From contig NZ_JACHJQ010000004.1 in the NCBI RefSeq assembly GCF_014203735.1, positions 620,001 through 684,000 of the forward strand: DNA of 64,000 nt. The letters are read 5' to 3'. The position numbers and the translations under genes were made by a program. The notes beneath the pieces were generated by a model. That model saw nothing but the letters and a program-made list of their open reading frames with translations. It searched no databases and was not told where the DNA came from. This DNA comes from Actinophytocola algeriensis (lineage in GTDB: Bacteria; Actinomycetota; Actinomycetes; Mycobacteriales; Pseudonocardiaceae). Below, piece by piece: positions 1 to 64,000 of the stretch. Position 1 is the first letter of the stretch. Every line of letters begins with the position of its first letter.

Positions 1-39
1 CTCGGTCTGCTGGCCGTCGACGCACCGGAACGGATGTAA
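1..39 (+). CDS. argS: Arginyl-tRNA synthetase, C-terminal end (partial)
   Basis: The first 39 bases read in frame LGLLAVDAPERM and then stop (TAA). ArgS proteins end in a similar GLxLLGVxAPERM tail as part of the anticodon-binding domain, and argS directly precedes lysA in many actinobacteria. Only 12 residues are visible. The stop lies 3 nt before the lysA start, so the two genes are probably co-transcribed. Confidence 0.75.
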   Translation, partial: LGLLAVDAPERM

Positions 40-42
40 ACG

Positions 43-1479
43 ATGAGGGCGCACCCGGCAGGACCCCGCCACGCGGAAGTAATGCTGCCCAGCAACACCG
101 CAGGCCCCCGGCCGTCCGATCCGGCGGGCCTGGACCGCCTCGCGCCGGAGATCTGGCCGCGCAACGCCTCCCGGGGCGAGGACGGCGTGGTCCGGCTCGC
201 CGGCGTCGACGTCCGCGAGCTGGCCGCCGAGTTCGGCACGCCGCTGTTCGTGATGGACGAGGACGACTTCCGGTCCCGCTGCCGCGACCACGCCCGCGCG
301 TTCGGCGACCCCGCGCTCGTGCACTACGCGTCCAAGGCGTTCCTGTCCGTGCGGATCGCGCGGTGGGTGGCCGAGGAGGGCCTCTCGCTCGACGTGTGCA
401 GCGGCGGCGAGCTGGCGATCGCGCTGCGCGCCGACTTCCCGCCAGAGCGGATCGCGTTGCACGGCAACAACAAGTCGGAAGCGGAGCTGACGGACGCGGT
501 CGAGGCCGGGGTCGGCGCGGTCGTGCTCGACTCGTTCTTCGAGATCGCCAGGCTCGACCGGATCGCGCGGGAGCGCGGGGTCGTCCAGAACGTGCTGGTG
601 CGCGTGACGGTCGGCGTCGAGGCCCACACCCACGAGTACATCGCGACCGCGCACGAGGACCAGAAGTTCGGCTTCTCCCTCACCGGAGGTGCCGCGGCCG
701 AGGCGGTGCGGCGGGTGCTGGGCTCGCCCGGCCTGAGGCTCACCGGCCTGCACAGCCACATCGGCTCGCAGATCTTCGACGCCAACGCGTTCGAGCTGTC
801 CGCGCACCGCGTGATCGGCCTGCTCGCCGAGCTGCACAAGGAACACGGCTCCGACGCCATGTCCTCGGTGACCACAGTGGACCTCGGCGGCGGCCTCGGC
901 ATCGCGTACACGGCCGACGACGACCCGCCGCCGCCCGCCTGGCTGGCCGAACAGCTGCGCACCATCGTGTCCAAGGAGGCCGAGCACGCCGGGCTGGAGA
1001 TGCCGAGGATCGCGGTCGAGCCCGGCCGCGCGATCGTCGGCCCCGGCACGGTCACCGTGTACGAGGTGGGCACCACCAAGGACGTCGAGCTGGGCCACGG
1101 GTCGTCGCGCCGGTACGTGAGCGTCGACGGCGGCATGAGCGACAACATCCGCACCGCCCTGTACGACGCGCTGTACGACTGCAGGCTGGTGTCGCGGTCC
1201 AGCGGCGAGGGGGAGCGGGGCACGGAGGCCACGCTGTCCCGCGTGGTCGGCAAGCACTGCGAGTCCGGTGACGTCGTCGTGCGGGACTGCTGGCTGCCGG
1301 AGAACCTCACGCCGGGCGACCTGCTCGCGGTCGCCGCCACCGGCGCGTACTGCTACACGATGGCCAGCTCCTACAACCGGCTCCAGCGCCCGGCCGTGGT
1401 CGCGGTCAAGGACGGGCAGGCGCGCCTGCTGCTGCGCAGGGAGACCCTCGACGACCTGTTGCGGTTGGAGGTGTCGTGA
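43..1479 (+). CDS. lysA: Diaminopimelate decarboxylase
   Basis: Converts meso-diaminopimelate to lysine, the last step of the DAP pathway; it uses PLP in the cytoplasm. The 478-residue fold-type III protein has the PLP-binding lysine in HYASKAF (about K98), the GGGLG phosphate loop near residue 285, the [10 protein letters not shown] segment, and the catalytic-cysteine segment GKHCESGD with a following GAYCYTMAS. The ATG at 43 keeps the [11 protein letters not shown]-terminus that other actinomycete LysA proteins share; an internal ATG at 82 has a better ribosome site (GGAAG) and is the alternative. The 3' end overlaps hom by 4 nt (GTGA), so translation is probably coupled. Confidence 0.95.
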
Positions 1480-2765
1480 ACGAACGCCGAAAGCCCATCC
1501 GGGTGGCGATGCTCGGCTGCGGCACCGTCGGTACGCAGGTCATGCGGATCCTGCACGAGCAGGCGGACGACCTCGCCGCCCGCATCGGTGCCCCGGTCGA
1601 GCTGGCCGGGGTCGCGGTGCGCCGCCCCAACCGCCACCCGGACGTTCCCGCGCACCTGATCACCACCGACGCCGAAGCCCTGGTCCGGTCCGATGTGGAC
1701 GTCGTGGTCGAGGTTGTCGGCGGCATCGAGCCGGTGCGCGGGCTGCTGCTTTCCGCGCTCGGCAACGGAAAGTCGGTCGTCTCCGCGAACAAGGCGCTGC
1801 TCGCCGAGCACGCCGCCGACCTGTTCGCCGCCGCCGAGTCCTCCGGTGCGGACCTCTACTTCGAGGCCGCCGTGGCCGGTGCGATCCCGCTGGTGCGCCC
1901 ACTGCGCGAGTCGCTCGCCGGTGACCGCATCAACCGCGTGATGGGGATCGTCAACGGCACCACCAACTTCATCCTGTCCGCCATGGACGCGACCGGCGCG
2001 AGCTACGCGGAGACCCTCGACGAGGCGTCCCGGCTCGGCTATGCGGAAGCGGACCCGACGGCCGACGTGGACGGCTACGACGCCGCGTCCAAGGCGGCCA
2101 TCCTCGCCTCGATCGCCTTCCACACCAGGGTGACCGCCGCCGACGTGTACCGCGAGGGCATCGCCGCGGTCACGCCCGCCGACATCGCCGCGGCGAAAAC
2201 CCTTGGCAGGACGATAAAGCTGCTCGCCATCTGCGAGCGGGTGAACGGCAGCGTCGCGGTGCGCGTGCACCCGGCGATGATCCCGCGCACGCACCCGCTC
2301 GCGAGCGTCGGCGGCGCGTTCAACGCCGTGTTCGTCGAGGCCGACGCCGCCGGGTCGCTCATGTTCTACGGCCAGGGCGCCGGTGGCGCGCCGACCGCGA
2401 GCGCGGTGCTCGGCGACCTGGTCGCCGTGGCGCGCAACAAGGTCAGCGGGGGCCGCGGCCCCGGGGAGTCCTCCTACGCCGCGCTGCCCGTCGTGCCGAT
2501 CGCGCAGGTGAACACGCGCTACCACGTCAGCCTCGACGTGGCCGACCGTGCCGGGGTGCTGTCGACGGTCGCCTCGGTGTTCGCCGAGCACGACGTGAGC
2601 ATCGCGGCCGTGCGCCAGCAGGGCCGCGGCACCGACGCGAGCCTGGTGATCGTCACGCACTACGCGCCGGACGAGGCGCTGCGGTCCACAGTGGACAAGG
2701 TGGCCGGCCTGCCCTCGGTGCGCGCGGTCGCCAGTGTGATGCGGGTCGAAGGAGAAGAGCCATGA
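1476..2765 (+). CDS. hom: Homoserine dehydrogenase
   Basis: Reduces aspartate semialdehyde to homoserine, the branch point to threonine and methionine. The 429-residue protein starts with a Rossmann motif GCGTVGTQV (about residues 13-21), has [10 protein letters not shown] and the substrate region [11 protein letters not shown] with [18 protein letters not shown], and ends in an ACT domain (about residues 350-425, [18 protein letters not shown]) that gives threonine feedback control in this family. The GTG start overlaps the lysA stop, and the 3' ATGA overlaps thrC. Confidence 0.95.
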
Positions 2766-3847
2766 CCACCACCCAGGCGTCCGTCGGTGTGCGGCCCGGC
2801 TGGCCCGGCGTCATCGCGGCCTACGCGGACCGGATCGAGCTGCCGGAGGGTGCGACGCCGGTGACGCTGCAGGAGGGTGGCACGCCGCTCGTCGAGGCGC
2901 CGCACCTGTCGGAGCTGACCGGCAGCCGGATCTACCTGAAGGTCGAGGGCGCGAACCCGACCGGCTCGTTCAAGGACCGCGGCATGACCGTCGCGATGAC
3001 CTACGCGCTCGCCTCCGGTGTGGCGGGCGTGATCTGCGCGTCCACCGGCAACACGTCGGCCTCCGCCGCCGCGTACGCCGCCCGCGCCGGGCTGTCCTGC
3101 GCCGTTCTCGTGCCCAGCGGCAGGATCGCGAAGGGCAAGCTCGCGCAGGCCGTCGTGTACGGCGCGCGGATCCTGCAGATCGACGGCAACTTCGACGACT
3201 GCCTCGAACTGGCCCGCAAGACCGCGGTCGAGTACCCGATCGAGCTGGTCAACTCGGTCAACCCGGTGCGGCTCGTCGGCCAGCAGTCCGCCGCCTGGGA
3301 GATCTGCGACACGCTCGGCCGCGCCCCCGACATCCACTGCCTGCCGGTCGGCAACGCGGGCAACATCACCGCGTACTGGAGCGGCTACCGCGCGTACGCC
3401 AGGGACGGTGTCGTCAGCTCGGTGCCCAGGATGTTCGGTTTCCAGGCCGCCGGTGCCGCGCCGCTGGTGCACGGCAAGCCGGTCAAGGACCCGGACACCA
3501 TCGCCACCGCGATCCGCGTCGGCAACCCCGCGTCGTGGACCGGTGCGATCGCCGCGCGCGACGAGTCCGACGGGCTCATCGACGCCGTCACCGACGACCA
3601 GATCCTGGCCGCGTACCACCTGCTCGCCCGCAGGGAAGGCGTGTTCGTGGAGCCGGCGTCCGCCGCGAGCGTCGCCGGTCTGCTGGCCGCCGCCGAGGAC
3701 GGGCGCCTGCCCAAGGGCTCGCTCGTGGCCTGCACCGTCACCGGCCACGGCCTGAAGGACCCCGACACCGTGCTGGCCGAGATGGCCCCCGTCAAGCCGA
3801 TCCCGGTCGAGCCGCACGCGGTCGCCGCCGCACTCGAACTGGCATGA
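2762..3847 (+). CDS. thrC: Threonine synthase
   Basis: PLP enzyme that converts O-phosphohomoserine to threonine. The 361-residue fold-type II protein carries the PLP lysine in [12 protein letters not shown] (K71), [14 protein letters not shown], and the phosphate-binding PVGNAGN loop. Length fits the short actinobacterial class. The ATG overlaps the hom stop (ATGA). After the stop comes a 114-nt gap filled by the GAGCG repeat described separately, before thrB. Confidence 0.95.
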
Positions 3848-3850
3848 GCC

Positions 3851-3991
3851 GCGTGGGCGCAGCGACCCATGATACCGAGAGCGGAGCGAAGGAGCGGCCG
3901 CCGGCTGGACTGAGGAGCGCGCGCAGGCGCGCCAGCGCCGAGCACGTGACGAGGGAAGCCGGTGGTTGAGCGGATGAGCGCAGCGAACCAT
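3851..3991 (+). repeat. GAGCG-type interspersed repeat between thrC and thrB
   Basis: Two degenerate copies flank this stretch. The first (3853-3886) reads GTGGGCGCAGCGACCCATG followed by ATACCGAGAGCGGAGCG. The second (3967-3991) reads TGAGCGGATGAGCGCAGCG and then AACCATG and already lies inside the thrB 5' end. The wording matches copies at 15371, 47435 and 58941. The block between the copies is also rich in GAGCG words. Confidence 0.7.
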
Positions 3992-4882
3992 GTCTCGGTC
4001 CGGGTGCCCGCGTCCACCGCGAACCTCGGCCCCGGTTTCGACGCGCTCGGCATGGCGCTGGGCCTGTACGACACGGTCGAGGCGACCGCGGGCGGCGACG
4101 ACGTGCGCGTCGAGGTGACCGGTGAGGGCGCCGGTGCGGTACCCACCGACGAGCAGCACCTCGTCGCGCGTGCGCTGCGTGCCGGAGTGGACGCGCTCGG
4201 TGTCGCGCTACCGGGTGTGACCCTGCGGTGTCACAACGCGATCCCCCACGCCCGCGGCCTCGGGTCGTCGGCCGCCGCGATCGTCGCCGGTGTCGCCGCC
4301 GCGTACGGCCTGGCAGGCAAGGAACTCGACGAGCACGCGCTGCAGATCGCCGCCGAGTTCGAGGGACACGCCGACAACGCGGCCGCGTCCCTCTACGGCG
4401 GACTGGTCCTGGCCTGGGCCGAGGCGCCGCCGGAAGGTCCGCGCTACCGGGCCGTCCGGCTCGAACCGCACCCGGCACTCGCTCCGGTCGTGCTCATCCC
4501 GGACACGGAGTCGGCGACTTCTGTCACGCGTGGATTGCTTCCCGGCAACGTTCCGCACAACGACGCCGCGTTCGCCGCCGGCCGCTGCGCGCTCGCGGTG
4601 CACGCACTGACCACCCGGCCCGACCTGCTGCTGCCGGCCACAGAGGACCGTCTGCACCAGGACTACCGCGAGCCCGCGTGGCCGGACACCATGCGAATGG
4701 TCCGTGAACTCCGTGGCAACGGTGTCGCCGCAACGGTTTCCGGTGCGGGCCCGACCGTGCTGGCGCTGCCGTCCGGCGGCGCGCTCCCGTCCGGGGTCGA
4801 CACCGCGGGGTTCCGCGTGTGCGCGCTCCCAGTGGACCGAACGGGTGTCGTGGTCGAGGCGATCGGAACAAACAGCAGGTAA
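3962..4882 (+). CDS. thrB: Homoserine kinase
   Basis: ATP-dependent phosphorylation of homoserine for ThrC. The 306-residue GHMP kinase has the N-terminal [12 protein letters not shown] motif, the ATP-binding GHMP motif [15 protein letters not shown] (about residues 96-110), and the C-terminal [10 protein letters not shown] glycine motif. The GTG at 3962 is chosen because GAGGGAAG lies just upstream; ATG 3974 is possible. The N-terminal residues MSAANH are encoded by the dispersed repeat, and the ATG that ends the repeat (3989-3991) is out of frame. Confidence 0.93.
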
Positions 4883-4923
4883 CCGGCGTTGTAAGGATGT
4901 GCCACGCCGGGTAGCCCCGGTTG

Positions 4924-4952
4924 TTGCACGCCGGAGGGTGTGCGTCTACCCT
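4924..4952 (+). promoter_or_regulatory. Candidate rho promoter
   Basis: TTGCAC (4924-4929) and TACCCT (4947-4952) are separated by 17 nt. This fits an actinobacterial housekeeping promoter with a TANNNT -10 box. Transcription would begin near 4959, giving a leader of about 250 nt. Confidence 0.5.
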
Positions 4953-4995
4953 CAGGGGCGTTCAGTCACCGCGCGTACGGGCGCCCGGTGTCGTT

Positions 4996-5018
4996 CCCGG
5001 GGATTTTCTTTCCCCGGG
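4996..5018 (+). other. Hairpin in the rho leader
   Basis: CCCGGGGA (4996-5003) is perfectly complementary to TCCCCGGG (5011-5018) around a pyrimidine-rich 7-nt loop TTTTCTT. It is about 195 nt before the rho start. It could be an attenuation or Rho-binding structure, but no function is shown. Confidence 0.5.
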
Positions 5019-5211
5019 TCGCATCTTCCGTTCAGTCGGCGACTCGGCCCATTCCGGTCGGAGTCGACGTTGGCGGGCACCGAAACCAGTGGTGACCGAA
5101 AAGCTCCGCGTTGGCGAGGCCGCGGAGTACGCCGTCTCGGTTCGACGAACGGCGGTCCGCTGGTTCACGGGTCCACCTCAGGAGGCGGGGACCTGGTCAG
5201 GAAGGACATGA

Positions 5212-7254
5212 GTGAGCAACACTGATCTGCTGGGCAGCGAAGCTGCCAACGGCACGGTCGACACCGCTGCCGGTGTCGCCGAGAACACGCAGCGCACCAG
5301 CGCAAACGGGGGAACGAAGCGTCGTGCCGGTCTCACCGGCATGGTCCTCGCGGAGCTGCGGGAGCTCGCGGGCACGCTCGGCATCACGAGCACGGCCGGA
5401 ATGCGCAAGGGCGACCTCATCGCGGCCATCAAGGAGCGCCAGTCGGGCGGCTCGTCGAAGTCCGCCGCGAACACGGCTTCCGACACGCTGCCGCTCGGCA
5501 TCGAGGACAAGGCGCCCGCGGCGAAGCCCGCGAAGGCGGAGCCCGAGGTGAAGACCGAGTCCGAGCCGAAGGCCGAGCAGGCCGACGCCGAAGAGGGCGG
5601 TCGCCGAGAGGGCAACCGCCGTCGCCGCAGCTCAGGCCGTGCGGCCGGGGCTCCGGAGCAGGCCGAGAAGCGCGACGACAACCGAGCTGACAACCGCGCT
5701 GACACCCGTGGTGACAACCGCGGCGACCAGCGTGGCTCCGCCGACGAGAAGCCCGCGGACAAGCAGCAGGGTGACAAGCGCGAGGACCGCGGCGGCCGCA
5801 ACAACGACCGCAACGAACGCGGTGACCGCAACGAACGCGGTGACCGGGGCGGCCGGAACAGCGACCGTGGCGAGCGCGGTGACCGCAATGACCGTGGTGA
5901 CCGGGGTGACCGGGGTGGCCGCAACCAGGACAACCGCGGCGACCAGCGCAACACCGGCCGCAACGACCGCGACAACGGTCCGGACGACGACGATGACGAG
6001 GACGGCGGTCGCAGGCGCGGTCGCAGGTTCCGCGACCGTCGCCGCCGGGGCGGCAGCAGCGGCGAGGGCGGCCGTGGCCGTGGCGAAAGCCCGGACACCG
6101 AGGTGCGCGAGGACGACGTCCTGCTGCCGGTCGCCGGTGTGCTCGACGTGCTGGAGAACTACGCGTTCGTCCGCACCTCCGGCTACCTGGCCGGCCCGAA
6201 CGACGTGTACGTGTCGCTGTCGCTGGTCCGCAAGTACGGCCTGCGCCGAGGTGACGCGATCACCGGCATGGTGCGCCAGCCGCGTGACGGCGAGCAGCAG
6301 CGGCAGAAGTTCAACCCGCTGGTGCGCGTCGAGACGATCAACGGGCTGGACCCGGACCAGGCCAAGCAGCGCCCCGAGTTCACGAAGCTGACGCCGCTGT
6401 ACCCGAACGACCGGCTGCGCCTCGAGACCGAGTCGCACATCCTCACCACTCGTGTCATCGACCTGGTGATGCCGGTCGGCAAGGGGCAGCGCGCGCTGAT
6501 CGTGTCGCCGCCGAAGGCGGGCAAGACCTCGGTGCTCCAGGCGATCGCCAACGCGATCACCACGAACAACCCCGAGTGCTACCTGATGGTCGTGCTCGTG
6601 GACGAGCGGCCGGAAGAGGTCACCGACATGCAGCGGTCGGTGAAGGGTGAGGTCATCGCCTCCACCTTCGACCGCCCGCCGGGCGACCACACCACGGTCG
6701 CCGAGCTGTCGATCGAGCGGGCGAAGCGCCTGGTCGAGATGGGTCACGACGTGGTCGTGCTGCTCGACTCGATCACCCGCCTCGGCCGTGCCTACAACCT
6801 GGCGGCCCCGGCGTCCGGCCGGATCCTGTCCGGTGGTGTCGACTCGACGGCGCTGTACCCGCCGAAGCGGTTCCTGGGTGCGGCACGCAACATCGAGGAC
6901 GGCGGCTCGCTGACCATCTTCGCGACCTCACTGGTCGAGACGGGGTCCGCGGGTGACACGGTGATCTTCGAGGAGTTCAAGGGCACGGGTAACGCCGAGC
7001 TCATCCTCGACCGCAAGATCGCCGACAAGCGCACGTTCCCGGCGGTCAACGTCGACGCGTCCGGCACCCGCAAGGAGGAGCTGCTGCTCCCGCCGGACGA
7101 GCTGGCGGTCACCGTCAAGCTGCGTCGCGTGCTCCACGCGCTGGACAACCAGCAGGCCATCGACCTGCTGCTGACCCAGCTCCGCAAGACCCGCACCAAC
7201 ATCGAGTTCCTGATGCAGGTGGCGAAGAACACACCGTCCGTCAACGACGACTAG
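5212..7254 (+). CDS. rho: Transcription termination factor Rho
   Basis: Hexameric RNA-dependent ATPase that ends transcription. The 680-residue protein is far longer than the 419-residue E. coli Rho. It has an N-terminal Rho_N helix domain (about residues 40-77), a charged low-complexity insert (about 128-295) with repeated RGDRNERGDRGGRN-like units, the RNA-binding cold-shock-like domain (about 300-375), and the ATPase core with Walker A PPKAGKTS (433-440) and LLDSITRLGRAYN. GTG 5212 has AGGA 6 nt upstream. Arg/Asp-rich inserts occur in other actinobacterial Rho proteins, where they add RNA contacts. A strong hairpin follows the gene. Confidence 0.96.
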   Translation: MSNTDLLGSEAANGTVDTAAGVAENTQRTSANGGTKRRAGLTGMVLAELRELAGTLGITSTAGMRKGDLIAAIKERQSGGSSKSAANTASDTLPLGIEDKAPAAKPAKAEPEVKTESEPKAEQADAEEGGRREGNRRRRSSGRAAGAPEQAEKRDDNRADNRADTRGDNRGDQRGSADEKPADKQQGDKREDRGGRNNDRNERGDRNERGDRGGRNSDRGERGDRNDRGDRGDRGGRNQDNRGDQRNTGRNDRDNGPDDDDDEDGGRRRGRRFRDRRRRGGSSGEGGRGRGESPDTEVREDDVLLPVAGVLDVLENYAFVRTSGYLAGPNDVYVSLSLVRKYGLRRGDAITGMVRQPRDGEQQRQKFNPLVRVETINGLDPDQAKQRPEFTKLTPLYPNDRLRLETESHILTTRVIDLVMPVGKGQRALIVSPPKAGKTSVLQAIANAITTNNPECYLMVVLVDERPEEVTDMQRSVKGEVIASTFDRPPGDHTTVAELSIERAKRLVEMGHDVVVLLDSITRLGRAYNLAAPASGRILSGGVDSTALYPPKRFLGAARNIEDGGSLTIFATSLVETGSAGDTVIFEEFKGTGNAELILDRKIADKRTFPAVNVDASGTRKEELLLPPDELAVTVKLRRVLHALDNQQAIDLLLTQLRKTRTNIEFLMQVAKNTPSVNDD

Positions 7255-7264
7255 CAGCCGGAAT

Positions 7265-7304
7265 ATGTCCTGGTAGGGGCGTGTTGAACCCCCTGCCAGG
7301 ACAT
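7265..7304 (+). terminator. Hairpin downstream of rho
   Basis: ATGTCCTGGTAGGGG (7265-7279) pairs with CCCCTGCCAGGACAT (7290-7304) over 15 bp with one G-U pair and a 10-nt loop. No U-tract follows, so it is either a U-less terminator or a processing hairpin between rho and rpmE. Confidence 0.7.
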
Positions 7305-7389
7305 CTGGCAAACTGTTAGGTCGAGTCCGGCTCCGGTTCACCCCCAGCTCATTCGGGGACCCGGCGGCCAACGAGAAAGGGCAAGATCT

Positions 7390-7611
7390 GTGAAGACCGG
7401 TATTCACCCCGAGTACGTCACGACCGAGGTCACCTGTGGCTGTGGGAACACGTTCACCACGCACAGCACCAAGAAGTCGGGCAGCATCCACGTCGAAGTC
7501 TGCTCGAACTGCCACCCGTTCTACACGGGCAAGCAGAAGATCCTCGACACCGGCGGCCGGGTCGCGCGCTTCGAGGCCCGCTACGGCAAGCGGGACAAGA
7601 AGACCAAGTAG
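7390..7611 (+). CDS. rpmE: 50S ribosomal protein L31 (zinc-binding form)
   Basis: A 73-residue large-subunit protein. Cysteines C16 and C18 (TCGCG) with CSNC at about 37-40 make this the C+ zinc form, not the zinc-independent YkgM-type paralogue used under zinc starvation. The GTG at 7390 is preceded by GAGAAAGGG. The gene ends 9 nt before a strong intrinsic terminator. Confidence 0.95.
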
Positions 7612-7620
7612 CTTCGGATA

Positions 7621-7651
7621 CGGCGTCCACCCGCGTGGTGGGCGCCGTTTT
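7621..7651 (+). terminator. Intrinsic terminator after rpmE
   Basis: CGGCGTCCACC (7621-7631) pairs with GGTGGGCGCCG (7637-7647) with one G-U pair, a 5-nt loop, and then TTTT. It overlaps the first possible in-frame start of prfA, which argues for the later prfA start at 7692. Confidence 0.85.
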
Positions 7652-7691
7652 CATGTCCGCTTCAACTTGGCTTCACCGGAAGGAAAGACCC

Positions 7692-8768
7692 GTGGACGCG
7701 TCATCGCTCGGTGAGCTGCTCGGCGAGTACGACGAGCTGGAGTCCTCGCTCGCCGACCCGGCCGTGCACGGTGACCAGGCCCGTGCCCGGAAGCTGGGCC
7801 GCCGCTACGCCGAGCTGACACCGATCGTCCGCACCCTCCGCGAGCTGGAGCGGGCCCGCGACGACCTGGCGACGGCCAAGGAGCTGTCGGAGGACCCGGC
7901 GTTCGCCGAGGAGGCCGTGTCGCTCGCGGAGAAGGTGCCCGCGCTGGAGGCCAAGCTCACCGAGCTGCTGCTGCCGCGCGACCCGCACGACGGCGACGAC
8001 CTGATCATGGAGATCAAGTCCGGGGAGGGCGGCGACGAGTCGGCCCTGTTCGCGGGCGACCTGCTGCGCATGTACCTGCGGTACGCGGAGAAGCACGGCT
8101 GGTCCTCCGAGGTCCTGGACGGCACCGAGACCGAGCTGGGCGGGTACAAGGACGCGACGGTCACCATCCGCTCGAAGACGCCGACCGCCGACGGAGTGTG
8201 GTCGCGCCTGAAGTTCGAGGGCGGCGTGCACCGCGTGCAGCGCGTCCCCGCCACCGAGTCGCAGGGCCGCATCCACACGTCCGCCGCCGGTGTGCTCGTC
8301 TACCCGGACGTGCAGGACGCCGTCGAGGACGTGGAGATCCCGGAGAAGGACCTGCGCATCGACGTGTTCCGCTCGTCCGGCAAGGGCGGCCAGAGCGTCA
8401 ACACCACCGACTCGGCCGTGCGCATCACGCACCTGCCGACCGGCATCGTCGTGTCCTGCCAGAACGAGCGCAGTCAGTTGCAGAACAAGACGCGCGCCAT
8501 GCAGGTGCTGAAGGCCCGGCTCGCCGCGGCAGCCGAGGAGGAGGCCGCGAAGCAGGCGTCGGCCGTGCGCGCGAGCCAGGTGCGCACCGTCGACCGCTCC
8601 GAGCGCGTCCGCACCTACAACTTCCCGGAGAACCGTATCTCCGACCACCGTGTGAACTACAAGGCCTACAACCTGGACCAGGTGCTCAACGGCGACCTGG
8701 ACGGCGTGCTCGACGCGCTCGCCACCGCAGACCGCGACGAACGACTCGCCGCGCAACAGTCGGCGTGA
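7692..8768 (+). CDS. prfA: Peptide chain release factor 1
   Basis: Recognises UAA and UAG and triggers peptide release. The GTG at 7692 gives 358 residues, the usual RF1 length, and has GGAAGGAAAG about 6 nt upstream; the ORF stays open upstream only through the rpmE terminator. The codon-reading PAT tripeptide (in RVPATESQ) identifies RF1 rather than RF2. The catalytic GGQ sits in [10 protein letters not shown], where the Gln is the target of PrmC, the next gene. Confidence 0.95.
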
Positions 8769-8781
8769 CAGGCTGACCGCC

Positions 8782-9630
8782 ATGTCGAGACAGCCGCTGC
8801 GGCTCGCGATCATGGAGGCGGAACGCATCCTGGCGGAAGCCGGGGTGGCGTCCCCCCGCACGGACGCGGAGCTGATCGCGGCGCACGTGCTGGGCGCCGA
8901 GCGCGGCAAGCTGATGCTGACCCCGCTCGTCGACCGCCAGGTCATCGAGGCGATCGGTCAGCTCGTGCACCAGCGCGCGAAGCGGATCCCGCTGCAGCAC
9001 CTGCTGGGCTGGGCCGTGATGGGTGCGGTGACGCTCCAGGTCGGCCCCGGTGTGTTCGTGCCGCGCCCGGAGACCGAGCTGCTGCTCGAGTGGGGCCTCG
9101 AGTTCCTCGCAGGCCGGGAGCACCCGGTCGTGGTGGACCTGTGCACGGGCACGGGTGCGCTGGCCCTGGCGGTGGCGGCCGAACGGCCCGACGCCGAGGT
9201 CCACGCGGTCGAGATCGACCCGACGGCGCTCGCGTGGGCCCGCCGCAACATGGAGTCGAGCCGCGTCCGGCTGCACTCCGGTGACGTGACGGCGCCGGAC
9301 CTGTTCGCCGAGCTGGACGCGCGGGTCGACCTGGTGCTGTGCAACCCGCCATATGTACCCGTCGGTACGGCAGTGCCGCCGGAGGTGGGGGAGCACGACC
9401 CGTTCAAGGCGGTGTTCTCCGGCAGCGACGGCCTCACCGTCATCCGGCACGTGGTGAACCTGTCCGCCAGGCTGTTGAAGCCGGGGGGAGCGGTCGTGAT
9501 CGAGCACGACGACACCCACGCCGAGTCCGTCCCGGAGCTGCTGGCGACGCGGAAGGTCCTGACCGACGTCGAGGACCACGACGACCTCGCCGGGCGGCCG
9601 CGGTTCGCGACCGCGATCAGGACATCCTGA
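8782..9630 (+). CDS. prmC: Release factor glutamine N5-methyltransferase
   Basis: Methylates the GGQ glutamine of release factors using SAM. The 282-residue protein has an N-terminal helical domain and a Rossmann methyltransferase domain with motif I VVDLCTGTGALALAVA and the signature NPPYVP (LVLCNPPY, about residues 189-196). It starts 13 nt after prfA. Its last 14 nt overlap the 3' end of the convergent Sua5 gene. Confidence 0.95.
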   Translation: MSRQPLRLAIMEAERILAEAGVASPRTDAELIAAHVLGAERGKLMLTPLVDRQVIEAIGQLVHQRAKRIPLQHLLGWAVMGAVTLQVGPGVFVPRPETELLLEWGLEFLAGREHPVVVDLCTGTGALALAVAAERPDAEVHAVEIDPTALAWARRNMESSRVRLHSGDVTAPDLFAELDARVDLVLCNPPYVPVGTAVPPEVGEHDPFKAVFSGSDGLTVIRHVVNLSARLLKPGGAVVIEHDDTHAESVPELLATRKVLTDVEDHDDLAGRPRFATAIRTS

Positions 9631-10264
9631 CTTCGGACCCCAGCGCCTCGGAGATCGCGGCCACCGAAACGGCGCCTTCGCGCAGCACCACCGGTTCGTC
9701 GCCGGACAGGTCGACGATCGTGGACGGCACGGGCTCACCGGACGGACCGCCGTCGAGGTAGACCGCGACCGACTCACCCAGCTGCGACTTGGCCTCGTCC
9801 GCGGTGGCGGCCGGTGGCTGCCCGGACACGTTCGCGCTGGACACGGCCATAGGCCCGACCTCACGCAGCAGCTCGATCGCCACCGGGTGCAGCGGCATCC
9901 GGATCATCACCGTGCCGCTGGTGTTGCCGAGGTCCCACGACAGCGACGGCGCGTGCGGCAGCACGATCGACACGTCACCCGGCCAGAACGCCTCGATGAG
10001 CTGGCGGGCGGACCTCGGCACGGACAGCACGAGCCCGTCGATGGTCGACCACGACCCGACGAGCACGCCGACCGGCATGTCGGGCCCGCGGTTCTTCGCG
10101 GTCAGCAGCGCACGCACGGCGGTGGACGAGAACGCGTCCGCGCCGATGCCGTACACCGTGTCGGTGGGGATCACCACGAGACGCCCGGCACGGACGGCGC
10201 TGGCCGCGGCCGCGAGCCCGTCGGAGCGATCCGGTTCCCGCGCGCAGTCGTACACGACACTCAC
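9617..10264 (-). CDS. L-threonylcarbamoyladenylate synthase (Sua5/YciO/YrdC family)
   Basis: Makes threonylcarbamoyl-AMP from threonine, bicarbonate and ATP for the t6A37 tRNA modification. The GTG at 10264 gives 215 residues, close to the usual actinobacterial length; the reading frame extends further upstream, but only through repeat-like intergenic DNA. Visible motifs are VIPTDTVYGIGADA (KxR/TDT region near residues 30-43) and SSANVSGQPP near the C-terminus. In related genomes this gene follows prmC on the same strand; here it is convergent and overlaps prmC by 14 nt. Confidence 0.9.
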   Translation of the reverse strand: MSVVYDCAREPDRSDGLAAAASAVRAGRLVVIPTDTVYGIGADAFSSTAVRALLTAKNRGPDMPVGVLVGSWSTIDGLVLSVPRSARQLIEAFWPGDVSIVLPHAPSLSWDLGNTSGTVMIRMPLHPVAIELLREVGPMAVSSANVSGQPPAATADEAKSQLGESVAVYLDGGPSGEPVPSTIVDLSGDEPVVLREGAVSVAAISEALGSEVRMS

Positions 10265-10343
10265 AGCGCTGACCTTAACCAGTGCTGTGTCCGCATTCGT
10301 TGTCCGGGTTGGGTTGGGCTTCCGCCGTGTCTGGTGGTGCTGT

Positions 10344-10356
10344 GAAAGACGCTTTC
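10344..10356 (+). repeat. GAAAGACGCTTTC palindromic repeat, copy 1
   Basis: The 13-bp inverted repeat GAAAG-ACG-CTTTC lies upstream of the Sua5 gene in a 212-bp gap (10265-10476). The same 13 bases recur at 56543-56555 in another intergenic gap, where flanking bases extend the stem. Nothing else is recognised in this gap. Confidence 0.65.
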
Positions 10357-10476
10357 GCGCGGTGGGCACCGGTGATGCCGTGAACGCGCCACGGCGTAGC
10401 CGGCCCGCCCGGCACGCTGGCACCGTCGGCTCGGCCGAACCCACCGGAAGACCTGGCAAAGTTGGCGGTCACAGCA

Positions 10477-11298
10477 CTAGACGCCGGTTTTCACGATGTG
10501 CGGGGCCATCTCGTCGGCCCGCCGCCGCCACGTCTGCCGCCGGAAGCGGTGCACGACGGTGTACAGCAGCGCCGCGCCCATGAGCACGCCGACGATCACC
10601 AGCACCACGTTGTCCAGCAACCCACCGGCGACCACGGTGATCAGCCCGAGCGCGACGATCAGCACGGCGAGACTCACCGCGATGCCCTCCGGCGACCACG
10701 TCCACCGCTTGCCCGCGGCCACCTCGGCGAGCAGCTGCTCCGCGCCGCGCTCCAGCTCCGTGTCGCCGGTCCGCAGCGCGCGGATCCGCCGGCCCGCGTC
10801 CTCACAGATCCGCAACTGCGCCTCGCTGGTGATCACGAGCACGTCGTCCCCGGTCCGCGACCGGCACTGGTCGGCGGCCGAGTACCAGGCGCTGGCCAGG
10901 TAGTACCGCAGCGTCCTGTCGTACGGCCGGTCCGCGACGAGCAGCTCCAGGTCGCCGACCGCGCCCGCCGCCTGCCCCTGCCCGACCTTCACCTGCGCGA
11001 GCCCGAGCTGCGCCATCAGCGCGCCCACCCCGCCGGACGCCAGCGCCGCACGGTAGTTCTCCTCGGCGCCGCGCCACCCGCCACGCGCGAGGAACACATC
11101 ACCCATCCCCACGCGATCGAGCGGATCGGCACGCAGCCGCGCGGCGGCCTCGAACTCGGCGAGGGCGTCGTCGAGCCGCCCGGCCATCAGTGCGGACCGG
11201 CCACGATCCGCGTGCAGCCGGGCCTCCGGCTGGTCGACAGGTTGGTCGTCCGGCACCAGCTGCCATTTGACGATCACGTCCTGCCACGCTCGAAGCAT
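10477..11298 (-). CDS. Tetratricopeptide-repeat protein with C-terminal membrane anchor
   Basis: Function not known. The 273-residue protein has two or three TPR-like helical pairs (about residues 30-140, for example ALMAGRLDDALAEFEAAARLRADP), a linker with two cysteines, then two hydrophobic segments (about 208-230 and 232-252) and a basic tail (RRQTWRRRADE). The TPR part should face the cytoplasm and act as a protein-binding scaffold. Start ATG 11298. Its 5' end coincides with the -35 box of the divergent gene at 11356. Confidence 0.7.
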   Translation of the reverse strand: MLRAWQDVIVKWQLVPDDQPVDQPEARLHADRGRSALMAGRLDDALAEFEAAARLRADPLDRVGMGDVFLARGGWRGAEENYRAALASGGVGALMAQLGLAQVKVGQGQAAGAVGDLELLVADRPYDRTLRYYLASAWYSAADQCRSRTGDDVLVITSEAQLRICEDAGRRIRALRTGDTELERGAEQLLAEVAAGKRWTWSPEGIAVSLAVLIVALGLITVVAGGLLDNVVLVIVGVLMGAALLYTVVHRFRRQTWRRRADEMAPHIVKTGV

Positions 11299-11326
11299 TG
11301 GATCACCTCGGCGGGCACGTTACTCT
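11298..11326 (+). promoter_or_regulatory. Candidate promoter for the secreted protein at 11356
   Basis: TTGGAT (11298-11303) and TACTCT (11321-11326) are 17 nt apart. The -35 overlaps the start codon of the divergent TPR gene. Confidence 0.4.
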
Positions 11327-11355
11327 CGGTAGACCCGTGTCGGGGGGTTGCAGAG

Positions 11356-11991
11356 GTGAAACTGGTGGCGAGCGTCAGGTCGCTCAGCTCACGTTGGGTC
11401 GCGTGGGCGTTCGCCGCTGCCTACCTCGTGGTGAGCGCCGCGGTCGGCGCCGTGCTCCTGACGATGCCGAAGACCGATGCCGCCGGCGCGGAGAACCCGA
11501 CCACGTACATCTCGTCGGACGGTTCGTCGTCGCCTCCCGTGTCGTCGTCGACCGCACCCGCCGGGTTCCAGCGGGTGCGCGGGCCCGCCGGGCTGTCGAC
11601 GGTCATCCCGGACGGGTGGCAGGCGGTGTCGGCCGGTGGACCCGGCGCGCTGCGGGCGGTCGATCCCTCTGATCCGGCGCGGATCGTCGGGTTCGGTGGG
11701 GCCCGGGCTTCCTCGTCCGACATCGTGCGGGTGCACGTCGCGTACGAGTCCGGGTTCGCGTCGCGGACTGTCGCCTATCGACGGTTGGACCTCAACAGCG
11801 CCACCTACGGCGGGCACCCGGCTGTCGAGTGGGAGTTCCAGCACCGGGACGGGCGTGGGTTGCAGCGGGTGCATTCCTTGTACTGGCTCGTGGACGGCGT
11901 GGAGTACTTCGTGTTCGCCTCGGCGCCGGACGAGGAATGGGCTCGGATGCAGCCTGTCTACGAGGCCATGATCGCCAACTCACGGCCTTGA
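11356..11991 (+). CDS. Putative membrane-anchored secreted protein
   Basis: Not assigned to a named family. The GTG at 11356 yields 211 residues: a short basic N-terminus, one hydrophobic segment (about residues 14-37, WVAWAFAAAYLVVSAAVGAVLL), a Ser/Thr/Pro-rich linker (about 50-68), and a globular domain (about 70-211) with AGLSTVIPDGWQAVSAGG and YGGHPAVEWEFQHRD. Such single-pass proteins with an extracellular domain are frequent in actinomycetes. Signal anchor versus cleaved signal peptide is undecided. The ORF remains open far upstream, but that part is antisense to the TPR gene and is not credible. Confidence 0.65.
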   Translation: MKLVASVRSLSSRWVAWAFAAAYLVVSAAVGAVLLTMPKTDAAGAENPTTYISSDGSSSPPVSSSTAPAGFQRVRGPAGLSTVIPDGWQAVSAGGPGALRAVDPSDPARIVGFGGARASSSDIVRVHVAYESGFASRTVAYRRLDLNSATYGGHPAVEWEFQHRDGRGLQRVHSLYWLVDGVEYFVFASAPDEEWARMQPVYEAMIANSRP

Positions 11992-12014
11992 GGCTGTGGA
12001 TGGTTCGCGCCGGT

Positions 12015-12037
12015 TTGTCGGTGGTGCTCGCTACGCT
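12015..12037 (+). promoter_or_regulatory. RecA-NDp/PafBC-type DNA-damage promoter, orphan copy 1
   Basis: TTGTCGGTG (12015-12023), an 8-nt spacer, then TACGCT (12032-12037) is an exact match to the actinobacterial PafBC consensus TTGTCRGTG-N8-TANNNT. It points into the 3' end of ppk2, which is on the other strand, so no sense gene follows. A second copy with the same downstream bases is at 59643. Confidence 0.75.
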
Positions 12038-12096
12038 GGATTTCGGGGGCCGGAGCCCGTGGCCTGTGGACAATTTCCGGCTCGCTCTTGGCTTTG

Positions 12097-12870
12097 TCAG
12101 AACTTTGCCGGGACGTAGCGCATCGACTTCTTCGGCGGGCGTTTGTAGTCCGGGTCCTCCGGGCCGCGTGGCGGGAGTTCCAGCACCGGCGGGTCCACGT
12201 CCTCATAAGGAACCTGGCTCAGCAGGTGGGAAATGCAGTTCAACCGCGCGCGCTTCTTCGAGTCGGCCTCCACGACCCACCACGGCGATTCCTCGACATC
12301 CGTGTGGGCGAACATGACGTCCTTCGCCTTCGAATAGTCGAACCAGCGGCGTCGTGCCTCGAGGTCCATCGGGGAGATCTTCCAGCGTTTGGTCCGGTCG
12401 CGCATGCGTTCCTGGAAACGCTTCTCCTGTTCCTCGTCCGACACCGAGAACCAGTACTTGACCAGGATCAGGCCGGACCTGATGAGCATGCGCTCGAACT
12501 CAGGGGCCGCGCGCAGGAATTCCTGGTACTCGTCCTCCGTGCAGAACCCCATCACGTGTTCGACGCCCGCGCGGTTGTACCAGGAACGGTCGAACAACAC
12601 GATTTCGCCCGCCGCCGGGAGGTGGGCCGCGTAGCGCTGGAAGTACCACTGGGTCTTCTCGCGCTCGGTCGGGGTGCCCAGTGCGGCGATCCGGCAGACG
12701 CGGGGGTTCAGGGGTTCGGTGATGCGCTTGATCGCGCCGCCCTTGCCCGCGGCGTCGCGGCCCTCGAACAACACCGCGACACGCAGGCCCTTCGCCTTGA
12801 CCCAGTCCTGCAGCTTCACGAGCTCCAGGTGCAGGCGGGCCAGCTCCGCCCCGTAGTTCAGCTTGGTCAC
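12097..12870 (-). CDS. ppk2: Polyphosphate kinase 2
   Basis: Transfers phosphate between polyphosphate and nucleoside diphosphates (NTP regeneration or polyP breakdown). GTG 12870 gives 257 residues, a single-domain PPK2 length. Motifs: Walker A FEGRDAAGKGG (about residues 36-46), the DRSWYNRAGVE Walker B segment (about 108-118), RRWFDYSKAKD lid region and SPWWVVEADSKKRARLN. A -10-like TACGGT lies 6 nt upstream of the GTG (12877-12882), implying a leaderless transcript divergent from glyA. Confidence 0.92.
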   Translation of the reverse strand: MTKLNYGAELARLHLELVKLQDWVKAKGLRVAVLFEGRDAAGKGGAIKRITEPLNPRVCRIAALGTPTEREKTQWYFQRYAAHLPAAGEIVLFDRSWYNRAGVEHVMGFCTEDEYQEFLRAAPEFERMLIRSGLILVKYWFSVSDEEQEKRFQERMRDRTKRWKISPMDLEARRRWFDYSKAKDVMFAHTDVEESPWWVVEADSKKRARLNCISHLLSQVPYEDVDPPVLELPPRGPEDPDYKRPPKKSMRYVPAKF

Positions 12871-12876
12871 CCACGG

Positions 12877-12900
12877 ACCGTAACCCGGTCGCGGTAGCCT
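12877..12900. promoter_or_regulatory. Back-to-back -10 boxes for ppk2 and glyA
   Basis: On the minus strand TACGGT (12882-12877) is 6 nt from the ppk2 GTG. On the plus strand TAGCCT (12895-12900) would start glyA transcription near 12907. The -35 boxes are weak. The two promoters overlap, so their use may be mutually exclusive. Confidence 0.4.
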
Positions 12901-12937
12901 GGCCCGGCAAAACCGCCACGAGAGAGAAGCAGCAGGG

Positions 12938-14218
12938 GTGAACACGCCGTTCTGGGGCCCGGACTTCGATTCGCTGGCCGCTACGGATCCCGAGATCGCC
13001 GATGTGGTGCTCGGTGAGCTGGACCGCCTGCGCGGCGGGCTGCAGCTGATCGCCAGCGAGAACTTCACCAGCCCGGCGGTGCTCGCCGCGCTGGGGTCGA
13101 CGCTCTCCAACAAGTACGCGGAGGGCTACCCGGGCCGGCGGTACTACGGCGGGTGCGCGCAGGTCGACGTCGCGGAGGAGATCGGGATCGCCAGGGCGAA
13201 GGAGCTCTTCGGTGCCGAGCACGCCAACCTGCAGCCGCACTCCGGCGCGAGTGCGAACCTCGCCGCCTACGCCGCGTTCTGCCAGCCGGGGGACGTCGTC
13301 CTCGCCATGGACCTCAAGCAGGGTGGGCACCTCACCCACGGCTCCAAGGTCAACTTCTCCGGGCGGTGGTTCGAGCCCGTCTCCTACGGGGTGCGGCAGG
13401 ACACCGAGCTGATCGACTACGACCAGGTGCGCGACCTCGCGCTCGCGCACCGGCCGCGCATGATCGTCGCGGGCGCGACCGCCTACCCCCGGCTGATCGA
13501 CTTCTCCGCGTTCCGCGCGATCGCCGACGAGGTGGACGCGATCCTGATGGTCGACGCGGCGCACTTCATCGGGCTGGTCGCGGGCAAGGTCATCCCCTCG
13601 CCGGTGCCGTTCGCGGACGTCGTCACGTTCACCACGCACAAGGTGCTGCGCGGGCCGCGCGGCGGGATGATCGTCAGCAGGGCCGAGCACGCCAAGGCCA
13701 TCGACAAGGCGGTGTTCCCGTTCAGCCAGGGCGGTCCGCTGATGCACGCGGTCGCCGCGAAGGCCGTCGCGCTCAAGGAAGCCGCCTCCAGCGAGTACCA
13801 GGGGTACGCCACCCAGGTCGTCGCCAACGCGGCCGCGCTCGCCAAGGGCCTGGAGGTCGAGGGCATGCGGGTGGTCTCCGGTGGCACGGACACCCACCTC
13901 GCGCTGCTGGACGTGCGTCCGCTCGACGTGACCGGCGCGGAGGCCGAGCGGCGGTGCGGTGCGGCCGACATCACGCTGAACAAGAACGCGATCCCGTTCG
14001 ACCCCGCGCCGCCCGCCACCGCGTCCGGCATCCGGATCGGCTCGCCGAGCGTCACGACGCAGGGCATGACCGAGCCGGAGATGGCCGAGATCGCGCGGCT
14101 GATCGGGCGCGCGGTCCGCGCGGAGCCCGGTACCGGTTCCGGGGACGCCGACCACGCGGCCGTCGCCGAGGCCGTCCGGACCATCGCGGCGGCGCACCCC
14201 GCCTACCCCCGGGACTGA
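12938..14218 (+). CDS. glyA: Serine hydroxymethyltransferase
   Basis: PLP enzyme converting serine and tetrahydrofolate to glycine and methylene-THF. The 426-residue protein has the N-terminal [32 protein letters not shown] and the PLP-lysine motif [14 protein letters not shown] (lysine about residue 236). The usual MAHIAG is here AAHFIG, typical of the second actinomycete SHMT found between sua5 and wecA, for example in Streptomyces. GTG start; the polypeptide ends 4 nt before wecA. Confidence 0.93.
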
Positions 14219-14222
14219 GCGC

Positions 14223-15368
14223 GTGGACCTGGCACAGAACTTCCAGCCGGCGGGTCTCCCGATCCGGGAGTACCTGCTGGTCGGGCTCACGACCGCGGTG
14301 CTGACGTTCCTGTTCACCGGCCTCGTGCGGCGCCTCGCGCTGCGATGGGGCGCGGTCGCCTACCCGAGGCAACGGGACGTGCACACGGTGCCGATCCCGC
14401 GTCTCGGCGGGCTCGCGATGTACCTCGGCGTGTGCGGCGGCATGCTGCTCGCCCACCAGCTGCCGGTGCTGCGCCGCGCGTTCGACTACTCGCTCGACCC
14501 GACGGCGATCCTGCTCGGCGGCGGCCTGATCATGGTCATCGGCATGCTCGACGACCGGTTCGAGCTGGACTCGCTCACCAAACTGGCCGGTCAGACGACG
14601 TGCGCAGGCATCCTGGTGCTGCTCGGCCTGCAGTGGATCATCTTCTGGGTGCCGTGGGGCGGCAACGGATCCGGCGGTTCACTGCTGATCCTGGACCAGA
14701 ACCAGGGCGCGATCCTGACCGTGCTGCTCGTGGTCACGATGGTCAACGCGATCAACTTCGTCGACGGGCTCGACGGGCTCGCTGCCGGTGTGGGACTTAT
14801 CTCGTCGGTCGCGACCTGCGCGTTCTCGCTGCACCTGCTCGACCAGTCCGGCGGCGACGTCACCTACTACCCGCCCGCGCTGATCGCCGCGACGCTCGCG
14901 GGCGCGTGCCTTGGCTTCCTGCCGCACAACTTCCAGCCCGCGAAGATCTTCATGGGCGACTCCGGCTCGATGCTGATCGGCCTGATGATGGCGGCGGCCA
15001 GCACCTCGGCGTCGGGCAAGGTGCAGAGCCTCGACGGCACCGAGACGATCGCGCTGCTCTCGCCGCTGCTGGTGGTCGCGGCCGTGCTGTTCGTGCCGGT
15101 GCTCGACCTGCTGATGGCGATCGTGCGGCGCACCCGCAAGGGTCTCTCGCCGTTCCACGCCGACAAGATGCACCTCCACCACCGGCTGCTGGAGATCGGC
15201 CACTCCCAGCGCAGGGCCGTGTTGCTGATCTACCTGTGGGCCGCGGTGCTGGCGTTCGGGACCGTCGCGCTGAGCCTGTTCGACGTGTTCGCCGTGGTCT
15301 GGGGGATCGGTATCGGCCTCCTGATCGCACTGGTCGTTTCCATCGTCCCTAGACTCAGGGCGAGATGA
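14223..15368 (+). CDS. wecA: Undecaprenyl-phosphate GlcNAc-1-phosphate transferase (WecA/Rfe family)
   Basis: Polytopic membrane enzyme that puts GlcNAc-1-P on the polyprenyl carrier, starting wall-glycan (arabinogalactan linker or teichoic-type) synthesis. 381 residues with about 10-11 hydrophobic segments. Family motifs: GMLDDRFELD (aspartate pair near 105), NAINFVDGLDGLAAG (about 176-190), AKIFMGDSGS and the HLHHRLLEIGHSQ loop. GTG start 4 nt after glyA, so the two form an operon. The stop is immediately followed by a GAGCG repeat. Confidence 0.93.
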   Translation: MDLAQNFQPAGLPIREYLLVGLTTAVLTFLFTGLVRRLALRWGAVAYPRQRDVHTVPIPRLGGLAMYLGVCGGMLLAHQLPVLRRAFDYSLDPTAILLGGGLIMVIGMLDDRFELDSLTKLAGQTTCAGILVLLGLQWIIFWVPWGGNGSGGSLLILDQNQGAILTVLLVVTMVNAINFVDGLDGLAAGVGLISSVATCAFSLHLLDQSGGDVTYYPPALIAATLAGACLGFLPHNFQPAKIFMGDSGSMLIGLMMAAASTSASGKVQSLDGTETIALLSPLLVVAAVLFVPVLDLLMAIVRRTRKGLSPFHADKMHLHHRLLEIGHSQRRAVLLIYLWAAVLAFGTVALSLFDVFAVVWGIGIGLLIALVVSIVPRLRAR

Positions 15369-15370
15369 GG

Positions 15371-15407
15371 GCTGAGCGGAGCTTGCGGAGCGAACATTAA
15401 TACCGAG
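15371..15407 (+). repeat. GAGCG-type interspersed repeat between wecA and atpI
   Basis: Reads GCTGAGCGGAGCTTGCGGAG, then CGAACATTAATACCGAG. It matches the 31-bp units at 58941 with one change (TTGC for TTGT) up to the CAT, and the following ATACCGAGA matches 3872-3880. It begins 2 nt after the wecA stop and reads in frame into the next gene. Confidence 0.75.
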
Positions 15408-15896
15408 AAGACAGACCAAGACCAGGCCGAGCCGACCGCCGCTGACCTGGGCATCGAGACCGACCAGCCGAAGACGCACGGGGAGGCCGTGACGAGGCTG
15501 GCGGACGCGATGCTCCGGTACGCCATCTGGCCCGCGGTCGCGACCGTCGTCGTCGGCATCGTGGTGGCGAGCGTGCTGCACGGCGTGCAGGGCGGGGTCT
15601 CCGCGCTGATCGGCGGCCTCGTGGCGTTCGGGTCGTCGATGGCCACGTGGTGGCTGATGCGCAAGACGGCCGCGCTGAACCCGATGATGGTGATGACCGG
15701 CGCGCTCGGCGGGTTCATCGGCAAGATGATCATCCTGCTGCTGGTGCTGATGGTGTTGCGCGAGATCACCTGGCTGCAGACGGAGTCGCTGGCGTACACG
15801 ATGCTGGCCGTGGTGATCGTCTGGGCCGCGATGGACACCGTCGCGTTCCGCCGCACGAAGCTGCCCACCTTGATCATCAGCAGCGACGACCAGTAG
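15396..15896 (+). CDS. atpI: ATP synthase protein I-like membrane protein
   Basis: Small membrane protein preceding atpB, in the position of the AtpI-type accessory protein linked to c-ring assembly. Four hydrophobic segments lie within the C-terminal 130 residues. The start is unusual. The frame is open from the wecA stop, no ATG/GTG/TTG occurs before GTG 15489, and that GTG has a GGAGG only 2 nt away. The ATT at 15396 has GGAG 5 nt upstream and adds a 31-residue acidic N-terminus (INTEKTDQDQAEPTAAD...). I give the ATT start tentatively; the minimum gene is 15489-15896 (135 residues). Confidence 0.6.
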   Translation: MNTEKTDQDQAEPTAADLGIETDQPKTHGEAVTRLADAMLRYAIWPAVATVVVGIVVASVLHGVQGGVSALIGGLVAFGSSMATWWLMRKTAALNPMMVMTGALGGFIGKMIILLLVLMVLREITWLQTESLAYTMLAVVIVWAAMDTVAFRRTKLPTLIISSDDQ

Positions 15897-15920
15897 ATCC
15901 CCTACCAAGTAGTACGCGCG

Positions 15921-15950
15921 TTCTTCTATCGCCTGAGTGGCTGATATGGT
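15921..15950 (+). promoter_or_regulatory. Candidate atp operon promoter
   Basis: TTCTTC (15921-15926), an 18-nt spacer and TATGGT (15945-15950). It lies 155 nt before atpB in the only sizeable gap upstream of the operon. The -35 is poor. Confidence 0.35.
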
Positions 15951-15979
15951 GCGCTTGTACCTCGGTTCACAAGCCCTGG

Positions 15980-16004
15980 GGCACCCCTCGCGAGCAGGGG
16001 TGCC
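15980..16004 (+). other. Hairpin in the atpB leader
   Basis: GGCACCCCT (15980-15988) pairs with AGGGGTGCC (15996-16004) around a 7-nt loop. No T-run follows, and the gene continues about 100 nt later. It may terminate read-through from wecA/atpI or stabilise the atp mRNA. Confidence 0.5.
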
Positions 16005-16105
16005 GCTGTCAGGTGCGCGGGCTGGCTGAGGTACGTTACGTCCTGATCGTGACGATTCCCCCGGCGGTATGAATCTGCCGGCCGGGAGAACCGGAAGGAG
16101 CCCAG

Positions 16106-16888
16106 TTGCGGGCGCTGTGGCTAGCAGAGGGTGGCGAGTTCGTTCCGCCGGGCGCGGGTGACTTCAACCTCCCTCCCATATTCCTGGGCATCACCAAGCC
16201 GATGCTGCTCGTGGTGCTGTCCGTGGTCATCATCGCGTTGTTCTTCGTGATGGCGTCGCGCCGCCTTTCCGTGGTGCCGAGCCGCTTCACTTTCGTCGCC
16301 GAGTCGGTCTACGACTTCGGCCGCAACAACATCGCGCGGGAACTGATCGGTTCCAAGGAGTTCCGGCCGTACGTGCCGTTGATCGTGACGATGTTCTCCT
16401 TCGTTCTGGTGAACAACATCTTCGGCCTGATCCCGGTCATCCAGTTCCCGACGTTCTCGCACATCGGGTTCCCCCTGGCGCTCTCGCTCCTGGTCGTGTA
16501 CCCGCTGTGGCACTACATCGGCATCCGTAGGCACGGGTTCGCCGGCCACATCAAGAACCAGCTCGTCCCGCCGGGTGTGCCCAAGCCGGTGCTCGTGCTG
16601 CTGGTGCCGGTCGAGGCGTTCGTGAAGTTCTTCATGAACCCCCTCACGCACGCGATCCGGGTGTTCGCCGCGATGTTCGCAGGCCACCTGATCCTGATCG
16701 TGTTCACCCTCGCGGGTCAGTACCTGCTGCTCGAGGCGAGCGGTCCTTTGAAGCCGGTCTCGCTGGTCTCGTGGGCTTTCGCCATCGCGATGACGTTCGT
16801 CGAGGCCCTGATCCAGGTTCTGCAGGCGTACATCTTCGCGCTGCTGGCGGCGAACTACATCAGCGCCGCTCTGTCCACGGACCACTGA
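16106..16888 (+). CDS. atpB: F0F1 ATP synthase subunit a
   Basis: Stator channel subunit of F0 that carries protons to the c-ring. 260 residues with five or six membrane helices. The essential arginine lies in the helix [21 protein letters not shown] (about residue 190), and the last helix has [17 protein letters not shown]. The TTG start (16106) is supported by GGAAGGAG 6 nt upstream. First gene of the BEFHAGD block. Confidence 0.95.
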
Positions 16889-16920
16889 GTTTCACAACCC
16901 GACAAAAGGCATACACCCGA

Positions 16921-16939
16921 TCCGCGAAACCTTCGCGGA
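16921..16939 (+). other. Hairpin between atpB and atpE
   Basis: TCCGCGAA (16921-16928) and TTCGCGGA (16932-16939) form a perfect 8-bp stem with a 3-nt loop, 25 nt before the atpE start and just before its GGAAGGAAG ribosome site. The position suggests a processing or translation-enhancing element for subunit c, which is needed in many copies. Confidence 0.55.
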
Positions 16940-16964
16940 CCGAGTTTGGAAGGAAGCAAATCAA

Positions 16965-17225
16965 GTGAGCGCCATTCACCTCGCCCAGGAGTCCTTCAAC
17001 CTGAACCCGGGCCTCTCGCTCATCGGTTACGGCCTCGGTGCGATCGGCCCGGGCGTCGGCGTGGGTCTCATCTTCGCCGCGGTCATCAACGGCACCGCGC
17101 GCCAGCCGGAGGCCCAGAGCAAGCTCATGAGCATCGCGTGGCAGACCTTCGTTCTGGTCGAGGTCCTCGCGCTGATCGGCCTGGTGCTGTTCTTCATCGC
17201 GTCCACCGGTGGAGCGCCTGAGTAA
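16965..17225 (+). CDS. atpE: F0F1 ATP synthase subunit c
   Basis: Proton-binding rotor subunit, 86 residues, two helices joined by the polar loop ARQPEAQ (about residues 45-51). The ion-binding carboxylate is E66 in [12 protein letters not shown]. Nothing suggests Na+ specificity. GTG start with GGAAGGAAG upstream. Confidence 0.96.
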
Positions 17226-17255
17226 GACCCCCCTTCTGACGCTCCGGGAGCCACC

Positions 17256-17798
17256 ATGGTGAATACCGCGATTGTTCTGGCCGCGGAAGAGCCGAGTCCG
17301 ATCATTCCGCACGTTTCCGAGATGATTCTCGGTCTCGTCGCCTTCCTGCTTCTGCTGTGGGTGCTGCAGAAATTCGCGTTCCCGCGCTTCGAGGCGCTCT
17401 ACAAGGAGCGCACCGAGAAGATCGAAGGCGGCATCAAGAAGGCCGAGGAGGCACAGGCCAAGGCCGAGGAGGCGCTGGAGACCTACCAGGCGCAGCTCGC
17501 CGAGGCCCGTGCCGAGTCCGCCCGCATCCGGGACGACGCCCGGCTGGAGGCGGAGCAGATCAAGGAAGAGCTCCGCGCCCAGGCGCAGGACGAGGCCGCA
17601 CGTATCGTGGCTGCTGGGCGTTCTCAGCTGGAGGCCCAGCGGGCTCAGATCGTCGCGGAGCTCCGTGCCGACCTCGGCCGCCACGCGGTCGAGCTGGCCA
17701 GCAGGGTCGTCGGCGAGTCCCTCGAGGACGAGGCGCGTCGCCGGGGCACCGTGGACCGGTTCCTCGACGACCTCGACTCGGTCTCGGCGCGGAACTAG
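17256..17798 (+). CDS. atpF: F0F1 ATP synthase subunit b
   Basis: Peripheral stalk subunit: one N-terminal membrane helix (about residues 20-42, EMILGLVAFLLLLWVLQKF) and a long charged coiled coil to residue 180. It is separate from delta, unlike mycobacteria where a b-delta fusion is present. ATG start at 17256. Confidence 0.94.
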   Translation: MVNTAIVLAAEEPSPIIPHVSEMILGLVAFLLLLWVLQKFAFPRFEALYKERTEKIEGGIKKAEEAQAKAEEALETYQAQLAEARAESARIRDDARLEAEQIKEELRAQAQDEAARIVAAGRSQLEAQRAQIVAELRADLGRHAVELASRVVGESLEDEARRRGTVDRFLDDLDSVSARN

Positions 17799-17813
17799 GC
17801 CCTCTAGGACGGG

Positions 17814-18662
17814 ATGACGATGACGCTGTTCCACGCCGCGAGCCGTGACGCGCTCGCCACCGCAGAGCAGAAGCTGCTCGAGGTGCTGAGCGCCAAACCG
17901 GCCGCGCGCGCCAAGAGCGTGTCCGCCGAGCAGCTCGGTGACGAGCTGCTCTCCGTCGTGCGGCTGCTCGACGGAGAGATCGGCCTGCGCCGGGTGCTCG
18001 GCGACTCGTCGGCGGAGCCGGAACGCCGTGCGAGCCTGCTGACCGAGCTGCTGTCGGGCAAGGTCAGCAAGCAGGCGCTGACGGTGCTGACGGCGGCCGT
18101 CGGCGAGCGGTGGTCGACACCGCGTGAGCTGACCGACGGTCTCGACGTGCTCGGCCGGACCGCGCTGCTCGTGCACGCGGAGCAGGGCGGCCGCCTGGAC
18201 GCGGTGGAGGACGAGCTGTTCCGGTTCGGCCGGATCGTCGCCGCCGACAGCGAGCTGGAGCGGGCGTTGTCCGACCGGACCGCGCCCGCCGCGAGCAAGG
18301 CGACGCTGGTCCGTGAGCTGCTGGGTGAGAAGGCCGACAGCGTCACCCTCCGTCTTGTCGACCAGCTGGTGACGGTGCCGCGCGGGCGGACGGTCGTCGG
18401 CGGCCTCGGTGAGCTGGCCGCGGAGGCGGCCAAGCGGCGTGAGCGGTCCGTGGCCACTGTGGTCGCGCCGGTCCCGCTGACCGAACAGCAGGAGGAGCGG
18501 CTCGCCGCGACCCTGCAGCGCATCTACTCGCGGCCCATCGCCCTGCACGTCGAGGTCGACCCGGAGATCCAGGGCGGCCTGGTGATCAAGGTGGGCGACG
18601 AGGTCATCGACGGCAGCGCCATCGGGCGCATCGACGAGCTGCGCAGGCGCCTCGCGGGCTGA
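17814..18662 (+). CDS. atpH: F0F1 ATP synthase subunit delta
   Basis: Connects the peripheral stalk to the alpha subunits. 282 residues, longer than E. coli delta (177) but normal for actinomycetes, which have an N-terminal extension of about 90 residues. The C-terminal [20 protein letters not shown] is the family signature. ATG 17814 or 17820 may be used. Confidence 0.93.
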
Positions 18663-18726
18663 AGCGGCACTGGGGCAACCCACGGAACTTCTTGAGATAG
18701 ACACAGACGGTAGGAGCGGGAACGAC

Positions 18727-20367
18727 ATGGCGGAGCTGACGATCTCGTCGGACGAGATTCGCAGTGCGATCGACAACTACGTGTCCAGTTACTCGCCTGA
18801 CGTCAACCGGGAGGAGGTCGGCCTCGTCGTCGACACCGGTGACGGCGTGGCGCACGTCGAGGGCCTGCCCTCGACCATGGCAAACGAGCTCCTCGAGTTC
18901 CCTGGCGGGATTCTCGGGGTCGCGCAGAACCTGGAGCCGCGCCAGATCGGTGTGGTCATCCTCGGCAACTACGAGCAGATCGAAGAGGGCCAGGAGGTCA
19001 AGCGGACCGGCCGGATCCTCTCGGTCCCCGTGGGTGACGCCTTCCTCGGCCGCGTCGTCGACCCGCTCGGCAAGCCCCTCGACGGCCTCGGCGACATCGC
19101 CGCCGACGAGACCCGCGCACTGGAGCTCCAGGCCGCGAGTGTGGTCCAGCGGCAGCCGGTGAGCGAGCCGCTGCAGACCGGCATCACCGCGATCGACGCG
19201 ATGACCCCGATCGGCCGCGGTCAGCGCCAGCTGATCATCGGCGACCGCAAGACCGGCAAGACCGCGGTCTGCGTCGACACGATCCTCAACCAGCGCACGA
19301 ACTGGGAGTCCGGCGACCCGCAGAAGCAGGTCCGCTGCATCTACGTCGCGGTCGGCCAGAAGGGCACCACGATCGCCTCGGTGCGCAAGGCGCTCGAGGA
19401 CAACGGCGCGCTGGAGTACACCACGATCGTCGCCGCCCCGGCGTCGGACTCCGCGGGTTACAAGTGGCTGGCGCCCTACACCGGCTCCGCGCTGGGTCAG
19501 CACTGGATGTACCAGGGCAAGCACGTCCTGATCGTGTTCGACGACCTGACCAAGCAGGCCGACGCATACCGCGCGCTGTCGCTGCTGCTGCGCCGCCCGC
19601 CGGGCCGCGAGGCGTTCCCCGGCGACGTCTTCTACTTGCACTCCCGTCTGCTGGAGCGCTGCGCGAAGCTGAACGACGAGCTGGGCGCGGGCTCGATGAC
19701 CGGCCTGCCGGTCATCGAGACCAAGGCGAACGACATCTCCGCCTACATCCCGACGAACGTCATCTCCATCACCGACGGGCAGTGCTTCTTCCAGTCGGAC
19801 CTGTTCAACTCGGGTCAGCGCCCCGCGGTCGACGTGACCACGTCGGTGTCGCGAGTCGGTGGTGCCGCGCAGATCAAGGCCATGAAGTCGGTCTCCGGCT
19901 CCATGCGCATCGACCTGTCGCAGTACGAGGAGCTCAAGGCGTTCGCCGCCTTCGCCTCGGACCTCGACGCCGCGTCGCGTGCCCAGCTGGACCGCGGTGC
20001 CCGCCTGTACGAGCTGCTCAAGCAGCCGCAGTACTCGCCGGTGCCGGTCGAGCAGCAGGTGGTCACGGTGTACCTCGGCACCAACGGGCACTACGACGAG
20101 GTGCCGGTCGAGGACGTCGCGCGGTTCAACAAGGAACTGCAGGAGAACCTGCGCCACAAGCACGAGGGCATCCTCGCCGAGATCCGCGACACCGGTAAGT
20201 GGAACGACGATCTCGCCGAGCGGGCGGTCAACGCGACCAACGAGTTCAAGAAGGGCTTCACGACCTCCGAGGGCAAGCCCCTCCAGGAGGTCGCGGCCGA
20301 GGCCATGTCCGAGGACGAGGTCGGGCAGGAGACCGTCAAGGTCAACCGCCCGGCCCCGAAGAGCTGA
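18727..20367 (+). CDS. atpA: F0F1 ATP synthase subunit alpha
   Basis: Non-catalytic nucleotide-binding subunit of F1, 546 residues. P-loop GDRKTGKT at 172-179, followed by AVCVDTI. The C-terminal tail after about residue 510 is longer than in E. coli, as in mycobacteria and relatives where the extension limits ATP hydrolysis. Starts with ATG, preceded by TAGGAGCGGG. Confidence 0.96.
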
Positions 20368-20381
20368 TCGGACGGGAGTAG

Positions 20382-22759
<2,378 letters not shown>

Positions 22760-22768
22760 GTGCTCCTG

Positions 22769-22814
22769 AACGGCGAACGCCGCGCTCCCTTCCGGGGGCG
22801 CGGCGTTCGCCGTT
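22769..22814. terminator. Terminator hairpin after atpD
   Basis: The arms 22769-22789 and 22794-22814 form a 21-bp stem with one G-U pair and a TTCC loop (apical CCC-TTCC-GGG). It lies between convergent genes and probably ends transcription from both sides. No clear U-tract is present. Confidence 0.85.
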
Positions 22815-22821
22815 GTGTGAC

Positions 22822-24189
22822 TCAGTTCAGCGCGACGGTCTCACCGTCCACTGTGACCTCGGTGGTGTTGTCCGGCAGCAGTGCGGCGTCGCGGCCCGCG
22901 TCCTGCCATTCGCCGTCCGGTGCCGTCCGGTAGCTCAGCGCCTTGCCCTTGTCCGCGACGATCCACCCGCCGCCGTCCGGGATGCGGAACCGCACCGGCA
23001 GCACGGTTGTGGAGTCCACGGGCCCGCCGTCGACGATGTCCACTTCGGTCGAGTAGTGGTCCGAGGAGACCATGACGGTCAGCCGTGGCGTGTCCCAATC
23101 GACCTGGGTCTCCTTCAGGATGACCAGCCGCCCGTCAGACAGCCCGGCGGTGACGTCCCAGTCGCTCTGGAACTGCCAGACCTCCACTGGGACGTGCAGG
23201 CCCCAGATCGAGTCCCGCTCGACATCGTTCATGGGTGGTGGGTTGCCGAACTCCCACGTCGAGTTGCCCCACTCGAGCAGTTTGGGGTACACCCGGCGGT
23301 AGTCCGGGTCGGTCAGCCGGTTCGCCAGGAACTCGCTGGCCGTCCCTCGGACGTAGACGCTCGGGGGGGCGGGCCAGGGGTCGTCCGGGCCGATGATCTG
23401 CGTGTCCGATGGCATGACCGTCGGTGGGTCGTCCCCCTGGAACGCCGCTGTGGTCGACGGGTCGTGGTCCTCCGGGATGTGCACGAGCACAACACCGTCG
23501 CGGGGCTGGGCCCGCTCCCATGTCCGGGTGGAGGTCTCTCCCTCCTTGCCGACGGCGAACGAGTAGTGCAGAGGCTTGCCGTAGTCGACGATCAGCAGCG
23601 TCCGGTTCTCGGGGCCGAACTTGTAGTAGTCGGCCCACGTCGGCTCCTGGAGCCCGATGTACGCCGTGTCGACGAGCTTGAGCTTCCCGTCGGCGGGGTC
23701 GATCGTGACCAGTCCCTCGGCGACCTGCGGACCGCGGTCCTTCGGCTGGGCTTGGGTGTGTTCATGGACGTAGACCTGCTGCACGACGATCGCGGCCCGT
23801 CCTGCCGGGGTGTTGCCCGCCCAGAGGATGCGTGGGTCGCCGCGGCGATCGTCGTAGTAGCCGAAGGAAGCCTCCTCGGCGTAGCCGAGGTCGCGCCGCC
23901 ACACGTCGAGGGCCTGGTCCAGGAACGCCTGGTCGCCTGCCAGGTCGCCGCGGGTGGGCTGGGTCAGCCGTGCGTCCGCGGCCTGCACCTGCTGCGGCAC
24001 GTCCCGCAGTGCGACCACCGTGGCGCTGGTGGCCACCGCGGCGACCGCCAGCACGCTCGCCGCGACGACCATCCTGCGCCGTCCCCGGCGACGGCGGCCG
24101 CCGCGCAGCACGGTGTCGGCGAATCCGGGGGGTGGCTCGAGCCCGTCCGTGGCGTTGTGGAGCTGCTCGTTCAGTTCTTGGGTGTTCAC
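22822..24189 (-). CDS. Membrane-anchored protein, probable anti-sigma partner of the adjacent SigE-family factor
   Basis: 455 residues: a short cytoplasmic part (1-40) ending in basic GGRRRRGRRR, one membrane helix (about 41-61, VVAASVLAVAAVATSATVVAL), and a roughly 390-residue extracytoplasmic domain without a recognised motif. The GTG start overlaps the sigma gene stop (GTGA), which indicates coupled synthesis. The topology matches transmembrane regulators paired with SigE-family sigma factors, but no zinc-binding HxxxCxxC anti-sigma motif is present, so the role is inferred from context. Confidence 0.6.
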   Translation of the reverse strand: MNTQELNEQLHNATDGLEPPPGFADTVLRGGRRRRGRRRMVVAASVLAVAAVATSATVVALRDVPQQVQAADARLTQPTRGDLAGDQAFLDQALDVWRRDLGYAEEASFGYYDDRRGDPRILWAGNTPAGRAAIVVQQVYVHEHTQAQPKDRGPQVAEGLVTIDPADGKLKLVDTAYIGLQEPTWADYYKFGPENRTLLIVDYGKPLHYSFAVGKEGETSTRTWERAQPRDGVVLVHIPEDHDPSTTAAFQGDDPPTVMPSDTQIIGPDDPWPAPPSVYVRGTASEFLANRLTDPDYRRVYPKLLEWGNSTWEFGNPPPMNDVERDSIWGLHVPVEVWQFQSDWDVTAGLSDGRLVILKETQVDWDTPRLTVMVSSDHYSTEVDIVDGGPVDSTTVLPVRFRIPDGGGWIVADKGKALSYRTAPDGEWQDAGRDAALLPDNTTEVTVDGETVALN

Positions 24190-24701
24190 GTCGTCGTCCT
24201 CTCGTGGACGGGGGCGGGGAGGTCGTCGTCGAGCAGTTCGCGCAGGCGGGCGAGGCCGCGGGAGGTCTGGCTCTTGACGGTCCCGGTACTGCAGCGGAGG
24301 GCTTTCGCGATCTCCGCCTCGGCCATGTCGTCGAAGAAGCGCAGCACCAGCACGGCCCGCATGCGGGGCGGGAGCGTGCGCAGTGCGCGGACGACCCGGT
24401 CCTCCTCGACGACCTGTTGTTCGGGGCCCGGCCGTGCCGGTGGTGCCTCATCGATGAGCGGCACCTCGCTCACCCGCCGCGACCGGTTGCGCCAGCGGTT
24501 CGCGGCCGCGTTCGCCAGCGCGGCCCGCAGGTACGGCTCCGGTCTCCCCTTGATGCGCCGCCAGCGCGGGTAGGCCCGCTCCAGTACGTCCTGCAGCAGG
24601 TCCTGCGCCGCACCCCGGTCGCCGCCGCACAACAGGTACGCGGTGCGGAGCAGGGCGGCGGCGCGGTGGGTCACGAAGTCCGTGAAGTCGGCTTCGTCCA
24701 T
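24186..24701 (-). CDS. SigE-family (ECF-like) RNA polymerase sigma factor
   Basis: 171 residues from ATG 24701, which has GGGGG 6 nt upstream. Region 2 (about residues 10-75, [23 protein letters not shown]... [13 protein letters not shown]) and region 4 (about 105-160, [23 protein letters not shown] then [20 protein letters not shown]) are clear; sigma regions 1 and 3 are missing. It belongs to the Streptomyces SigE-like group. It sits between atpD and atpC on the opposite strand and is translationally coupled to the next gene. Confidence 0.88.
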
Positions 24702-24816
24702 GTGCACCCCCAGTCGATCGGTGACTCGTCTCACCCGTTCAGACACCGGCCTGGCTGGGGAGGTTGAGAGCGGACCAATTAGACTCCGGATGAAGACCCA
24801 TACAAGGAGGTACCGC
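24702..24816. promoter_or_regulatory. Divergent control region of the sigma gene and atpC
   Basis: atpC needs its own promoter because a terminator and two reverse genes separate it from atpD. A -10-like TAGACT at 24780-24785 is the best plus-strand candidate, but no good -35 is seen. AAGGAGG at 24804-24810 is a near-perfect ribosome site for atpC. The minus-strand promoter of the sigma gene must also lie here. Confidence 0.4.
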
Positions 24817-25182
24817 GTGGCCGAGATGTCCGTCCAGCTGGTCGCCGTGGAACGACGCCTGTGGTCGGGTACCGGCACGTTCGTCTCGGCGCAGACCACC
24901 GAGGGCGAGATCGGCATCCTGCCCGGTCACGAGCCCGTGCTCGGTCAGCTGATCGAGGGTGGCGTGGTCAAGGTGCGCACGACTGACGGCCAGACCGTCA
25001 CCGCTGCCGTCCAGGGGGGCTTCCTCTCCGTGACGGGCGAGGCGGTACGGATCCTCGCGGAGTCCGCCGACATGGCCGACGAGATCGACGTGGAGGCGGC
25101 GCAGGCCGACCTCAACTCGGACGACGAGGAGATCCGCGCGAGAGCGCAAGGCCGACTTCGCGCCGCGGGCCAGCAGGACTGA
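24817..25182 (+). CDS. atpC: F0F1 ATP synthase subunit epsilon
   Basis: Rotor subunit of F1, 121 residues from GTG 24817 (AAGGAGG upstream). N-terminal beta-sandwich (about residues 1-85: [37 protein letters not shown]) and a short C-terminal helical part (90-121). It is displaced from atpD by 2.06 kb. Confidence 0.94.
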
Positions 25183-25206
25183 CGGCCGGGCGAGCGGAGG
25201 CGGGCC

Positions 25207-25641
25207 GTGGACATCACTGTGGTGGTCGGAGCGGTCCTCCTGCTGGTCGCGGTTGTCCTGGTCTGGTTCACCGTTCGTCGTCTGCGTGCGCTGCGGTCCG
25301 GCGGTGTGCACGCCGCGCTGCGCACCAGGCTCGACGACCCAGGCAAGGGCTGGCACCTCGGGGTGGGCCGCTACCAGGGTGACGAGTTCGTGTGGTTTCG
25401 CGTGCTCAGCCTGCGCCCCGGCCCCGACCGGGTGATCAGCCGCAGCGCGCTTGAGATCGCGGACCGGCGGGACCCGACGGGGCCCGAGCTGTACAGCATG
25501 CCGCCCTCCTCGCACGTGCTGCGGTTCCGCGAGGCGGGCGACGGCGCCGAGGTCGAGATCGCCATGGGGCCGGACGCGTTGACGGGCTTCCTGTCGTGGC
25601 TGGAGTCCGCCCCACCAGGCCGGCTGCCCTGGGCCTCCTAG
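25207..25641 (+). CDS. DUF2550 family membrane protein
   Basis: 144 residues: an N-terminal membrane helix (about residues 4-22) and a cytosolic domain with WHLGVGRYQGDEFVWFRVLSL. This family follows atpC in mycobacteria and other actinobacteria (Rv1312-like). Function is unknown; the constant linkage suggests a role near ATP synthase or the membrane. The 3' end overlaps the convergent next gene by 4 nt (CTAG shared stops). Confidence 0.85.
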   Translation: MDITVVVGAVLLLVAVVLVWFTVRRLRALRSGGVHAALRTRLDDPGKGWHLGVGRYQGDEFVWFRVLSLRPGPDRVISRSALEIADRRDPTGPELYSMPPSSHVLRFREAGDGAEVEIAMGPDALTGFLSWLESAPPGRLPWAS

Positions 25642-26453
25642 TTCTTGTGCGCGCGAGCGGCGGCGAAGCAGTACACGCCGAACGCCGCGAGGCCCACGCC
25701 GACGACCACGAGTGCCACGGTCCCGAACGGCTGCGCGGCGAGTGTCTTCAGAGCGCGGTCGAGGCCGCCTGCCTCCTGTGAGTTGCCCTGGAACGCGGCG
25801 AACGCCAGCAGCACGCCGATGATGCCCACCACGACGCCCTTGGCGATGTAGCCGAAGACCCCCAGCCGGGTGACCCACTGCTGCGTGCCGCTCGGCAGGT
25901 CGTGCATGTCGAGGTCGTCGAGGAACTTCTTCTTGACGCCCTTCCTGACCTGCGAGACCGCGACGCCGACGACGACCGCGGCCGCGATCCCGACGAGGAT
26001 CTGCCCGGCGGGCAGGGACAGCAGCTTCGCCGTGAACTCCTGCTGTTGCTGGTTGCCGGACCCGCCGCCACCGCTGCCGGTGACGAGCCGCAGCGCGTAG
26101 ATGCCGAGCGCCACACCGATCACGGCCTTGACGACGGCCGCGATGCGCCGCCGCGTCCGCCTGTTCTTCTTGGTCACCCAGTGGTAGCCGATCGCGGCCT
26201 GCATGAGCTGCCAGCCGCCGTAGGCGAGCAGGCCGAGGGCCAGCACCCACAGCACGACGGCACCGAACGAGCCGCTGCCGATCTCCTGGACCGCGCCCTT
26301 CTGGTCGGCCTGTTCCCCGGAGTCCCCGAACGCCACGCGCACCGCGAGGTACGCCACGATCACGTGCACGAGCCCGTAACAGACCATGCCGGCCCGCCCG
26401 AGACCCTGTGCCAGCTTGCTGTTCTTCGCTCTGTGCGCGGATGAGGCAACCAT
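25638..26453 (-). CDS. DUF1206 family integral membrane protein
   Basis: 271 residues with six hydrophobic segments arranged as three helix pairs, each pair starting with a similar GRAGMVCYGLVHVIVAYLAVR-like stretch (about 18-45, 105-150, 190-225). That is the internal triplication typical of DUF1206. Biological role unknown. A 10-bp palindrome GGTAATTACC lies 5 nt upstream of its ATG. Confidence 0.8.
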   Translation of the reverse strand: MVASSAHRAKNSKLAQGLGRAGMVCYGLVHVIVAYLAVRVAFGDSGEQADQKGAVQEIGSGSFGAVVLWVLALGLLAYGGWQLMQAAIGYHWVTKKNRRTRRRIAAVVKAVIGVALGIYALRLVTGSGGGGSGNQQQQEFTAKLLSLPAGQILVGIAAAVVVGVAVSQVRKGVKKKFLDDLDMHDLPSGTQQWVTRLGVFGYIAKGVVVGIIGVLLAFAAFQGNSQEAGGLDRALKTLAAQPFGTVALVVVGVGLAAFGVYCFAAARAHKN

Positions 26454-26458
26454 GACCC

Positions 26459-26468
26459 GGTAATTACC
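26459..26468. promoter_or_regulatory. Palindrome upstream of the DUF1206 gene
   Basis: GGTAATTACC is a perfect 10-bp palindrome placed 5 nt before the start codon (26453), in an AT-rich spot within GC-rich DNA. It may be an operator or contain the -10 of a leaderless promoter. Confidence 0.35.
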
Positions 26469-26504
26469 CAGGTCAGGCGCCCGCGAACGGTCCGTTCGCA
26501 GTAA

Positions 26505-27077
26505 TCACCGACCGCCGCCCGGCTGCCACAGCACGTCACCGCCCGGGTTCGCGACCCGCGACAGCACGAACAACAGGTCGGACAGCCGGTTGAGGTACTT
26601 CGCGGCGAGGACGTTGGTGCGCTCGCCGTCCGCCTCCACCAGCCGCCAGGCGCTGCGCTCGGCCCGCCTGGTCACCGTGCGGGCGACGTGCAGCAGGGCG
26701 GCGCCCGCGGTCCCGCCGGGCAGGATGAACGAGGACAGCTTCTCCAGGCGCCCGTTGAAGTCGTCGCACCAGCCCTCGAGCCGTTCGACGTAGCTGTCGG
26801 TGATCCGCAGCGGCGGGTACTTGGGCTCCGGCACCACCGGCGCGCACAGATCGGCCCCGACGTCGAAGAGGTCGTTCTGCACGGCTTGCAGCACCGTCAG
26901 CAGCTCGTCGTCCAGTCCGCCCATCGCGACCGCGACCCCGATGGCCGCGTTGGCCTCGTCGACGTCGGCGTAGGCCGCCAGCCGGGGGTCGGTCTTGGGC
27001 ACACGCTGACCGTCACCGAGCGCGGTGGTCCCGTTGTCGCCGACCTTGGTGTAGACGCGAGTGATGTGCACGGCCAT
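26505..27077 (-). CDS. Cob(I)alamin adenosyltransferase, PduO type
   Basis: Adenosylates cob(I)alamin with ATP to make coenzyme B12. 190 residues: N-terminal YTKVGDNGTTALGDGQRVPK ATP loop, DEANAAIGVAV, and the C-terminal RRAERSAW...YLNRLSDLLFVLSR signature. The same gene precedes murA in mycobacteria. The product would supply adenosylcobalamin to the mutase at 36636. A -10-like TAGTGT lies 7 nt upstream of the ATG, implying a leaderless mRNA, and overlaps the stop of the upstream fragment. Confidence 0.92.
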   Translation of the reverse strand: MAVHITRVYTKVGDNGTTALGDGQRVPKTDPRLAAYADVDEANAAIGVAVAMGGLDDELLTVLQAVQNDLFDVGADLCAPVVPEPKYPPLRITDSYVERLEGWCDDFNGRLEKLSSFILPGGTAGAALLHVARTVTRRAERSAWRLVEADGERTNVLAAKYLNRLSDLLFVLSRVANPGGDVLWQPGGGR

Positions 27078-27087
27078 GCCCGGCACA

Positions 27088-27579
27088 CTACCGGCGCGCC
27101 GCGGCGTCGGAGAGCAGGTCGGCCTGCACCCGCCAGTCCCCACCGAACGGCAGCCCCACGACCCGGGCGGCCCCGGCGTCGAACAACGCGCCGAGGTGCT
27201 CGGCGGCCTGCGCAGGGCTGCCCGTGAGCATCCTGGCACGGGCGTACTCCTCGGACATGCCGTAGCCCGTGAGCATCCGAGCCTGCGCGTCCAGGTCGGC
27301 CCCGGCCCCGAGCCCCATGGCCACCTGCGCGGTGACCTCCACCGGGCGTCCGGCCCGCTCGGTGAACTCCCGGATCCCGGCGGCGAGGTCGGACGGCGGC
27401 AGGAAGGCCGGGTACCACCCGAACCCGTGCTCGGCCGCGCGCCGCATGGCCGGCAACCCGCCACCGATCAGGATGGGCGGCACGGTGGCCCCTGGCGCAA
27501 GCGTCACGTCAGTGCCGTCCACGTTGGCGGCCTGCCCCGAGACAAGTCCGGGAAGGAGGTCGAGAGCGGCGTGGTGCAC
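27088..27579 (-). pseudogene. Luciferase-like (LLM class) flavin monooxygenase, 5'-truncated
   Basis: The 163 codons encode only the C-terminal half of an LLM-class oxidoreductase of about 280-300 residues: ALDLLPGLVSGQ, TVPPILIGGGLPAMRRAAEHGFGWYP and SPAQAAEHLGALFDAGAARVV. The homologous frame can be followed upstream to about 27610 and then stops matching. The N-terminal barrel half with flavin- and substrate-binding residues is absent, and the quinone reductase gene begins to occupy the DNA at 27652. Probably a decayed remnant, not a working enzyme. Confidence 0.7.
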
Positions 27580-27651
27580 GTCGGTCCGATGCGTCGCCGA
27601 AGCCCTTGGCGTGCGTCCCTTCCGCCGTGGGACTACCAGGGCGCTGCCCGG

Positions 27652-28599
27652 TCAGCGGACCGCCAGCAATGTCTTCCCGATCGTGGCGCGGGACTGGATC
27701 GCTCGGTGGGCGTCCGCTGCCTTCGCGAGCGGGAAGCGCTGCCCGATGATCGGGCGGAGCCGTCCCGCCGCCGCTTCGGCGAGGGCGCTTTCCGTGTGGG
27801 CGCGCAGCTCGTCCTGGGTCGCCGTCGGGCGGACCAGTGTCACGTCGCGGGCGGTGGCGTCCTCCTCGCCGATCGCCGTCCACGTGCCGCTCGCCAGGCC
27901 GAAGCTCACCATCCGGCCGCCTCGGCCGAGTAGTTCGAACGCCGCGCGTCCGATGTCGCCACCCACGCCGTCGAACACCACGTCGACCGCGTCTCCCACC
28001 TGGCCGGGCCAGTCCGCCTCCGTGTAGTCGACGGTGATGTCCGCGCCCAGCTCTTTCGCGACCGCCAGCTTCCGGGCGCCGCCCGCCGCTGCCACCACCG
28101 TCGCGCCCGCCGCTTTCGCCAGCTGCACGATCAGGGTGCCGACCCCGCCGGCGGCGGCCTCGACCAGCACCCGCTCACCTGCCCGGATGCCGGCTGCCCG
28201 CGTCATCATCGTCGCGGTTCTGCCGTCGGCCAGGAGGGCCACCGCCACGTCCAGTGGGACGTCGGCCGGGACCTGGAACAACGACGCCGCATCGGCCGCC
28301 GCACGTTCGGCGTAGCCGCCGTGGCCGCCGGTGCTGGTGATCACCCGAGCGCCGACGAGGTCGTCCGGGACCCCAGGACCCACCGCCGCGACGATCCCGC
28401 CCACCCCGTTGCCGGGCACCATCGGAAGGTCGGCCGCGAACGGGCCGCTGCCGGTGGCGCGGAACTGGGTCTCGACGAACGTGGTGTTGGCGTACTCGAC
28501 GTCCACGACCACGCGCCCGGCGTCCGCCACCGGGTCCGGCGCCTCGCCGATCGCCAGTACCTCGGGTTCGCCGAACTCCCGCAACCACACCGCACGCAT
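27652..28599 (-). CDS. Zinc-independent NADPH:quinone reductase-like MDR oxidoreductase
   Basis: 315-residue medium-chain dehydrogenase/reductase. GroES-like N-terminal domain (1-120), nucleotide-binding AAAGGVGTLIVQLAKAAGA (about 148-166) and FDGVGGDIG. No structural-zinc cysteines are seen, so it belongs to the quinone oxidoreductase branch. Substrate unknown. It lies next to a truncated flavin enzyme gene but shows no functional link to it. Confidence 0.85.
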   Translation of the reverse strand: MRAVWLREFGEPEVLAIGEAPDPVADAGRVVVDVEYANTTFVETQFRATGSGPFAADLPMVPGNGVGGIVAAVGPGVPDDLVGARVITSTGGHGGYAERAAADAASLFQVPADVPLDVAVALLADGRTATMMTRAAGIRAGERVLVEAAAGGVGTLIVQLAKAAGATVVAAAGGARKLAVAKELGADITVDYTEADWPGQVGDAVDVVFDGVGGDIGRAAFELLGRGGRMVSFGLASGTWTAIGEEDATARDVTLVRPTATQDELRAHTESALAEAAAGRLRPIIGQRFPLAKAADAHRAIQSRATIGKTLLAVR

Positions 28600-28657
28600 C
28601 TGTCCTCCATCGGTAGGACCTCAGCGTGCAACCTCCAGCAATGTGGAGGTCAACCGA

Positions 28658-29314
28658 TCAGTCGTCGCGGTCCGATCCGTGGAACGGGAAGCCGCTCGAC
28701 TGTTCCTGGCCCGACTCCCTGGCGGCCATCACTTCCTTCAGGCGGTCGCCAAGCAACCCGAGGGCGGTGGCCATCAGCGTGATCAACGCCAACACGACGA
28801 TCATCAGCCAGAACCCGATTTCGGTGTGGGTCACCTCGGTCACGGCGGTCCGCAGGCGGTCGCCGTCCTGGCTTTCGGCGGCGCCGGTCTGCCGGGCCCA
28901 GTCGGCCAGCGAGTCCTGCAGGTTCGACTGGGCGACACTCATCGTCACGACGGTCACGACCAGCGTGCCTGCCGCCAGCGCCGCGCCGCCGAGCAGGCGT
29001 GCCTTCAGGTGCGGGATCAGCGCGGTCAGCACACCGGCGGCCGCGAGGACGGCCAGCCCGATCGCGAGCAGTTGGACGCCCGGGTCCGGCGGGTCGGTGA
29101 GGGCGACCGGGCTCTCCGGGTCGTCGGCCAGGTCCTGCAGCTCCGCGGGCACCTCGGGATCGGTGCCGCTGACGAGGTGGCTGCCGGTGTAGGTCGTGCC
29201 TGCCTCGCCGTAGCCGGGGACGTCGCAGGACGCCGAGACGAACGGCAGCAGGAAGAACAGCAGCAGCACCAGCACGAACCCGGCCGGGCTCGCGAAGCGC
29301 GAGAGGAACCGCAC
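28658..29314 (-). CDS. Four-helix membrane protein of unknown function
   Basis: 218 residues from GTG 29314 (GGGG upstream; the ORF continues upstream only antisense to murA). Hydrophobic segments at about residues 11-33, 76-98, 105-128 and 165-188; an extracytoplasmic loop follows helix 1 (SCDVPGYGEAGTTYTGSHLVSG). C-terminal tail is charged. No family recognised. It is divergent from murA with a 100-bp gap. Confidence 0.65.
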   Translation of the reverse strand: MRFLSRFASPAGFVLVLLLFFLLPFVSASCDVPGYGEAGTTYTGSHLVSGTDPEVPAELQDLADDPESPVALTDPPDPGVQLLAIGLAVLAAAGVLTALIPHLKARLLGGAALAAGTLVVTVVTMSVAQSNLQDSLADWARQTGAAESQDGDRLRTAVTEVTHTEIGFWLMIVVLALITLMATALGLLGDRLKEVMAARESGQEQSSGFPFHGSDRDD

Positions 29315-29414
29315 AGAAGACCCCTTGCTAGACGACCGGGTGGCGAGGGTAGCGGACCGTGCGGACCCCGGGTGGCGCGCGACCCCGCGCGCGGCTGGGG
29401 CATGATGGGCGCTC

Positions 29415-30689
29415 GTGACAGAGCACTTCCAGGTACATGGCGGCGCACGCTTGGCCGGTGAGGTCGACGTGGTCGGCGCCAAGAACAGCGTGTTGAAGCT
29501 GATGGCGGCCGCATTGCTGGCCGAGGGCACGACCACGCTCACGAACTGCCCGCAGATCCTGGACGTGCCGTTGATGGCGGAGGTCCTGCGCAGTCTCGGC
29601 TGCGAGGTCACCATCGAGGCCGACACCGTCGCCATCACCACTCCCGCCGACCTCAACCACCGCGCCGACTCACCCGCGATGGGCAAGCTCCGCGCTTCGG
29701 TGTGTGTGCTCGGTCCGCTGGTCGGCCGCTGCAAGCGTGCGGTGGTCGCCCTGCCGGGCGGCGACGCGATCGGCGTGCGCCCGCTCGACATGCACCAGAA
29801 CGGCCTCCGCCAGCTCGGCGCGCACAGCGAGATCGAGCACGGCTGCGTCGTCGCCGAGGCCGAGGGCCTGCACGGCGCCCAGATCTGGCTCGACTTCCCG
29901 AGCGTCGGCGCGACCGAGAACATCCTCATGGCCGCCGTGCTCGCCAACGGCACCACGGTGATCGACAACGCCGCCCGCGAGCCGGAGATCGTCGACCTGT
30001 GCCTGATGCTCCAGCAGATGGGCGGCAAGATCGAGGGCATCGGCACGTCCACCCTCACCGTCCATGGCGTGGACGCGCTCCAGCCCACCGAACACCGCGT
30101 CATCGGTGACCGCATCGTCGGCGCCACCTGGGCCTTCGCCGCCGCGATGACCCGAGGTGACGTCACCGTCCGCGGCGTCGACCCCCACCACCTCGACCTG
30201 GTGCTCGAGAAGCTCCGCACCGCGGGCGCCGAGGTGACGATCACCGGTGACAACACGTTCCGCGTGGTCCAGGACGAGCGCCCCACGGCGGTCGACTTCG
30301 TCACGCTCCCGTACCCCGGCTTCGCCACTGATCTCCAGCCGTTCGCCATCGCGCTGACCTCGATCGCCGACGGCACCTCGATGATCACCGAGAACCTGTT
30401 CGAGGCCAGGTTCCGCTTCATCGAGGAGATGGTCCGCCTGGGCGCCGACGCCCGCACCGACGGCCACCACGCCGTCGTCCGCGGCGTCGAGCTCTTGTCG
30501 AGCGCCCCGGTCTGGGCGTCCGACATCCGTGCGGGCGTCGGCCTGGTGCTGGCCGGTCTGTGTGCGGACGGCGTCACCGAGGTGTGGGACGTCTTCCACA
30601 TCGATCGCGGCTACCCGGGTCTGGTGGAGAACCTGGTCAAGCTCGGCGCTGACGTCCGCCGCGTGGCAGGCGACCCGGAACGCAACTGA
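29415..30689 (+). CDS. murA: UDP-N-acetylglucosamine 1-carboxyvinyltransferase
   Basis: First committed step of peptidoglycan synthesis: adds enolpyruvate from PEP to UDP-GlcNAc. 424 residues with [13 protein letters not shown] (Lys22/Asn23 equivalents), RAS at about 93-95 and the active-site loop [16 protein letters not shown]. The residue that is Cys115 in E. coli is D117 here, the same position as D117 of the M. tuberculosis enzyme, which makes MurA insensitive to fosfomycin. GTG start. Syntenic with cobalamin adenosyltransferase-murA of mycobacteria. Confidence 0.95.
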
Positions 30690-30723
30690 GCGGGCTTCCC
30701 GTTCGCGGCCTGTCCCGGTCTGT

Positions 30724-31374
30724 TCAGTCCACCTTGCTCTTGTCCCGTTTCTTCTCACGGACCCGGACCACCACGAACGCCACGATCGCCAGCGCGACCA
30801 CGGCGATGACCACCTTCTGGAAGATGCCCGCGTACTCGTCGACCACCTGCCAGTTGGCGCCGAGCAGGTAGCCGGCCACCACGAAGCCCGAGTTCCAGAT
30901 CAGGCTGCCCAAGGTGGTCAGGGACAGGAACTGCCACACCGGCATCCGTTCGACGCCGGCGGGTAACGAGATGAGGCTGCGGAACAGCGGGATCATCCGG
31001 CCGAAGAACACGGCCTTCGTGCCGTGTCTCCGGAACCAGTGTTCGGTGCGGTCGAAGTCCGACGCCTTCATCAGCGGGGCGCGGATGATCAGGGAACGGA
31101 CGCGGTCACGGCCCAGCCACGCGCCGAGCCAGTAGGTGAGCATCGCGCCCGCCACGGAGCCGAGTGTGGTCCAGAACAGCGCCATGAACAGGCTCATGGT
31201 GCCCTGGCTCGCGGCGAAGCCGGCCAGTGGCAGCACGAGCTCGCTCGGCATCGGCGGGAAGATGTTGTCGATACCGACGAGTAGCGCCGCGCCCGGCCCG
31301 CCCAGCTTGTCCATGAGGTCCACCGCCAGGCCGGCGAGACCTCCTGGCTGGTCGGCGGCTGCCACGATCATCAA
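30724..31374 (-). CDS. DedA/SNARE-associated family membrane protein
   Basis: 216 residues, about five hydrophobic segments. Family motifs are IDNIFPPMPSELVLPLAGF (re-entrant loop, about 36-54) and FFGRMIPLFRSLISLPAGVERM (about 123-144). DedA proteins act as lipid scramblase or flippase-type proteins, some for undecaprenyl phosphate, needed for envelope integrity. The neighbouring murA fits an envelope role, but the exact lipid is not known. Confidence 0.88.
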   Translation of the reverse strand: MMIVAAADQPGGLAGLAVDLMDKLGGPGAALLVGIDNIFPPMPSELVLPLAGFAASQGTMSLFMALFWTTLGSVAGAMLTYWLGAWLGRDRVRSLIIRAPLMKASDFDRTEHWFRRHGTKAVFFGRMIPLFRSLISLPAGVERMPVWQFLSLTTLGSLIWNSGFVVAGYLLGANWQVVDEYAGIFQKVVIAVVALAIVAFVVVRVREKKRDKSKVD

Positions 31375-31497
31375 CTTGCTCCTTCGGTTCGGTTGTGGAT
31401 GATCGCAACGCTATGTGTCCGGATGTTGGTGCGCCATGAGGTGATCCGCCCGATTTGTCTGAGGTTTTCCGCAGTCGAATCTTGTGGACAACCACAG

Positions 31498-31525
31498 TTC
31501 GCAACCGCCGCACCCTCGCTAACCT
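31498..31525 (+). promoter_or_regulatory. Leaderless promoter of the histidine kinase at 31532
   Basis: TTCGCA (31498-31503), 16 nt, TAACCT (31520-31525), and only 6 nt to the ATG, so the transcript should start at or next to the start codon. A DnaA-box-like TGTGGACAA is at 31483-31491. Confidence 0.5.
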
Positions 31526-31531
31526 GGCCAC

Positions 31532-32692
31532 ATGCCATCTCTCGCCTCCCATCTGCACCGTGCCCGCCGGGTCACGGTGGGTCTCACGCTGGGTGGTCTC
31601 CTCGCGCTCGCGGAGATGGTGCAGGTGGTACTGCTCACCCCCATACACGTGATACCCGCTGCGCGGGCACCTATCGAGGCGTTCGGCGGCAAGCTCGTCG
31701 ACCTCAACCGCCGCAGGCTGGTCGCCTACCTGAACCTCGACGACCTCTTGTTCGTCCGGCCGACATGGCAGCGCACCGAGTCCTACCTGGCGCGCCGGTT
31801 CATCGTGGGACTGCTCGGCGCGATGGTTCTCACGCTGATCGTCATCGGCCTCGGGTCCGCCGTGATCATGGGATGGCAGGTCGTCGACGGGCGCCCGGTG
31901 GGCGGTGGCAAGGAGGGCAACACCTGGTACGAGATCGGCGCCATCGCGGTGCTGGGGCTGGTCCTGCTGTTCGGGGCGGTGTGGACCCTGATCGGCGTGA
32001 CGATCATCGAGCGGGCACTGGCCGTCCGCTACCTCGGGCCGACCGAGGAGGAGCTGCTGCGCAGGCGGGTGTCCCAGCTCGCCACCACACGCGCGGGCGT
32101 CGTGGAGGCGATCAACGACGAACGCCGCAGGATCGAACGCGACCTGCACGACGGCGTGCAGCAGCGACTGGTGGCGCTGGGCTTACTGCTCGGCAGAGCA
32201 CGCCGCGCGACCGATCCCGGGCGGACGGAGGACCTGCTGCGGCAGGCGCACGAGGAGTCACAGCAGGCGTTACGCGACCTGCGTGAGGTCACGTGGCGGG
32301 TGTACCCGACAGCGCTGGACGAGGGCGGGTTGCGCACGGCCCTGGAGGGGGTCGCCGAGCGGTCCGGCGTGCCGGTGTCGTTGCGGTACGAGTTGGCGGG
32401 GCGGCTGGATCTGGCTACCGAGACCGCCGCCTATTTCGTGGCTTCGGAGGCGGTCACCAACGCTCTGAAGCATGGCGGGCCGTCTCGGATCGAGATCGAC
32501 GTGGCCGTCGAGGGGGAGGGGATCGTGGTGGCCGTGCGGGATGACGGGTGCGGGGCCGCGGATTCGGCTGGGTCCGGGCTGTCGGGGTTGGCGAGCCGGG
32601 TCGCGGCGGCGGACGGGGTGTTTGTTGTGGACAGTCCTGAGGGCGGGCCGACGGTGGTTCGGGCTTGGTTGCCGGTGTTGGTGGGTGTTTGA
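31532..32692 (+). CDS. NarL/LiaS-type sensor histidine kinase
   Basis: 386 residues. Membrane part: hydrophobic segments at about 15-37, 90-115 and 128-155. HisKA_3 dimerisation helix with the phospho-accepting histidine in ERRRIERDLHDGVQQRL (H about 208), then a HATPase domain (SEAVTNALKHGG N-box, VRDDGCGA, GSGLSGLASRVAAADG). Its partner regulator is almost certainly at 33588, but the two genes are separated by 895 bp of low-complexity DNA, which is odd for such a pair. Candidate leaderless start. Confidence 0.88.
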   Translation: MPSLASHLHRARRVTVGLTLGGLLALAEMVQVVLLTPIHVIPAARAPIEAFGGKLVDLNRRRLVAYLNLDDLLFVRPTWQRTESYLARRFIVGLLGAMVLTLIVIGLGSAVIMGWQVVDGRPVGGGKEGNTWYEIGAIAVLGLVLLFGAVWTLIGVTIIERALAVRYLGPTEEELLRRRVSQLATTRAGVVEAINDERRRIERDLHDGVQQRLVALGLLLGRARRATDPGRTEDLLRQAHEESQQALRDLREVTWRVYPTALDEGGLRTALEGVAERSGVPVSLRYELAGRLDLATETAAYFVASEAVTNALKHGGPSRIEIDVAVEGEGIVVAVRDDGCGAADSAGSGLSGLASRVAAADGVFVVDSPEGGPTVVRAWLPVLVGV

Positions 32693-33587
32693 GGGGTTGT
32701 CGGCGGGGGCCTGGGCTGGGCGCGGGTGGGCCGGGCCGGGTGGGCCGGGTGGGCCGGGTGGGGCCGGGCCGGGTGGGGTGCACCGGGTGGGCGGGGTGGG
32801 GCCGGGGGTGTGGGGAGGGGTTGGCATGTGGGGTTGGTTGGCATGGTTTGGTTTTAGCGGCCTGGGGTTGTCCTTCTCGCTTCTCGCTTCTCGCTTCTCG
32901 CTTCTCGCTTCTCGCTTCGGGCCTTCCGGGCTCTGGCATCTCGCTTCCTGCGTTCGCTTTCCCGCGTCCGGCTTCCCGCTTCCGGGCTTGCGGTGTTCGG
33001 GTCCGGGCTGTCGGGTGCAGGGTTCGCGGGCTTCTGGGTTTCTGGCTCCGGAGTTCCCCGTTCAGCCTTCGAACCTTCGGGCTCCGGGCTTCGGGCTCCG
33101 GCATCTCGGCGTCCGGCATCTCGCTTCCCGCCTTCGGCTTCCCCCTCTGGGCTTTCGGTGTTTGGGATCCCGGCCGTCGATTCGGGGGTTTGGGGGCTGG
33201 GTTCTGGCTCCGGGGCTCCCGGTTCTGGCTCCGGCATCTCGGCCTCCGGCTTCTCGCTTCGCGTTCGGGTGCCCGCGGTCGGCTTCCGCGTTCGGGCTTT
33301 CGGGTTCCCGGCCGTCGGGTTCGGGGCTTGCGGGGTTCTGGGTTCTGGCTTTGGAGTTCCCGTTCTGGCTTTGGCTCCGGCTTCTCGCCGCGGGTCTGGT
33401 CGTCGTTCGTCCGCGTTCCACGGGGCGGGTTTTCACCTTCTCCGCTCCGTTTTGGCGAACCGCTCGCGTCTCTCGGCCAGTCACCGGTGGTGGTCAGCCT
33501 TGCCGCGAGGCGATTCCGCATGGGGCGGTTGGTCCGCGGTCGTGGTTCGTTGTCTGTCCCGTGGGCAGTGAGTGTTAGGGGAGTGTC
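32693..33587. repeat. Low-complexity repeat block between kinase and regulator
   Basis: No credible gene; long open frames exist on both strands but they are compositional artefacts. 32700-32830 is a run of GGGCCGGGTG-like units with many GGG tracts. 32873-32914 is six perfect tandem copies of CTTCTCG. From there to about 33400 the DNA is a patchwork of degenerate words such as GGCTCCGG, CATCTCGC, TTCGGGTTC and TTCTGGCTCCGG. Normal sequence returns near 33470. Confidence 0.85.
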
Positions 33588-34232
33588 TTGAGGGTTGTCC
33601 TGGCTGAGGACTCCACGTTGCTCCGTGAAGGGCTCGTGCGGCTGCTCGCCGAGGAAGGGCACGACGTCGTCGCCGCTGTGGGGGACGGGGACGCTCTCAT
33701 CGCGGTCACCGAGCGGGAGTTGCCGGACGTGGTGGTCACCGACGTGCGGATGCCGCCTACCAACACCGATGAGGGACTTCGGGCGGCGTTGGAGATCCAG
33801 GAGCGGTGGCCTGAGGTTGGGGTTCTCGTCCTGTCGCAGTACGTGGAGACGCGGTATGCCGGGCAGTTGCTCGGGCGGGACCAGAGCAAGGTCGGGTACC
33901 TGCTCAAGGACCGGGTCACCCAGGTCGGTGAGTTCCTCGACGCGCTCACCCGGGTTGCCGAGGGTGGGGCTGCCTTCGACCCCGAGGTGGTGCGGCGGCT
34001 CGTGGCGCGGCCGTCCAAGGCTGATCCGTTGACGACGCTCAGTGAGCGGGAGCTGGAAGTCCTCAAGATGATGGCGGAGGGACACACGAACAACGCGATC
34101 GCTAAGCGGCTGCACGTGTCGCGGTCGGGGGTGGAGAAGTTCGCGAACTCGATCTTCTACAAGCTGCACATCGGGACCGACTCCGAGTACAACCGGCGGG
34201 TGCTCGCGATTCTCAGCTACCTGGCCTCCTGA
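33588..34232 (+). CDS. NarL/LuxR-family response regulator
   Basis: 214 residues. Receiver domain with acidic pocket AEDSTLL, phospho-acceptor aspartate in VVTDVRMP (about D53), and the conserved lysine in YLLKDRV. C-terminal LuxR helix-turn-helix (LSERELEVLKMMAEGHTNNAIAKRLHVSRSGVEKFANSIFYKL). TTG start with GGGGAG upstream. Likely partner of the kinase at 31532; must use a promoter inside or after the repeat block unless transcription reads through it. Confidence 0.9.
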   Translation: MRVVLAEDSTLLREGLVRLLAEEGHDVVAAVGDGDALIAVTERELPDVVVTDVRMPPTNTDEGLRAALEIQERWPEVGVLVLSQYVETRYAGQLLGRDQSKVGYLLKDRVTQVGEFLDALTRVAEGGAAFDPEVVRRLVARPSKADPLTTLSERELEVLKMMAEGHTNNAIAKRLHVSRSGVEKFANSIFYKLHIGTDSEYNRRVLAILSYLAS

Positions 34233-34303
34233 CGTTGTGCTCCTCCCCGCCTGCGAGTAAGAAACATGAGGCACCTCGAACGGCGACTTCGGAAGGGGTC
34301 CGC

Positions 34304-36124
34304 ATGCGAACCCGCCGCTTGGCCCCGGCACTTGGCCTTCTCCTCACCGTTGGGCTCGTCACCGCGCCGGACGCCGGTGCCGCGCCCACGAAAGTGCCCG
34401 TCGCGATCGGGTACGGCGGGGCCGTCGTCTCCGACACGATCGAGTCCACTCAGGCCGGGATCGACATCTTGAAGAAGGGCGGGACCGCTGCCGACGCCGC
34501 GGTGGCCGTCGCCGCCACGCTCGGGGTCACCGACCCGTACGTCGCCGGGCTCGGGGGTGGTGGGTACTTCGTCCACTACGACGCCCGGAGCAGGAAGGTC
34601 TCCACGATCGACGGGCGGGAGACCACGCCGCAGGCCGGTAGCCCGACCATGTTCGTCGACCCGGCCACCGGGCAGCCCCACGCGTTCCCGACCGCCGTGA
34701 CCAGTGGGCTCGGGGTCGGTGTGCCCGGCATGCTCGCCACCTGGGAGCGGGCGCTCGACCGGTGGGGTCGCTTCTCCCTGCGCGACAACCTGAAGCCCGC
34801 CATCAACGTGGCCGAGCGCGGGTTCACCGTCGACGCCACCTTCCGGGAGCAGACCAGGCAGAACGCGACCCGGTTCGCCCAGTTCGGGGCCACCGCCGAG
34901 CTGTTCCTGCCCGGCGGCCGGCTTCCGGTCGTGGGCTCCACGCTGCGCAACCCCGACCTGGCCGACACCTACCGGGAGATCGCGCGGCACGGCACCGACG
35001 CGTTCTACGGCGGTGACATCGGCGACGACGTCGTGGCCGCCGTCCAGGAACCACCCGTCGCGCCCGGCGCGACCATCGACCCGCTGCCCGGGCTGATGAC
35101 CATCGACGACCTCGCCGGCTACCGGACCATCGACCGGCGGCCCACGCACGTCTCCTACCGCGGGTACGACGTGTACGGCATGGCGCCCTCCTCCAGCGGC
35201 GGTATCACCGTCGGCGAGTCGCTGAACATCCTCGAGCGGTACCGCCTGTCCGGTATGGACCGGGTGCAGGCCCTCCACCACTACCTGGAGGCCAGCCGCC
35301 TCGCGTTCGCCGACCGCGGCCGCTACATCGGCGACTCGGACTATGTGGACGTTCCGCAGCGTGAGCTGCTGTCCGACCGGTTCGCCAAGCAGCGGGCCTG
35401 CGAGATCGACCCGGACGCCGCCGCGCCCGGTGCGGTGCCGCCCGGGGACGTGACCGCGGGTGGGCAGTGCGCGCCGGACACCGCCGCCACGCCCGGTGGC
35501 AGCCAGGGCTTCCACACCAACCACTTCGTCGTCAGCGACCGGTGGGGCAACGTCGTCTCCTACACCAACACGATCGAGCAGCTCGGCGGCAGCGGGATCG
35601 TCGTTCCCGGCCGCGGGTTCCTGCTCAACAACGAGCTGACCGACTTCAACTTCGCGCCAACCCAGGGCGACGCGCCCGACCCGAACCTCGCCGAGCCCGG
35701 CAAGCGGCCGCGGTCGAGCATGTCGCCGACGATCGTCCTCAAGCACGGCAAGCCGTTCCTCGCGGTCGGGTCGCCCGGTGGGGCCACGATCATCACGACC
35801 GTCCTGCAGATCCTCGTGAACCGGATCGACCTCGGGATGTCGCTGCCCGACGCGATCGCAGCGCCGAGGGCGTCGCAGCGCAACGCCGCCACCACGCAGG
35901 TCGAGCCCGCCTTCCTCGCGCTGCCGGAGGCCGACGGGCTGGCGGCGCTCGGGCACAGCTTCGCGATCCGGGACACCAGCCCACTCGACCCGACGATCAA
36001 GATCAGCCCGGACATCGGCGTCGCGTCGGGGCTGGAGTTCACCAAGCACGGCAAGGTGATCGCCGCCGGTGAACCCGTACGACGCGGTGGCAGCGCTGCC
36101 GCGGTGGTCCACCCCGCGCGGTGA
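34304..36124 (+). CDS. ggt: Secreted gamma-glutamyltransferase
   Basis: Cleaves gamma-glutamyl bonds of glutathione-like substrates or transfers the glutamyl group. 606 residues from ATG 34304 (GGAAGGGG upstream), with a Sec signal peptide (about 1-26, LAPALGLLLTVGLVTAPDAGA). The proenzyme cleaves itself before the catalytic threonine of TNHFVVSD (T405; most members have TTHF). Other motifs: GLGGGGYFVHYD, NNELTDFNF and SMSPTIVLKHGKPFLAVGSPGGATI. Probably acts outside the cell. Confidence 0.92.
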   Translation: MRTRRLAPALGLLLTVGLVTAPDAGAAPTKVPVAIGYGGAVVSDTIESTQAGIDILKKGGTAADAAVAVAATLGVTDPYVAGLGGGGYFVHYDARSRKVSTIDGRETTPQAGSPTMFVDPATGQPHAFPTAVTSGLGVGVPGMLATWERALDRWGRFSLRDNLKPAINVAERGFTVDATFREQTRQNATRFAQFGATAELFLPGGRLPVVGSTLRNPDLADTYREIARHGTDAFYGGDIGDDVVAAVQEPPVAPGATIDPLPGLMTIDDLAGYRTIDRRPTHVSYRGYDVYGMAPSSSGGITVGESLNILERYRLSGMDRVQALHHYLEASRLAFADRGRYIGDSDYVDVPQRELLSDRFAKQRACEIDPDAAAPGAVPPGDVTAGGQCAPDTAATPGGSQGFHTNHFVVSDRWGNVVSYTNTIEQLGGSGIVVPGRGFLLNNELTDFNFAPTQGDAPDPNLAEPGKRPRSSMSPTIVLKHGKPFLAVGSPGGATIITTVLQILVNRIDLGMSLPDAIAAPRASQRNAATTQVEPAFLALPEADGLAALGHSFAIRDTSPLDPTIKISPDIGVASGLEFTKHGKVIAAGEPVRRGGSAAAVVHPAR

Positions 36125-36210
36125 CGCACTGACGACCCACCGAACCGGGCCCAGCCGACCAGTCCCACCGGTTGGCTGGGCCCGGTCGGGTCAGCGGGGT
36201 CTTGAGCGGT

Positions 36211-36510
36211 TCAGTCCGCGAGCAACGTCCGGATCGCGACCTCGCGGTCGGCGGGGAACACCAGGATCCGCATGCCGTCACCCTCCGGGTCGGGAACCGT
36301 GGTGGCACGCACGCCCACCTCCTGCAGGCGCTCCTCCACCGCCCGGGCGGCCGTCGGCGACGGCACCTTCGCCACCTCACGCAGCAGGCCGTAGTCCTTG
36401 CGGTGCGCCTCGTCGGTGTCCAGACTCGAGGCCCACTTCAGCACAACGGCGAACAACGCCATGACGGCGAGTCCGATGATGGGCACGAGCACCACGGACA
36501 GTCCGGTCAC
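36211..36510 (-). CDS. Small membrane-anchored hypothetical protein
   Basis: 99 residues from GTG 36510. One N-terminal hydrophobic segment (about 4-26, LSVVLVPIIGLAVMALFAVVLKWA) and a soluble part (45-99) with a beta-alpha-beta look (AARAVEERLQEVGVRATTVPDPEGDGMRILVFP). Similar small proteins are frequent in actinomycetes and have no known function. Confidence 0.7.
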   Translation of the reverse strand: MTGLSVVLVPIIGLAVMALFAVVLKWASSLDTDEAHRKDYGLLREVAKVPSPTAARAVEERLQEVGVRATTVPDPEGDGMRILVFPADREVAIRTLLAD

Positions 36511-36586
36511 CCTCCGATTGTCGCCCCGTGACCCGCCGCGCACCAGCCGCTCCTGCGGCATTCACCACACACGTGCTGCCGAGCAG

Positions 36587-36604
36587 GTTACCGGCCAGTA
36601 CATT
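36587..36604 (+). promoter_or_regulatory. Shared C4-pathway promoter element, copy upstream of the mutase
   Basis: GTTACCGGCCAGTACATT: an imperfect palindrome TACCGGCCAGTA whose last two bases begin the -10 hexamer TACATT. The mutase ATG is 31 nt further on. The same 18-bp layout precedes the genes at 51895 and 61291. Confidence 0.7.
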
Positions 36605-36635
36605 CGAATGGTCCGCGTCAACGGAGGTGGTTCCG

Positions 36636-38666
36636 ATGCCGTACCCAGCCGACGCCGAACGGGACCGGCCGTGGGTGATGCGGACCTACGCCGGCCACTC
36701 CTCGGCGGCCGCGTCCAACCGGCTCTACCGGCGCAACCTGGAGAAGGGGCAGACCGGTCTGTCGGTCGCCTTCGACCTGCCGACGCAGACCGGCTACGAC
36801 CCCGACCACGTGCTCGCGCGCGGCGAGGTCGGCAAGGTCGGAGTGCCGATCAGCCACATCGGCGACATGCGGCAGCTGTTCGACGGCATCCCGCTCGCCG
36901 GGGCCAACACCTCGATGACGATCAACGCGACCGCCATGTGGCTGTTCGCGCTCTACGTGTCCCTCGCGCAGGAGCAGGCCGAGGAGCAGGGCGCCGACTG
37001 GCACGAGGTCGTCGCGAAGCTGGCGGGCACCACCCAGAACGACATCATCAAGGAGTACCTGTCCCGCGGCACGTACGTCTTCCCGCCAGGGCCGAGCCTG
37101 CGCCTGATCACCGACATGGTGGCGTGGACGGTCGCCAACGTGCCGAAGTGGAACCCCACCAACATCTGCAGCTACCACCTGCAGGAGGCGGGCGCGACCC
37201 CGGTCCAGGAGGTCGCCTACGCCATGTGCACGGCCATCGCCGTGCTCGACGCCGTCCGCGACTCCGGTCAGGTGCCGAGGGACAAGATGGGGGACGTCGT
37301 CGCCCGCATCTCCTTCTTCGTCAACGCGGGTGTGCGGTTCGTCGAGGAGATGTGCAAGATGCGCGCGCTCGCCCAGCTGTGGGACGAGATCACGCGTGAC
37401 CGCTACGGCGTGGAGGACCCGAAGCACCGCCGGTTCCGCTACGGCGTGCAGGTCAACTCGCTCGGCCTGACCGAGGCACAGCCCGAGAACAACGTGCAGC
37501 GCATCGTGCTGGAGATGCTCGCGGTCTCCTTGTCCCGCAACGCACGCGCCCGCGCCATCCAGCTGCCCGCGTGGAACGAGGCGCTCGGCCTGCCGACGCC
37601 GTGGGACCAGCAGTGGGCGCTGCGCATGCAGCAGGTGCTCGCCTACGAGACGGATCTCCTGGAGTACGAGGACATCTTCGACGGTTCCCCCGTGATCCAG
37701 TCCAAAGTGGAGGAGATCGTCGCGGGCGCCAAGGCCGAGATCGAACGTGTGCAGGACATGGGCGGCGCGGTCGCGGCCGTCGAGAGCGGGTACATGAAGA
37801 CCCAGCTCGTCGGCTCCCTCGCCGAGCGCCGCCGCCGGATCGAGGCCGGTGAGGAGATCGTCGTCGGCGTCAACCGGTTCGAGAACTCCGAACCGAGCCC
37901 GCTCGAGGGCGAGGGCGCCATCGAGACCGTCAAGCCCGAGGTCGAGCAGGAGGCGGTCGAGGCCCTCAAGCAGTGGCGCGAGAGCCGTAACCAGTCCGAA
38001 GTGGACAAGGCACTCGAGCTGCTGGCGGCCGCCGCCCGCACCGACGACAACCTCATGGAGGCAACGCTCACGTGTGCCAGGGCCGGTGTGACGACGGGGG
38101 AGTGGGCGGGCGCGCTGCGCGAGGTGTTCGGCGAGTACCGCGCGCCGACCGGGGTGTCCGGCGCGTCGTCCGGTGGTGAGGGCGTGAGCGAGCTGGCCGC
38201 GGTGCGGGAGCGCGTGCGGCGGACCGGCGAGGAGCTCGGCGGCAGGCTGCGGATGCTGGTCGGCAAGCCGGGCCTCGACGGGCACTCCAACGGCGCGGAG
38301 CAGATCGCGGTCCGCGCTCGCGACGTCGGGTTCGAGGTCGTCTACCAGGGTATTCGCCTGACCCCGGCGGAGATCGTGGCGGCCGCGGTGCAGGAGGGCG
38401 TGCACGTGGTCGGCCTGTCGATCCTGTCCGGCTCACACCTCGCGGTGGTACCGGACGTCGTCGACGGCCTGCGGGAGGCGGGCGCGGCGGACATCCCGGT
38501 CGTGGTGGGCGGCATCGTGCCACCCGCGGACGCGCGGCAGCTGCGGGAACGCGGCATCGCCAGGGTGTTCACGCCCAAGGACTACGAGCTGACCGAGATC
38601 ATGAACGAGATCGTCAACGTGATCAGGACGGCGAACGGGCTGGACCAGGCGGACCTCGCGCGATGA
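36636..38666 (+). CDS. meaA: Ethylmalonyl-CoA mutase (MeaA)
   Basis: Adenosylcobalamin-dependent rearrangement of (2R)-ethylmalonyl-CoA to methylsuccinyl-CoA. 676 residues from ATG 36636 (ACGGAGG upstream): TIM-barrel catalytic part (about 1-510; LSVAFDLPTQTGYDPDH, NTSMTINATAMWL) and B12-binding domain (about 545-665) with the base-off motif DGHSNG and the later GLSILSGSH and VVGGIVPP motifs. Single-chain design, length and the ATYAGHS-type N-terminus match Streptomyces MeaA rather than the split methylmalonyl-CoA mutase. Ccr is encoded at 61291. Confidence 0.9.
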   Translation: MPYPADAERDRPWVMRTYAGHSSAAASNRLYRRNLEKGQTGLSVAFDLPTQTGYDPDHVLARGEVGKVGVPISHIGDMRQLFDGIPLAGANTSMTINATAMWLFALYVSLAQEQAEEQGADWHEVVAKLAGTTQNDIIKEYLSRGTYVFPPGPSLRLITDMVAWTVANVPKWNPTNICSYHLQEAGATPVQEVAYAMCTAIAVLDAVRDSGQVPRDKMGDVVARISFFVNAGVRFVEEMCKMRALAQLWDEITRDRYGVEDPKHRRFRYGVQVNSLGLTEAQPENNVQRIVLEMLAVSLSRNARARAIQLPAWNEALGLPTPWDQQWALRMQQVLAYETDLLEYEDIFDGSPVIQSKVEEIVAGAKAEIERVQDMGGAVAAVESGYMKTQLVGSLAERRRRIEAGEEIVVGVNRFENSEPSPLEGEGAIETVKPEVEQEAVEALKQWRESRNQSEVDKALELLAAAARTDDNLMEATLTCARAGVTTGEWAGALREVFGEYRAPTGVSGASSGGEGVSELAAVRERVRRTGEELGGRLRMLVGKPGLDGHSNGAEQIAVRARDVGFEVVYQGIRLTPAEIVAAAVQEGVHVVGLSILSGSHLAVVPDVVDGLREAGAADIPVVVGGIVPPADARQLRERGIARVFTPKDYELTEIMNEIVNVIRTANGLDQADLAR

Positions 38667-38702
38667 GGTCCACGTGCGGGTGTGTCGCCTAGGCTGCGAC
38701 AC

Positions 38703-39566
38703 GTGCGTGTCTCGCGGCGTGGCCTGTTCCGGACAGTTTCGCTGTTCGGTGCCGCCGCACTGACGGGGTGCACCACCAGGCTCGGCGGCACGCCGGTCGC
38801 GGCCACCACCCCGCGGTCGGAGCCGCCGTCGGAGGGACCGCGACCGGATGCCGTGACGCTCGGCGTCGCCGCGTACCGGCCCTACGCCTTCGAGGACGAC
38901 TCCGGGGAGCTGACCGGCGAGGTCGTCGAGGTCGTGCGGGCCATCTGCGACAAGCTCGGCACCGCGCTGCGGGTCCAGGTGACGCCGTACGAGGCGCTCC
39001 TGCCGGGCGTCGAGGCCGGTCATCTCGACGTGGTCGGCGGGCTCTCCATCCGGGCGGGCAACTGCACGACGCTGGACTTCACGGTGCCCGACCACGTGTC
39101 ACTGACCGCGCTCGCGGTGCCGCAGGGCAACCCGAAAGGGATCACCACGTTCACCGAGGTGGTGTCGACTGGGGCACGGCTCGCGATCGTCGCCAACTCG
39201 CTCGAGGTGACCACGGCGGACGCGGCCGGCGTCACGGGCGCCCAGACGTACCCGAGCGGCGACGAGATCCTGCGGGCGGTGACCGAGGGCAAGGCCGACT
39301 GTGCCGCGTACGACGACATCACGCTGCGCGACCTGCTGACCAGCACCGATGGGCTGGAGCTGCGGCCGCCGTTCGAACCGGCAGGCGGGTCGCCGCGCTA
39401 CGGGTTCGGGTTCCGCAAGGGCGACGAGCTGCGTGACGACTTCGACGAGGCGCTCGCCGAACTGCACGACAGCGGTGAGTGGCTGCGGATCGCCGCGCCG
39501 TTCGGATTCACTGAGAGTAATATCCCGGACACGGACCGCGTCAGCGACAAGGCCTGCGAACGCTAG
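38703..39566 (+). CDS. Solute-binding lipoprotein of an amino-acid-type ABC importer
   Basis: 287 residues from GTG 38703. Twin-arginine-like SRRGLFRTVSLFGAAALTGC with lipobox LTGC, so probably an exported lipoprotein. Family 3 binding-protein fold: VAAYRPYAFEDDSGELTGEVVEVV, GVEAGHLDVVGGLSIRAGNC, DCAAYDDITLRDLL. It resembles EhuB at 39703 in layout and in the C-terminal FGFTESNIPDTD. No permease of its own; it may share the ehu transporter. TAGGCT lies 7 nt before the GTG (leaderless). Confidence 0.82.
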   Translation: MRVSRRGLFRTVSLFGAAALTGCTTRLGGTPVAATTPRSEPPSEGPRPDAVTLGVAAYRPYAFEDDSGELTGEVVEVVRAICDKLGTALRVQVTPYEALLPGVEAGHLDVVGGLSIRAGNCTTLDFTVPDHVSLTALAVPQGNPKGITTFTEVVSTGARLAIVANSLEVTTADAAGVTGAQTYPSGDEILRAVTEGKADCAAYDDITLRDLLTSTDGLELRPPFEPAGGSPRYGFGFRKGDELRDDFDEALAELHDSGEWLRIAAPFGFTESNIPDTDRVSDKACER

Positions 39567-39619
39567 CCCGCGGCCATGTTTCGGTTGCCTAACAGACTTC
39601 GTTGATCTTATGGGGAACT

Positions 39620-39649
39620 TTGACCAGTCACGACGTCGCCCCCTACGTT
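39620..39649 (+). promoter_or_regulatory. Candidate ehuB promoter
   Basis: TTGACC (39620-39625), 18 nt, TACGTT (39644-39649) is a good housekeeping-type promoter 53 nt upstream of ehuB. The remaining 39567-39619 shows no other signal. Confidence 0.55.
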
Positions 39650-39702
39650 GAATTGCCATCGAGACGCGAGTACGCCGAAGAGACGCATGTGAGGACGGAA
39701 CG

Positions 39703-40623
39703 ATGGCGCGAACGATGGGTACCGGTAACTGGACCCGACGGAACTTCTTCAGGTTCGGCGCGGTTGCCGGCACGGCCGCCATCGGCGGCCCGGCACTGTT
39801 GACGGCCTGCTCAGAGGTACCGCAGGGGGGTTCCGGTGAGGGCGGGACGCTCCAGAGAATCAAGGAAGCCGGGACGATCAAGATCGGCATCGCCGGCGAG
39901 GTCCCCTACGGCTATACCGAGGGTGGCAAGGTCACCGGCGAGGCGCCCGAAGTCGCGAAAGCGGTCTTCAAGGCGATGGGCGTCGACAACGTCGAACCCA
40001 CACAGGTCGAGTTCGGGCAGCTGATCCCGGCGCTGAACGCGGGCGAGTTCGACATGGTGGCGGCCGGCATGGCCGTGCGGCCCGACCGGTGCAAGAACGC
40101 GGCGTTCTCCAGTGTGGACTACGTGACGCCGACCGCCCTGATGGTGCCCAAGGGCAACCCACAGGGCGTCAAGAACTTCGAGGACGTGAAGGCCAAGGGC
40201 CTGGCGATCGCCGTGCTGTCCGGCACGATCGAGCAGGAGGTCGCCAAGGCGGCGGGCATCGCGGCGGACAAGATCCAGCCCTACGACGGGCAGCCGGAGC
40301 TTTTCCAGGCGCTGCAGGACAACCGCGCCTACTGCGGTGCGCTGACCGACATCTCGCTCAAGGAGCTGCTGAAGCAGAACCCCGGCGCGGCGTTCGAGGT
40401 GACCGAGGGCTTCACGCTGGAGCTGAACGGCGAGGAGCAGATCCAGGCGGGCGGTTTCGTGTTCCGCAAGGGTGAGGACGACCTGGTCGACGCGTTCAAC
40501 ACCGAGCTGGACAAGCTGCACGAGTCCGGTGACTGGCTGGCCATCGTCGAGCCGTTCGGGTTCACCGACGCCAACCTGCCTCCCGACGACGTGACCACCG
40601 AGCAGCTCTGCCAGGAATCCTGA
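39703..40623 (+). CDS. ehuB: Ectoine/hydroxyectoine-binding lipoprotein
   Basis: 306 residues. Twin-arginine signal (TRRNFFRFGAVAG) with lipobox LLTAC, then a family 3 binding protein: RIKEAGTIKIGIAGEVPYGYTEGG, ALNAGEFDMVAAGMAVRPDRC, VPKGNPQGVKNFEDVK and a C-terminal FGFTDANLPPDD. The motifs and the B-C-D-A gene order match EhuB of the compatible-solute importer. Ectoine uptake serves osmoprotection or carbon/nitrogen supply. No ectoine degradation genes are seen in the window. Confidence 0.85.
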   Translation: MARTMGTGNWTRRNFFRFGAVAGTAAIGGPALLTACSEVPQGGSGEGGTLQRIKEAGTIKIGIAGEVPYGYTEGGKVTGEAPEVAKAVFKAMGVDNVEPTQVEFGQLIPALNAGEFDMVAAGMAVRPDRCKNAAFSSVDYVTPTALMVPKGNPQGVKNFEDVKAKGLAIAVLSGTIEQEVAKAAGIAADKIQPYDGQPELFQALQDNRAYCGALTDISLKELLKQNPGAAFEVTEGFTLELNGEEQIQAGGFVFRKGEDDLVDAFNTELDKLHESGDWLAIVEPFGFTDANLPPDDVTTEQLCQES

Positions 40624-40636
40624 GCAGCGAGAAGTC

Positions 40637-41380
40637 GTGTTCGACAACCTGTCCCTGTTCGTCAGCACGATCTCCCGGGGATTGCTGCTGACCGTGGAGG
40701 CGACCGTCGGCGGCATCCTCATCGCGACCGTCCTGTCCTTCGTGTTCGGGCTGGCGATGCTGTCGAGGTCGCGGACGGTGCGCCTGGTCGCGCGGATCTA
40801 CGTGGAGATCTGGCGCGGCACGTCAGAAGTGGTCCAGCTGCTGTGGATCTACTTCGTGCTGCCGGTGCTGATCGGCTACCGCATCGTGCCGCTGGTCGCG
40901 GGCATCGTCGTGCTGGGCCTGAACTTCGGCGCGTACGGTGCGGAGATCGTGCGCGGTGCCGTGCAGTCGGTGCCCAAGGCGCAGTACGAGGGCGCGATCG
41001 CGCTCAACCTCACGCCCGCGCAACGGATGCGGCGGGTGATCCTGCCGCAGGCGCTCGTGGAGATGGTGCCGCCGTTCAACAACCTGTTCATCCAGCTGCT
41101 CAAGGGCAGCGCACTGCTGACGATGATCACCGTGCACGAGATGACCTACCAGGCGCGTGAGGTCCTGATCGACCGGAACATCGACCAGGCCTGGCTGATC
41201 TGGACGCTGGTGCTGCTGTTCTACCTCGTGCTCGCGATCCTGATCACCATCGGCATGCGCCTGCTCGAACGGTGGGCGGCGCGGCTCGTCGGCAGGAAAC
41301 CGGACGAGCGGAGCATCTTCAGCAGGCGGAAGAAGCCGGTGCTCGCCGAGACCGTGTCCGCGGGTGGTGGTCCGCTGTGA
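40637..41380 (+). CDS. ehuC: Ectoine/hydroxyectoine ABC transporter permease
   Basis: 247 residues, HisM/GlnP-type permease with about five membrane helices and the EAA loop YEGAIALNLTPAQRMRRVILPQA. GTG start 14 nt after ehuB; its stop overlaps ehuD (GTGA). The hydrophilic C-terminus (RKPDERSIFSRRKKP) is probably cytoplasmic. Confidence 0.88.
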   Translation: MFDNLSLFVSTISRGLLLTVEATVGGILIATVLSFVFGLAMLSRSRTVRLVARIYVEIWRGTSEVVQLLWIYFVLPVLIGYRIVPLVAGIVVLGLNFGAYGAEIVRGAVQSVPKAQYEGAIALNLTPAQRMRRVILPQALVEMVPPFNNLFIQLLKGSALLTMITVHEMTYQAREVLIDRNIDQAWLIWTLVLLFYLVLAILITIGMRLLERWAARLVGRKPDERSIFSRRKKPVLAETVSAGGGPL

Positions 41381-42036
41381 TCTGGGACTGGGACTACTTC
41401 TGGGAGGCACTGCCGATCGTCGTCGGCGACGGTCTGTGGATCACGTTCCAGGTGACGTTGCTCGGCTCGATCGTCGCCTACCTGCTCGGCATGGTGCTCG
41501 CGCTGCTGCGGCGGTCGCGGATCCGGGTCGTGAGCACGGTGACGTGGGCGTTCATCGAGTTCATCCGCAGCACGCCGCTGCTGGTGCAGCTCTTCTTCCT
41601 GTTCTTCGTGTTCCCGGACTTCGGCCTCAAGTTCGGGCCCGTGACGACCGGCGTGATCGCGCTCGGCCTGCACTACTCGACCTACGCCGCCGAGGTCTAC
41701 CGCGCGGGTATCGAGGCGGTGCCGGTCGGGCAGTGGGAGGCGGCCACCGCGCTCAGCCTGCCGAGGGCGCGCACGTGGCGGGCGGTGATCCTGCCGCAGG
41801 CGATCCCGAGAGTGCTGCCCGCACTCGGCAACTACACCATCTCCATGGTGAAGGAGACCCCGCTGCTGCTGACGATCGGTGTCACGGACATCGCGGGCGC
41901 CGCCTTCCAGGAGGCCTCGTCGACGTACCGGTACGTCGAGCCGATCACGATCGCGGGCCTGCTGTTCCTCGTGCTGAGCTACTCGGCATCCCTACTCGTT
42001 CGATGGTTGGAGCGTCGTGTCGGAACCCTCCACTGA
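41377..42036 (+). CDS. ehuD: Ectoine/hydroxyectoine ABC transporter permease
   Basis: 219 residues from GTG 41377, which overlaps the ehuC stop. His/Glu/Gln-type permease with the EAA loop WEAATALSLPRARTWRAVILPQA and STPLLVQLFFLFF. Heterodimer partner of EhuC. The last 20 nt overlap ehuA. Confidence 0.88.
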   Translation: MIWDWDYFWEALPIVVGDGLWITFQVTLLGSIVAYLLGMVLALLRRSRIRVVSTVTWAFIEFIRSTPLLVQLFFLFFVFPDFGLKFGPVTTGVIALGLHYSTYAAEVYRAGIEAVPVGQWEAATALSLPRARTWRAVILPQAIPRVLPALGNYTISMVKETPLLLTIGVTDIAGAAFQEASSTYRYVEPITIAGLLFLVLSYSASLLVRWLERRVGTLH

Positions 42037-42808
42037 GGACTACATGATCCGGTTCGAGGACGTGGCGAAGCGGTTCGGCGACCACGTCGTGCTCGACGGG
42101 CTGAACTTCACGGTCGCGCCGGGCGAGTTCGTCACCCTGATCGGGCCGAGCGGCTCGGGCAAGACGACGATCCTGCGCCTGCTCATGACCCTGGAACAGG
42201 TCACGAGCGGCACGATCCACGTCGACGGCGAGTGCCTGACCCACGTGCGGCGTGGCGACCGGCTGGTGCCCGCCGACGAGAAGCACCAGCAGCAGGTGCG
42301 CAAGCGCATCGGCATGGTGTTCCAGCAGTTCAACCTGTTCCCGAACATGAAGGTGCTGCAGAACCTGACCGAGGCGCCGATCAGGTCGCTCGGCCTGTCG
42401 CGGGCCGAGGCGGAGGCGCGGGCACACGAGCTGCTGGACCTGGTGGGCCTGTCGGACAAGGTGCACGCCCACCCGACGCAGCTGTCCGGCGGGCAGCAGC
42501 AGCGGGTGGCGATCGCACGGGCGCTGGCGATGCGGCCGGATGTGCTGTTGCTGGACGAGGTCACGTCGGCGCTGGACCCGGAGCTGGTGGCGGGTGTGCT
42601 GCGCCTGCTGAAGGACATCGCCGAGACGACGGAGATCACGTTCCTGTGCGTGACCCACGAGATGGGGTTCGCGCGGGACGTGTCCGACCGGGTGCTGATG
42701 TTCGACCACGGGCACATCGTCGAGGACGCGTCGCCGGACAAGCTGTTCAGCGAGCCCGACCACGAGCGGACCCGCGAGTTCCTGAGCGCGGTGCTGGAAC
42801 GGGGTTAG
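42017..42808 (+). CDS. ehuA: Ectoine/hydroxyectoine ABC transporter ATP-binding protein
   Basis: 263 residues. Walker A GPSGSGKTT (about 44-52), Q-loop FQQFNLFPN, signature LSGGQQQRVAIARALA, Walker B VLLLDEVTSALDPE and switch histidine in CVTHEMGFA. The GTG at 42017 overlaps ehuD; ATG 42044 is an alternative. Energises uptake through EhuCD. Confidence 0.9.
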   Translation: MSEPSTEDYMIRFEDVAKRFGDHVVLDGLNFTVAPGEFVTLIGPSGSGKTTILRLLMTLEQVTSGTIHVDGECLTHVRRGDRLVPADEKHQQQVRKRIGMVFQQFNLFPNMKVLQNLTEAPIRSLGLSRAEAEARAHELLDLVGLSDKVHAHPTQLSGGQQQRVAIARALAMRPDVLLLDEVTSALDPELVAGVLRLLKDIAETTEITFLCVTHEMGFARDVSDRVLMFDHGHIVEDASPDKLFSEPDHERTREFLSAVLERG

Positions 42809-42817
42809 GCTCGGCGC

Positions 42818-43582
42818 ATGGAGCACATCACGGTCAAGGAGGACGGTGACACGGTCCGGATCACCATGAACCGGGCCGCGCGGCGGAACTCCCTGTCCTA
42901 CGAGCACCTGTCCGAGCTGCTCAGCGCCTTCGAGGACGCGGGTGACTCGTCCGCGAGCGGGATCGTGCTCGCGGGCGAGGGGCCCGTGTTCTCGGCGGGG
43001 CACGACTTCGGGGACGTCGCGTCCCGGGACCTCATGGGCGTGCGGGACCTGCTGCAGCTGTGCACCGCGCTGATGAAGACCATCGAGTCGGTGCCGCAGG
43101 TGGTGGTCGCGCGCGTGCACGGGCTCGCCACCGCGGCGGGGTGCCAGCTCGTGGCGTCCTGCGACCTCGCCGTGGCCGCCGAATCGGCCGGGTTCGCGCT
43201 GCCCGGCGGCAAGGGCGGCTGGTTCTGCCACACCCCGGCGGTGCCGGTGGCCAGGAACATCGGCCGGAAGCGGCTGATGGAGATGGTCCTCACCGGCGAC
43301 GTGATCGACGCGCCCACCGCCCTCGAATGGGGCCTGGTCAACCGGGTCGTGCCGGACGAGGAGCTCGACGCCGCCGTGGACGACCTGCTCGCCAAGGCCA
43401 CCCGGGGGAGCCGGGCCAGCAAGGCGATCGGCAAGCAGACCGTCTACGCCCAGCTCGACCGGCCGGAAGCCGACGCGTACGCGATCGCCGTCGAGGTCAT
43501 GGCCGCCGCGTCCCAGCTTCCTGGTGCTCGGGAGGGGATGGCCGCGTTCCTGGAGAAGCGGAAGCCGGAGTGGCCGGACTGA
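42818..43582 (+). CDS. Enoyl-CoA hydratase/isomerase family protein
   Basis: 254-residue crotonase-fold protein. Oxyanion-hole segments SAGHDFGDV (about 60-68) and GLATAAGCQLVASCDLAVA (about 105-123). The usual catalytic glutamates of true hydratases are not obvious, which is typical of the ECHDC3-like branch, so the reaction is uncertain. A -10-like TAGGCT overlapping the ehuA stop is 6 nt before the ATG, so it can be transcribed leaderless. The 3' end overlaps the convergent MFS gene by 86 nt. Confidence 0.82.
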   Translation: MEHITVKEDGDTVRITMNRAARRNSLSYEHLSELLSAFEDAGDSSASGIVLAGEGPVFSAGHDFGDVASRDLMGVRDLLQLCTALMKTIESVPQVVVARVHGLATAAGCQLVASCDLAVAAESAGFALPGGKGGWFCHTPAVPVARNIGRKRLMEMVLTGDVIDAPTALEWGLVNRVVPDEELDAAVDDLLAKATRGSRASKAIGKQTVYAQLDRPEADAYAIAVEVMAAASQLPGAREGMAAFLEKRKPEWPD

Positions 43583-44702
43583 GCAGGCCGGCGGTCGCCA
43601 CGGCGACCACGCAGAACACCGCGATCAGCAGGAACGTGTAGTTGAGCGGCATCAGGTGGGTCATCGGCCCGACGACGGCCGGGCCAGCGAGGATGCCCAG
43701 GTAGCCGAGCCCGGCGACGCGGGACACGTTCGCGCCCGCGTTGTCGCGGTCGGCGTGGCCAGCCGCACTGAAAAGTTGCGGCACGGCGCCCGACAGCCCG
43801 ATGCCGAACAGCGTCCACCCCACGAGCGCGACCGGGATCGACGTGGTCAGCGACGCGGTGAGGATGCCAGCGGTCGCGATCACCGAGCCGTACCGGACGA
43901 TCGCCACCGGGCCGAACCGCTGCGCCACCGGGTCGGTGAGCAGGCGGCCGATCGTCATGGCGGCCGCGAAGCAGCCGTACGCGAACGCCGCCGTCGCTTC
44001 CGGCGCGCCGAGGACCGTGCTGAGGTGCAGCACGCTCCAGTCGTTGGCCACGCCCTCGGCCAGCATCAGCAGGAAAGCGATCACCGCGAGCCACCAGATC
44101 CGTGACGGGGTCCGCTTGCGCTGCTTCTGGCGCTCCTCGGCGGGCTTGGGGACCTTGCGCAGAAGTGCGGGCGTGGCGGCCGCCGCGATGAGGAGCGTGC
44201 TGCCCGTCGCGACGGCGAACGTGGTCACGGGGGACCAGCCCCAGGTCAGCGTGCGGGCGCCGACGAGCGCGGCGAGGAAACCGCCGACCGACCACACCGC
44301 GTGGAAGGCGGACATGATCGTGCGCCCGTAGGCGTGTTCCACCTCGACCGCGTGCGCGTTCATGCTGACGTCGAGACAGCCGTTGCCCAGGCCCAGCGCG
44401 AGCAGCGCCGCGCCGAGCGCGAACCCGTTGGTGGCGAGGCCGGGAAGTATGAGCGCGGTCGTGCACAGCACCGCCGACAGCGGGACCACGCGGTGCGGGC
44501 CGAACCGGTCGGTGAGCGGCCCCGCGACCTGCATGCCCGCGAACGCGCCGCCGCCGAGGAGTAGCAGGAGCAGGCCGAACGTGGCGTGGTCGAGGCCGGC
44601 CCGCTGCTCGATGACGGGAATGTGGACCACCCACATGCCGAGCACGAAGCCGTTGAGGCCGAAGAAGGCAAAGGTCGCTATCCGGGCGCGGCGCATCACC
44701 AT
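43497..44702 (-). CDS. Major facilitator superfamily transporter
   Basis: 401 residues, about 12 hydrophobic segments, with the loop 2-3 motif GPLTDRFGPHR (motif A) and its second-half copy DPVAQRFGP. Resembles Fucose/glucose-type (FucP/YbjJ-like) MFS proteins, but the substrate cannot be read from sequence. Divergent from a DeoR regulator with an operator-like palindrome between them, which fits control by a sugar-phosphate. The C-terminal about 29 codons are antisense to the enoyl-CoA hydratase gene. Confidence 0.85.
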   Translation of the reverse strand: MVMRRARIATFAFFGLNGFVLGMWVVHIPVIEQRAGLDHATFGLLLLLLGGGAFAGMQVAGPLTDRFGPHRVVPLSAVLCTTALILPGLATNGFALGAALLALGLGNGCLDVSMNAHAVEVEHAYGRTIMSAFHAVWSVGGFLAALVGARTLTWGWSPVTTFAVATGSTLLIAAAATPALLRKVPKPAEERQKQRKRTPSRIWWLAVIAFLLMLAEGVANDWSVLHLSTVLGAPEATAAFAYGCFAAAMTIGRLLTDPVAQRFGPVAIVRYGSVIATAGILTASLTTSIPVALVGWTLFGIGLSGAVPQLFSAAGHADRDNAGANVSRVAGLGYLGILAGPAVVGPMTHLMPLNYTFLLIAVFCVVAVATAGLLSPATPASASPGTRPSPPEHQEAGTRRP

Positions 44703-44703
44703 T

Positions 44704-44722
44704 CGAACATAACCGATGTTCG
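44704..44722. promoter_or_regulatory. Operator-like palindrome between the MFS and DeoR genes
   Basis: CGAACAT (44704-44710), 5-nt spacer, ATGTTCG (44716-44722): perfect 7-bp arms. It abuts the MFS start codon and covers the -35 position of the DeoR promoter, whose -10 TAGTCT is at 44741-44746. DeoR proteins usually repress from such repeats. Confidence 0.65.
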
Positions 44723-44753
44723 TTCGGTGACGCTACGCACTAGTCTTGTGTTC

Positions 44754-45509
44754 GTGAGCACTGAACGGTTGCGGCGCATCGCCGAGGTGACCCGGGACGC
44801 CGGGGAGATGAGCGTGGCCGGGCTGGCCGCGCTGACGGGCGCGTCCGAGATGACCATCCGGCGTGACCTGGAGGTACTCGCCGCGCAGGGCGTGCTGGAG
44901 CGCTACCGGGGCGGCGCGCGCAGCCTGTTGTTGCGCGGGGAGGAGCCGCCCTACGCGCTGCGCGCCACCGAGGGTGTCGAGGCCAAGCAGCGGATCGCGG
45001 CCGAGGTCGCGGCGCTGCTGGCCGACGGCGAGTCGGTGGTGCTGGACAGCGGGACCACGTGCGTCGCGGTGGCGCACGCCGTGCGGGACCGGCGCATGAC
45101 GGTCGTGCCGCTGTCGCTGCACGCGGCGAACGTGCTGGTGGGTGCGCCCGCGCTGACGCTGCTGTTCCCCGGCGGTGCGCCGCGGCCGGGGGAGCTGGCG
45201 CTGACCGGTCCGCTGACCGAGGCCTCGCTCGCGTCGCTGCGGTTCGACACCGCCGTCATCGGGTGCTGCGGCCTGACCGCCGCGCACGGCGTGACCGGCC
45301 ACGACCTGGCCGACGCCGCCGTGAAGCGGGCCGCGATGCGCTCGGCGAGCCGGGTGGTCGCGGTGGCCGACGCGTCGAAGTTCGACCACACCGCGCTCGC
45401 CGTGGTGACGCCGGTGTCCGAGCTGGACATGGTGGTCACGGACACGAACGCACCCGCCGCCGAGGTCGCGGCCCTCGAAGCGGCGGGCGTGGTGGTCCGG
45501 CAGGTGTGA
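44754..45509 (+). CDS. DeoR/GlpR-family transcriptional regulator
   Basis: 251 residues from GTG 44754 (GTG 44748 possible). N-terminal winged helix-turn-helix (RLRRIAEVTRDAGEMSVAGLAALTGASEMTIRRDLEVLAAQGVLERYRGGA) and sugar-phosphate sensor domain (DGESVVLDSGTTCVAVA, GCCGLTAAHGVTGHDLADAAVKRA, VADASKFDH). The -10 TAGTCT is 7 nt upstream, so the transcript is leaderless. Likely represses the divergent MFS gene and itself. Confidence 0.88.
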   Translation: MSTERLRRIAEVTRDAGEMSVAGLAALTGASEMTIRRDLEVLAAQGVLERYRGGARSLLLRGEEPPYALRATEGVEAKQRIAAEVAALLADGESVVLDSGTTCVAVAHAVRDRRMTVVPLSLHAANVLVGAPALTLLFPGGAPRPGELALTGPLTEASLASLRFDTAVIGCCGLTAAHGVTGHDLADAAVKRAAMRSASRVVAVADASKFDHTALAVVTPVSELDMVVTDTNAPAAEVAALEAAGVVVRQV

Positions 45510-45522
45510 GCGGGCCCGCGGA

Positions 45523-46095
45523 TCACGCGTCCTGGCGCCTGCCGGACCCCGCCGCCAGCACGCTCCACAGTGGACCAGCGACCAGCCAGATCCCCGTGAC
45601 CACACCCAGCCGCATCATCCAGCCACCGACACCCCACAGGGCCTCGGTCTGCTCCGGCGACGCGACCACGAACGACAGCAGCGCCATCACGGCGCACGCG
45701 ATCGCCGCCCCCACAAGGCATTTGCCCCACTCGCGCCACTCGTGGCGCACCTTCTCCGGCCCGCGCTTCGGCGGCTTCACCGGCGGCGGCCCGCCCGCGA
45801 ACCGGTGCGCGACGTGCTGGTCGGCCCACCTGATGACGCTGTGTCCGAACGCGACGCTGAACCCGAGGTAGGCCGCGCCGAGCCCGTGCACCAGGGTGGC
45901 CTCGCCGCCGCCGCGCAGGTCCACGACCGTGAACGCCAGCAGCGCGACGTCCAGCAGCGGCGTGCCGACCAGCAGCACCACGCTCGTCCGCCGCCACCGC
46001 AGCAGGTAGCGGGCGGCGAGCCCGGCGGCCAGTACCACCCAGAACCCGATCTCGCAGACGATGATCGCGACGGCGAGCGGGCTGATGTCCTCCAT
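45523..46095 (-). CDS. Integral membrane protein of unknown function
   Basis: 190 residues from ATG 46095. Hydrophobic segments at about 8-30, 38-58, 68-90, 125-147 and 155-180; a cytosolic loop with PPPVKPPKRGPEKVRHEWREW (about 100-120) separates helix 3 and 4. No family recognised with confidence. Convergent to deoR (13-nt gap) and divergent from the kinase at 46229. Confidence 0.65.
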   Translation of the reverse strand: MEDISPLAVAIIVCEIGFWVVLAAGLAARYLLRWRRTSVVLLVGTPLLDVALLAFTVVDLRGGGEATLVHGLGAAYLGFSVAFGHSVIRWADQHVAHRFAGGPPPVKPPKRGPEKVRHEWREWGKCLVGAAIACAVMALLSFVVASPEQTEALWGVGGWMMRLGVVTGIWLVAGPLWSVLAAGSGRRQDA

Positions 46096-46228
46096 GGCCT
46101 CCACCGTGCCGGGCCTGCCGCGGGATGTCGTCGGCAAGCCCGGGCAGGCGGGGTCATCACTTCGGCGGACCCCCGGCGCCATCCTTGTGCGGACGCCCGC
46201 GCGTGCGCGCGTGTGCTGTGATGGGAGC

Positions 46229-47437
46229 GTGAACGCGAGGCTCGAACGGCTGCGGGCGTGGGTGGAGCCCCGTGTGACGGTGCTGCAGGCCGTGCTGCTG
46301 TTCGGGGTCGGCATGGTGATCCTCACGTCCGGGATGCCGGTGATCGCGAGCGTCGGCCCGCACGACGCCGGGGCGGACCACCCCGTGCGGGTGCTGACGC
46401 TGGCCGTGATGTGCGCGGCCGAGCTGTCGCGCAGGCGCGCGCCGGGCACCGGGCTCCTGATCGGCCTCGCGGTGACCGCCCCGGAGCTGCTCTACGGCGT
46501 GTCGCTGCCGACCGTGATCGTGCTGACGGACCTGCTGTTCGCGGCGACGCTCTACGGGTCGCGGCGCACCAACCGGATCGTCGTGTGGGGCAGCGGCGCC
46601 GTCGTGCTCGTGCTGACGGTCGTGGCGATCATGTCCGCCCACGACATGCGGGAGGTCGTGGTGAGCCTGCTGCAGGTGTTCGGCATCCCGCTGATCCCGG
46701 TGTGGTGGGCCATGAACGTGCGGTGGCACCGGGAGGCGGCGACCGCCGAGCGGGCGCGGGCCGACCAGGTGGCGCGGATCGCCGAACTGGACCGGAAGGC
46801 GGCCGTGCGGGAGGAACGCGCACGGATGGCGCGGGACCTGCACGACGTGATCGCCGGGCACCTGTCCGCGATCGCGATCCAGTCCGAGGCCGTGCTGGCC
46901 GTGCTGCCCAAGGTGGACGGTGACCCCACCGCCATGCGGACCGTGCTCCGCTCGGTGCGGGAGAACAGCGTCCAGTCGCTGACCGAGATGCGGGCGATGA
47001 TCCACCTGCTGCGCTCCGAGGAGTCCACTGTGGAGCACACGGCACCCGCCCGGCTGCGGGACATCGCGCAGCTGCTGGAGTCCGCGCGGGCGGCGGGGCT
47101 CTCGGTGTCTGCCTCGATGGCCGTAGCGGCCGAACTCGGCGAGGAGCTGCCGGTGGCGGTGGACCTGTCGGCGTACCGGATCGTGCAGGAGGCGCTGACC
47201 AACGTGGTCAAGCACGCGCCGGGCGCGCGTGCGTCGGTCACGGTCGGCAGGCAGGACTCGGTGCTCGTGGTGGAGGTCGTCAACGACCGGACCGTGTCCA
47301 CTGTGGAGGATGGGACCGGCAGGGGGCTGCTGAACATGCGCGAGCGCGCGCAGGCGGTCGGTGGTGTGCTGGAGGCCGGGCCGCACGAGCGGCAGTGGCG
47401 GGTGCGGGCCGAGCTGCCCGCGGAGGAGGCTCGGTGA
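46229..47437 (+). CDS. NarL/DesK-type sensor histidine kinase
   Basis: 402 residues from GTG 46229 (GGGAG upstream). Four to five membrane segments in residues 18-165 without a large sensor loop, so it probably senses within the membrane. HisKA_3 motif ERARMARDLHDVIAGHLSAIAIQ (phospho-histidine about H208) and HATPase (YRIVQEALTNVVKHAPG, GRGLLNMRERAQAVGG). The glycine-rich ATP lid is short. Pairs with the regulator at 47511; the gap holds a GAGCG repeat beginning at the stop codon. Confidence 0.88.
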   Translation: MNARLERLRAWVEPRVTVLQAVLLFGVGMVILTSGMPVIASVGPHDAGADHPVRVLTLAVMCAAELSRRRAPGTGLLIGLAVTAPELLYGVSLPTVIVLTDLLFAATLYGSRRTNRIVVWGSGAVVLVLTVVAIMSAHDMREVVVSLLQVFGIPLIPVWWAMNVRWHREAATAERARADQVARIAELDRKAAVREERARMARDLHDVIAGHLSAIAIQSEAVLAVLPKVDGDPTAMRTVLRSVRENSVQSLTEMRAMIHLLRSEESTVEHTAPARLRDIAQLLESARAAGLSVSASMAVAAELGEELPVAVDLSAYRIVQEALTNVVKHAPGARASVTVGRQDSVLVVEVVNDRTVSTVEDGTGRGLLNMRERAQAVGGVLEAGPHERQWRVRAELPAEEAR

Positions 47438-47529
47438 GCGGAGCCTGCGGAGCGAACCATGAGGGCTGGGCGTCCCGCGAGCGGCCGCTCGGAGCCTGCG
47501 AGGAGCGGTTGTGAGCGCAACGGACCATC
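47435..47529 (+). repeat. GAGCG-type interspersed repeat between kinase and regulator
   Basis: Starts at the kinase stop: TGAGCGGAGCCTGCGGAGCG then AACCATGAGGGCTGG. A second degenerate copy (47502-47529, GGAGCGGTTGTGAGCGCAAC then GGACCATC) contains the regulator's GTG and first codons. The block between them includes GAGCGGCCGCTCGGAGC, related to the stretch at 3888. Confidence 0.7.
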
Positions 47530-48179
47530 GAGCGCAGGCGATCCGGGTGCTCATCGCCGACGACCACGCGGCGATCCGGGCGGGGCTCGCCATGATCCTG
47601 GGCGGCGCGCAGGACATCGAGGTGGTCGCCGAGGCCGACGACGGCGCGGCCGCGGTGCGCAAGGCGGCGGCGCTGCGGCCGGACGTCGTGCTCATGGACG
47701 TGCGGATGCCCGGCACCGACGGTCTGACGGCGACCCGGCAGGTCATCGAGGCTGGGACCGCGCAGGTGATCGTGCTGACCACGTTCGACATGGACGAGTA
47801 CGTGTACGGCGCGATCCGGGCGGGCGCGGCGGGTTTCCTGCTGAAGTCGGTGGACGCGCCCCGGCTGATCGAGTCGGTGCGGTTGGTGGCCGCCGGTGAC
47901 GGCGTCATAGAACCGAGTGTCACCCGGAGGTTGATGGCCACCTTCGCGACGTCACAGCCCGCTGTGGTGCGCCCGACCGCTCTCGACGCCCTGACCCAGC
48001 GCGAGCACGACGTGCTGGTGTGCCTCGGCGAAGGCCTGTCGAACCAGCAGATCGCCCGGCGCCTCGGCGTGGGCGCGGCGACGGTCAAAACACACGTGTC
48101 GCGGGTGCTCACCAAGCTTGACCTGCGATCCCGCGTCCAGGCGGCGGTGCTCGCGAAGGACGCGGGGCTGGTCGGCTAG
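47511..48179 (+). CDS. NarL/LuxR-family response regulator
   Basis: 222 residues. Receiver domain (IADDHAAIRAGLAMIL, phospho-acceptor in VVLMDVRMPGTDG, FLLKSV lysine) and LuxR output domain (LTQREHDVLVCLGEGLSNQQIARRLGVGAATVKTHVSRVLTKLDLRSR). GTG start with AGGAG 5 nt upstream. Its N-terminal MSATDH derives from the dispersed repeat, much like MSAANH in thrB. The stop codon is part of the nucS -10 box. Confidence 0.92.
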   Translation: MSATDHRAQAIRVLIADDHAAIRAGLAMILGGAQDIEVVAEADDGAAAVRKAAALRPDVVLMDVRMPGTDGLTATRQVIEAGTAQVIVLTTFDMDEYVYGAIRAGAAGFLLKSVDAPRLIESVRLVAAGDGVIEPSVTRRLMATFATSQPAVVRPTALDALTQREHDVLVCLGEGLSNQQIARRLGVGAATVKTHVSRVLTKLDLRSRVQAAVLAKDAGLVG

Positions 48180-48188
48180 CCTGCTTCG

Positions 48189-48848
48189 GTGCGTCTTGTG
48201 ATCGCTCGCTGCCAGGTCGACTACGCGGGCAGGTTGACCGCCCATCTGCCCATGGCCACCAGGTTGTTGTTGGTGAAGGCCGACGGCTCGGTGTCCGTGC
48301 ACTCGGACGACCGCGCGTACAAGCCGCTGAACTGGATGAGCCCACCGTGCTGGCTCACCGAGGACGGCGGCACCTGGACGGTGGCCAACAAGGCGGGGGA
48401 GAAGCTCGTCATCACGCTGGAAGAGGTGCTGCACGACAGCGCCCACGAGCTGGGCGCCGAACCGGGCCTGGTGAAGGACGGCGTGGAGGCCCACCTCCAG
48501 GAGCTGCTGGCCGAACACATCACCACATTGGGTGACGGGTACTCGTTGATCCGCCGCGAGTACATGACCGCCATCGGCCCGGTCGACATCCTCTGCCGCA
48601 GCGACGCGGGCGCCACCGTGGCCGTGGAGATCAAGCGCCGAGGCGAGATCGACGGCGTCGAGCAGCTGACCCGGTACCTGGAACTGCTGAACCGGGACCC
48701 GCTGCTGGCACCGGTGCACGGCGTGTTCGCGGCCCAGCTGATCAAGCCCCAGGCCCGCACACTGGCCGAGGACCGCGGCATCCGCTGCGTCACCCTGGAC
48801 TACGACGCCCTGCGCGGCATCGAGTCGGACGAGTTCCGCCTGTTCTGA
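48189..48848 (+). CDS. nucS: Mismatch-specific endonuclease NucS
   Basis: Acts in the non-canonical mismatch repair of actinobacteria that lack MutS/MutL by cutting mismatched DNA. 219 residues: N-terminal DNA-binding domain (1-115) and C-terminal RecB-like nuclease with GPVDILCR (Asp about 132), [21 protein letters not shown] (Glu and Lys). The C-terminal DEFRLF resembles the sliding-clamp-binding tail described for NucS. TAGCCT (48177-48182) overlaps the previous stop and is 6 nt upstream of the GTG, so leaderless expression is likely. Confidence 0.94.
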
Positions 48849-48890
48849 CCTGCGCACACGGCACGCACATCGCCGTTTACACGCCCCTGC

Positions 48891-48928
48891 CCCCTGTGGT
48901 TGCCTCGCGGGCGTCAACCACCCAGGGG
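48891..48928 (+). other. Hairpin covering the ribosome site of the S74-domain gene
   Basis: CCCCTGTGGTTG (48891-48902) pairs with CAACCACCCAGGGG (48915-48928), leaving a 2-nt bulge. The right arm includes part of GGGGAGG (48925-48931), the likely Shine-Dalgarno of the ATG at 48937. Folding would hide the site. Confidence 0.5.
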
Positions 48929-48936
48929 AGGCTCCC

Positions 48937-49089
48937 ATGCGCAAGTTGATCCGCCGCGTCGCCGTGCTCTTCGGGGCCGCCGCGCCGGCCGCCGTGGTCG
49001 CGGTGTACTCCGCCGCCGAGGCGGCCGCGACCACGTGCCAGCACTGCTCGTCCGACGAGCGGCTCAAGACCAACATCCGGCCCATATGA
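48937..49089 (+). CDS. S74-type intramolecular chaperone protein, N-terminal part
   Basis: 50 codons: basic start MRKLIRR, a hydrophobic export or anchor segment (about 8-28), CQHC, and then SSDERLKTNIRPI. The last residues are the beginning of the peptidase S74 (endosialidase intramolecular chaperone) domain, including the Ser and Lys of its self-cleavage site. The frame stops there, and the rest of the domain continues in the -1 frame from the overlapping ATG at 49086 (ATATGA). So the gene is either frameshifted, broken, or two coupled cistrons. Confidence 0.6.
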   Translation: MRKLIRRVAVLFGAAAPAAVVAVYSAAEAAATTCQHCSSDERLKTNIRPI

Positions 49090-49334
49090 CCGACCGGACC
49101 GTCCTCGCCCGGGTCCGTGAGCTGCGTGGCGTGACCTGGGACTGGAAGGCCGACGGCGCCCGCGGCATCGGGGTCATCGCACAGGACGTCGAGAAGGTCT
49201 TTCCCGACGCGGTGGTCACCGGCGAGGATGGGTACCTGCGGGTGGACTACCACGGCCTGGTCGGCGTGCTGGTCGAGGCCGTGAAGGAGCTGGCCGAGCG
49301 GGTGGAGGAGCTTGAACGACGAGATCGACCGTGA
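49086..49334 (+). CDS. S74-type intramolecular chaperone domain, C-terminal part
   Basis: 82 residues: LARVRELRGVTWDWKADGARGIGVIAQDVEKVFPDAVV, YLRVDYHGLVGVLVEAVKEL and a C-terminal coiled coil. This is the body of an S74 domain as found at the ends of phage tail spikes, but here no tail-fibre part exists. It starts within the stop of the preceding ORF and ends 23 nt inside the next gene. Confidence 0.65.
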   Translation: MTDRTVLARVRELRGVTWDWKADGARGIGVIAQDVEKVFPDAVVTGEDGYLRVDYHGLVGVLVEAVKELAERVEELERRDRP

Positions 49335-49710
49335 GCTGATCGGGATCTTCGAGTTCCGCAAGGGCGCCGCCGAGCGCCTCGCGAAGCTCGGGCCTTCGGC
49401 GTTCGACCGCGTCGTCCACCTCTACCACAGCACCGAGCTGCCCCCGCGGCTCAGCGAGCTCGGCAGCGAACTGGGGCGGCAGTGCGTCGACCTGTGGGCG
49501 GAGGCGATCTTCGCGGTCGCGCGGGCCAACCCCGGCAGGTACCTGGACTGGCTCGACGGCCGGGCACCGTCCACCCTGGACCTCGTGATCCTGGGCCACG
49601 TGGACGACCCGCGAGCCTCCACAGTGCTCAGAGGCGCACTCGGCCACCCGGAGTGGCCGCACCGGCACCAGGCGGAAGAATCCCTGGCCAGACGAGGTGA
49701 AAAGCCCTGA
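49312..49710 (+). CDS. Hypothetical protein, HEAT-like helical
   Basis: 132 residues from TTG 49312, translation overlapping the S74 ORF by 23 nt. Predicted all-helical, with DPRASTVLRGALGHPEWPHRHQAEESLARRG resembling a HEAT repeat. No signal peptide. Function unknown; tight packing suggests the three ORFs 48937-49710 are one operon. Confidence 0.6.
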   Translation: MNDEIDRELIGIFEFRKGAAERLAKLGPSAFDRVVHLYHSTELPPRLSELGSELGRQCVDLWAEAIFAVARANPGRYLDWLDGRAPSTLDLVILGHVDDPRASTVLRGALGHPEWPHRHQAEESLARRGEKP

Positions 49711-49760
49711 TTCGGGTGTTCCTCGCACGCGCCGCGCGAGCGATGGCTACGGTGCACATC

Positions 49761-50741
49761 GTGAGGGTCCCACTTGTCGTACTGACCGCGGTCGCCGCCG
49801 TCGTGCTCGCCGGTTGTGGTGAGCCGGTGGACACCGCCAAGCAGACCTTTCCGCGCAGCACCGTGCCGGCGGGTCAGATAGAAACCGGGACCACCACCGG
49901 CAAGCCGAAGACCAACGACGAGGCGTTCTCCAACGACGTGCTGCGCAAGGTCGACCCGTGCGCCCTGCTCAGCGAGGACATCCTGGCCTCGCTCGGCACG
50001 CCTGCCGACAACCGGATGCAGGACTTCGGCAGCTGCTCCAACTACATGGAGGACAAGGACGGCAAGGATCTCAACATCACGATCTACGTGGGTGAGACCA
50101 TCAACGGCGCCACCGGTGCCGACGAGAACATCGGCGGCCTGCCCTCGTTCGAGAGCGAGCTCGACGACAAGACCGCCTGCTTCGTCAGCGCCATCACCTC
50201 CACCAACCCCAACTTCGGCATCCGCGTGCAGGTCGGCGGTGAAGGCAAGGACCTGTGCGCCGCGGGCCGCACCGTTCTCACCGGCATCATCGCGATGGTC
50301 CGCGAGGACCCGCCCGAGCGCGAGGAGAAGCGCGGCTCGGTCGCGAGCACCGACCCGTGCACCCTGCTGGACCCAGAGCAGATCAAGACCGCGGTCGGCG
50401 CGGACACCGAGGTGTCGCCGTACTCGCTGCACTGGTGCAACTGGGTCGGCGACAACATCAACGTCGGGATCTGGATCCGCACCGGCTACGACCCGAAGGA
50501 CGACACCGTCGACCCCGGCGCCGCGGTCGACATCGGCAGCGGGATCACCGCCTACCAGTCCCCGACCGAGGGGTCCGCGTCCTGCAGGCTCGAGTGGCGG
50601 CACCGCTCCTCCGGCACGGACGGCGCGGACGAGATCGTCGAGGTCGACTTCGACAACTCCGATGCGCCCGCCGGGGACAACGGCTGCCCCAGTGCGATCA
50701 CGATCGCGAAACTCGTGATTCCCGAACTGCCGAAACCCTGA
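49761..50741 (+). CDS. DUF3558-type lipoprotein
   Basis: 326 residues from GTG 49761 (ATG 49743 possible). Lipoprotein signal VRVPLVVLTAVAAVVLAGC with lipobox LAGC. The mature part has two similar halves, each opening with a DPCALL/DPCTLL motif (about residues 67 and 198) and several cysteines likely to form disulfides. DUF3558 lipoproteins are numerous in Pseudonocardiales; role unknown. Paralogue of the next gene. Confidence 0.75.
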   Translation: MRVPLVVLTAVAAVVLAGCGEPVDTAKQTFPRSTVPAGQIETGTTTGKPKTNDEAFSNDVLRKVDPCALLSEDILASLGTPADNRMQDFGSCSNYMEDKDGKDLNITIYVGETINGATGADENIGGLPSFESELDDKTACFVSAITSTNPNFGIRVQVGGEGKDLCAAGRTVLTGIIAMVREDPPEREEKRGSVASTDPCTLLDPEQIKTAVGADTEVSPYSLHWCNWVGDNINVGIWIRTGYDPKDDTVDPGAAVDIGSGITAYQSPTEGSASCRLEWRHRSSGTDGADEIVEVDFDNSDAPAGDNGCPSAITIAKLVIPELPKP

Positions 50742-50792
50742 GCGTGTTTCAATTCCCTTGGTACGGGGGAAGCTGAGCACTAGGCAGGCGAT

Positions 50793-51779
50793 GTGGGGTT
50801 CTCGGTCCTTCCTCGGGTCACGGCGGTCGTCGCGGTCGCGTTCCTCTCCGCGTGCACGGCGAAGGTCGGCGGGCTGCCGGTCGCCGCGACCACGCTGCCG
50901 GACGAGCTGACATCGGAGGTCGTGTTCGACGACCTCACGACCGTCGCACCGTGTTCGCTGACCGACCTCGAGGTGTTCGAGGAGTTCGGCGTCGCCAAGT
51001 TCGCGGCGCCCGATTCGCTCGACTACTGCTCGGTCCGCGTCAACGACATCGACAAGGACGCCGACGTGATCATCTCGGTCGGCGCGTTCGGTGTGCGGTC
51101 CGCACAGCCAGAGCTGGCGGCCAACCGGGTCAAGGACGTCGACGGCGGCCTGTGGGTCGGGCAGCAGGACGACACCCCGACGTTCTGTTCGCAGCTGCTC
51201 GTCTTCCCCGACGATGTGACGATGCAGGTGTCCGGCAGCGTGTACGACGGATCCACCGACACCTGCCCGATGGTCGAGGCCGCCATGGACCACGCCATCG
51301 AGGTCATCGCGGACGAGGCCGTGGAGCACCGCGACCCCGAGCGCGACTCGCTGCTGACGATCGACCCGTGCACCCTCGTCGAGGACGACGACGTCGCCGC
51401 GATCCCGGGGCTGGCGGGCGTCAGCCGGGGCGACGAGTACCCGGGCAAGCACACCTGTTTCTGGGAGCAGTCGCCCGGTTCGCCGGTGAACGTGCGGCTG
51501 CAGTTCGGCGCCGGGCCAGAGCCCGGGGTGTACAGCCAGGGCGGTGCCGAGGGGCTGGTCGCCGGGCGGCAGTCGGCGACCAACCGGTACCCGGAGGTCG
51601 GCGAGAACTCCTACTGCTCGGTCGAGACCGCGCACATCCAGTTCGACGAGATCGCGGGTGAGGACGCCTACGAGGTGGCCAGCGTGTACGCCCGCGCGCC
51701 CGGCGGACAGGTCGACGCGGCGTGCGCCGCGGCCACCGCCGTCGCCGAGCTGGTGTGGCCGGAGCTGCCCGAAGCCTGA
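50793..51779 (+). CDS. DUF3558-type lipoprotein, paralogue
   Basis: 328 residues. Signal with lipobox FLSAC at about residues 17-21, then TAKVGGLPVAATT and two halves marked by APCSL (about 53) and DPCTL (about 191). Cysteine spacing and the C-terminal LVWPELPEA parallel LVIPELPKP of the gene before it, so the pair arose by duplication. Confidence 0.75.
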   Translation: MGFSVLPRVTAVVAVAFLSACTAKVGGLPVAATTLPDELTSEVVFDDLTTVAPCSLTDLEVFEEFGVAKFAAPDSLDYCSVRVNDIDKDADVIISVGAFGVRSAQPELAANRVKDVDGGLWVGQQDDTPTFCSQLLVFPDDVTMQVSGSVYDGSTDTCPMVEAAMDHAIEVIADEAVEHRDPERDSLLTIDPCTLVEDDDVAAIPGLAGVSRGDEYPGKHTCFWEQSPGSPVNVRLQFGAGPEPGVYSQGGAEGLVAGRQSATNRYPEVGENSYCSVETAHIQFDEIAGEDAYEVASVYARAPGGQVDAACAAATAVAELVWPELPEA

Positions 51780-51836
51780 CCAGATCCCGTGACCGATACA
51801 GCCCGGTGACCTGGGCCACGGCTGTGCCGCACCTTT

Positions 51837-51854
51837 GTTACTGGCAGGTAGTGT
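51837..51854 (+). promoter_or_regulatory. Shared C4-pathway promoter element, copy upstream of the double dehydrogenase
   Basis: GTTACTGGCAGGTAGTGT, with -10 hexamer TAGTGT as its last six bases, 40 nt before the GTG at 51895. It differs from the ccr copy at four positions, only one of them outside the -10 hexamer. Confidence 0.65.
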
Positions 51855-51894
51855 CCGAGTTTGCCCGTCTGGTCACGGACTGCGGAGGTGCACG

Positions 51895-53670
51895 GTGGCA
51901 CGGGAGATCCAGTGCGTCGGAGTCGTCGGTCTCGGGACCATGGGCGCGGGCATCGCCGAGGTGGTGGCCAGGACGGGCCGCCTGGTGGTCGGTGTCGAGG
52001 TGGACGACGCGGCCATCGCCAGGGCACGTGAGCACCTCGAGTACTCCACCGAGCGGGCCAGGGCGGGCGGCAAGCTCGACGCGGCGGAACGCGACGCGCT
52101 GCTGGCGAGGATCACCTACACGACGAGCCTGAAGGACCTGGGCGACGTGGACCTGGTGGTCGAGGCGATCCCGGAGAGCCTGGAGCTGAAGGCGCAGGTG
52201 TTCACCGAGCTGGAGCAGGTCTGCCGGCCGGACGTGATCCTCGCGTCGAACACGTCGTCGTTGTCGGTCACCGAGATCGGTGTCCACACAGGACGGCCGG
52301 GCAAGGTCGTCGGGCTGCACTTCTTCAACCCGGCGCCCGTGCTGAAGCTCGTCGAGATCGTGCGCACGGTGGTCACCGAGCCGGACGTGATCGCCGACGT
52401 GGAGGCGTTCGCGCGTGATCTGGGCAAGGAGCCGGTGGTCATCGGCGACCGGGCGGGGTTCATCGCGAACGCGCTGCTGTTCGGGTACCTCAACCACGCG
52501 GTGTCGATGTACGAGTCGCGCTACGCCACGCGCGAGGACCTGGACGCGGCGATGCGGTTCGGCTGCGGATATCCCATGGGACCGTTGGCGCTGCTGGACC
52601 TCATCGGCCTGGACACGGCGTACGAGATCCTCGAGACGATGTACCGCCAGTCCCGCAACCGCCTGCACGCCCCGGCGCCGATCATGAAGCAGATGATCAC
52701 GGCGGGGCTGCTGGGCAGGAAGTCGGGCCGCGGCTTCTACACCTACGACGCCATCGACTCGCCGACCGTGGTGTCCGATGTGGACACCCCGGCGACCGCC
52801 GAGGACGCGGCGGCGACCCGCGACGTGCGGCGCGTCGGGGTGGTCGGCACCGGCACGATGGCCACGGGCATCGCGGAAGTGTTCGCCAAGAAGGGGTTCG
52901 ACCTCGTGCTGCGGGCCCGCACGGCGGAGAAGGCCGAGCTCGCGGTGGCCGCGGTGGGCCGGTCGCTGGACCGGCAGGTGAAGAAGGGGCGGCTGTCGGC
53001 AGAGGGCCGTGCCGAGGTGCTGGCGCGCATCACCGGGGTGACGTCGTTCGACGATCTGGCGGACTGCGACCTGGTGGTCGAGGCGGTGGCGGAGGAGCTG
53101 GCCGTCAAGCAGACGGTGTTCGAGGCGCTGGACAAGGCGGTGAAGCCGGGTGCGATCCTCGCGACCACGACGTCGTCGCTGCCGGTGATCGAATGCGCGG
53201 CGGCGACGTCCCGTCCGGCCGATGTCGTTGGCTTGCACTTCTTCAACCCGGCCCCGGTGATGAAGCTGGTCGAGGTGGTCGCGACGATCTCGACGGCCGA
53301 CGACGTGGTGGCGACCGCTGACCTCGTGTGCCGCACGGTCGGCAAGCACCCGGTGCACTGCGCCGACCGGGCGGGGTTCATCGTCAACGCGCTGCTGTTC
53401 CCGTACCTGAACGACGCGGTGAAGATGCTGGAGGCCCACTACGCGGAAGCCGACGCCATCGACACGGCGATGAAGGTCGGCTGCGGGTTGCCGATGGGGC
53501 CGTTCGAGCTGCTCGACGTGGTGGGGCTGGACGTGTCGCTGGCGATCGAGCGCACGCTGTACTACGAGTTCCGGGATGCCGGGTTCGCGCCGGCGCCGCT
53601 GCTGGAACACCTGGTGACGGCCGGCCGCCTCGGCCGCAAAACCGGCAAGGGCTTCCGCGACTACGGCTGA
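51895..53670 (+). CDS. Fused tandem 3-hydroxyacyl-CoA (3-hydroxybutyryl-CoA) dehydrogenase
   Basis: 591 residues from GTG 51895 (GGAGGTG upstream). Two full-length dehydrogenase units follow each other: residues 1-285 (NAD motif GLGTMGAGIAE, HFFNPAPVLKLVEIV, ANALLFGYLN) and about 305-591 (GTGTMATGIAE, HFFNPAPVMKLVEVV, VNALLFPYLND). Each has the SNTSSL/TTTSSL segment, the HFFNP histidine and a dimerisation domain. The last glycine of the second NAD motif is displaced by A-T. Reaction: 3-hydroxybutyryl-CoA/acetoacetyl-CoA interconversion. Linked by promoter element to meaA and ccr. Confidence 0.92.
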   Translation: MAREIQCVGVVGLGTMGAGIAEVVARTGRLVVGVEVDDAAIARAREHLEYSTERARAGGKLDAAERDALLARITYTTSLKDLGDVDLVVEAIPESLELKAQVFTELEQVCRPDVILASNTSSLSVTEIGVHTGRPGKVVGLHFFNPAPVLKLVEIVRTVVTEPDVIADVEAFARDLGKEPVVIGDRAGFIANALLFGYLNHAVSMYESRYATREDLDAAMRFGCGYPMGPLALLDLIGLDTAYEILETMYRQSRNRLHAPAPIMKQMITAGLLGRKSGRGFYTYDAIDSPTVVSDVDTPATAEDAAATRDVRRVGVVGTGTMATGIAEVFAKKGFDLVLRARTAEKAELAVAAVGRSLDRQVKKGRLSAEGRAEVLARITGVTSFDDLADCDLVVEAVAEELAVKQTVFEALDKAVKPGAILATTTSSLPVIECAAATSRPADVVGLHFFNPAPVMKLVEVVATISTADDVVATADLVCRTVGKHPVHCADRAGFIVNALLFPYLNDAVKMLEAHYAEADAIDTAMKVGCGLPMGPFELLDVVGLDVSLAIERTLYYEFRDAGFAPAPLLEHLVTAGRLGRKTGKGFRDYG

Positions 53671-53855
53671 GGTTCGGCTATGCCGTGATGGTGCGGGCAG
53701 AGACGGTCACCGTCCCCACGCGCACCCTCGCGACCTGGCCGACCCGCCGGCCGAACGCGAAACCGGCCGGAACGCAACCCCCACCCTGTCCCGGGGGCGT
53801 CCCGCCTTGCCAGTCTACCAGACGAGGGCGGCGTTGTCAGGCGCGTGAGCCCAAC

Positions 53856-53883
53856 TGTGGATAACCAGGTGGGCTGTGGATAA
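53856..53883 (+). other. Pair of perfect DnaA boxes
   Basis: TGTGGATAA occurs at 53856-53864 and 53875-53883 in the same orientation, 19 bp apart. It is the reverse complement of the classic TTATCCACA box. The pair lies in a 236-bp gap (53671-53906) that has no gene and no other recognised element. Too few boxes for oriC. Confidence 0.65.
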
Positions 53884-53906
53884 CTTGGCGGCGGGGACCG
53901 GCGTGT

Positions 53907-54125
53907 TCAGCCGCAGCCGCACGCACCGCCACAGCAGCCGCCGCCCGCCGGGGCCGACGCGCCGTCGGAGCCCGCGGCGCCGGTGTTCATGGCGACCATC
54001 GACAGCAGCTTGACCGTGTTGTCGTGGCCGTCGGGGCAGGACGCCGGGGCGGATGACTCGTTCATGGAGCGGCGCACCTCGAAGGTGGTCGCGCAGTCGC
54101 GGCAGCGGTACTCGTATGTCGGCAC
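53907..54125 (-). CDS. FmdB-family zinc-ribbon protein
   Basis: 72 residues from GTG 54125 (GGGGGC upstream). Begins PTYEYRCRDCATTFEV, the FmdB signature with CxxC; a second cysteine (SCPDGHD) completes a probable zinc site. The C-terminus is a glycine/cysteine tail (GGGCCGGACGCG) common in this family. Role unknown, possibly regulatory. Confidence 0.85.
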   Translation of the reverse strand: MPTYEYRCRDCATTFEVRRSMNESSAPASCPDGHDNTVKLLSMVAMNTGAAGSDGASAPAGGGCCGGACGCG

Positions 54126-54160
54126 GCCCCCATTCTGCCCTGCCGCTACCGTCAGGTCTC

Positions 54161-54460
54161 GTGCCTCGTCGTAACCGTGACCGCCGCCCGTCGCGCGCCG
54201 AGCCGCCACGTCCGCTGGGCAGCGCGGGCTGGCAGCGCGCCGAGTCGGCGCCGGACGGTGACTGGCTCGTGCGGAACGTGAGTGCGAGCCAGGCGACGAA
54301 GACCTACCGCTGCCCCGGCTGCGACCACGAGATCCAGCCCGGCGTCGCGCACGTGGTGGTGTGGCCTGCCGACGACCTGGGGTCCGTCTCGGACCGCAGG
54401 CACTGGCACCTCGGCTGCTGGCAGGCGCGCGGCCGGCGGCGGCCGACACGAAAACGTTAG
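54161..54460 (+). CDS. Small zinc-finger protein, conserved hypothetical
   Basis: 99 residues from GTG 54161. Basic N-terminus (PRRNRDRRPSRAEPPRP), then YRCPGCDHEIQPGVAHVVVW and RRHWHLGCW: CxxC plus HxHxxC gives a treble-clef-like zinc site. Similar actinobacterial proteins exist without known function. TACCGT lies 8 nt before the GTG (leaderless promoter). Confidence 0.72.
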   Translation: MPRRNRDRRPSRAEPPRPLGSAGWQRAESAPDGDWLVRNVSASQATKTYRCPGCDHEIQPGVAHVVVWPADDLGSVSDRRHWHLGCWQARGRRRPTRKR

Positions 54461-54541
54461 AAAAATCCCTCGTCCGGTGTCGAACCGGCGGCGTCAGCTT
54501 CGACGTGTCTGTGTAAGGCAGCTCACGGACAGGAGAAACCG

Positions 54542-54808
54542 ATGTCGCACCCACTCGGCGCCCTCGCGGACAACATGGCCGCCTACGCCATCTACGCCAC
54601 CGCCCAGACCGAGATGCGCCGCGCCTACACCCTGATCGACGCGGGCGACCTCGACGCCGCCGCCAACGAGATCGAGTCCGCCGCGCACGCCGCCGAGGTG
54701 CTGGCGAAGGCGTCGACGGAACTGGACCGCATCGCCCACTGGCGCCGCGTCGCCGACGCCCGGCAACGTTTCGTCGACCAGCTGAAGGCCGAGAAGGCCG
54801 CCGCCTGA
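54542..54808 (+). CDS. Small helical protein of unknown function
   Basis: 88 residues, almost all helix-forming, TPR-like pattern (YTLIDAGDLDAAANEIESAAHAAEVLAKASTELDRIAHWRRVADA). ATG 54542 with CAGGAG upstream. No signal or membrane segment. A large hairpin follows the gene. Confidence 0.65.
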   Translation: MSHPLGALADNMAAYAIYATAQTEMRRAYTLIDAGDLDAAANEIESAAHAAEVLAKASTELDRIAHWRRVADARQRFVDQLKAEKAAA

Positions 54809-54820
54809 TGCCCGGCCCGT

Positions 54821-54884
54821 GCGAGTCACGCGCTCGGACATCCCGAGTCCTTCCGGACTCGGTGTGTGCGAACGCGTGACTCGC
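54821..54884. terminator. Large hairpin between convergent genes
   Basis: Arms 54821-54850 and 54855-54884: 12 perfect outer pairs (GCGAGTCACGCG), a partly paired middle of 10, and 8 perfect inner pairs (CCGAGTCC) closed by a TTCC loop. About 26 of 30 positions pair. It should act as a bidirectional terminator; the elaborate shape also looks like a mobile hairpin repeat. Confidence 0.75.
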
Positions 54885-54900
54885 CGTGCGCGCGTCGGGG

Positions 54901-55950
54901 TCAGTGCGGGAAGGACTTGGCCGCGGCCAGGAACGCGTCGTTCTCCGCGGGGAGACCGATCGTGGCCCGCGCGCCCTCACCCGCGAACGCGCGGATGACG
55001 ACCTTCTGGTCCAGGCAGTGGTCGTTGAACTCGGCCGTGCGCTCGCCGAGCGGCAGCCACACGAAGTTCGCCTGTGACGCGGGCACGTCGTAGCCCATGT
55101 CCAGCAGCGCCTCGTGCACGCGGGTGCGTTCCACGGTCACGTCCGCGCACCGCGACATCAGCTCCGGCGCCGCCGCCATGGCCGCGATGCCCGCCGCCTG
55201 CGCGATCCGGTTGACCGAGAACGGGATCCCCACCTTGCGGACCCCGGCCGCCACGTCCAGCGACGCGGCGAGGAAACCGAGCCGGATGCCCGCGAGCGCA
55301 TACGCCTTGGAGAACGTCCGCAGCACGGCCACGTTCTGGCGGTCGAGGAACGTGAACCCGTCCGGCACGTCGGCGTCGGTGACGAACTCGCGGTACGCCT
55401 CGTCCAGCACCACCAGCACGTTCTCCGGGACGCGGTCCAGGAAGTCGGTCAGCTCGGCGGTGCGCAGCGCGGTGCCGGTGGGGTTGTTCGGGTTCGACAC
55501 GAACATCAGGCGCGTGCGGTCGGTGACCGCGGCCAGCATGCCGTCGAGGTCGAGCCCCTGGGCCGGCGTCAGCGGCACCTTCACCCCGGCGGCCATCGCG
55601 ATCTGCGTCACGATCGGATACGCCTCGAACGACCGCCACCCGAACACGACCTCGTCACCCGGCTCGCACGTCGCCTGCACCAGCTGCTGGCACAGGCTCA
55701 CCGAGCCGCAGCCGACCGCGAGCCGCGGCCGGTCGAGACCGAAGTGCTCCGCGGTCTTGTCGAGCAGGTCGTCCGCGCCCATCGCCGGGTAACGGTTGAC
55801 GTCGGCGGCCGCCTCGGCGATGGCGGTCAGCATGGACGCGGGCGGCGGGCCGGACAGCTCGTTGCTGGAGAGGATGACGGCCCCGGGCACCTTCCGGCCT
55901 GCGATGTAGTCGGGCAGGGAGGCGAGGTCGGCTCTGACGGTTACGGGCAT
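54901..55950 (-). CDS. Histidinol-phosphate/aromatic aminotransferase (HisC/Pat family)
   Basis: 349 residues from ATG 55950 (ATG 55962 possible). PLP fold type I: SNELSGPPPASM, SNPNNPTGTAL, LDEAYREFV, PLP lysine in RTFSKAYALAGIRLGF (K about 216). The IAGRKVPGAVILSSNE N-terminus resembles the actinobacterial phenylalanine/aromatic transaminase (Pat) rather than HisC of the his operon. Isolated from his genes, which favours the aromatic role. Confidence 0.87.
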   Translation of the reverse strand: MPVTVRADLASLPDYIAGRKVPGAVILSSNELSGPPPASMLTAIAEAAADVNRYPAMGADDLLDKTAEHFGLDRPRLAVGCGSVSLCQQLVQATCEPGDEVVFGWRSFEAYPIVTQIAMAAGVKVPLTPAQGLDLDGMLAAVTDRTRLMFVSNPNNPTGTALRTAELTDFLDRVPENVLVVLDEAYREFVTDADVPDGFTFLDRQNVAVLRTFSKAYALAGIRLGFLAASLDVAAGVRKVGIPFSVNRIAQAAGIAAMAAAPELMSRCADVTVERTRVHEALLDMGYDVPASQANFVWLPLGERTAEFNDHCLDQKVVIRAFAGEGARATIGLPAENDAFLAAAKSFPH

Positions 55951-55958
55951 GGCCCGCA

Positions 55959-56516
55959 TCATTCATCCGGGTGCCGGAAGAAGCAACACAATGTGCCCTG
56001 GAACCAAGCCCTGCGCACCTCGGTGAACCCGAGCTTGATCGCAACCCGTTGCGCGGGCACGTTCAGCGTCGGCGTGATGATCATCATCGGCAGGTCGGGG
56101 AAGGTGCGCCGCCCCCAGCCCAGCGCGGCGGCGACCATCTCGGGTGCGAAACCGCGGCCCCAGTGGCGGGAGAAGAGCCGGTAGAAGACGTTGAGGTAGG
56201 GGCCGTCGTCGGAGTACGAGAGCTGCAGCCCGCCGAACCCGATCAGCTCACCGGTGCGGGCCAGCTCGATCGCCCAGTACCCGAAGCCGAACTCGGCCCA
56301 GTGGTCGAGCCAGGAGGTGAACATCTGCCGCGACTCGTCCGGCGAACTGACCCCCTCCGGCCGGAACCGGACCATGTCGGGATCGGCGTGGATGGTGATC
56401 ATCGCGTCGACGTCGTCCGGCGTCAGCCTGCGCAGCACCAGCCGCGCGGTGGTGAACCGCTCCGGTCGGTCGTCCTCCGGGACGTGTGTCACCCCACCGA
56501 TGCTAACCATGCTCAC
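55959..56516 (-). CDS. GNAT-family N-acetyltransferase
   Basis: 185 residues, RimJ/RimL-like: TTARLVLRRLTPDDVDAM start, GYWAIELARTGELIGFGGL, YRLFSRHWGRGFAPEMVAAAL (acetyl-CoA loop) and NVPAQRVAIKLGFTEV. Substrate unknown. Its stop is 8 nt upstream of the aminotransferase, so the two may be co-transcribed. Confidence 0.85.
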   Translation of the reverse strand: MSMVSIGGVTHVPEDDRPERFTTARLVLRRLTPDDVDAMITIHADPDMVRFRPEGVSSPDESRQMFTSWLDHWAEFGFGYWAIELARTGELIGFGGLQLSYSDDGPYLNVFYRLFSRHWGRGFAPEMVAAALGWGRRTFPDLPMMIITPTLNVPAQRVAIKLGFTEVRRAWFQGTLCCFFRHPDE

Positions 56517-56535
56517 GGTGCCCCTGAGGCGGCCG

Positions 56536-56562
56536 ATGCCCCGAAAGACGCTTTCAGGGCAT
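56536..56562. repeat. GAAAGACGCTTTC palindromic repeat, copy 2
   Basis: ATGCCCCGAAAG (56536-56547), ACG, CTTTCAGGGCAT (56551-56562): 11 of 12 positions pair. The inner 13 bases are identical to copy 1 at 10344. It lies in the short gap between the hydrolase and GNAT genes and may end transcription. Confidence 0.7.
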
Positions 56563-56574
56563 TCGACGTCCTGA

Positions 56575-57309
56575 CTACTCCAGCCAGCGGGCCACCGCGC
56601 CCGTGAACTGCTCCGGGACCTCCAGCGGCGGCAGGTGCCCGGCGCCTGCCAGCACCACGACCTCCGCCTTCGGCATCAGGGCCGCCAGTGCGTCCGCTTC
56701 CTCGGCCGGGATCAGCGTGTCCTGCTCGCCGCGCACGATCAGCGTTGGCACGTCGCTGTTTCGCAGTATTTCCGACGAGTCCGGGCGGGCGGCCATCGCG
56801 CGCTGGGCCCACGCGATCGCGGCACCGTCCTGTTCGGACACCAGGGTGCGCACCGCCGCCACCACCTCCGGGCGGCGGTCCGTCGTTTCGCTGCCCAGCA
56901 GCGTGGGGAGGACCGCGTCCGGGACGAAGCCCGGGCCCTCCTCCTCGATGCGGGACGCCATCGCGTGGCGGTTGGCGCGGCCTGCGTCGGCGTCCGCGGT
57001 CGCCCGGGTCGACACCAGCAGCAGGCCGGCCACCAGCTCCGGCGCTTCGCGGAGCACGGCCATCGCCACGTAGCCGCCCATCGAGCAGCCACCCAGGACC
57101 ACCCGGCGGCCGCCGAGCCGATCGATGACATCCGTCGCCACCGTGGCCAGGTCCGGTTCGTCGTCGCCCAGCGAGGCGTCGCCGAAACCCCGCTGGTCCG
57201 GGGTGATCAGCTCGATGTGCTCGGCGATCCCGGGTCTCACCTCGTCCCACATCCGGTGGTCCAGCGGGAACGCGTGGAGCAGCACGAGCGGCGTCTCGGG
57301 GAAGCGCAT
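56575..57309 (-). CDS. Alpha/beta-hydrolase fold protein
   Basis: 244 residues from ATG 57309. LLHAFPLDHRMW oxyanion region, nucleophile elbow GGCSMGGYVAM (Ser about 94), acid in VRGEQDTLIP and catalytic histidine in GAGHLPPLE. Small lidded hydrolase; substrate unknown. Confidence 0.87.
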   Translation of the reverse strand: MRFPETPLVLLHAFPLDHRMWDEVRPGIAEHIELITPDQRGFGDASLGDDEPDLATVATDVIDRLGGRRVVLGGCSMGGYVAMAVLREAPELVAGLLLVSTRATADADAGRANRHAMASRIEEEGPGFVPDAVLPTLLGSETTDRRPEVVAAVRTLVSEQDGAAIAWAQRAMAARPDSSEILRNSDVPTLIVRGEQDTLIPAEEADALAALMPKAEVVVLAGAGHLPPLEVPEQFTGAVARWLE

Positions 57310-57326
57310 GACTCCATCCAAACAGC

Positions 57327-58448
57327 TCAGCGCCTGCGCCGCCGCCCTTTCCTGCGCGGTGTGGCCGCCTCGTCGTCGGGTGCCAGTGGGAGGTGGGGTG
57401 GTTCTTCGTCGTCGTCCAGCAGGCCCAGCACCTCCGCCGCTATGCGTTGTGCGGACTCGGCCAGGGACGTGCCATCCTCGCCCGCGCGGCGCAGGGCCGA
57501 CGAGCGGAGGCGGGTGTAGCCGCGGACGGACACCGGGCGGCGGGAGCGGAGCGCGTACTCCGGGTTCTCGTTCAGCGCCTCGGCCAGCTCCAGGTCCACC
57601 AGGACCGTGCTCGGCCTGGCGACCGAGGTCAGTCGGCTCGCGATGTTGACCACCGAGCCGTACACGTCGCCGAAGCGGCTGAGCACCCGGCCGTAGGCGA
57701 GGCCCGCCCGCAGCGACGGCACCCCGTCCTCCTTGTCGGCGCGGTCGAGGAGGCTCAGCGCGATCTCGGCGCCGTCGGCGGGTGAGTCGGCGACGAACAG
57801 CACCTCGTCGCCGAGCATCTTCACGATGCGGCCGTGGTTCTCGGCGACGATGTCGGCGGCGAGCGCCTCGAAGCGGTCCACGACCGCGACCAGCTCGGCC
57901 TCGTTGGAGCGGCGGGTGAGGGTGGTGAAGCCGACCATGTCGGCGAACCCGACGACCTGGCGGTGCTCGTCGAGGTTCTCGCCGGGCGACCCGAGCATGC
58001 GGACCGAGTTGGCGGCGAGGTGCCTGCGCCACACGTAGTCCTGCAGCGCCTCGAGCTCGGGCGTGAGGTGTTCGACGAGCCGGGCGAGCTGGCGGTCGTC
58101 GGCGCCGATCTCCGGGTTCGCGGCGAGGACGTCGCGCAGCATGTGGACCTGGGACTCGGCGAGGCGCGACATGTGCTGGCCGATCATGCGCGCGGTCGCC
58201 GTCGCGATCGACGGGTCGACGATGCCGCCGCGGATCAGCTCGCTCGTGATGCGCAGCGCGCGGACGTCGCCGTCGGTGAAGACCGCGGCGTCGTCGTCCT
58301 GCGTGGCGAAGCCGAGGGCACGCCAGAGCGCCCTGGAGCGTTCCGGTGGCACACCGGTGATCTCGGCGACCTCAGTACGGGTGTACTGGCGGCTGCCGCC
58401 CAGGAGGATGCGCTCGAGGCGCTGCTGGAGCGCCTCGTCGTCGGTCAC
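57327..58448 (-). CDS. Class III adenylate/guanylate cyclase with N-terminal regulatory domain
   Basis: 373 residues, soluble. N-terminal helical regulatory domain (about 1-150), similar in layout to the pH-sensing Rv1264 type of mycobacteria, then a class III catalytic domain (about 165-325): metal Asp in VGFADMVGFTTL, KMLGDEVLFV (purine-specifying Lys and second metal Asp), YGSVVNIASRL (transition-state Asn/Arg). Should make cAMP. A basic C-terminal tail (RRKGRRRRR) is unusual. Confidence 0.87.
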   Translation of the reverse strand: MTDDEALQQRLERILLGGSRQYTRTEVAEITGVPPERSRALWRALGFATQDDDAAVFTDGDVRALRITSELIRGGIVDPSIATATARMIGQHMSRLAESQVHMLRDVLAANPEIGADDRQLARLVEHLTPELEALQDYVWRRHLAANSVRMLGSPGENLDEHRQVVGFADMVGFTTLTRRSNEAELVAVVDRFEALAADIVAENHGRIVKMLGDEVLFVADSPADGAEIALSLLDRADKEDGVPSLRAGLAYGRVLSRFGDVYGSVVNIASRLTSVARPSTVLVDLELAEALNENPEYALRSRRPVSVRGYTRLRSSALRRAGEDGTSLAESAQRIAAEVLGLLDDDEEPPHLPLAPDDEAATPRRKGRRRRR

Positions 58449-58476
58449 GACGTCTCGCTCCGCGGGCTCCGCCGAG

Positions 58477-58929
58477 TCACGTCGTGTGGACGATGAGCAC
58501 GTCCACGCCGGACTTGCGTGCCACCTCCGACGGGACCGAGCCCAGGAGCCGCCCCGCCAGGGAGTTGAGGCCGCGGTTGCCGACCACCAGCAGGTCCGCC
58601 GCGCGCTCCTTGACGACCTTGGTGAGCATCGGGACCGGTTCCCCGTCGACCACCACGGTGTCGATCTTCACCGCGCCCTGCTTCTTCGCCCGCTCGGAGG
58701 CCGCACGTACCGACTCCTCGGCAGGCGACGAGCCGACGACCTGGTAGGCGACATCCGAACCCAGTTCGTCCTGGGCGCGGGTGACGTCCTCCTGGCGCGC
58801 GGGGTGGTAGGCGCAGGCGATGACGAGGGTGGCGTCCGCGTCGGCCGCGATGCGTGCGGCCCGGTCCACCGCGAGGTAGGACGAGTCGGAGCCGTCCGTG
58901 CCGACGACCACGGTCTGGTAAGCCGTCAT
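58477..58929 (-). CDS. Universal stress protein (UspA family)
   Basis: 150 residues from ATG 58929 (GGGAGGA upstream). One Usp domain: VVVGTDGSDSSYLAVDRAARIA, and the ATP-binding GNRGLNSLAGRLLGSVPSEV motif (G-2x-G-9x-G). The 31-bp tandem repeats begin 12 nt upstream of the start codon, so they lie in the 5' region or promoter of this gene. Confidence 0.9.
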   Translation of the reverse strand: MTAYQTVVVGTDGSDSSYLAVDRAARIAADADATLVIACAYHPARQEDVTRAQDELGSDVAYQVVGSSPAEESVRAASERAKKQGAVKIDTVVVDGEPVPMLTKVVKERAADLLVVGNRGLNSLAGRLLGSVPSEVARKSGVDVLIVHTT

Positions 58930-58940
58930 GTGTCCTCCCT

Positions 58941-59033
58941 GCTGAGCGGAGCTTGTGGAGCGAACATCTGTGCTGAGCGGAGCTTGTGGAGCGAACATCT
59001 GTGCTGAGCGGAGCTTGTGGAGCGAACATCTCT
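58941..59033 (-). repeat. Three tandem 31-bp GAGCG repeats upstream of the Usp gene
   Basis: Copies at 58941-58971, 58972-59002 and 59003-59033. Each reads GCTGAGCGGAGCTTGTGGAG then CGAACATCTGT; the last ends CTCT instead of CTGT. The unit is one of the dispersed family at 3851, 15371 and 47435, here amplified and inverted relative to the Usp gene. Confidence 0.9.
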
Positions 59034-59138
59034 GTACCTACTCGTGCGTAAACCTACCGTGGTGGGTGGTTTCTTCGCACGGGGTGTGAGGGCTGATTTC
59101 CGCCGGATCGGCTCCCGTGCGTGCTCCAGGCTTGGGTC

Positions 59139-59552
59139 ATGTACGTGATTCGGCCGTTGACGGTTCGTGGTGACGGGGTGGCGGTGGTGGCGTCCGGCGG
59201 GGAGCCGCTGCGGTGTTGTCTGCGGGACGCGTCGGCGGGGGAGGAGTTGGTCTTGTTCAACTACTCGCCGCCGCTGCCCGCGCCGTCGCCCTATGAGGAG
59301 CGTGGGGCGGTGTTCGCGCACGCTTCCTCTTGTGCGGGGCCGGTTTCCGCCGGATATCCGGCGGAGTGGGTGGGGCGGCCGCAGGTGTTGCGGGCCTATG
59401 ACGCGCGGGGCTGGATCCATCCGGCCACCCGGGTGCACGACGGGTCGGATCCGGAGGGGGCGCTCGCGGCGGTGTTCGCCGATCCGGAGGTGGTGGAGGT
59501 GCACAGCCGGAACGTGGCTTACGGGTGCTTCATGTTCGCGATCACGCGGTGA
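59139..59552 (+). CDS. DUF1203 family protein
   Basis: 137 residues from ATG 59139 (GTG 59121 possible). GGEPLRCCLRDASAGEELVLFNYSPP and ERGAVFAHASSCAGP are typical of DUF1203. Cytosolic; unknown function. The upstream gap (59034-59138) contains no further element I recognise. Confidence 0.78.
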   Translation: MYVIRPLTVRGDGVAVVASGGEPLRCCLRDASAGEELVLFNYSPPLPAPSPYEERGAVFAHASSCAGPVSAGYPAEWVGRPQVLRAYDARGWIHPATRVHDGSDPEGALAAVFADPEVVEVHSRNVAYGCFMFAITR

Positions 59553-59642
59553 CGGGGTTGGCCTCCGGCCCCCGGTTCCAGCGTCTCATGGGGGACTGAC
59601 GGTGACGGTGGGTTGTCCACAGATGGGGTGTGGCGGCCAATC

Positions 59643-59665
59643 TTGTCGGTGATCGTCGTTACGCT
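59643..59665 (+). promoter_or_regulatory. RecA-NDp/PafBC-type DNA-damage promoter, orphan copy 2
   Basis: TTGTCGGTG (59643-59651), 8 nt, TACGCT (59660-59665): exact PafBC consensus. The following GGATTTCGGGGG is identical to copy 1 at 12015. It faces the 3' end of the deaminase gene, which is on the other strand; no sense gene follows. TTGTCCACA (59613-59621), a DnaA-box-like word, is upstream. Confidence 0.75.
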
Positions 59666-59725
59666 GGATTTCGGGGGGCCGACGGCCGCGGTTGATCCTG
59701 GGCGGGGTTGTTGTGTGGCTTGGCT

Positions 59726-60160
59726 TTACTCGCCTATGTCCTCGTACCAGAGGGCCGGGTTGGCTTCGATGAAGTCCGTCATCAGGCCTACGCAGGTCTG
59801 GTCGTCGACGATCTCGATCGTGGTGCCGTGCTCGGCCAGCCAGTCGTGGCCGCCGTGGAAGGTGGTCGCCTCGCCGATGATGACCCGCGGGATGTTGAAC
59901 TGGCGCACCAGGCCGCTGCAGTACCAGCACGGGGACAGGGTGGTCACCATGATGGTGTCCCGGTAGTGCCTTCTGCGGCCCGCGTTGCGGAAGGCGGCCG
60001 TCTCCGCGTGCATGGAGGGGTCGTCGTCCTGGACTCGGCGGTTGTGGCCGCTGCCCAGCAGCTCGCCGTCCGTGGTGAAGAGGGCGGCGCCGATCGGGAT
60101 GCCGCCCTCTGCCAAGCCTTGTCTGGCCTCCGCTATCGCGACGGCCAGCAGCTGGGTCAC
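59726..60160 (-). CDS. Zinc cytosine deaminase, yeast Fcy1 type
   Basis: 144 residues from GTG 60160, overlapping the previous gene's stop (GTGA). Deaminase motifs HAETAAF (zinc His and proton-shuttle Glu) and SPCWYC (zinc cysteines). GGIPIGAALF, RGHN-like GSGHNRRVQ and the C-terminal WYEDIGE closely follow yeast cytosine deaminase, not TadA or the CodA amidohydrolase. Converts cytosine to uracil for pyrimidine salvage. Its coupling to a coiled-coil gene is unexplained. Confidence 0.85.
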   Translation of the reverse strand: MTQLLAVAIAEARQGLAEGGIPIGAALFTTDGELLGSGHNRRVQDDDPSMHAETAAFRNAGRRRHYRDTIMVTTLSPCWYCSGLVRQFNIPRVIIGEATTFHGGHDWLAEHGTTIEIVDDQTCVGLMTDFIEANPALWYEDIGE

Positions 60161-61254
60161 CTCGCGATGCGCTTCGTCTTCGCGGCCGAGACCTCCGGCG
60201 GAATGGGGGGTGCGTCCGTGGCGCCGGACGTCTCCCACTTCTCCTTCGGCGGGCCGGGCATCGGGTTCCGGTCGCGGGGCGCCGGGGTCGGCTTGGCGCC
60301 CGCGTCCGCCGCGTCGGCCAGTTCGTCGGGCAGGGGCTCGAAGGCCGGGACCGCGTTCTCCAGGTAAGCGTGGGCGTCCACGACCAGCTCGCGGGCCGAC
60401 GACAGTTGTTCTGCGACCTTCGCGCGGAGTTTGCGCAGGGCGGCCACGCGCTGGGCGGCGTGGTTGATCCTGCGGTTCGACTCCTCCGTCGCCTCGCGGA
60501 CGCGGCGGTTGGCCTCGTCTGTCGCCTCCTGCAGGCGGGCGGTCGCCTCGGTCATGGCCTCGTGGCGGCGGCGGTTGGCTTCCTCGGTGGCCTCGCGGAC
60601 GCGGCGTTCGGCCTCCGACTTCGACGTCGCCTCCTGCTCGGCCAGCGCGCGCATCGACTCGGTGCGGCGGGAGGCCATCGCGATCTCGAAGTCCTCCTCC
60701 ACCTGCGTGCGGCGGGCCTGGGCGGCGATGTCGGTGGCCTCGGCCTCGGACTTGGCCTGGGAGACGATCTCGTCGGCGGACTTGCGGGCCTTCTCCAGGA
60801 CACCGCGGTGCTCGTTCTCCATCGCGATGCGGCGCTCGTCCAGCTCCTTGAGCTGGACCTCGTACTTGCCGCGCAGCTCGTCGGCCTCGGCGTTGGCCTT
60901 CGCGCGGACGTGGTCGGCCTCGGCGTTGGCCTTGGCGCGGATCTCCTCGCATTCCTCCTGCGTGAGGCGGAGCATGCGCTGCAGGCGCTCAGAAAGGCCC
61001 TCGAGGGTCGTCGGCGGTTGAGCGAGGCGCTCGACCTGTTTGTTCAGGTCGTCGATCGTGGTTCGGGCCACCTCGAGCTGGGACGTGAGCTCAGCCGCCT
61101 GCGCCGCCGCCGCGTTGCGATCGGCAGCGAGGATCTTCAGCTGGCTGTCCAACTGCTCGAGGTGTTCCTCGACCTGCATTCGACTGTAGCCGCGCTTGGT
61201 GATGTCGAAGCCGGCTCCCAGCGGTACAAGATCACGTTCTTCGCCCAGCGCCAT
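60157..61254 (-). CDS. DivIVA-domain coiled-coil protein (FilP/Scy-like)
   Basis: 365 residues. Short N-terminal DivIVA-like motif FDITKRGYSRMQVEEHLEQLD (about 16-36), then almost continuous coiled coil to about residue 295, including hendecad-like repeats EATEEANRR/EATDEANRR/EATEESNRR, and a Pro-rich C-terminal tail (315-365). Proteins of this build organise polar growth or filaments in actinomycetes. Exact role not determined. Start ATG 61254. Confidence 0.8.
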   Translation of the reverse strand: MALGEERDLVPLGAGFDITKRGYSRMQVEEHLEQLDSQLKILAADRNAAAAQAAELTSQLEVARTTIDDLNKQVERLAQPPTTLEGLSERLQRMLRLTQEECEEIRAKANAEADHVRAKANAEADELRGKYEVQLKELDERRIAMENEHRGVLEKARKSADEIVSQAKSEAEATDIAAQARRTQVEEDFEIAMASRRTESMRALAEQEATSKSEAERRVREATEEANRRRHEAMTEATARLQEATDEANRRVREATEESNRRINHAAQRVAALRKLRAKVAEQLSSARELVVDAHAYLENAVPAFEPLPDELADAADAGAKPTPAPRDRNPMPGPPKEKWETSGATDAPPIPPEVSAAKTKRIAR

Positions 61255-61290
61255 GGCACCACGCTACCTTGCTCGGCGGAGTAGGACGGG

Positions 61291-62622
61291 TCAGACGCCG
61301 CGGAACCGGTTGATGGCCGAAAGATGTTGCTCGCGCAACTCCGGATTCCGTACTCCCAGGCCCTCTTCCGGTGCGAGGCACAGCACGCCGACCTTGCCCT
61401 GGTGCGTGTTCCTGTGCACGTCGTACGCCGCCTGGCCGGTCTCCTCCATCGGGTACACACCGGACAGTGTGGGGTGGATCTTTCCCTTGGCGACCAACCT
61501 GTTCGCCTCCCACGCCTCGCGGTAGTTCGCGAAGTGCGAGCCGATGATGTTCTTCAGGTTCATCCAGAGGTACCGGTTGTCGTACTGGTGCATGAATCCG
61601 CTCGTCGACGCACAGGTCACGATCGTCCCGCCCTTGCGGGCCACGTACACGCTCGCGCCGAACGTCTCCTTGCCGGGGTGCTCGAACACGATGTCCGGGT
61701 CGTCACCGCCGGTGAGCTCACGGATCCTTGCGCCGAAACGCTTCCACTCCTTCGGGTCCTGGTTGTTCTCGTCCTTCCAGAACCGGTAACCCTCCGCGTT
61801 GCGGTCGATGATCAGCTCGGCGCCCATCTTCCGGCAGATGTCCGCCTTCTCCTGGCTCGACACAACGCACACCGGCGTCGCGCCGCCGTTCAGCGCGAAC
61901 TGCGTCGCGTACGAGCCGAGGCCGCCGGAGGCGCCCCAGATCAGCACGGTGTCGCCCTGCTTCATGCCCGCACCGTTGCGGGAGACCAGCTGCCGGTACG
62001 CGGTCGAGTTCACCAGGCCGGGGCAGGCGGCCTCCTCCCACGACAGGTGCGCGGGCTTGGGCATCAGCTGGTTCGACTTGACCAGCGCCAGCTCGGCGAG
62101 CCCGCCGAAGTTCGTCTCGAAGCCCCAGATCCGCTGCTCGGGGTCGAGCATCGTGTCGTTGTGGCCGTCCGGGTGCTCCAGCTCGACGTTGAGGCAGTGC
62201 GCGACGACCTCGTCGCCGGGCTGCCACGCGTTCACGCCGGGGCCGGTGCGCAGCACGACGCCCGCGAGGTCGGAGCCGACCACGTGGTAGGGCTGGTCGT
62301 GGCGCTTGGCCAGGGGAGAGGTCTTGCCGTAGCGGCGGAGGAAGCCGAAGGTGTCCATCGGCTCGAAGATCGAGGTCCACACCGTGTTGTAGTTGATGGC
62401 GCTCGCCATGACGGCGACCAGCGCCTCGCCGGGGCCCAGCTCCGGGGTGGGCACCTCGTCGACGTGCAGCGACTCGCGCGGGTCCTTGTCGGCGTGCGCG
62501 CGGTCGGCGAACATCTCGACCTCGTCGGCGCGCACGGTCACGCCGCGATACGACTCAGGTACCGGCAGCGTGCCGAGAGAGGCCAGATCGCCTGCGAGGA
62601 TGGCGTCGAGAATCTTCTGCAT
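61291..62622 (-). CDS. ccr: Crotonyl-CoA carboxylase/reductase
   Basis: NADPH-dependent reductive carboxylation of crotonyl-CoA to (2S)-ethylmalonyl-CoA, key step of the ethylmalonyl-CoA pathway and source of polyketide extender units. 443-residue MDR protein. CO2-pocket residues defined for the Kitasatospora enzyme are present, shifted by two: N79 (INYNTVW), F168-E169 (WGFETNFGG), H363 (GSHFANY). Nucleotide motif IWGASGGLGSYATQ (about 228-241). The promoter element overlaps the -10 only 8 nt before the ATG, so the mRNA is probably leaderless. Confidence 0.95.
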   Translation of the reverse strand: MQKILDAILAGDLASLGTLPVPESYRGVTVRADEVEMFADRAHADKDPRESLHVDEVPTPELGPGEALVAVMASAINYNTVWTSIFEPMDTFGFLRRYGKTSPLAKRHDQPYHVVGSDLAGVVLRTGPGVNAWQPGDEVVAHCLNVELEHPDGHNDTMLDPEQRIWGFETNFGGLAELALVKSNQLMPKPAHLSWEEAACPGLVNSTAYRQLVSRNGAGMKQGDTVLIWGASGGLGSYATQFALNGGATPVCVVSSQEKADICRKMGAELIIDRNAEGYRFWKDENNQDPKEWKRFGARIRELTGGDDPDIVFEHPGKETFGASVYVARKGGTIVTCASTSGFMHQYDNRYLWMNLKNIIGSHFANYREAWEANRLVAKGKIHPTLSGVYPMEETGQAAYDVHRNTHQGKVGVLCLAPEEGLGVRNPELREQHLSAINRFRGV

Positions 62623-62630
62623 GCCCGCCG

Positions 62631-62648
62631 ACGCTACCGGCCAGTAAC
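62631..62648 (-). promoter_or_regulatory. Shared C4-pathway promoter element, copy upstream of ccr
   Basis: On the minus strand GTTACTGGCCGGTAGCGT, ending in the -10 hexamer TAGCGT, 8 nt before the ccr ATG. The core TACTGGCCGGTA is a near-palindrome (5 of 6 pairs). Confidence 0.7.
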
Positions 62649-62812
62649 GTTTCAGAAGAAGCCTGGCGAGAGCTGGGTCACTCGGTGGTGTGGTCCCGGC
62701 ACACCTCGATATGGAGCTGTGACACACGAGACGCCGGGGCTTGTTTGACCGGGCGGCCAACCAAGGAGCACTATCGGATGCAGAGGCTCTCACTGACACG
62801 GAGGTGGTCTCG

Positions 62813-63187
62813 ATGGCAGAAACCGCGGTCCGGCCGTGGACCCGCCCGCATGACTGGGCGGAGGTGGTCCTGGGTGTCGTGGCGCTGCTGTCCTTCCTGT
62901 GGACGGACACCAACAACGCCGCGATGTGGACGATGATCGTGCTCGGCGCGCTCGTCGCACTCGACGGGCTCGCGTCCCTGGCGATGCCGGGGATGGTCTA
63001 CGGCGAGGGGATTCAGGTGCTCCTCGGCGTGCTCATGTTCATCTCCCCCTGGGTGATGGGTTACACCGAGTTCGGTGCGATCTCCTGGACGTCCTGGATC
63101 ATCGGTGCGCTGACGGTCATCGCAGGCGCCGCCGCACTGCCGGTCGCCCAGCAGGCGCACCGGTCCGGTGTCGCCGGGCAGCACTGA
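62813..63187 (+). CDS. SPW-repeat membrane protein
   Basis: 124 residues from ATG 62813 (GGAGG 7 nt upstream). Four hydrophobic segments; the first half has HDWAEVVLGVVALLSFLW and the second FISPWVMGYTEFGAISWTSWIIGA with the SPW motif. Small actinobacterial membrane protein of unknown function. Divergent from ccr; 190-bp gap. Confidence 0.8.
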   Translation: MAETAVRPWTRPHDWAEVVLGVVALLSFLWTDTNNAAMWTMIVLGALVALDGLASLAMPGMVYGEGIQVLLGVLMFISPWVMGYTEFGAISWTSWIIGALTVIAGAAALPVAQQAHRSGVAGQH

Positions 63188-63272
63188 GGTCAGCACGCAC
63201 GCGCGGTCCGCACGTGGCCCCCGGGGTTACGTCGTGGGCCGCGCGCCGTCTTGTTCGTTCCGGAGGCACCCG

Positions 63273-63851
63273 ATGATGCGCAGAGGCAAGAAGGATGACG
63301 CGTCCGCTCGCGAGCGCATCCTGGCCGCGGCCGAGGAACTGTTCGCGGAGGCCGGCTTCGACGCGACGCCGACGTCGAGGATCGCGGTGCTCGCGCGGGT
63401 ACCCAAGGGTCTCGTGCACTACTACTTCTCCAAGAAGCAGGACCTGCTGACCGCGCTGGTGGCCCGGCTACCGGACCAGCACATCGAGCCGGGTGCGGTG
63501 GTGGTGCCGGGTGACGTGGCGGCGTCGCTGCGGCGGCTGGTCGCGGAGCTCGACGCGCGGAACCGGGCGTCGACGTTGCTGTCGCACCTGCTGTGGCGGG
63601 AGGCGGACACGCACCCGTCGGTGCGGGACGCGCTGCAGGCGCGGTTCTCGACCGTCGTCGAGCAGGTCCGCGCGGTGATCCAGGCGGCGAGCGCGGGGCC
63701 GCTGCCGGACACGCGGGTCGAGACGGCGTCGAGCCTGCTCGCGCTGGCGGTGAGCTACCGCCACTCGGTGGCCCGGCACGACGACCGGGCCGACGAGGCC
63801 ACCATCGACCGTGAAGTCGAATTCATCGCGAGCGCTCTTACCAGCCGCTAG
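63273..63851 (+). CDS. TetR-family transcriptional regulator
   Basis: 192 residues from ATG 63273 (CGGAGGC upstream). N-terminal helix-turn-helix (ERILAAAEELFAEAGFDATPTSRIAVLARVPKGLVHYYFSKKQDLL, about 13-58) and an unassigned ligand-binding part. It sits between ccr and the epimerase gene and is a candidate to recognise the shared GTTACYGGCMRGTA element, but no direct evidence exists. Confidence 0.85.
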   Translation: MMRRGKKDDASARERILAAAEELFAEAGFDATPTSRIAVLARVPKGLVHYYFSKKQDLLTALVARLPDQHIEPGAVVVPGDVAASLRRLVAELDARNRASTLLSHLLWREADTHPSVRDALQARFSTVVEQVRAVIQAASAGPLPDTRVETASSLLALAVSYRHSVARHDDRADEATIDREVEFIASALTSR

Positions 63852-63858
63852 GCATCCT

Positions 63859-64000
63859 CTAAACCTGGGGGGCCGGACCAGCGGGTTGCACCAGTTCGAT
63901 CAGGACGCCGCCGGTGTCCTTCGGGTGCACGAAGTTGGCCTTGCTGTTCGCGGTGCCGGTGACGGCCTTGTCGTACAGGACCCGCATGCCCTTGGCACGC
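63859..64000 (-). CDS. mce: Methylmalonyl-CoA/ethylmalonyl-CoA epimerase, C-terminal part (runs off the window)
   Basis: The last 47 codons are visible: RAKGMRVLYDKAVTGTANSK, NFVHPKDTGGVLIELVQPAG and stop. This is the C-terminal half of the vicinal-oxygen-chelate epimerase with the metal-ligand Glu in LIEL. Epimerases of this family interconvert 2S/2R methylmalonyl-CoA and also ethylmalonyl-CoA, the step between Ccr and MeaA. In mycobacteria a homologue lies close to nucS. Confidence 0.85.
   Translation of the reverse strand, partial: RAKGMRVLYDKAVTGTANSKANFVHPKDTGGVLIELVQPAGPAPQV

Follow-up and report, generated by a model that had tools for sequence, protein, structure and literature searches.

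A palindromic box before three ethylmalonyl-CoA pathway genes of Actinophytocola algeriensis and a FasR-type TetR protein as its candidate regulator

Background

FasR (Rv3208) of Mycobacterium tuberculosis binds three inverted repeats before fas, is released by acyl-CoA of C16 or longer, and has been described as an activator of fas-acpS. A TAC-N6-GTA palindrome, present at three sites before fas, has been linked to palmitate-induced genes (PMC3388012), and the oligonucleotide in the FasR crystal includes TAC-CCGTAC-GTA and AACTCGCCAGTA. In Corynebacterium glutamicum, FasR is described as a repressor, and one of its fasO sites overlaps the accD1 reading frame; the targets given in the available description, by which the two systems are compared here, are accBC, accD1, fasIA and fasIB, unlike the genes of the present locus. 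MadR (Rv0472c) is likewise an acyl-CoA-responsive mycobacterial TetR, and was set aside as regulator because its published consensus, TCTGTGN7GT, differs from the box reported below.

TetR-family control of crotonyl-CoA carboxylase/reductase (ccr) is described for CcrR of Methylobacterium extorquens, an alphaproteobacterium; the title of one report calls CcrR an activator, a CcrR mutant reportedly has half the Ccr activity, and the likeness drawn here to the present case is one of function. In an actinomycete, control of ccr has been reported for Crp of Streptomyces cinnamonensis, with acetate induction also noted. Crp raises ccr along with genes for fatty-acid breakdown, but it is a global, positive regulator, the available description contains no TAC-N6-GTA box (PMC7074812), and Streptomyces ccr loci are without the box.

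In this study, we describe a palindromic box that precedes three genes of the ethylmalonyl-CoA (EMC) pathway in a 64,000-nucleotide stretch of the Actinophytocola algeriensis genome (the window), and propose a candidate protein for it. This pathway enables many actinomycetes to grow on acetate and lipids, and it also supplies polyketide synthesis. Literature searches, limited to the best 8-20 of up to 2,287 matches, gave no naming of the box or of a FasR-type regulator at EMC genes.

Methods

Two matrices were built from boxes upstream of ccr. The first, which is less circular with respect to the window, was made from 16 boxes of 16 other genera only. The second, used for scoring conservation, was trained on 22 ccr boxes, with a threshold set at 99% of shuffled upstream sequences.

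Results and discussion

The first site, GTTACCGGCCAGTACATT (36587-36604, forward strand), ends on its gene side in the hexamer TACATT (36599-36604) and precedes a gene for a meaA-type CoA mutase of the methylmalonyl-CoA mutase family (36636-38666, forward strand), with GGAGG at 36624-36628. The second, GTTACTGGCAGGTAGTGT (51837-51854, forward strand; hexamer TAGTGT, 51849-51854), lies before the GTG-started gene for a double 3-hydroxyacyl-CoA dehydrogenase (hbd; 51895-53670, forward strand). The third, GTTACTGGCCGGTAGCGT (62631-62648, reverse strand), stands before ccr (61291-62622, reverse strand; TIGR01751, 613.5 bits against a cutoff of 378.55), and its hexamer TAGCGT (62636-62631) is just 8 nt from the ATG, a spacing at which the ccr transcript may have no leader. 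An earlier sequence-only reading had reported these sites, and its three sequences match letter for letter, as do its gene identities the ones found here. It had also called the 18-bp element identical. The element is indeed shared, but only 12 of its 18 positions are common to the three sites, so that "identical" was an overstatement. It forms the palindrome TTACYSRYSRGTAR with the core TAC-N6-GTA, and the TAC and GTA arms stand six bases apart at all three sites.

As that reading also held, the window contains no further copy: the full pattern with 0 mismatches matches the three sites only. With up to 3 mismatches allowed there were 7 matches (shuffled mean 2.63, sd 1.72), two of which are the same sites on the opposite strand. 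The core TTACYGGCMRGTA occurs exactly at 4 places in the whole 9.73-Mb genome, 3 of them inside the window, a count that is circular on its own, TTACYGGCMRGTA having been derived from the window sites. With the matrix of the 16 other genera, the three sites ranked 1, 2 and 5 in the window (scores 18.5, 16.9 and 14.4). Sixty shuffled windows gave best scores that averaged 10.8 and reached 16.0, and third-best scores of up to 11.1. Ranks 3 and 4 of the fuller motif fell at 59038-59051 and 31271-31284. The former is the intergenic CTACTCGTGCGTAA (no strand assigned) before a universal-stress-protein gene, a low-confidence candidate with no TANNNT register on either side; the latter was rejected as a box because it lies inside a coding frame, as does the match at 32183, which was rejected also.

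The operator-like palindrome before the three EMC genes proved to be real and to be kept by relatives. Boxes above threshold were found at 22/23 ccr loci (the training set), 18/22 meaA loci and 14/21 hbd loci, and outside the genus of the window at 16/17, 12/16 and 8/15, respectively. Among named ccr loci, 33 of 37 from non-Streptomyces genomes carried the box and 1 of 43 from Streptomyces. The palindrome had further been described as locked in register with a TANNNT hexamer. This holds at ccr (gene side 21/22, far side 4) and at meaA (gene side 18/18, far side 10), and is weak at hbd, where the gene side has it in 10/14 boxes against 8/14 on the far side; hbd boxes outside the genus of the window have it on the gene side in 4/8 and on the far side in 6/8, the register holding within the genus itself.

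The overlap of the box with the -10-like hexamer favours a repressor over an activator role. If the element instead served an activator, or belonged to a promoter class such as an extended -10, the nearly invariant register at ccr and meaA would find a ready explanation, and M. tuberculosis FasR does activate fas. Against this, the palindrome is symmetric, occurs in pairs, with a spacing of 24-26 bases, upstream of some fadE5-like genes, and is found without a gene-side TANNNT in 5/54 EMC boxes and in 10 of the 15 promoter boxes of a second FasR-like TetR (TetR2, discussed below). An activator site over the -10 is unusual, and we regard this explanation as quite improbable. The reading that we prefer, with a probability of about 0.57, is that the element is a TetR-type operator over the -10 of ccr, meaA and hbd, belongs to an acyl-CoA regulon, and has a FasR-type TetR as its most likely regulator. 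The sequence itself shows the box, how well it is conserved, how it sits in register at ccr and meaA, and which genes adjoin it; from these we infer the binding protein, repression and the ligand.

A different protein, encoded by the TetR-family gene at 63273-63851 (forward strand), had been put forward by the sequence-only reading, and could be pictured as a dedicated EMC regulator in the manner of CcrR, the TetR protein reported to activate ccr in M. extorquens. Fifteen genomes have the gene, and in 10 of them it adjoins ccr. A dedicated local regulator should co-occur with box-bearing ccr and carry a box in its own promoter, and this gene does neither. At E 1e-15 it was not found in 10 of 23 ccr-bearing genomes, 9 of which retain the ccr box, making it a poor candidate, and it is present in G017 and G018 without a ccr match. 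In the window, the 600 bases upstream of the gene hold no box (in the scan of its orthologs, 2 of 12 relatives' loci gave a site on the ccr side). Its helix, VPKGLVHYYF, is unlike that of FasR, and the same type of box precedes many fatty-acid genes. Such a role for this protein is thus very improbable.

The FasR-type TetR that is most likely to be the regulator is encoded outside the window, at G000:C9:340091-340780, with a box in its own promoter. Its best solved relative is M. tuberculosis FasR (6o6p, 206 bits), and the two recognition helices, MDEIAERAGVSKPVLYQHF and MDEIADRAGVSKPVLYQHF, are near-identical; the stretch SKPVLYQHF is identical to that of 6o6p and the same in 52 orthologs among the matches listed. 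Against the FasR equivalog NF053731, a mycobacterial model, it scored 281.9 bits, under the curated cutoff of 330. The arms of the three window sites match both the PMC3388012 palindrome and the FasR oligonucleotide, and a literature search by the letters of the box led to the FasR structure paper, the three other matches being unrelated by title. Shared with the fas-acpS operator are the TAC-N6-GTA core, lipid genes and a closely related TetR; M. tuberculosis FasR, however, activates FAS-I genes at three repeats, whereas the EMC genes each have a single site, predicted to lie over the -10, and the clustering of 2-3 spaced sites seen in mycobacterial fas is absent from the ccr, meaA and hbd promoters of the window.

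Boxes above threshold stand in the own promoters of 22/29 FasR-type genes (16/23 outside the genus of the window) and are missing from the other 7/29; TANNNT is on the gene side in 20/22 of them and on the far side in 0. The FasR-type gene was found in 29/31 and 29/29 genomes of two sets that have two genomes in common, and being near-ubiquitous, its co-occurrence with the box is non-discriminating. G028, the one well-assembled genome without the gene, had 1 strict box against 1 for the reversed pattern, too small a count to carry an argument. Each of the 14 Streptomyces genomes searched has orthologs with the same helix, in a genus whose ccr loci lack the box; presence of the protein therefore does not predict the target set.

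TetR2 (G000:C3:344623-345279) is divergent from an SCP2-domain gene, has a fabG4-like and a fadA2-like gene at a distance of 3-4.5 kb, and scored 111.3 bits against NF053731 (cutoff 330). It might bind the box, either by itself or as a competitor of the FasR-type protein: in 15 of 18 genomes its own promoter carries a box, a further box lies between the fabG4-like and fadA2-like genes, and FasR is its second-best PDB relative. Its recognition helix, however, is different (SKPMIYAYL), and only 5 of its 15 own-promoter boxes have the gene-side TANNNT. The ccr box is kept in 6 of 7 ccr-bearing genomes without a TetR2 ortholog of at least 52% identity, and strict boxes precede fadE5-like genes in G019, G020 and G021, which possess the FasR-type gene and gave no match to TetR2 at E 1e-25. 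Binding by TetR2 is accordingly judged unlikely, and the FasR-type protein is retained as the preferred candidate.

The element had been thought to define a small regulon, a view at odds with its distribution in relatives. The strict box occurred 88 times in 31 genomes (G000-G030), against 5 for the reversed pattern. Among 62 sites that were fetched, 39 could be assigned, mostly to fatty-acid or acyl-CoA genes: 16 to fadE5-like genes, 9 to etfD/FadF-like genes, 6 to thiolase, 3 to etfB, 3 to aceE and 2 to ccr, with 23/62 left without assignment. When the A. algeriensis genome is taken by itself, the box is weakly enriched relative to the reversed pattern: 56 vs 25 and 106 vs 73 matches with up to 1 mismatch, 8 vs 5 for TTACYSNNSRGTAR, and 1 vs 1 for the strict box. 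Because loose patterns in one genome give many coding-frame matches, these were not counted as proof. On the best reading, the EMC boxes would be one target class within a larger acyl-CoA regulon of actinobacteria, together with fadE5-like, etfD-like (FadF), etfB, thiolase and regulator genes, and the box becomes a candidate operator for beta-oxidation control. The same type of switch at three distant EMC genes, through which the soil-dwelling A. algeriensis can form cell carbon from acetyl-CoA, and at the fat-degrading genes of relatives suggests one fat-sensing regulator for both.

In the proposed mechanism, a FasR-type dimer would sit on the box when long-chain acyl-CoA is lacking and keep RNA polymerase from the -10. 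In cells growing on lipids, acyl-CoA would bind the protein, which would leave the DNA, and beta-oxidation would be switched on together with the EMC pathway, the consumer of the resulting acetyl-CoA. In Escherichia coli, FadR and IclR tie acyl-CoA sensing to acetyl-CoA assimilation via the glyoxylate shunt, and FadR reportedly activates iclR, as the title of one paper has it. That link involves another protein family and another pathway, whereas a TetR-type protein and the EMC pathway are concerned here; if the mechanism is true, the FasR-type regulon would be an analogue of it made of different parts. We give even odds to the broader proposal that in Pseudonocardiaceae, Kribbella and Mumia a putative FasR-type acyl-CoA sensor represses the EMC pathway and beta-oxidation through one -10 box, uniting acetyl-CoA-making and acetyl-CoA-assimilating pathways in one regulon, while Streptomyces keeps protein and box and leaves ccr out. 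Now that the box and a candidate protein have names, the question of EMC control becomes directly testable.

Targets of the mcl type had also been predicted for a genome scan. This was borne out in part: a box was found before an HpcH/HpaI gene pair that resembles malyl-CoA lyase, with scores below the curated cutoffs, and 6 of 11 orthologous loci have a box that passes the threshold.

Panel genomes, scoring and sources

The box, a palindrome with the core TAC-N6-GTA, was followed through a panel of 31 genomes (G000-G030; 6 of the window's genus, 13 of the same family and 12 of the same order), in which ccr, meaA, hbd and two TetR genes were located. Around each start, a stretch of at most 410 bases was scored with a palindromic matrix; 22 ccr boxes formed its training set, and the threshold was the 99% level of shuffled upstreams. 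The 80 named ccr loci comprised 37 from outside Streptomyces (Pseudonocardiaceae, Kribbella, Mumia and others; the panel shares two or more of these genomes) and 43 from Streptomyces, which served as real-DNA control. Gene assignment took in 62 sites of the strict box (TTACYSRYSRGTAA) in 60 fetched regions; 13 more listed places were omitted from the fetch as already known (ccr 7, hbd 1, FasR-type 4, TetR2 1). Domain families of box-neighbour genes were taken from family scans; the names fadE5, fabG4, fadA2 and etfD/FadF and the SCP2 neighbour order are used here as we take them to be. Passages were drawn on from PMC7382501, PMC4482099, PMC6460773, PMC3388012, PMC8872791, PMC10370305, PMC4207312, PMC4606968, PMC7652896, PMC5541348 and PMC7074812.

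Conservation of the box

Boxes were found before the genes for a meaA-type CoA mutase (36587-36604) and a double 3-hydroxyacyl-CoA dehydrogenase (hbd; 51837-51854) and before ccr (62648-62631), exactly where the sequence-only reading had placed them. It had called them identical; 12 of the 18 bases are shared, but the other six positions differ. The exact 13-mer core occurs at four places in the 9.73-Mb genome, three of them within the window, and since this core was derived from the window sites, comparison across genomes is the better test. With a matrix built without the window's genus, the three sites rank 1, 2 and 5 in the window. An intergenic box-like palindrome lacking the register with TANNNT, a -10-like hexamer, is present at 59038-59051, before a universal-stress-protein gene and then a nucleotide-cyclase-domain gene; a 31-bp unit (CTGAGCGGAGCTTGTGGAGCGAACATCTGTG) stands three times in tandem at 58942-59034, 5' of the former.

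In the panel, the box exceeded the threshold at 22/23 ccr genes (the training set), 18/22 meaA genes and 14/21 hbd genes, one hbd match lacking its N-terminus and so having a misplaced start; related genomes are not independent, and these counts are therefore not probabilities. Outside the window's genus the values were 16/17, 12/16 and 8/15. Among the named ccr loci, 33 of the 37 non-Streptomyces ones exceeded the threshold, as did 1 of the 43 from Streptomyces, 350 bases away.

Register with the -10 hexamer

The base completing TANNNT is T on the gene side in 49/54 boxes of the ethylmalonyl-CoA pathway (EMC) and on the far side in 22/54 (Fisher p 4.7e-8, relatedness ignored). The fixed register proposed earlier held at ccr (21/22 versus 4 on the far side) and meaA (18/18 versus 10), and was weak at hbd (10/14 versus 8); outside the genus the corresponding values were 15/16 versus 2, 12/12 versus 7 and 4/8 versus 6. 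A box lying over the -10 fits a repressor.

Extent of the regulon

The strict box occurred at 88 sites versus 5 for the reversed pattern, summed over the 31 genomes, at 27 versus 1 in nine other named genomes and at 29 versus 1 in 14 Streptomyces genomes. Labelled genes account for 39 of the 62 fetched sites, none of them more than 42 bases within the gene or more than 209 bases ahead of its aligned start: fadE5-like (16 sites at 14 genes), FadF/EtfD-like (9), thiolase (6), etfB (3), aceE (3) and ccr (2). The regulon is thus wider than the small one first envisaged; 23 sites carry no assigned label. References for etfB, aceE and thiolase were drawn from the fetched regions, so three of the labels are self-matches; family scans agree with the names (etfB, ETF domain; aceE, TIGR00759 at 1062.8 bits, cutoff 859.9; thiolase, TIGR01930 at 399.9 bits, cutoff 240.55). 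The boxes before aceE (pyruvate dehydrogenase E1) belong to three genomes of the window's genus (L377, L380, L381).

In the window's genome, regions picked by eye from match lists, which are candidates and give no rate, place box-like sites before an HpcH/HpaI gene pair (malyl-CoA-lyase-like, below curated cutoffs), acyl-CoA dehydrogenase genes, among them a fadE5-like gene preceded by two boxes at a spacing of 24 bases, genes for a FadF/EtfD-like iron-sulfur protein and an enoyl-CoA hydratase-family protein, fabG4-like and fadA2-like genes, two TetR genes, and two operons with MlaE-type permease genes (L047 2479, L049 2308), presumably mce-like lipid import. The HpcH/HpaI box exceeded the threshold in 6 of 11 loci. 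With the malyl-CoA-lyase-like pair the genome-wide scan came close to what had been anticipated. The excess over the reversed pattern in this genome alone is small (56 versus 25, 106 versus 73 and 8 versus 5; strict box, 1 versus 1). A second ccr-like gene, 55% identical (L082; G000:C10:146548-147831), is preceded, at a distance of 33 bases, by a weaker box, TTACCGACGAGTGA.

Candidate regulators

The TetR gene at 63273-63851 adjoins ccr in 10 of the 15 genomes having it. As reader of the box, which had been suggested, its product does not appear to fit: ten ccr-bearing genomes gave no match to it at E 1e-15, and 9 of these keep the ccr box; two genomes carry the gene but have no ccr match; and its helix does not resemble the one in FasR.

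A FasR-type TetR encoded outside the window (G000:C9:340091-340780) has M. tuberculosis FasR (6o6p) as best solved relative, with an almost identical DNA-reading helix. A perfect box, TTACTCGCCGGTAA, lies between its gene and a divergent hydrolase gene; its own-promoter box exceeded the threshold in 22/29 panel genomes (16/23 outside the genus), with gene-side T in 20/22 versus 0 on the far side. The FasR crystal oligo includes TAC-CCGTAC-GTA, base contacts not being resolved in the passages drawn on (PMC7382501). Passages of PMC3388012 describe a palmitate-linked TAC-N6-GTA palindrome at three sites before fas and leave its regulator unnamed; joining this palindrome to the FasR oligo is our inference from the matching motif. 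FasR is released from DNA by acyl-CoA of C16 or longer (PMC7382501, in part).

The box could instead be bound by TetR2 (G000:C3:344623-345279, also outside the window), the main rival, whose own-promoter box exceeded the threshold in 15/18 genomes (10/12 outside the genus; gene-side T 5/15 versus far side 3); yet seven ccr-bearing genomes have no TetR2 ortholog of at least 52% identity, and six of them keep the ccr box.

The box, its conservation, its register at ccr and meaA and its neighbouring genes are seen directly in the sequences; the FasR-type protein is the putative binder, repression the likely sign and acyl-CoA the candidate ligand. The repressor would sit on the box, over the -10, and hold EMC and beta-oxidation genes off; during growth on lipid, acyl-CoA would bind it and it would leave the DNA, jointly relieving beta-oxidation and the pathway that assimilates its acetyl-CoA. 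We put the probability of this reading, with a FasR-type repressor released by acyl-CoA and tying EMC to beta-oxidation, at somewhat above one half (about 0.57). FadR-IclR offers a comparison. Counting against the FasR-type repressor are the activator role of M. tuberculosis FasR at fas (PMC7382501, in part), a score of 281.9, below the curated FasR cutoff of 330, the weak hbd register, and the presence of a FasR-type protein in all 14 Streptomyces genomes searched, although Streptomyces ccr loci lack the box.

Leader length at ccr

Within the window's genus (six genomes) the ccr box ends 11 bases ahead of the start codon; in 16 other genomes the distance is 10-105 bases. The -10 hexamer ends 8 nt from the ATG (window 62623-62630; 6/6 of the genus; L058-L063), a distance that is longer in 15 of the 16 other box-bearing genomes. 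With so short a spacing, the ccr mRNA of the window's genus may well be leaderless, a probable loss of the leader in one genus. The enoyl-CoA hydratase-family gene starts about 10 bases past a box (L041, 2516-2529) and probably shares the leaderless layout of ccr.
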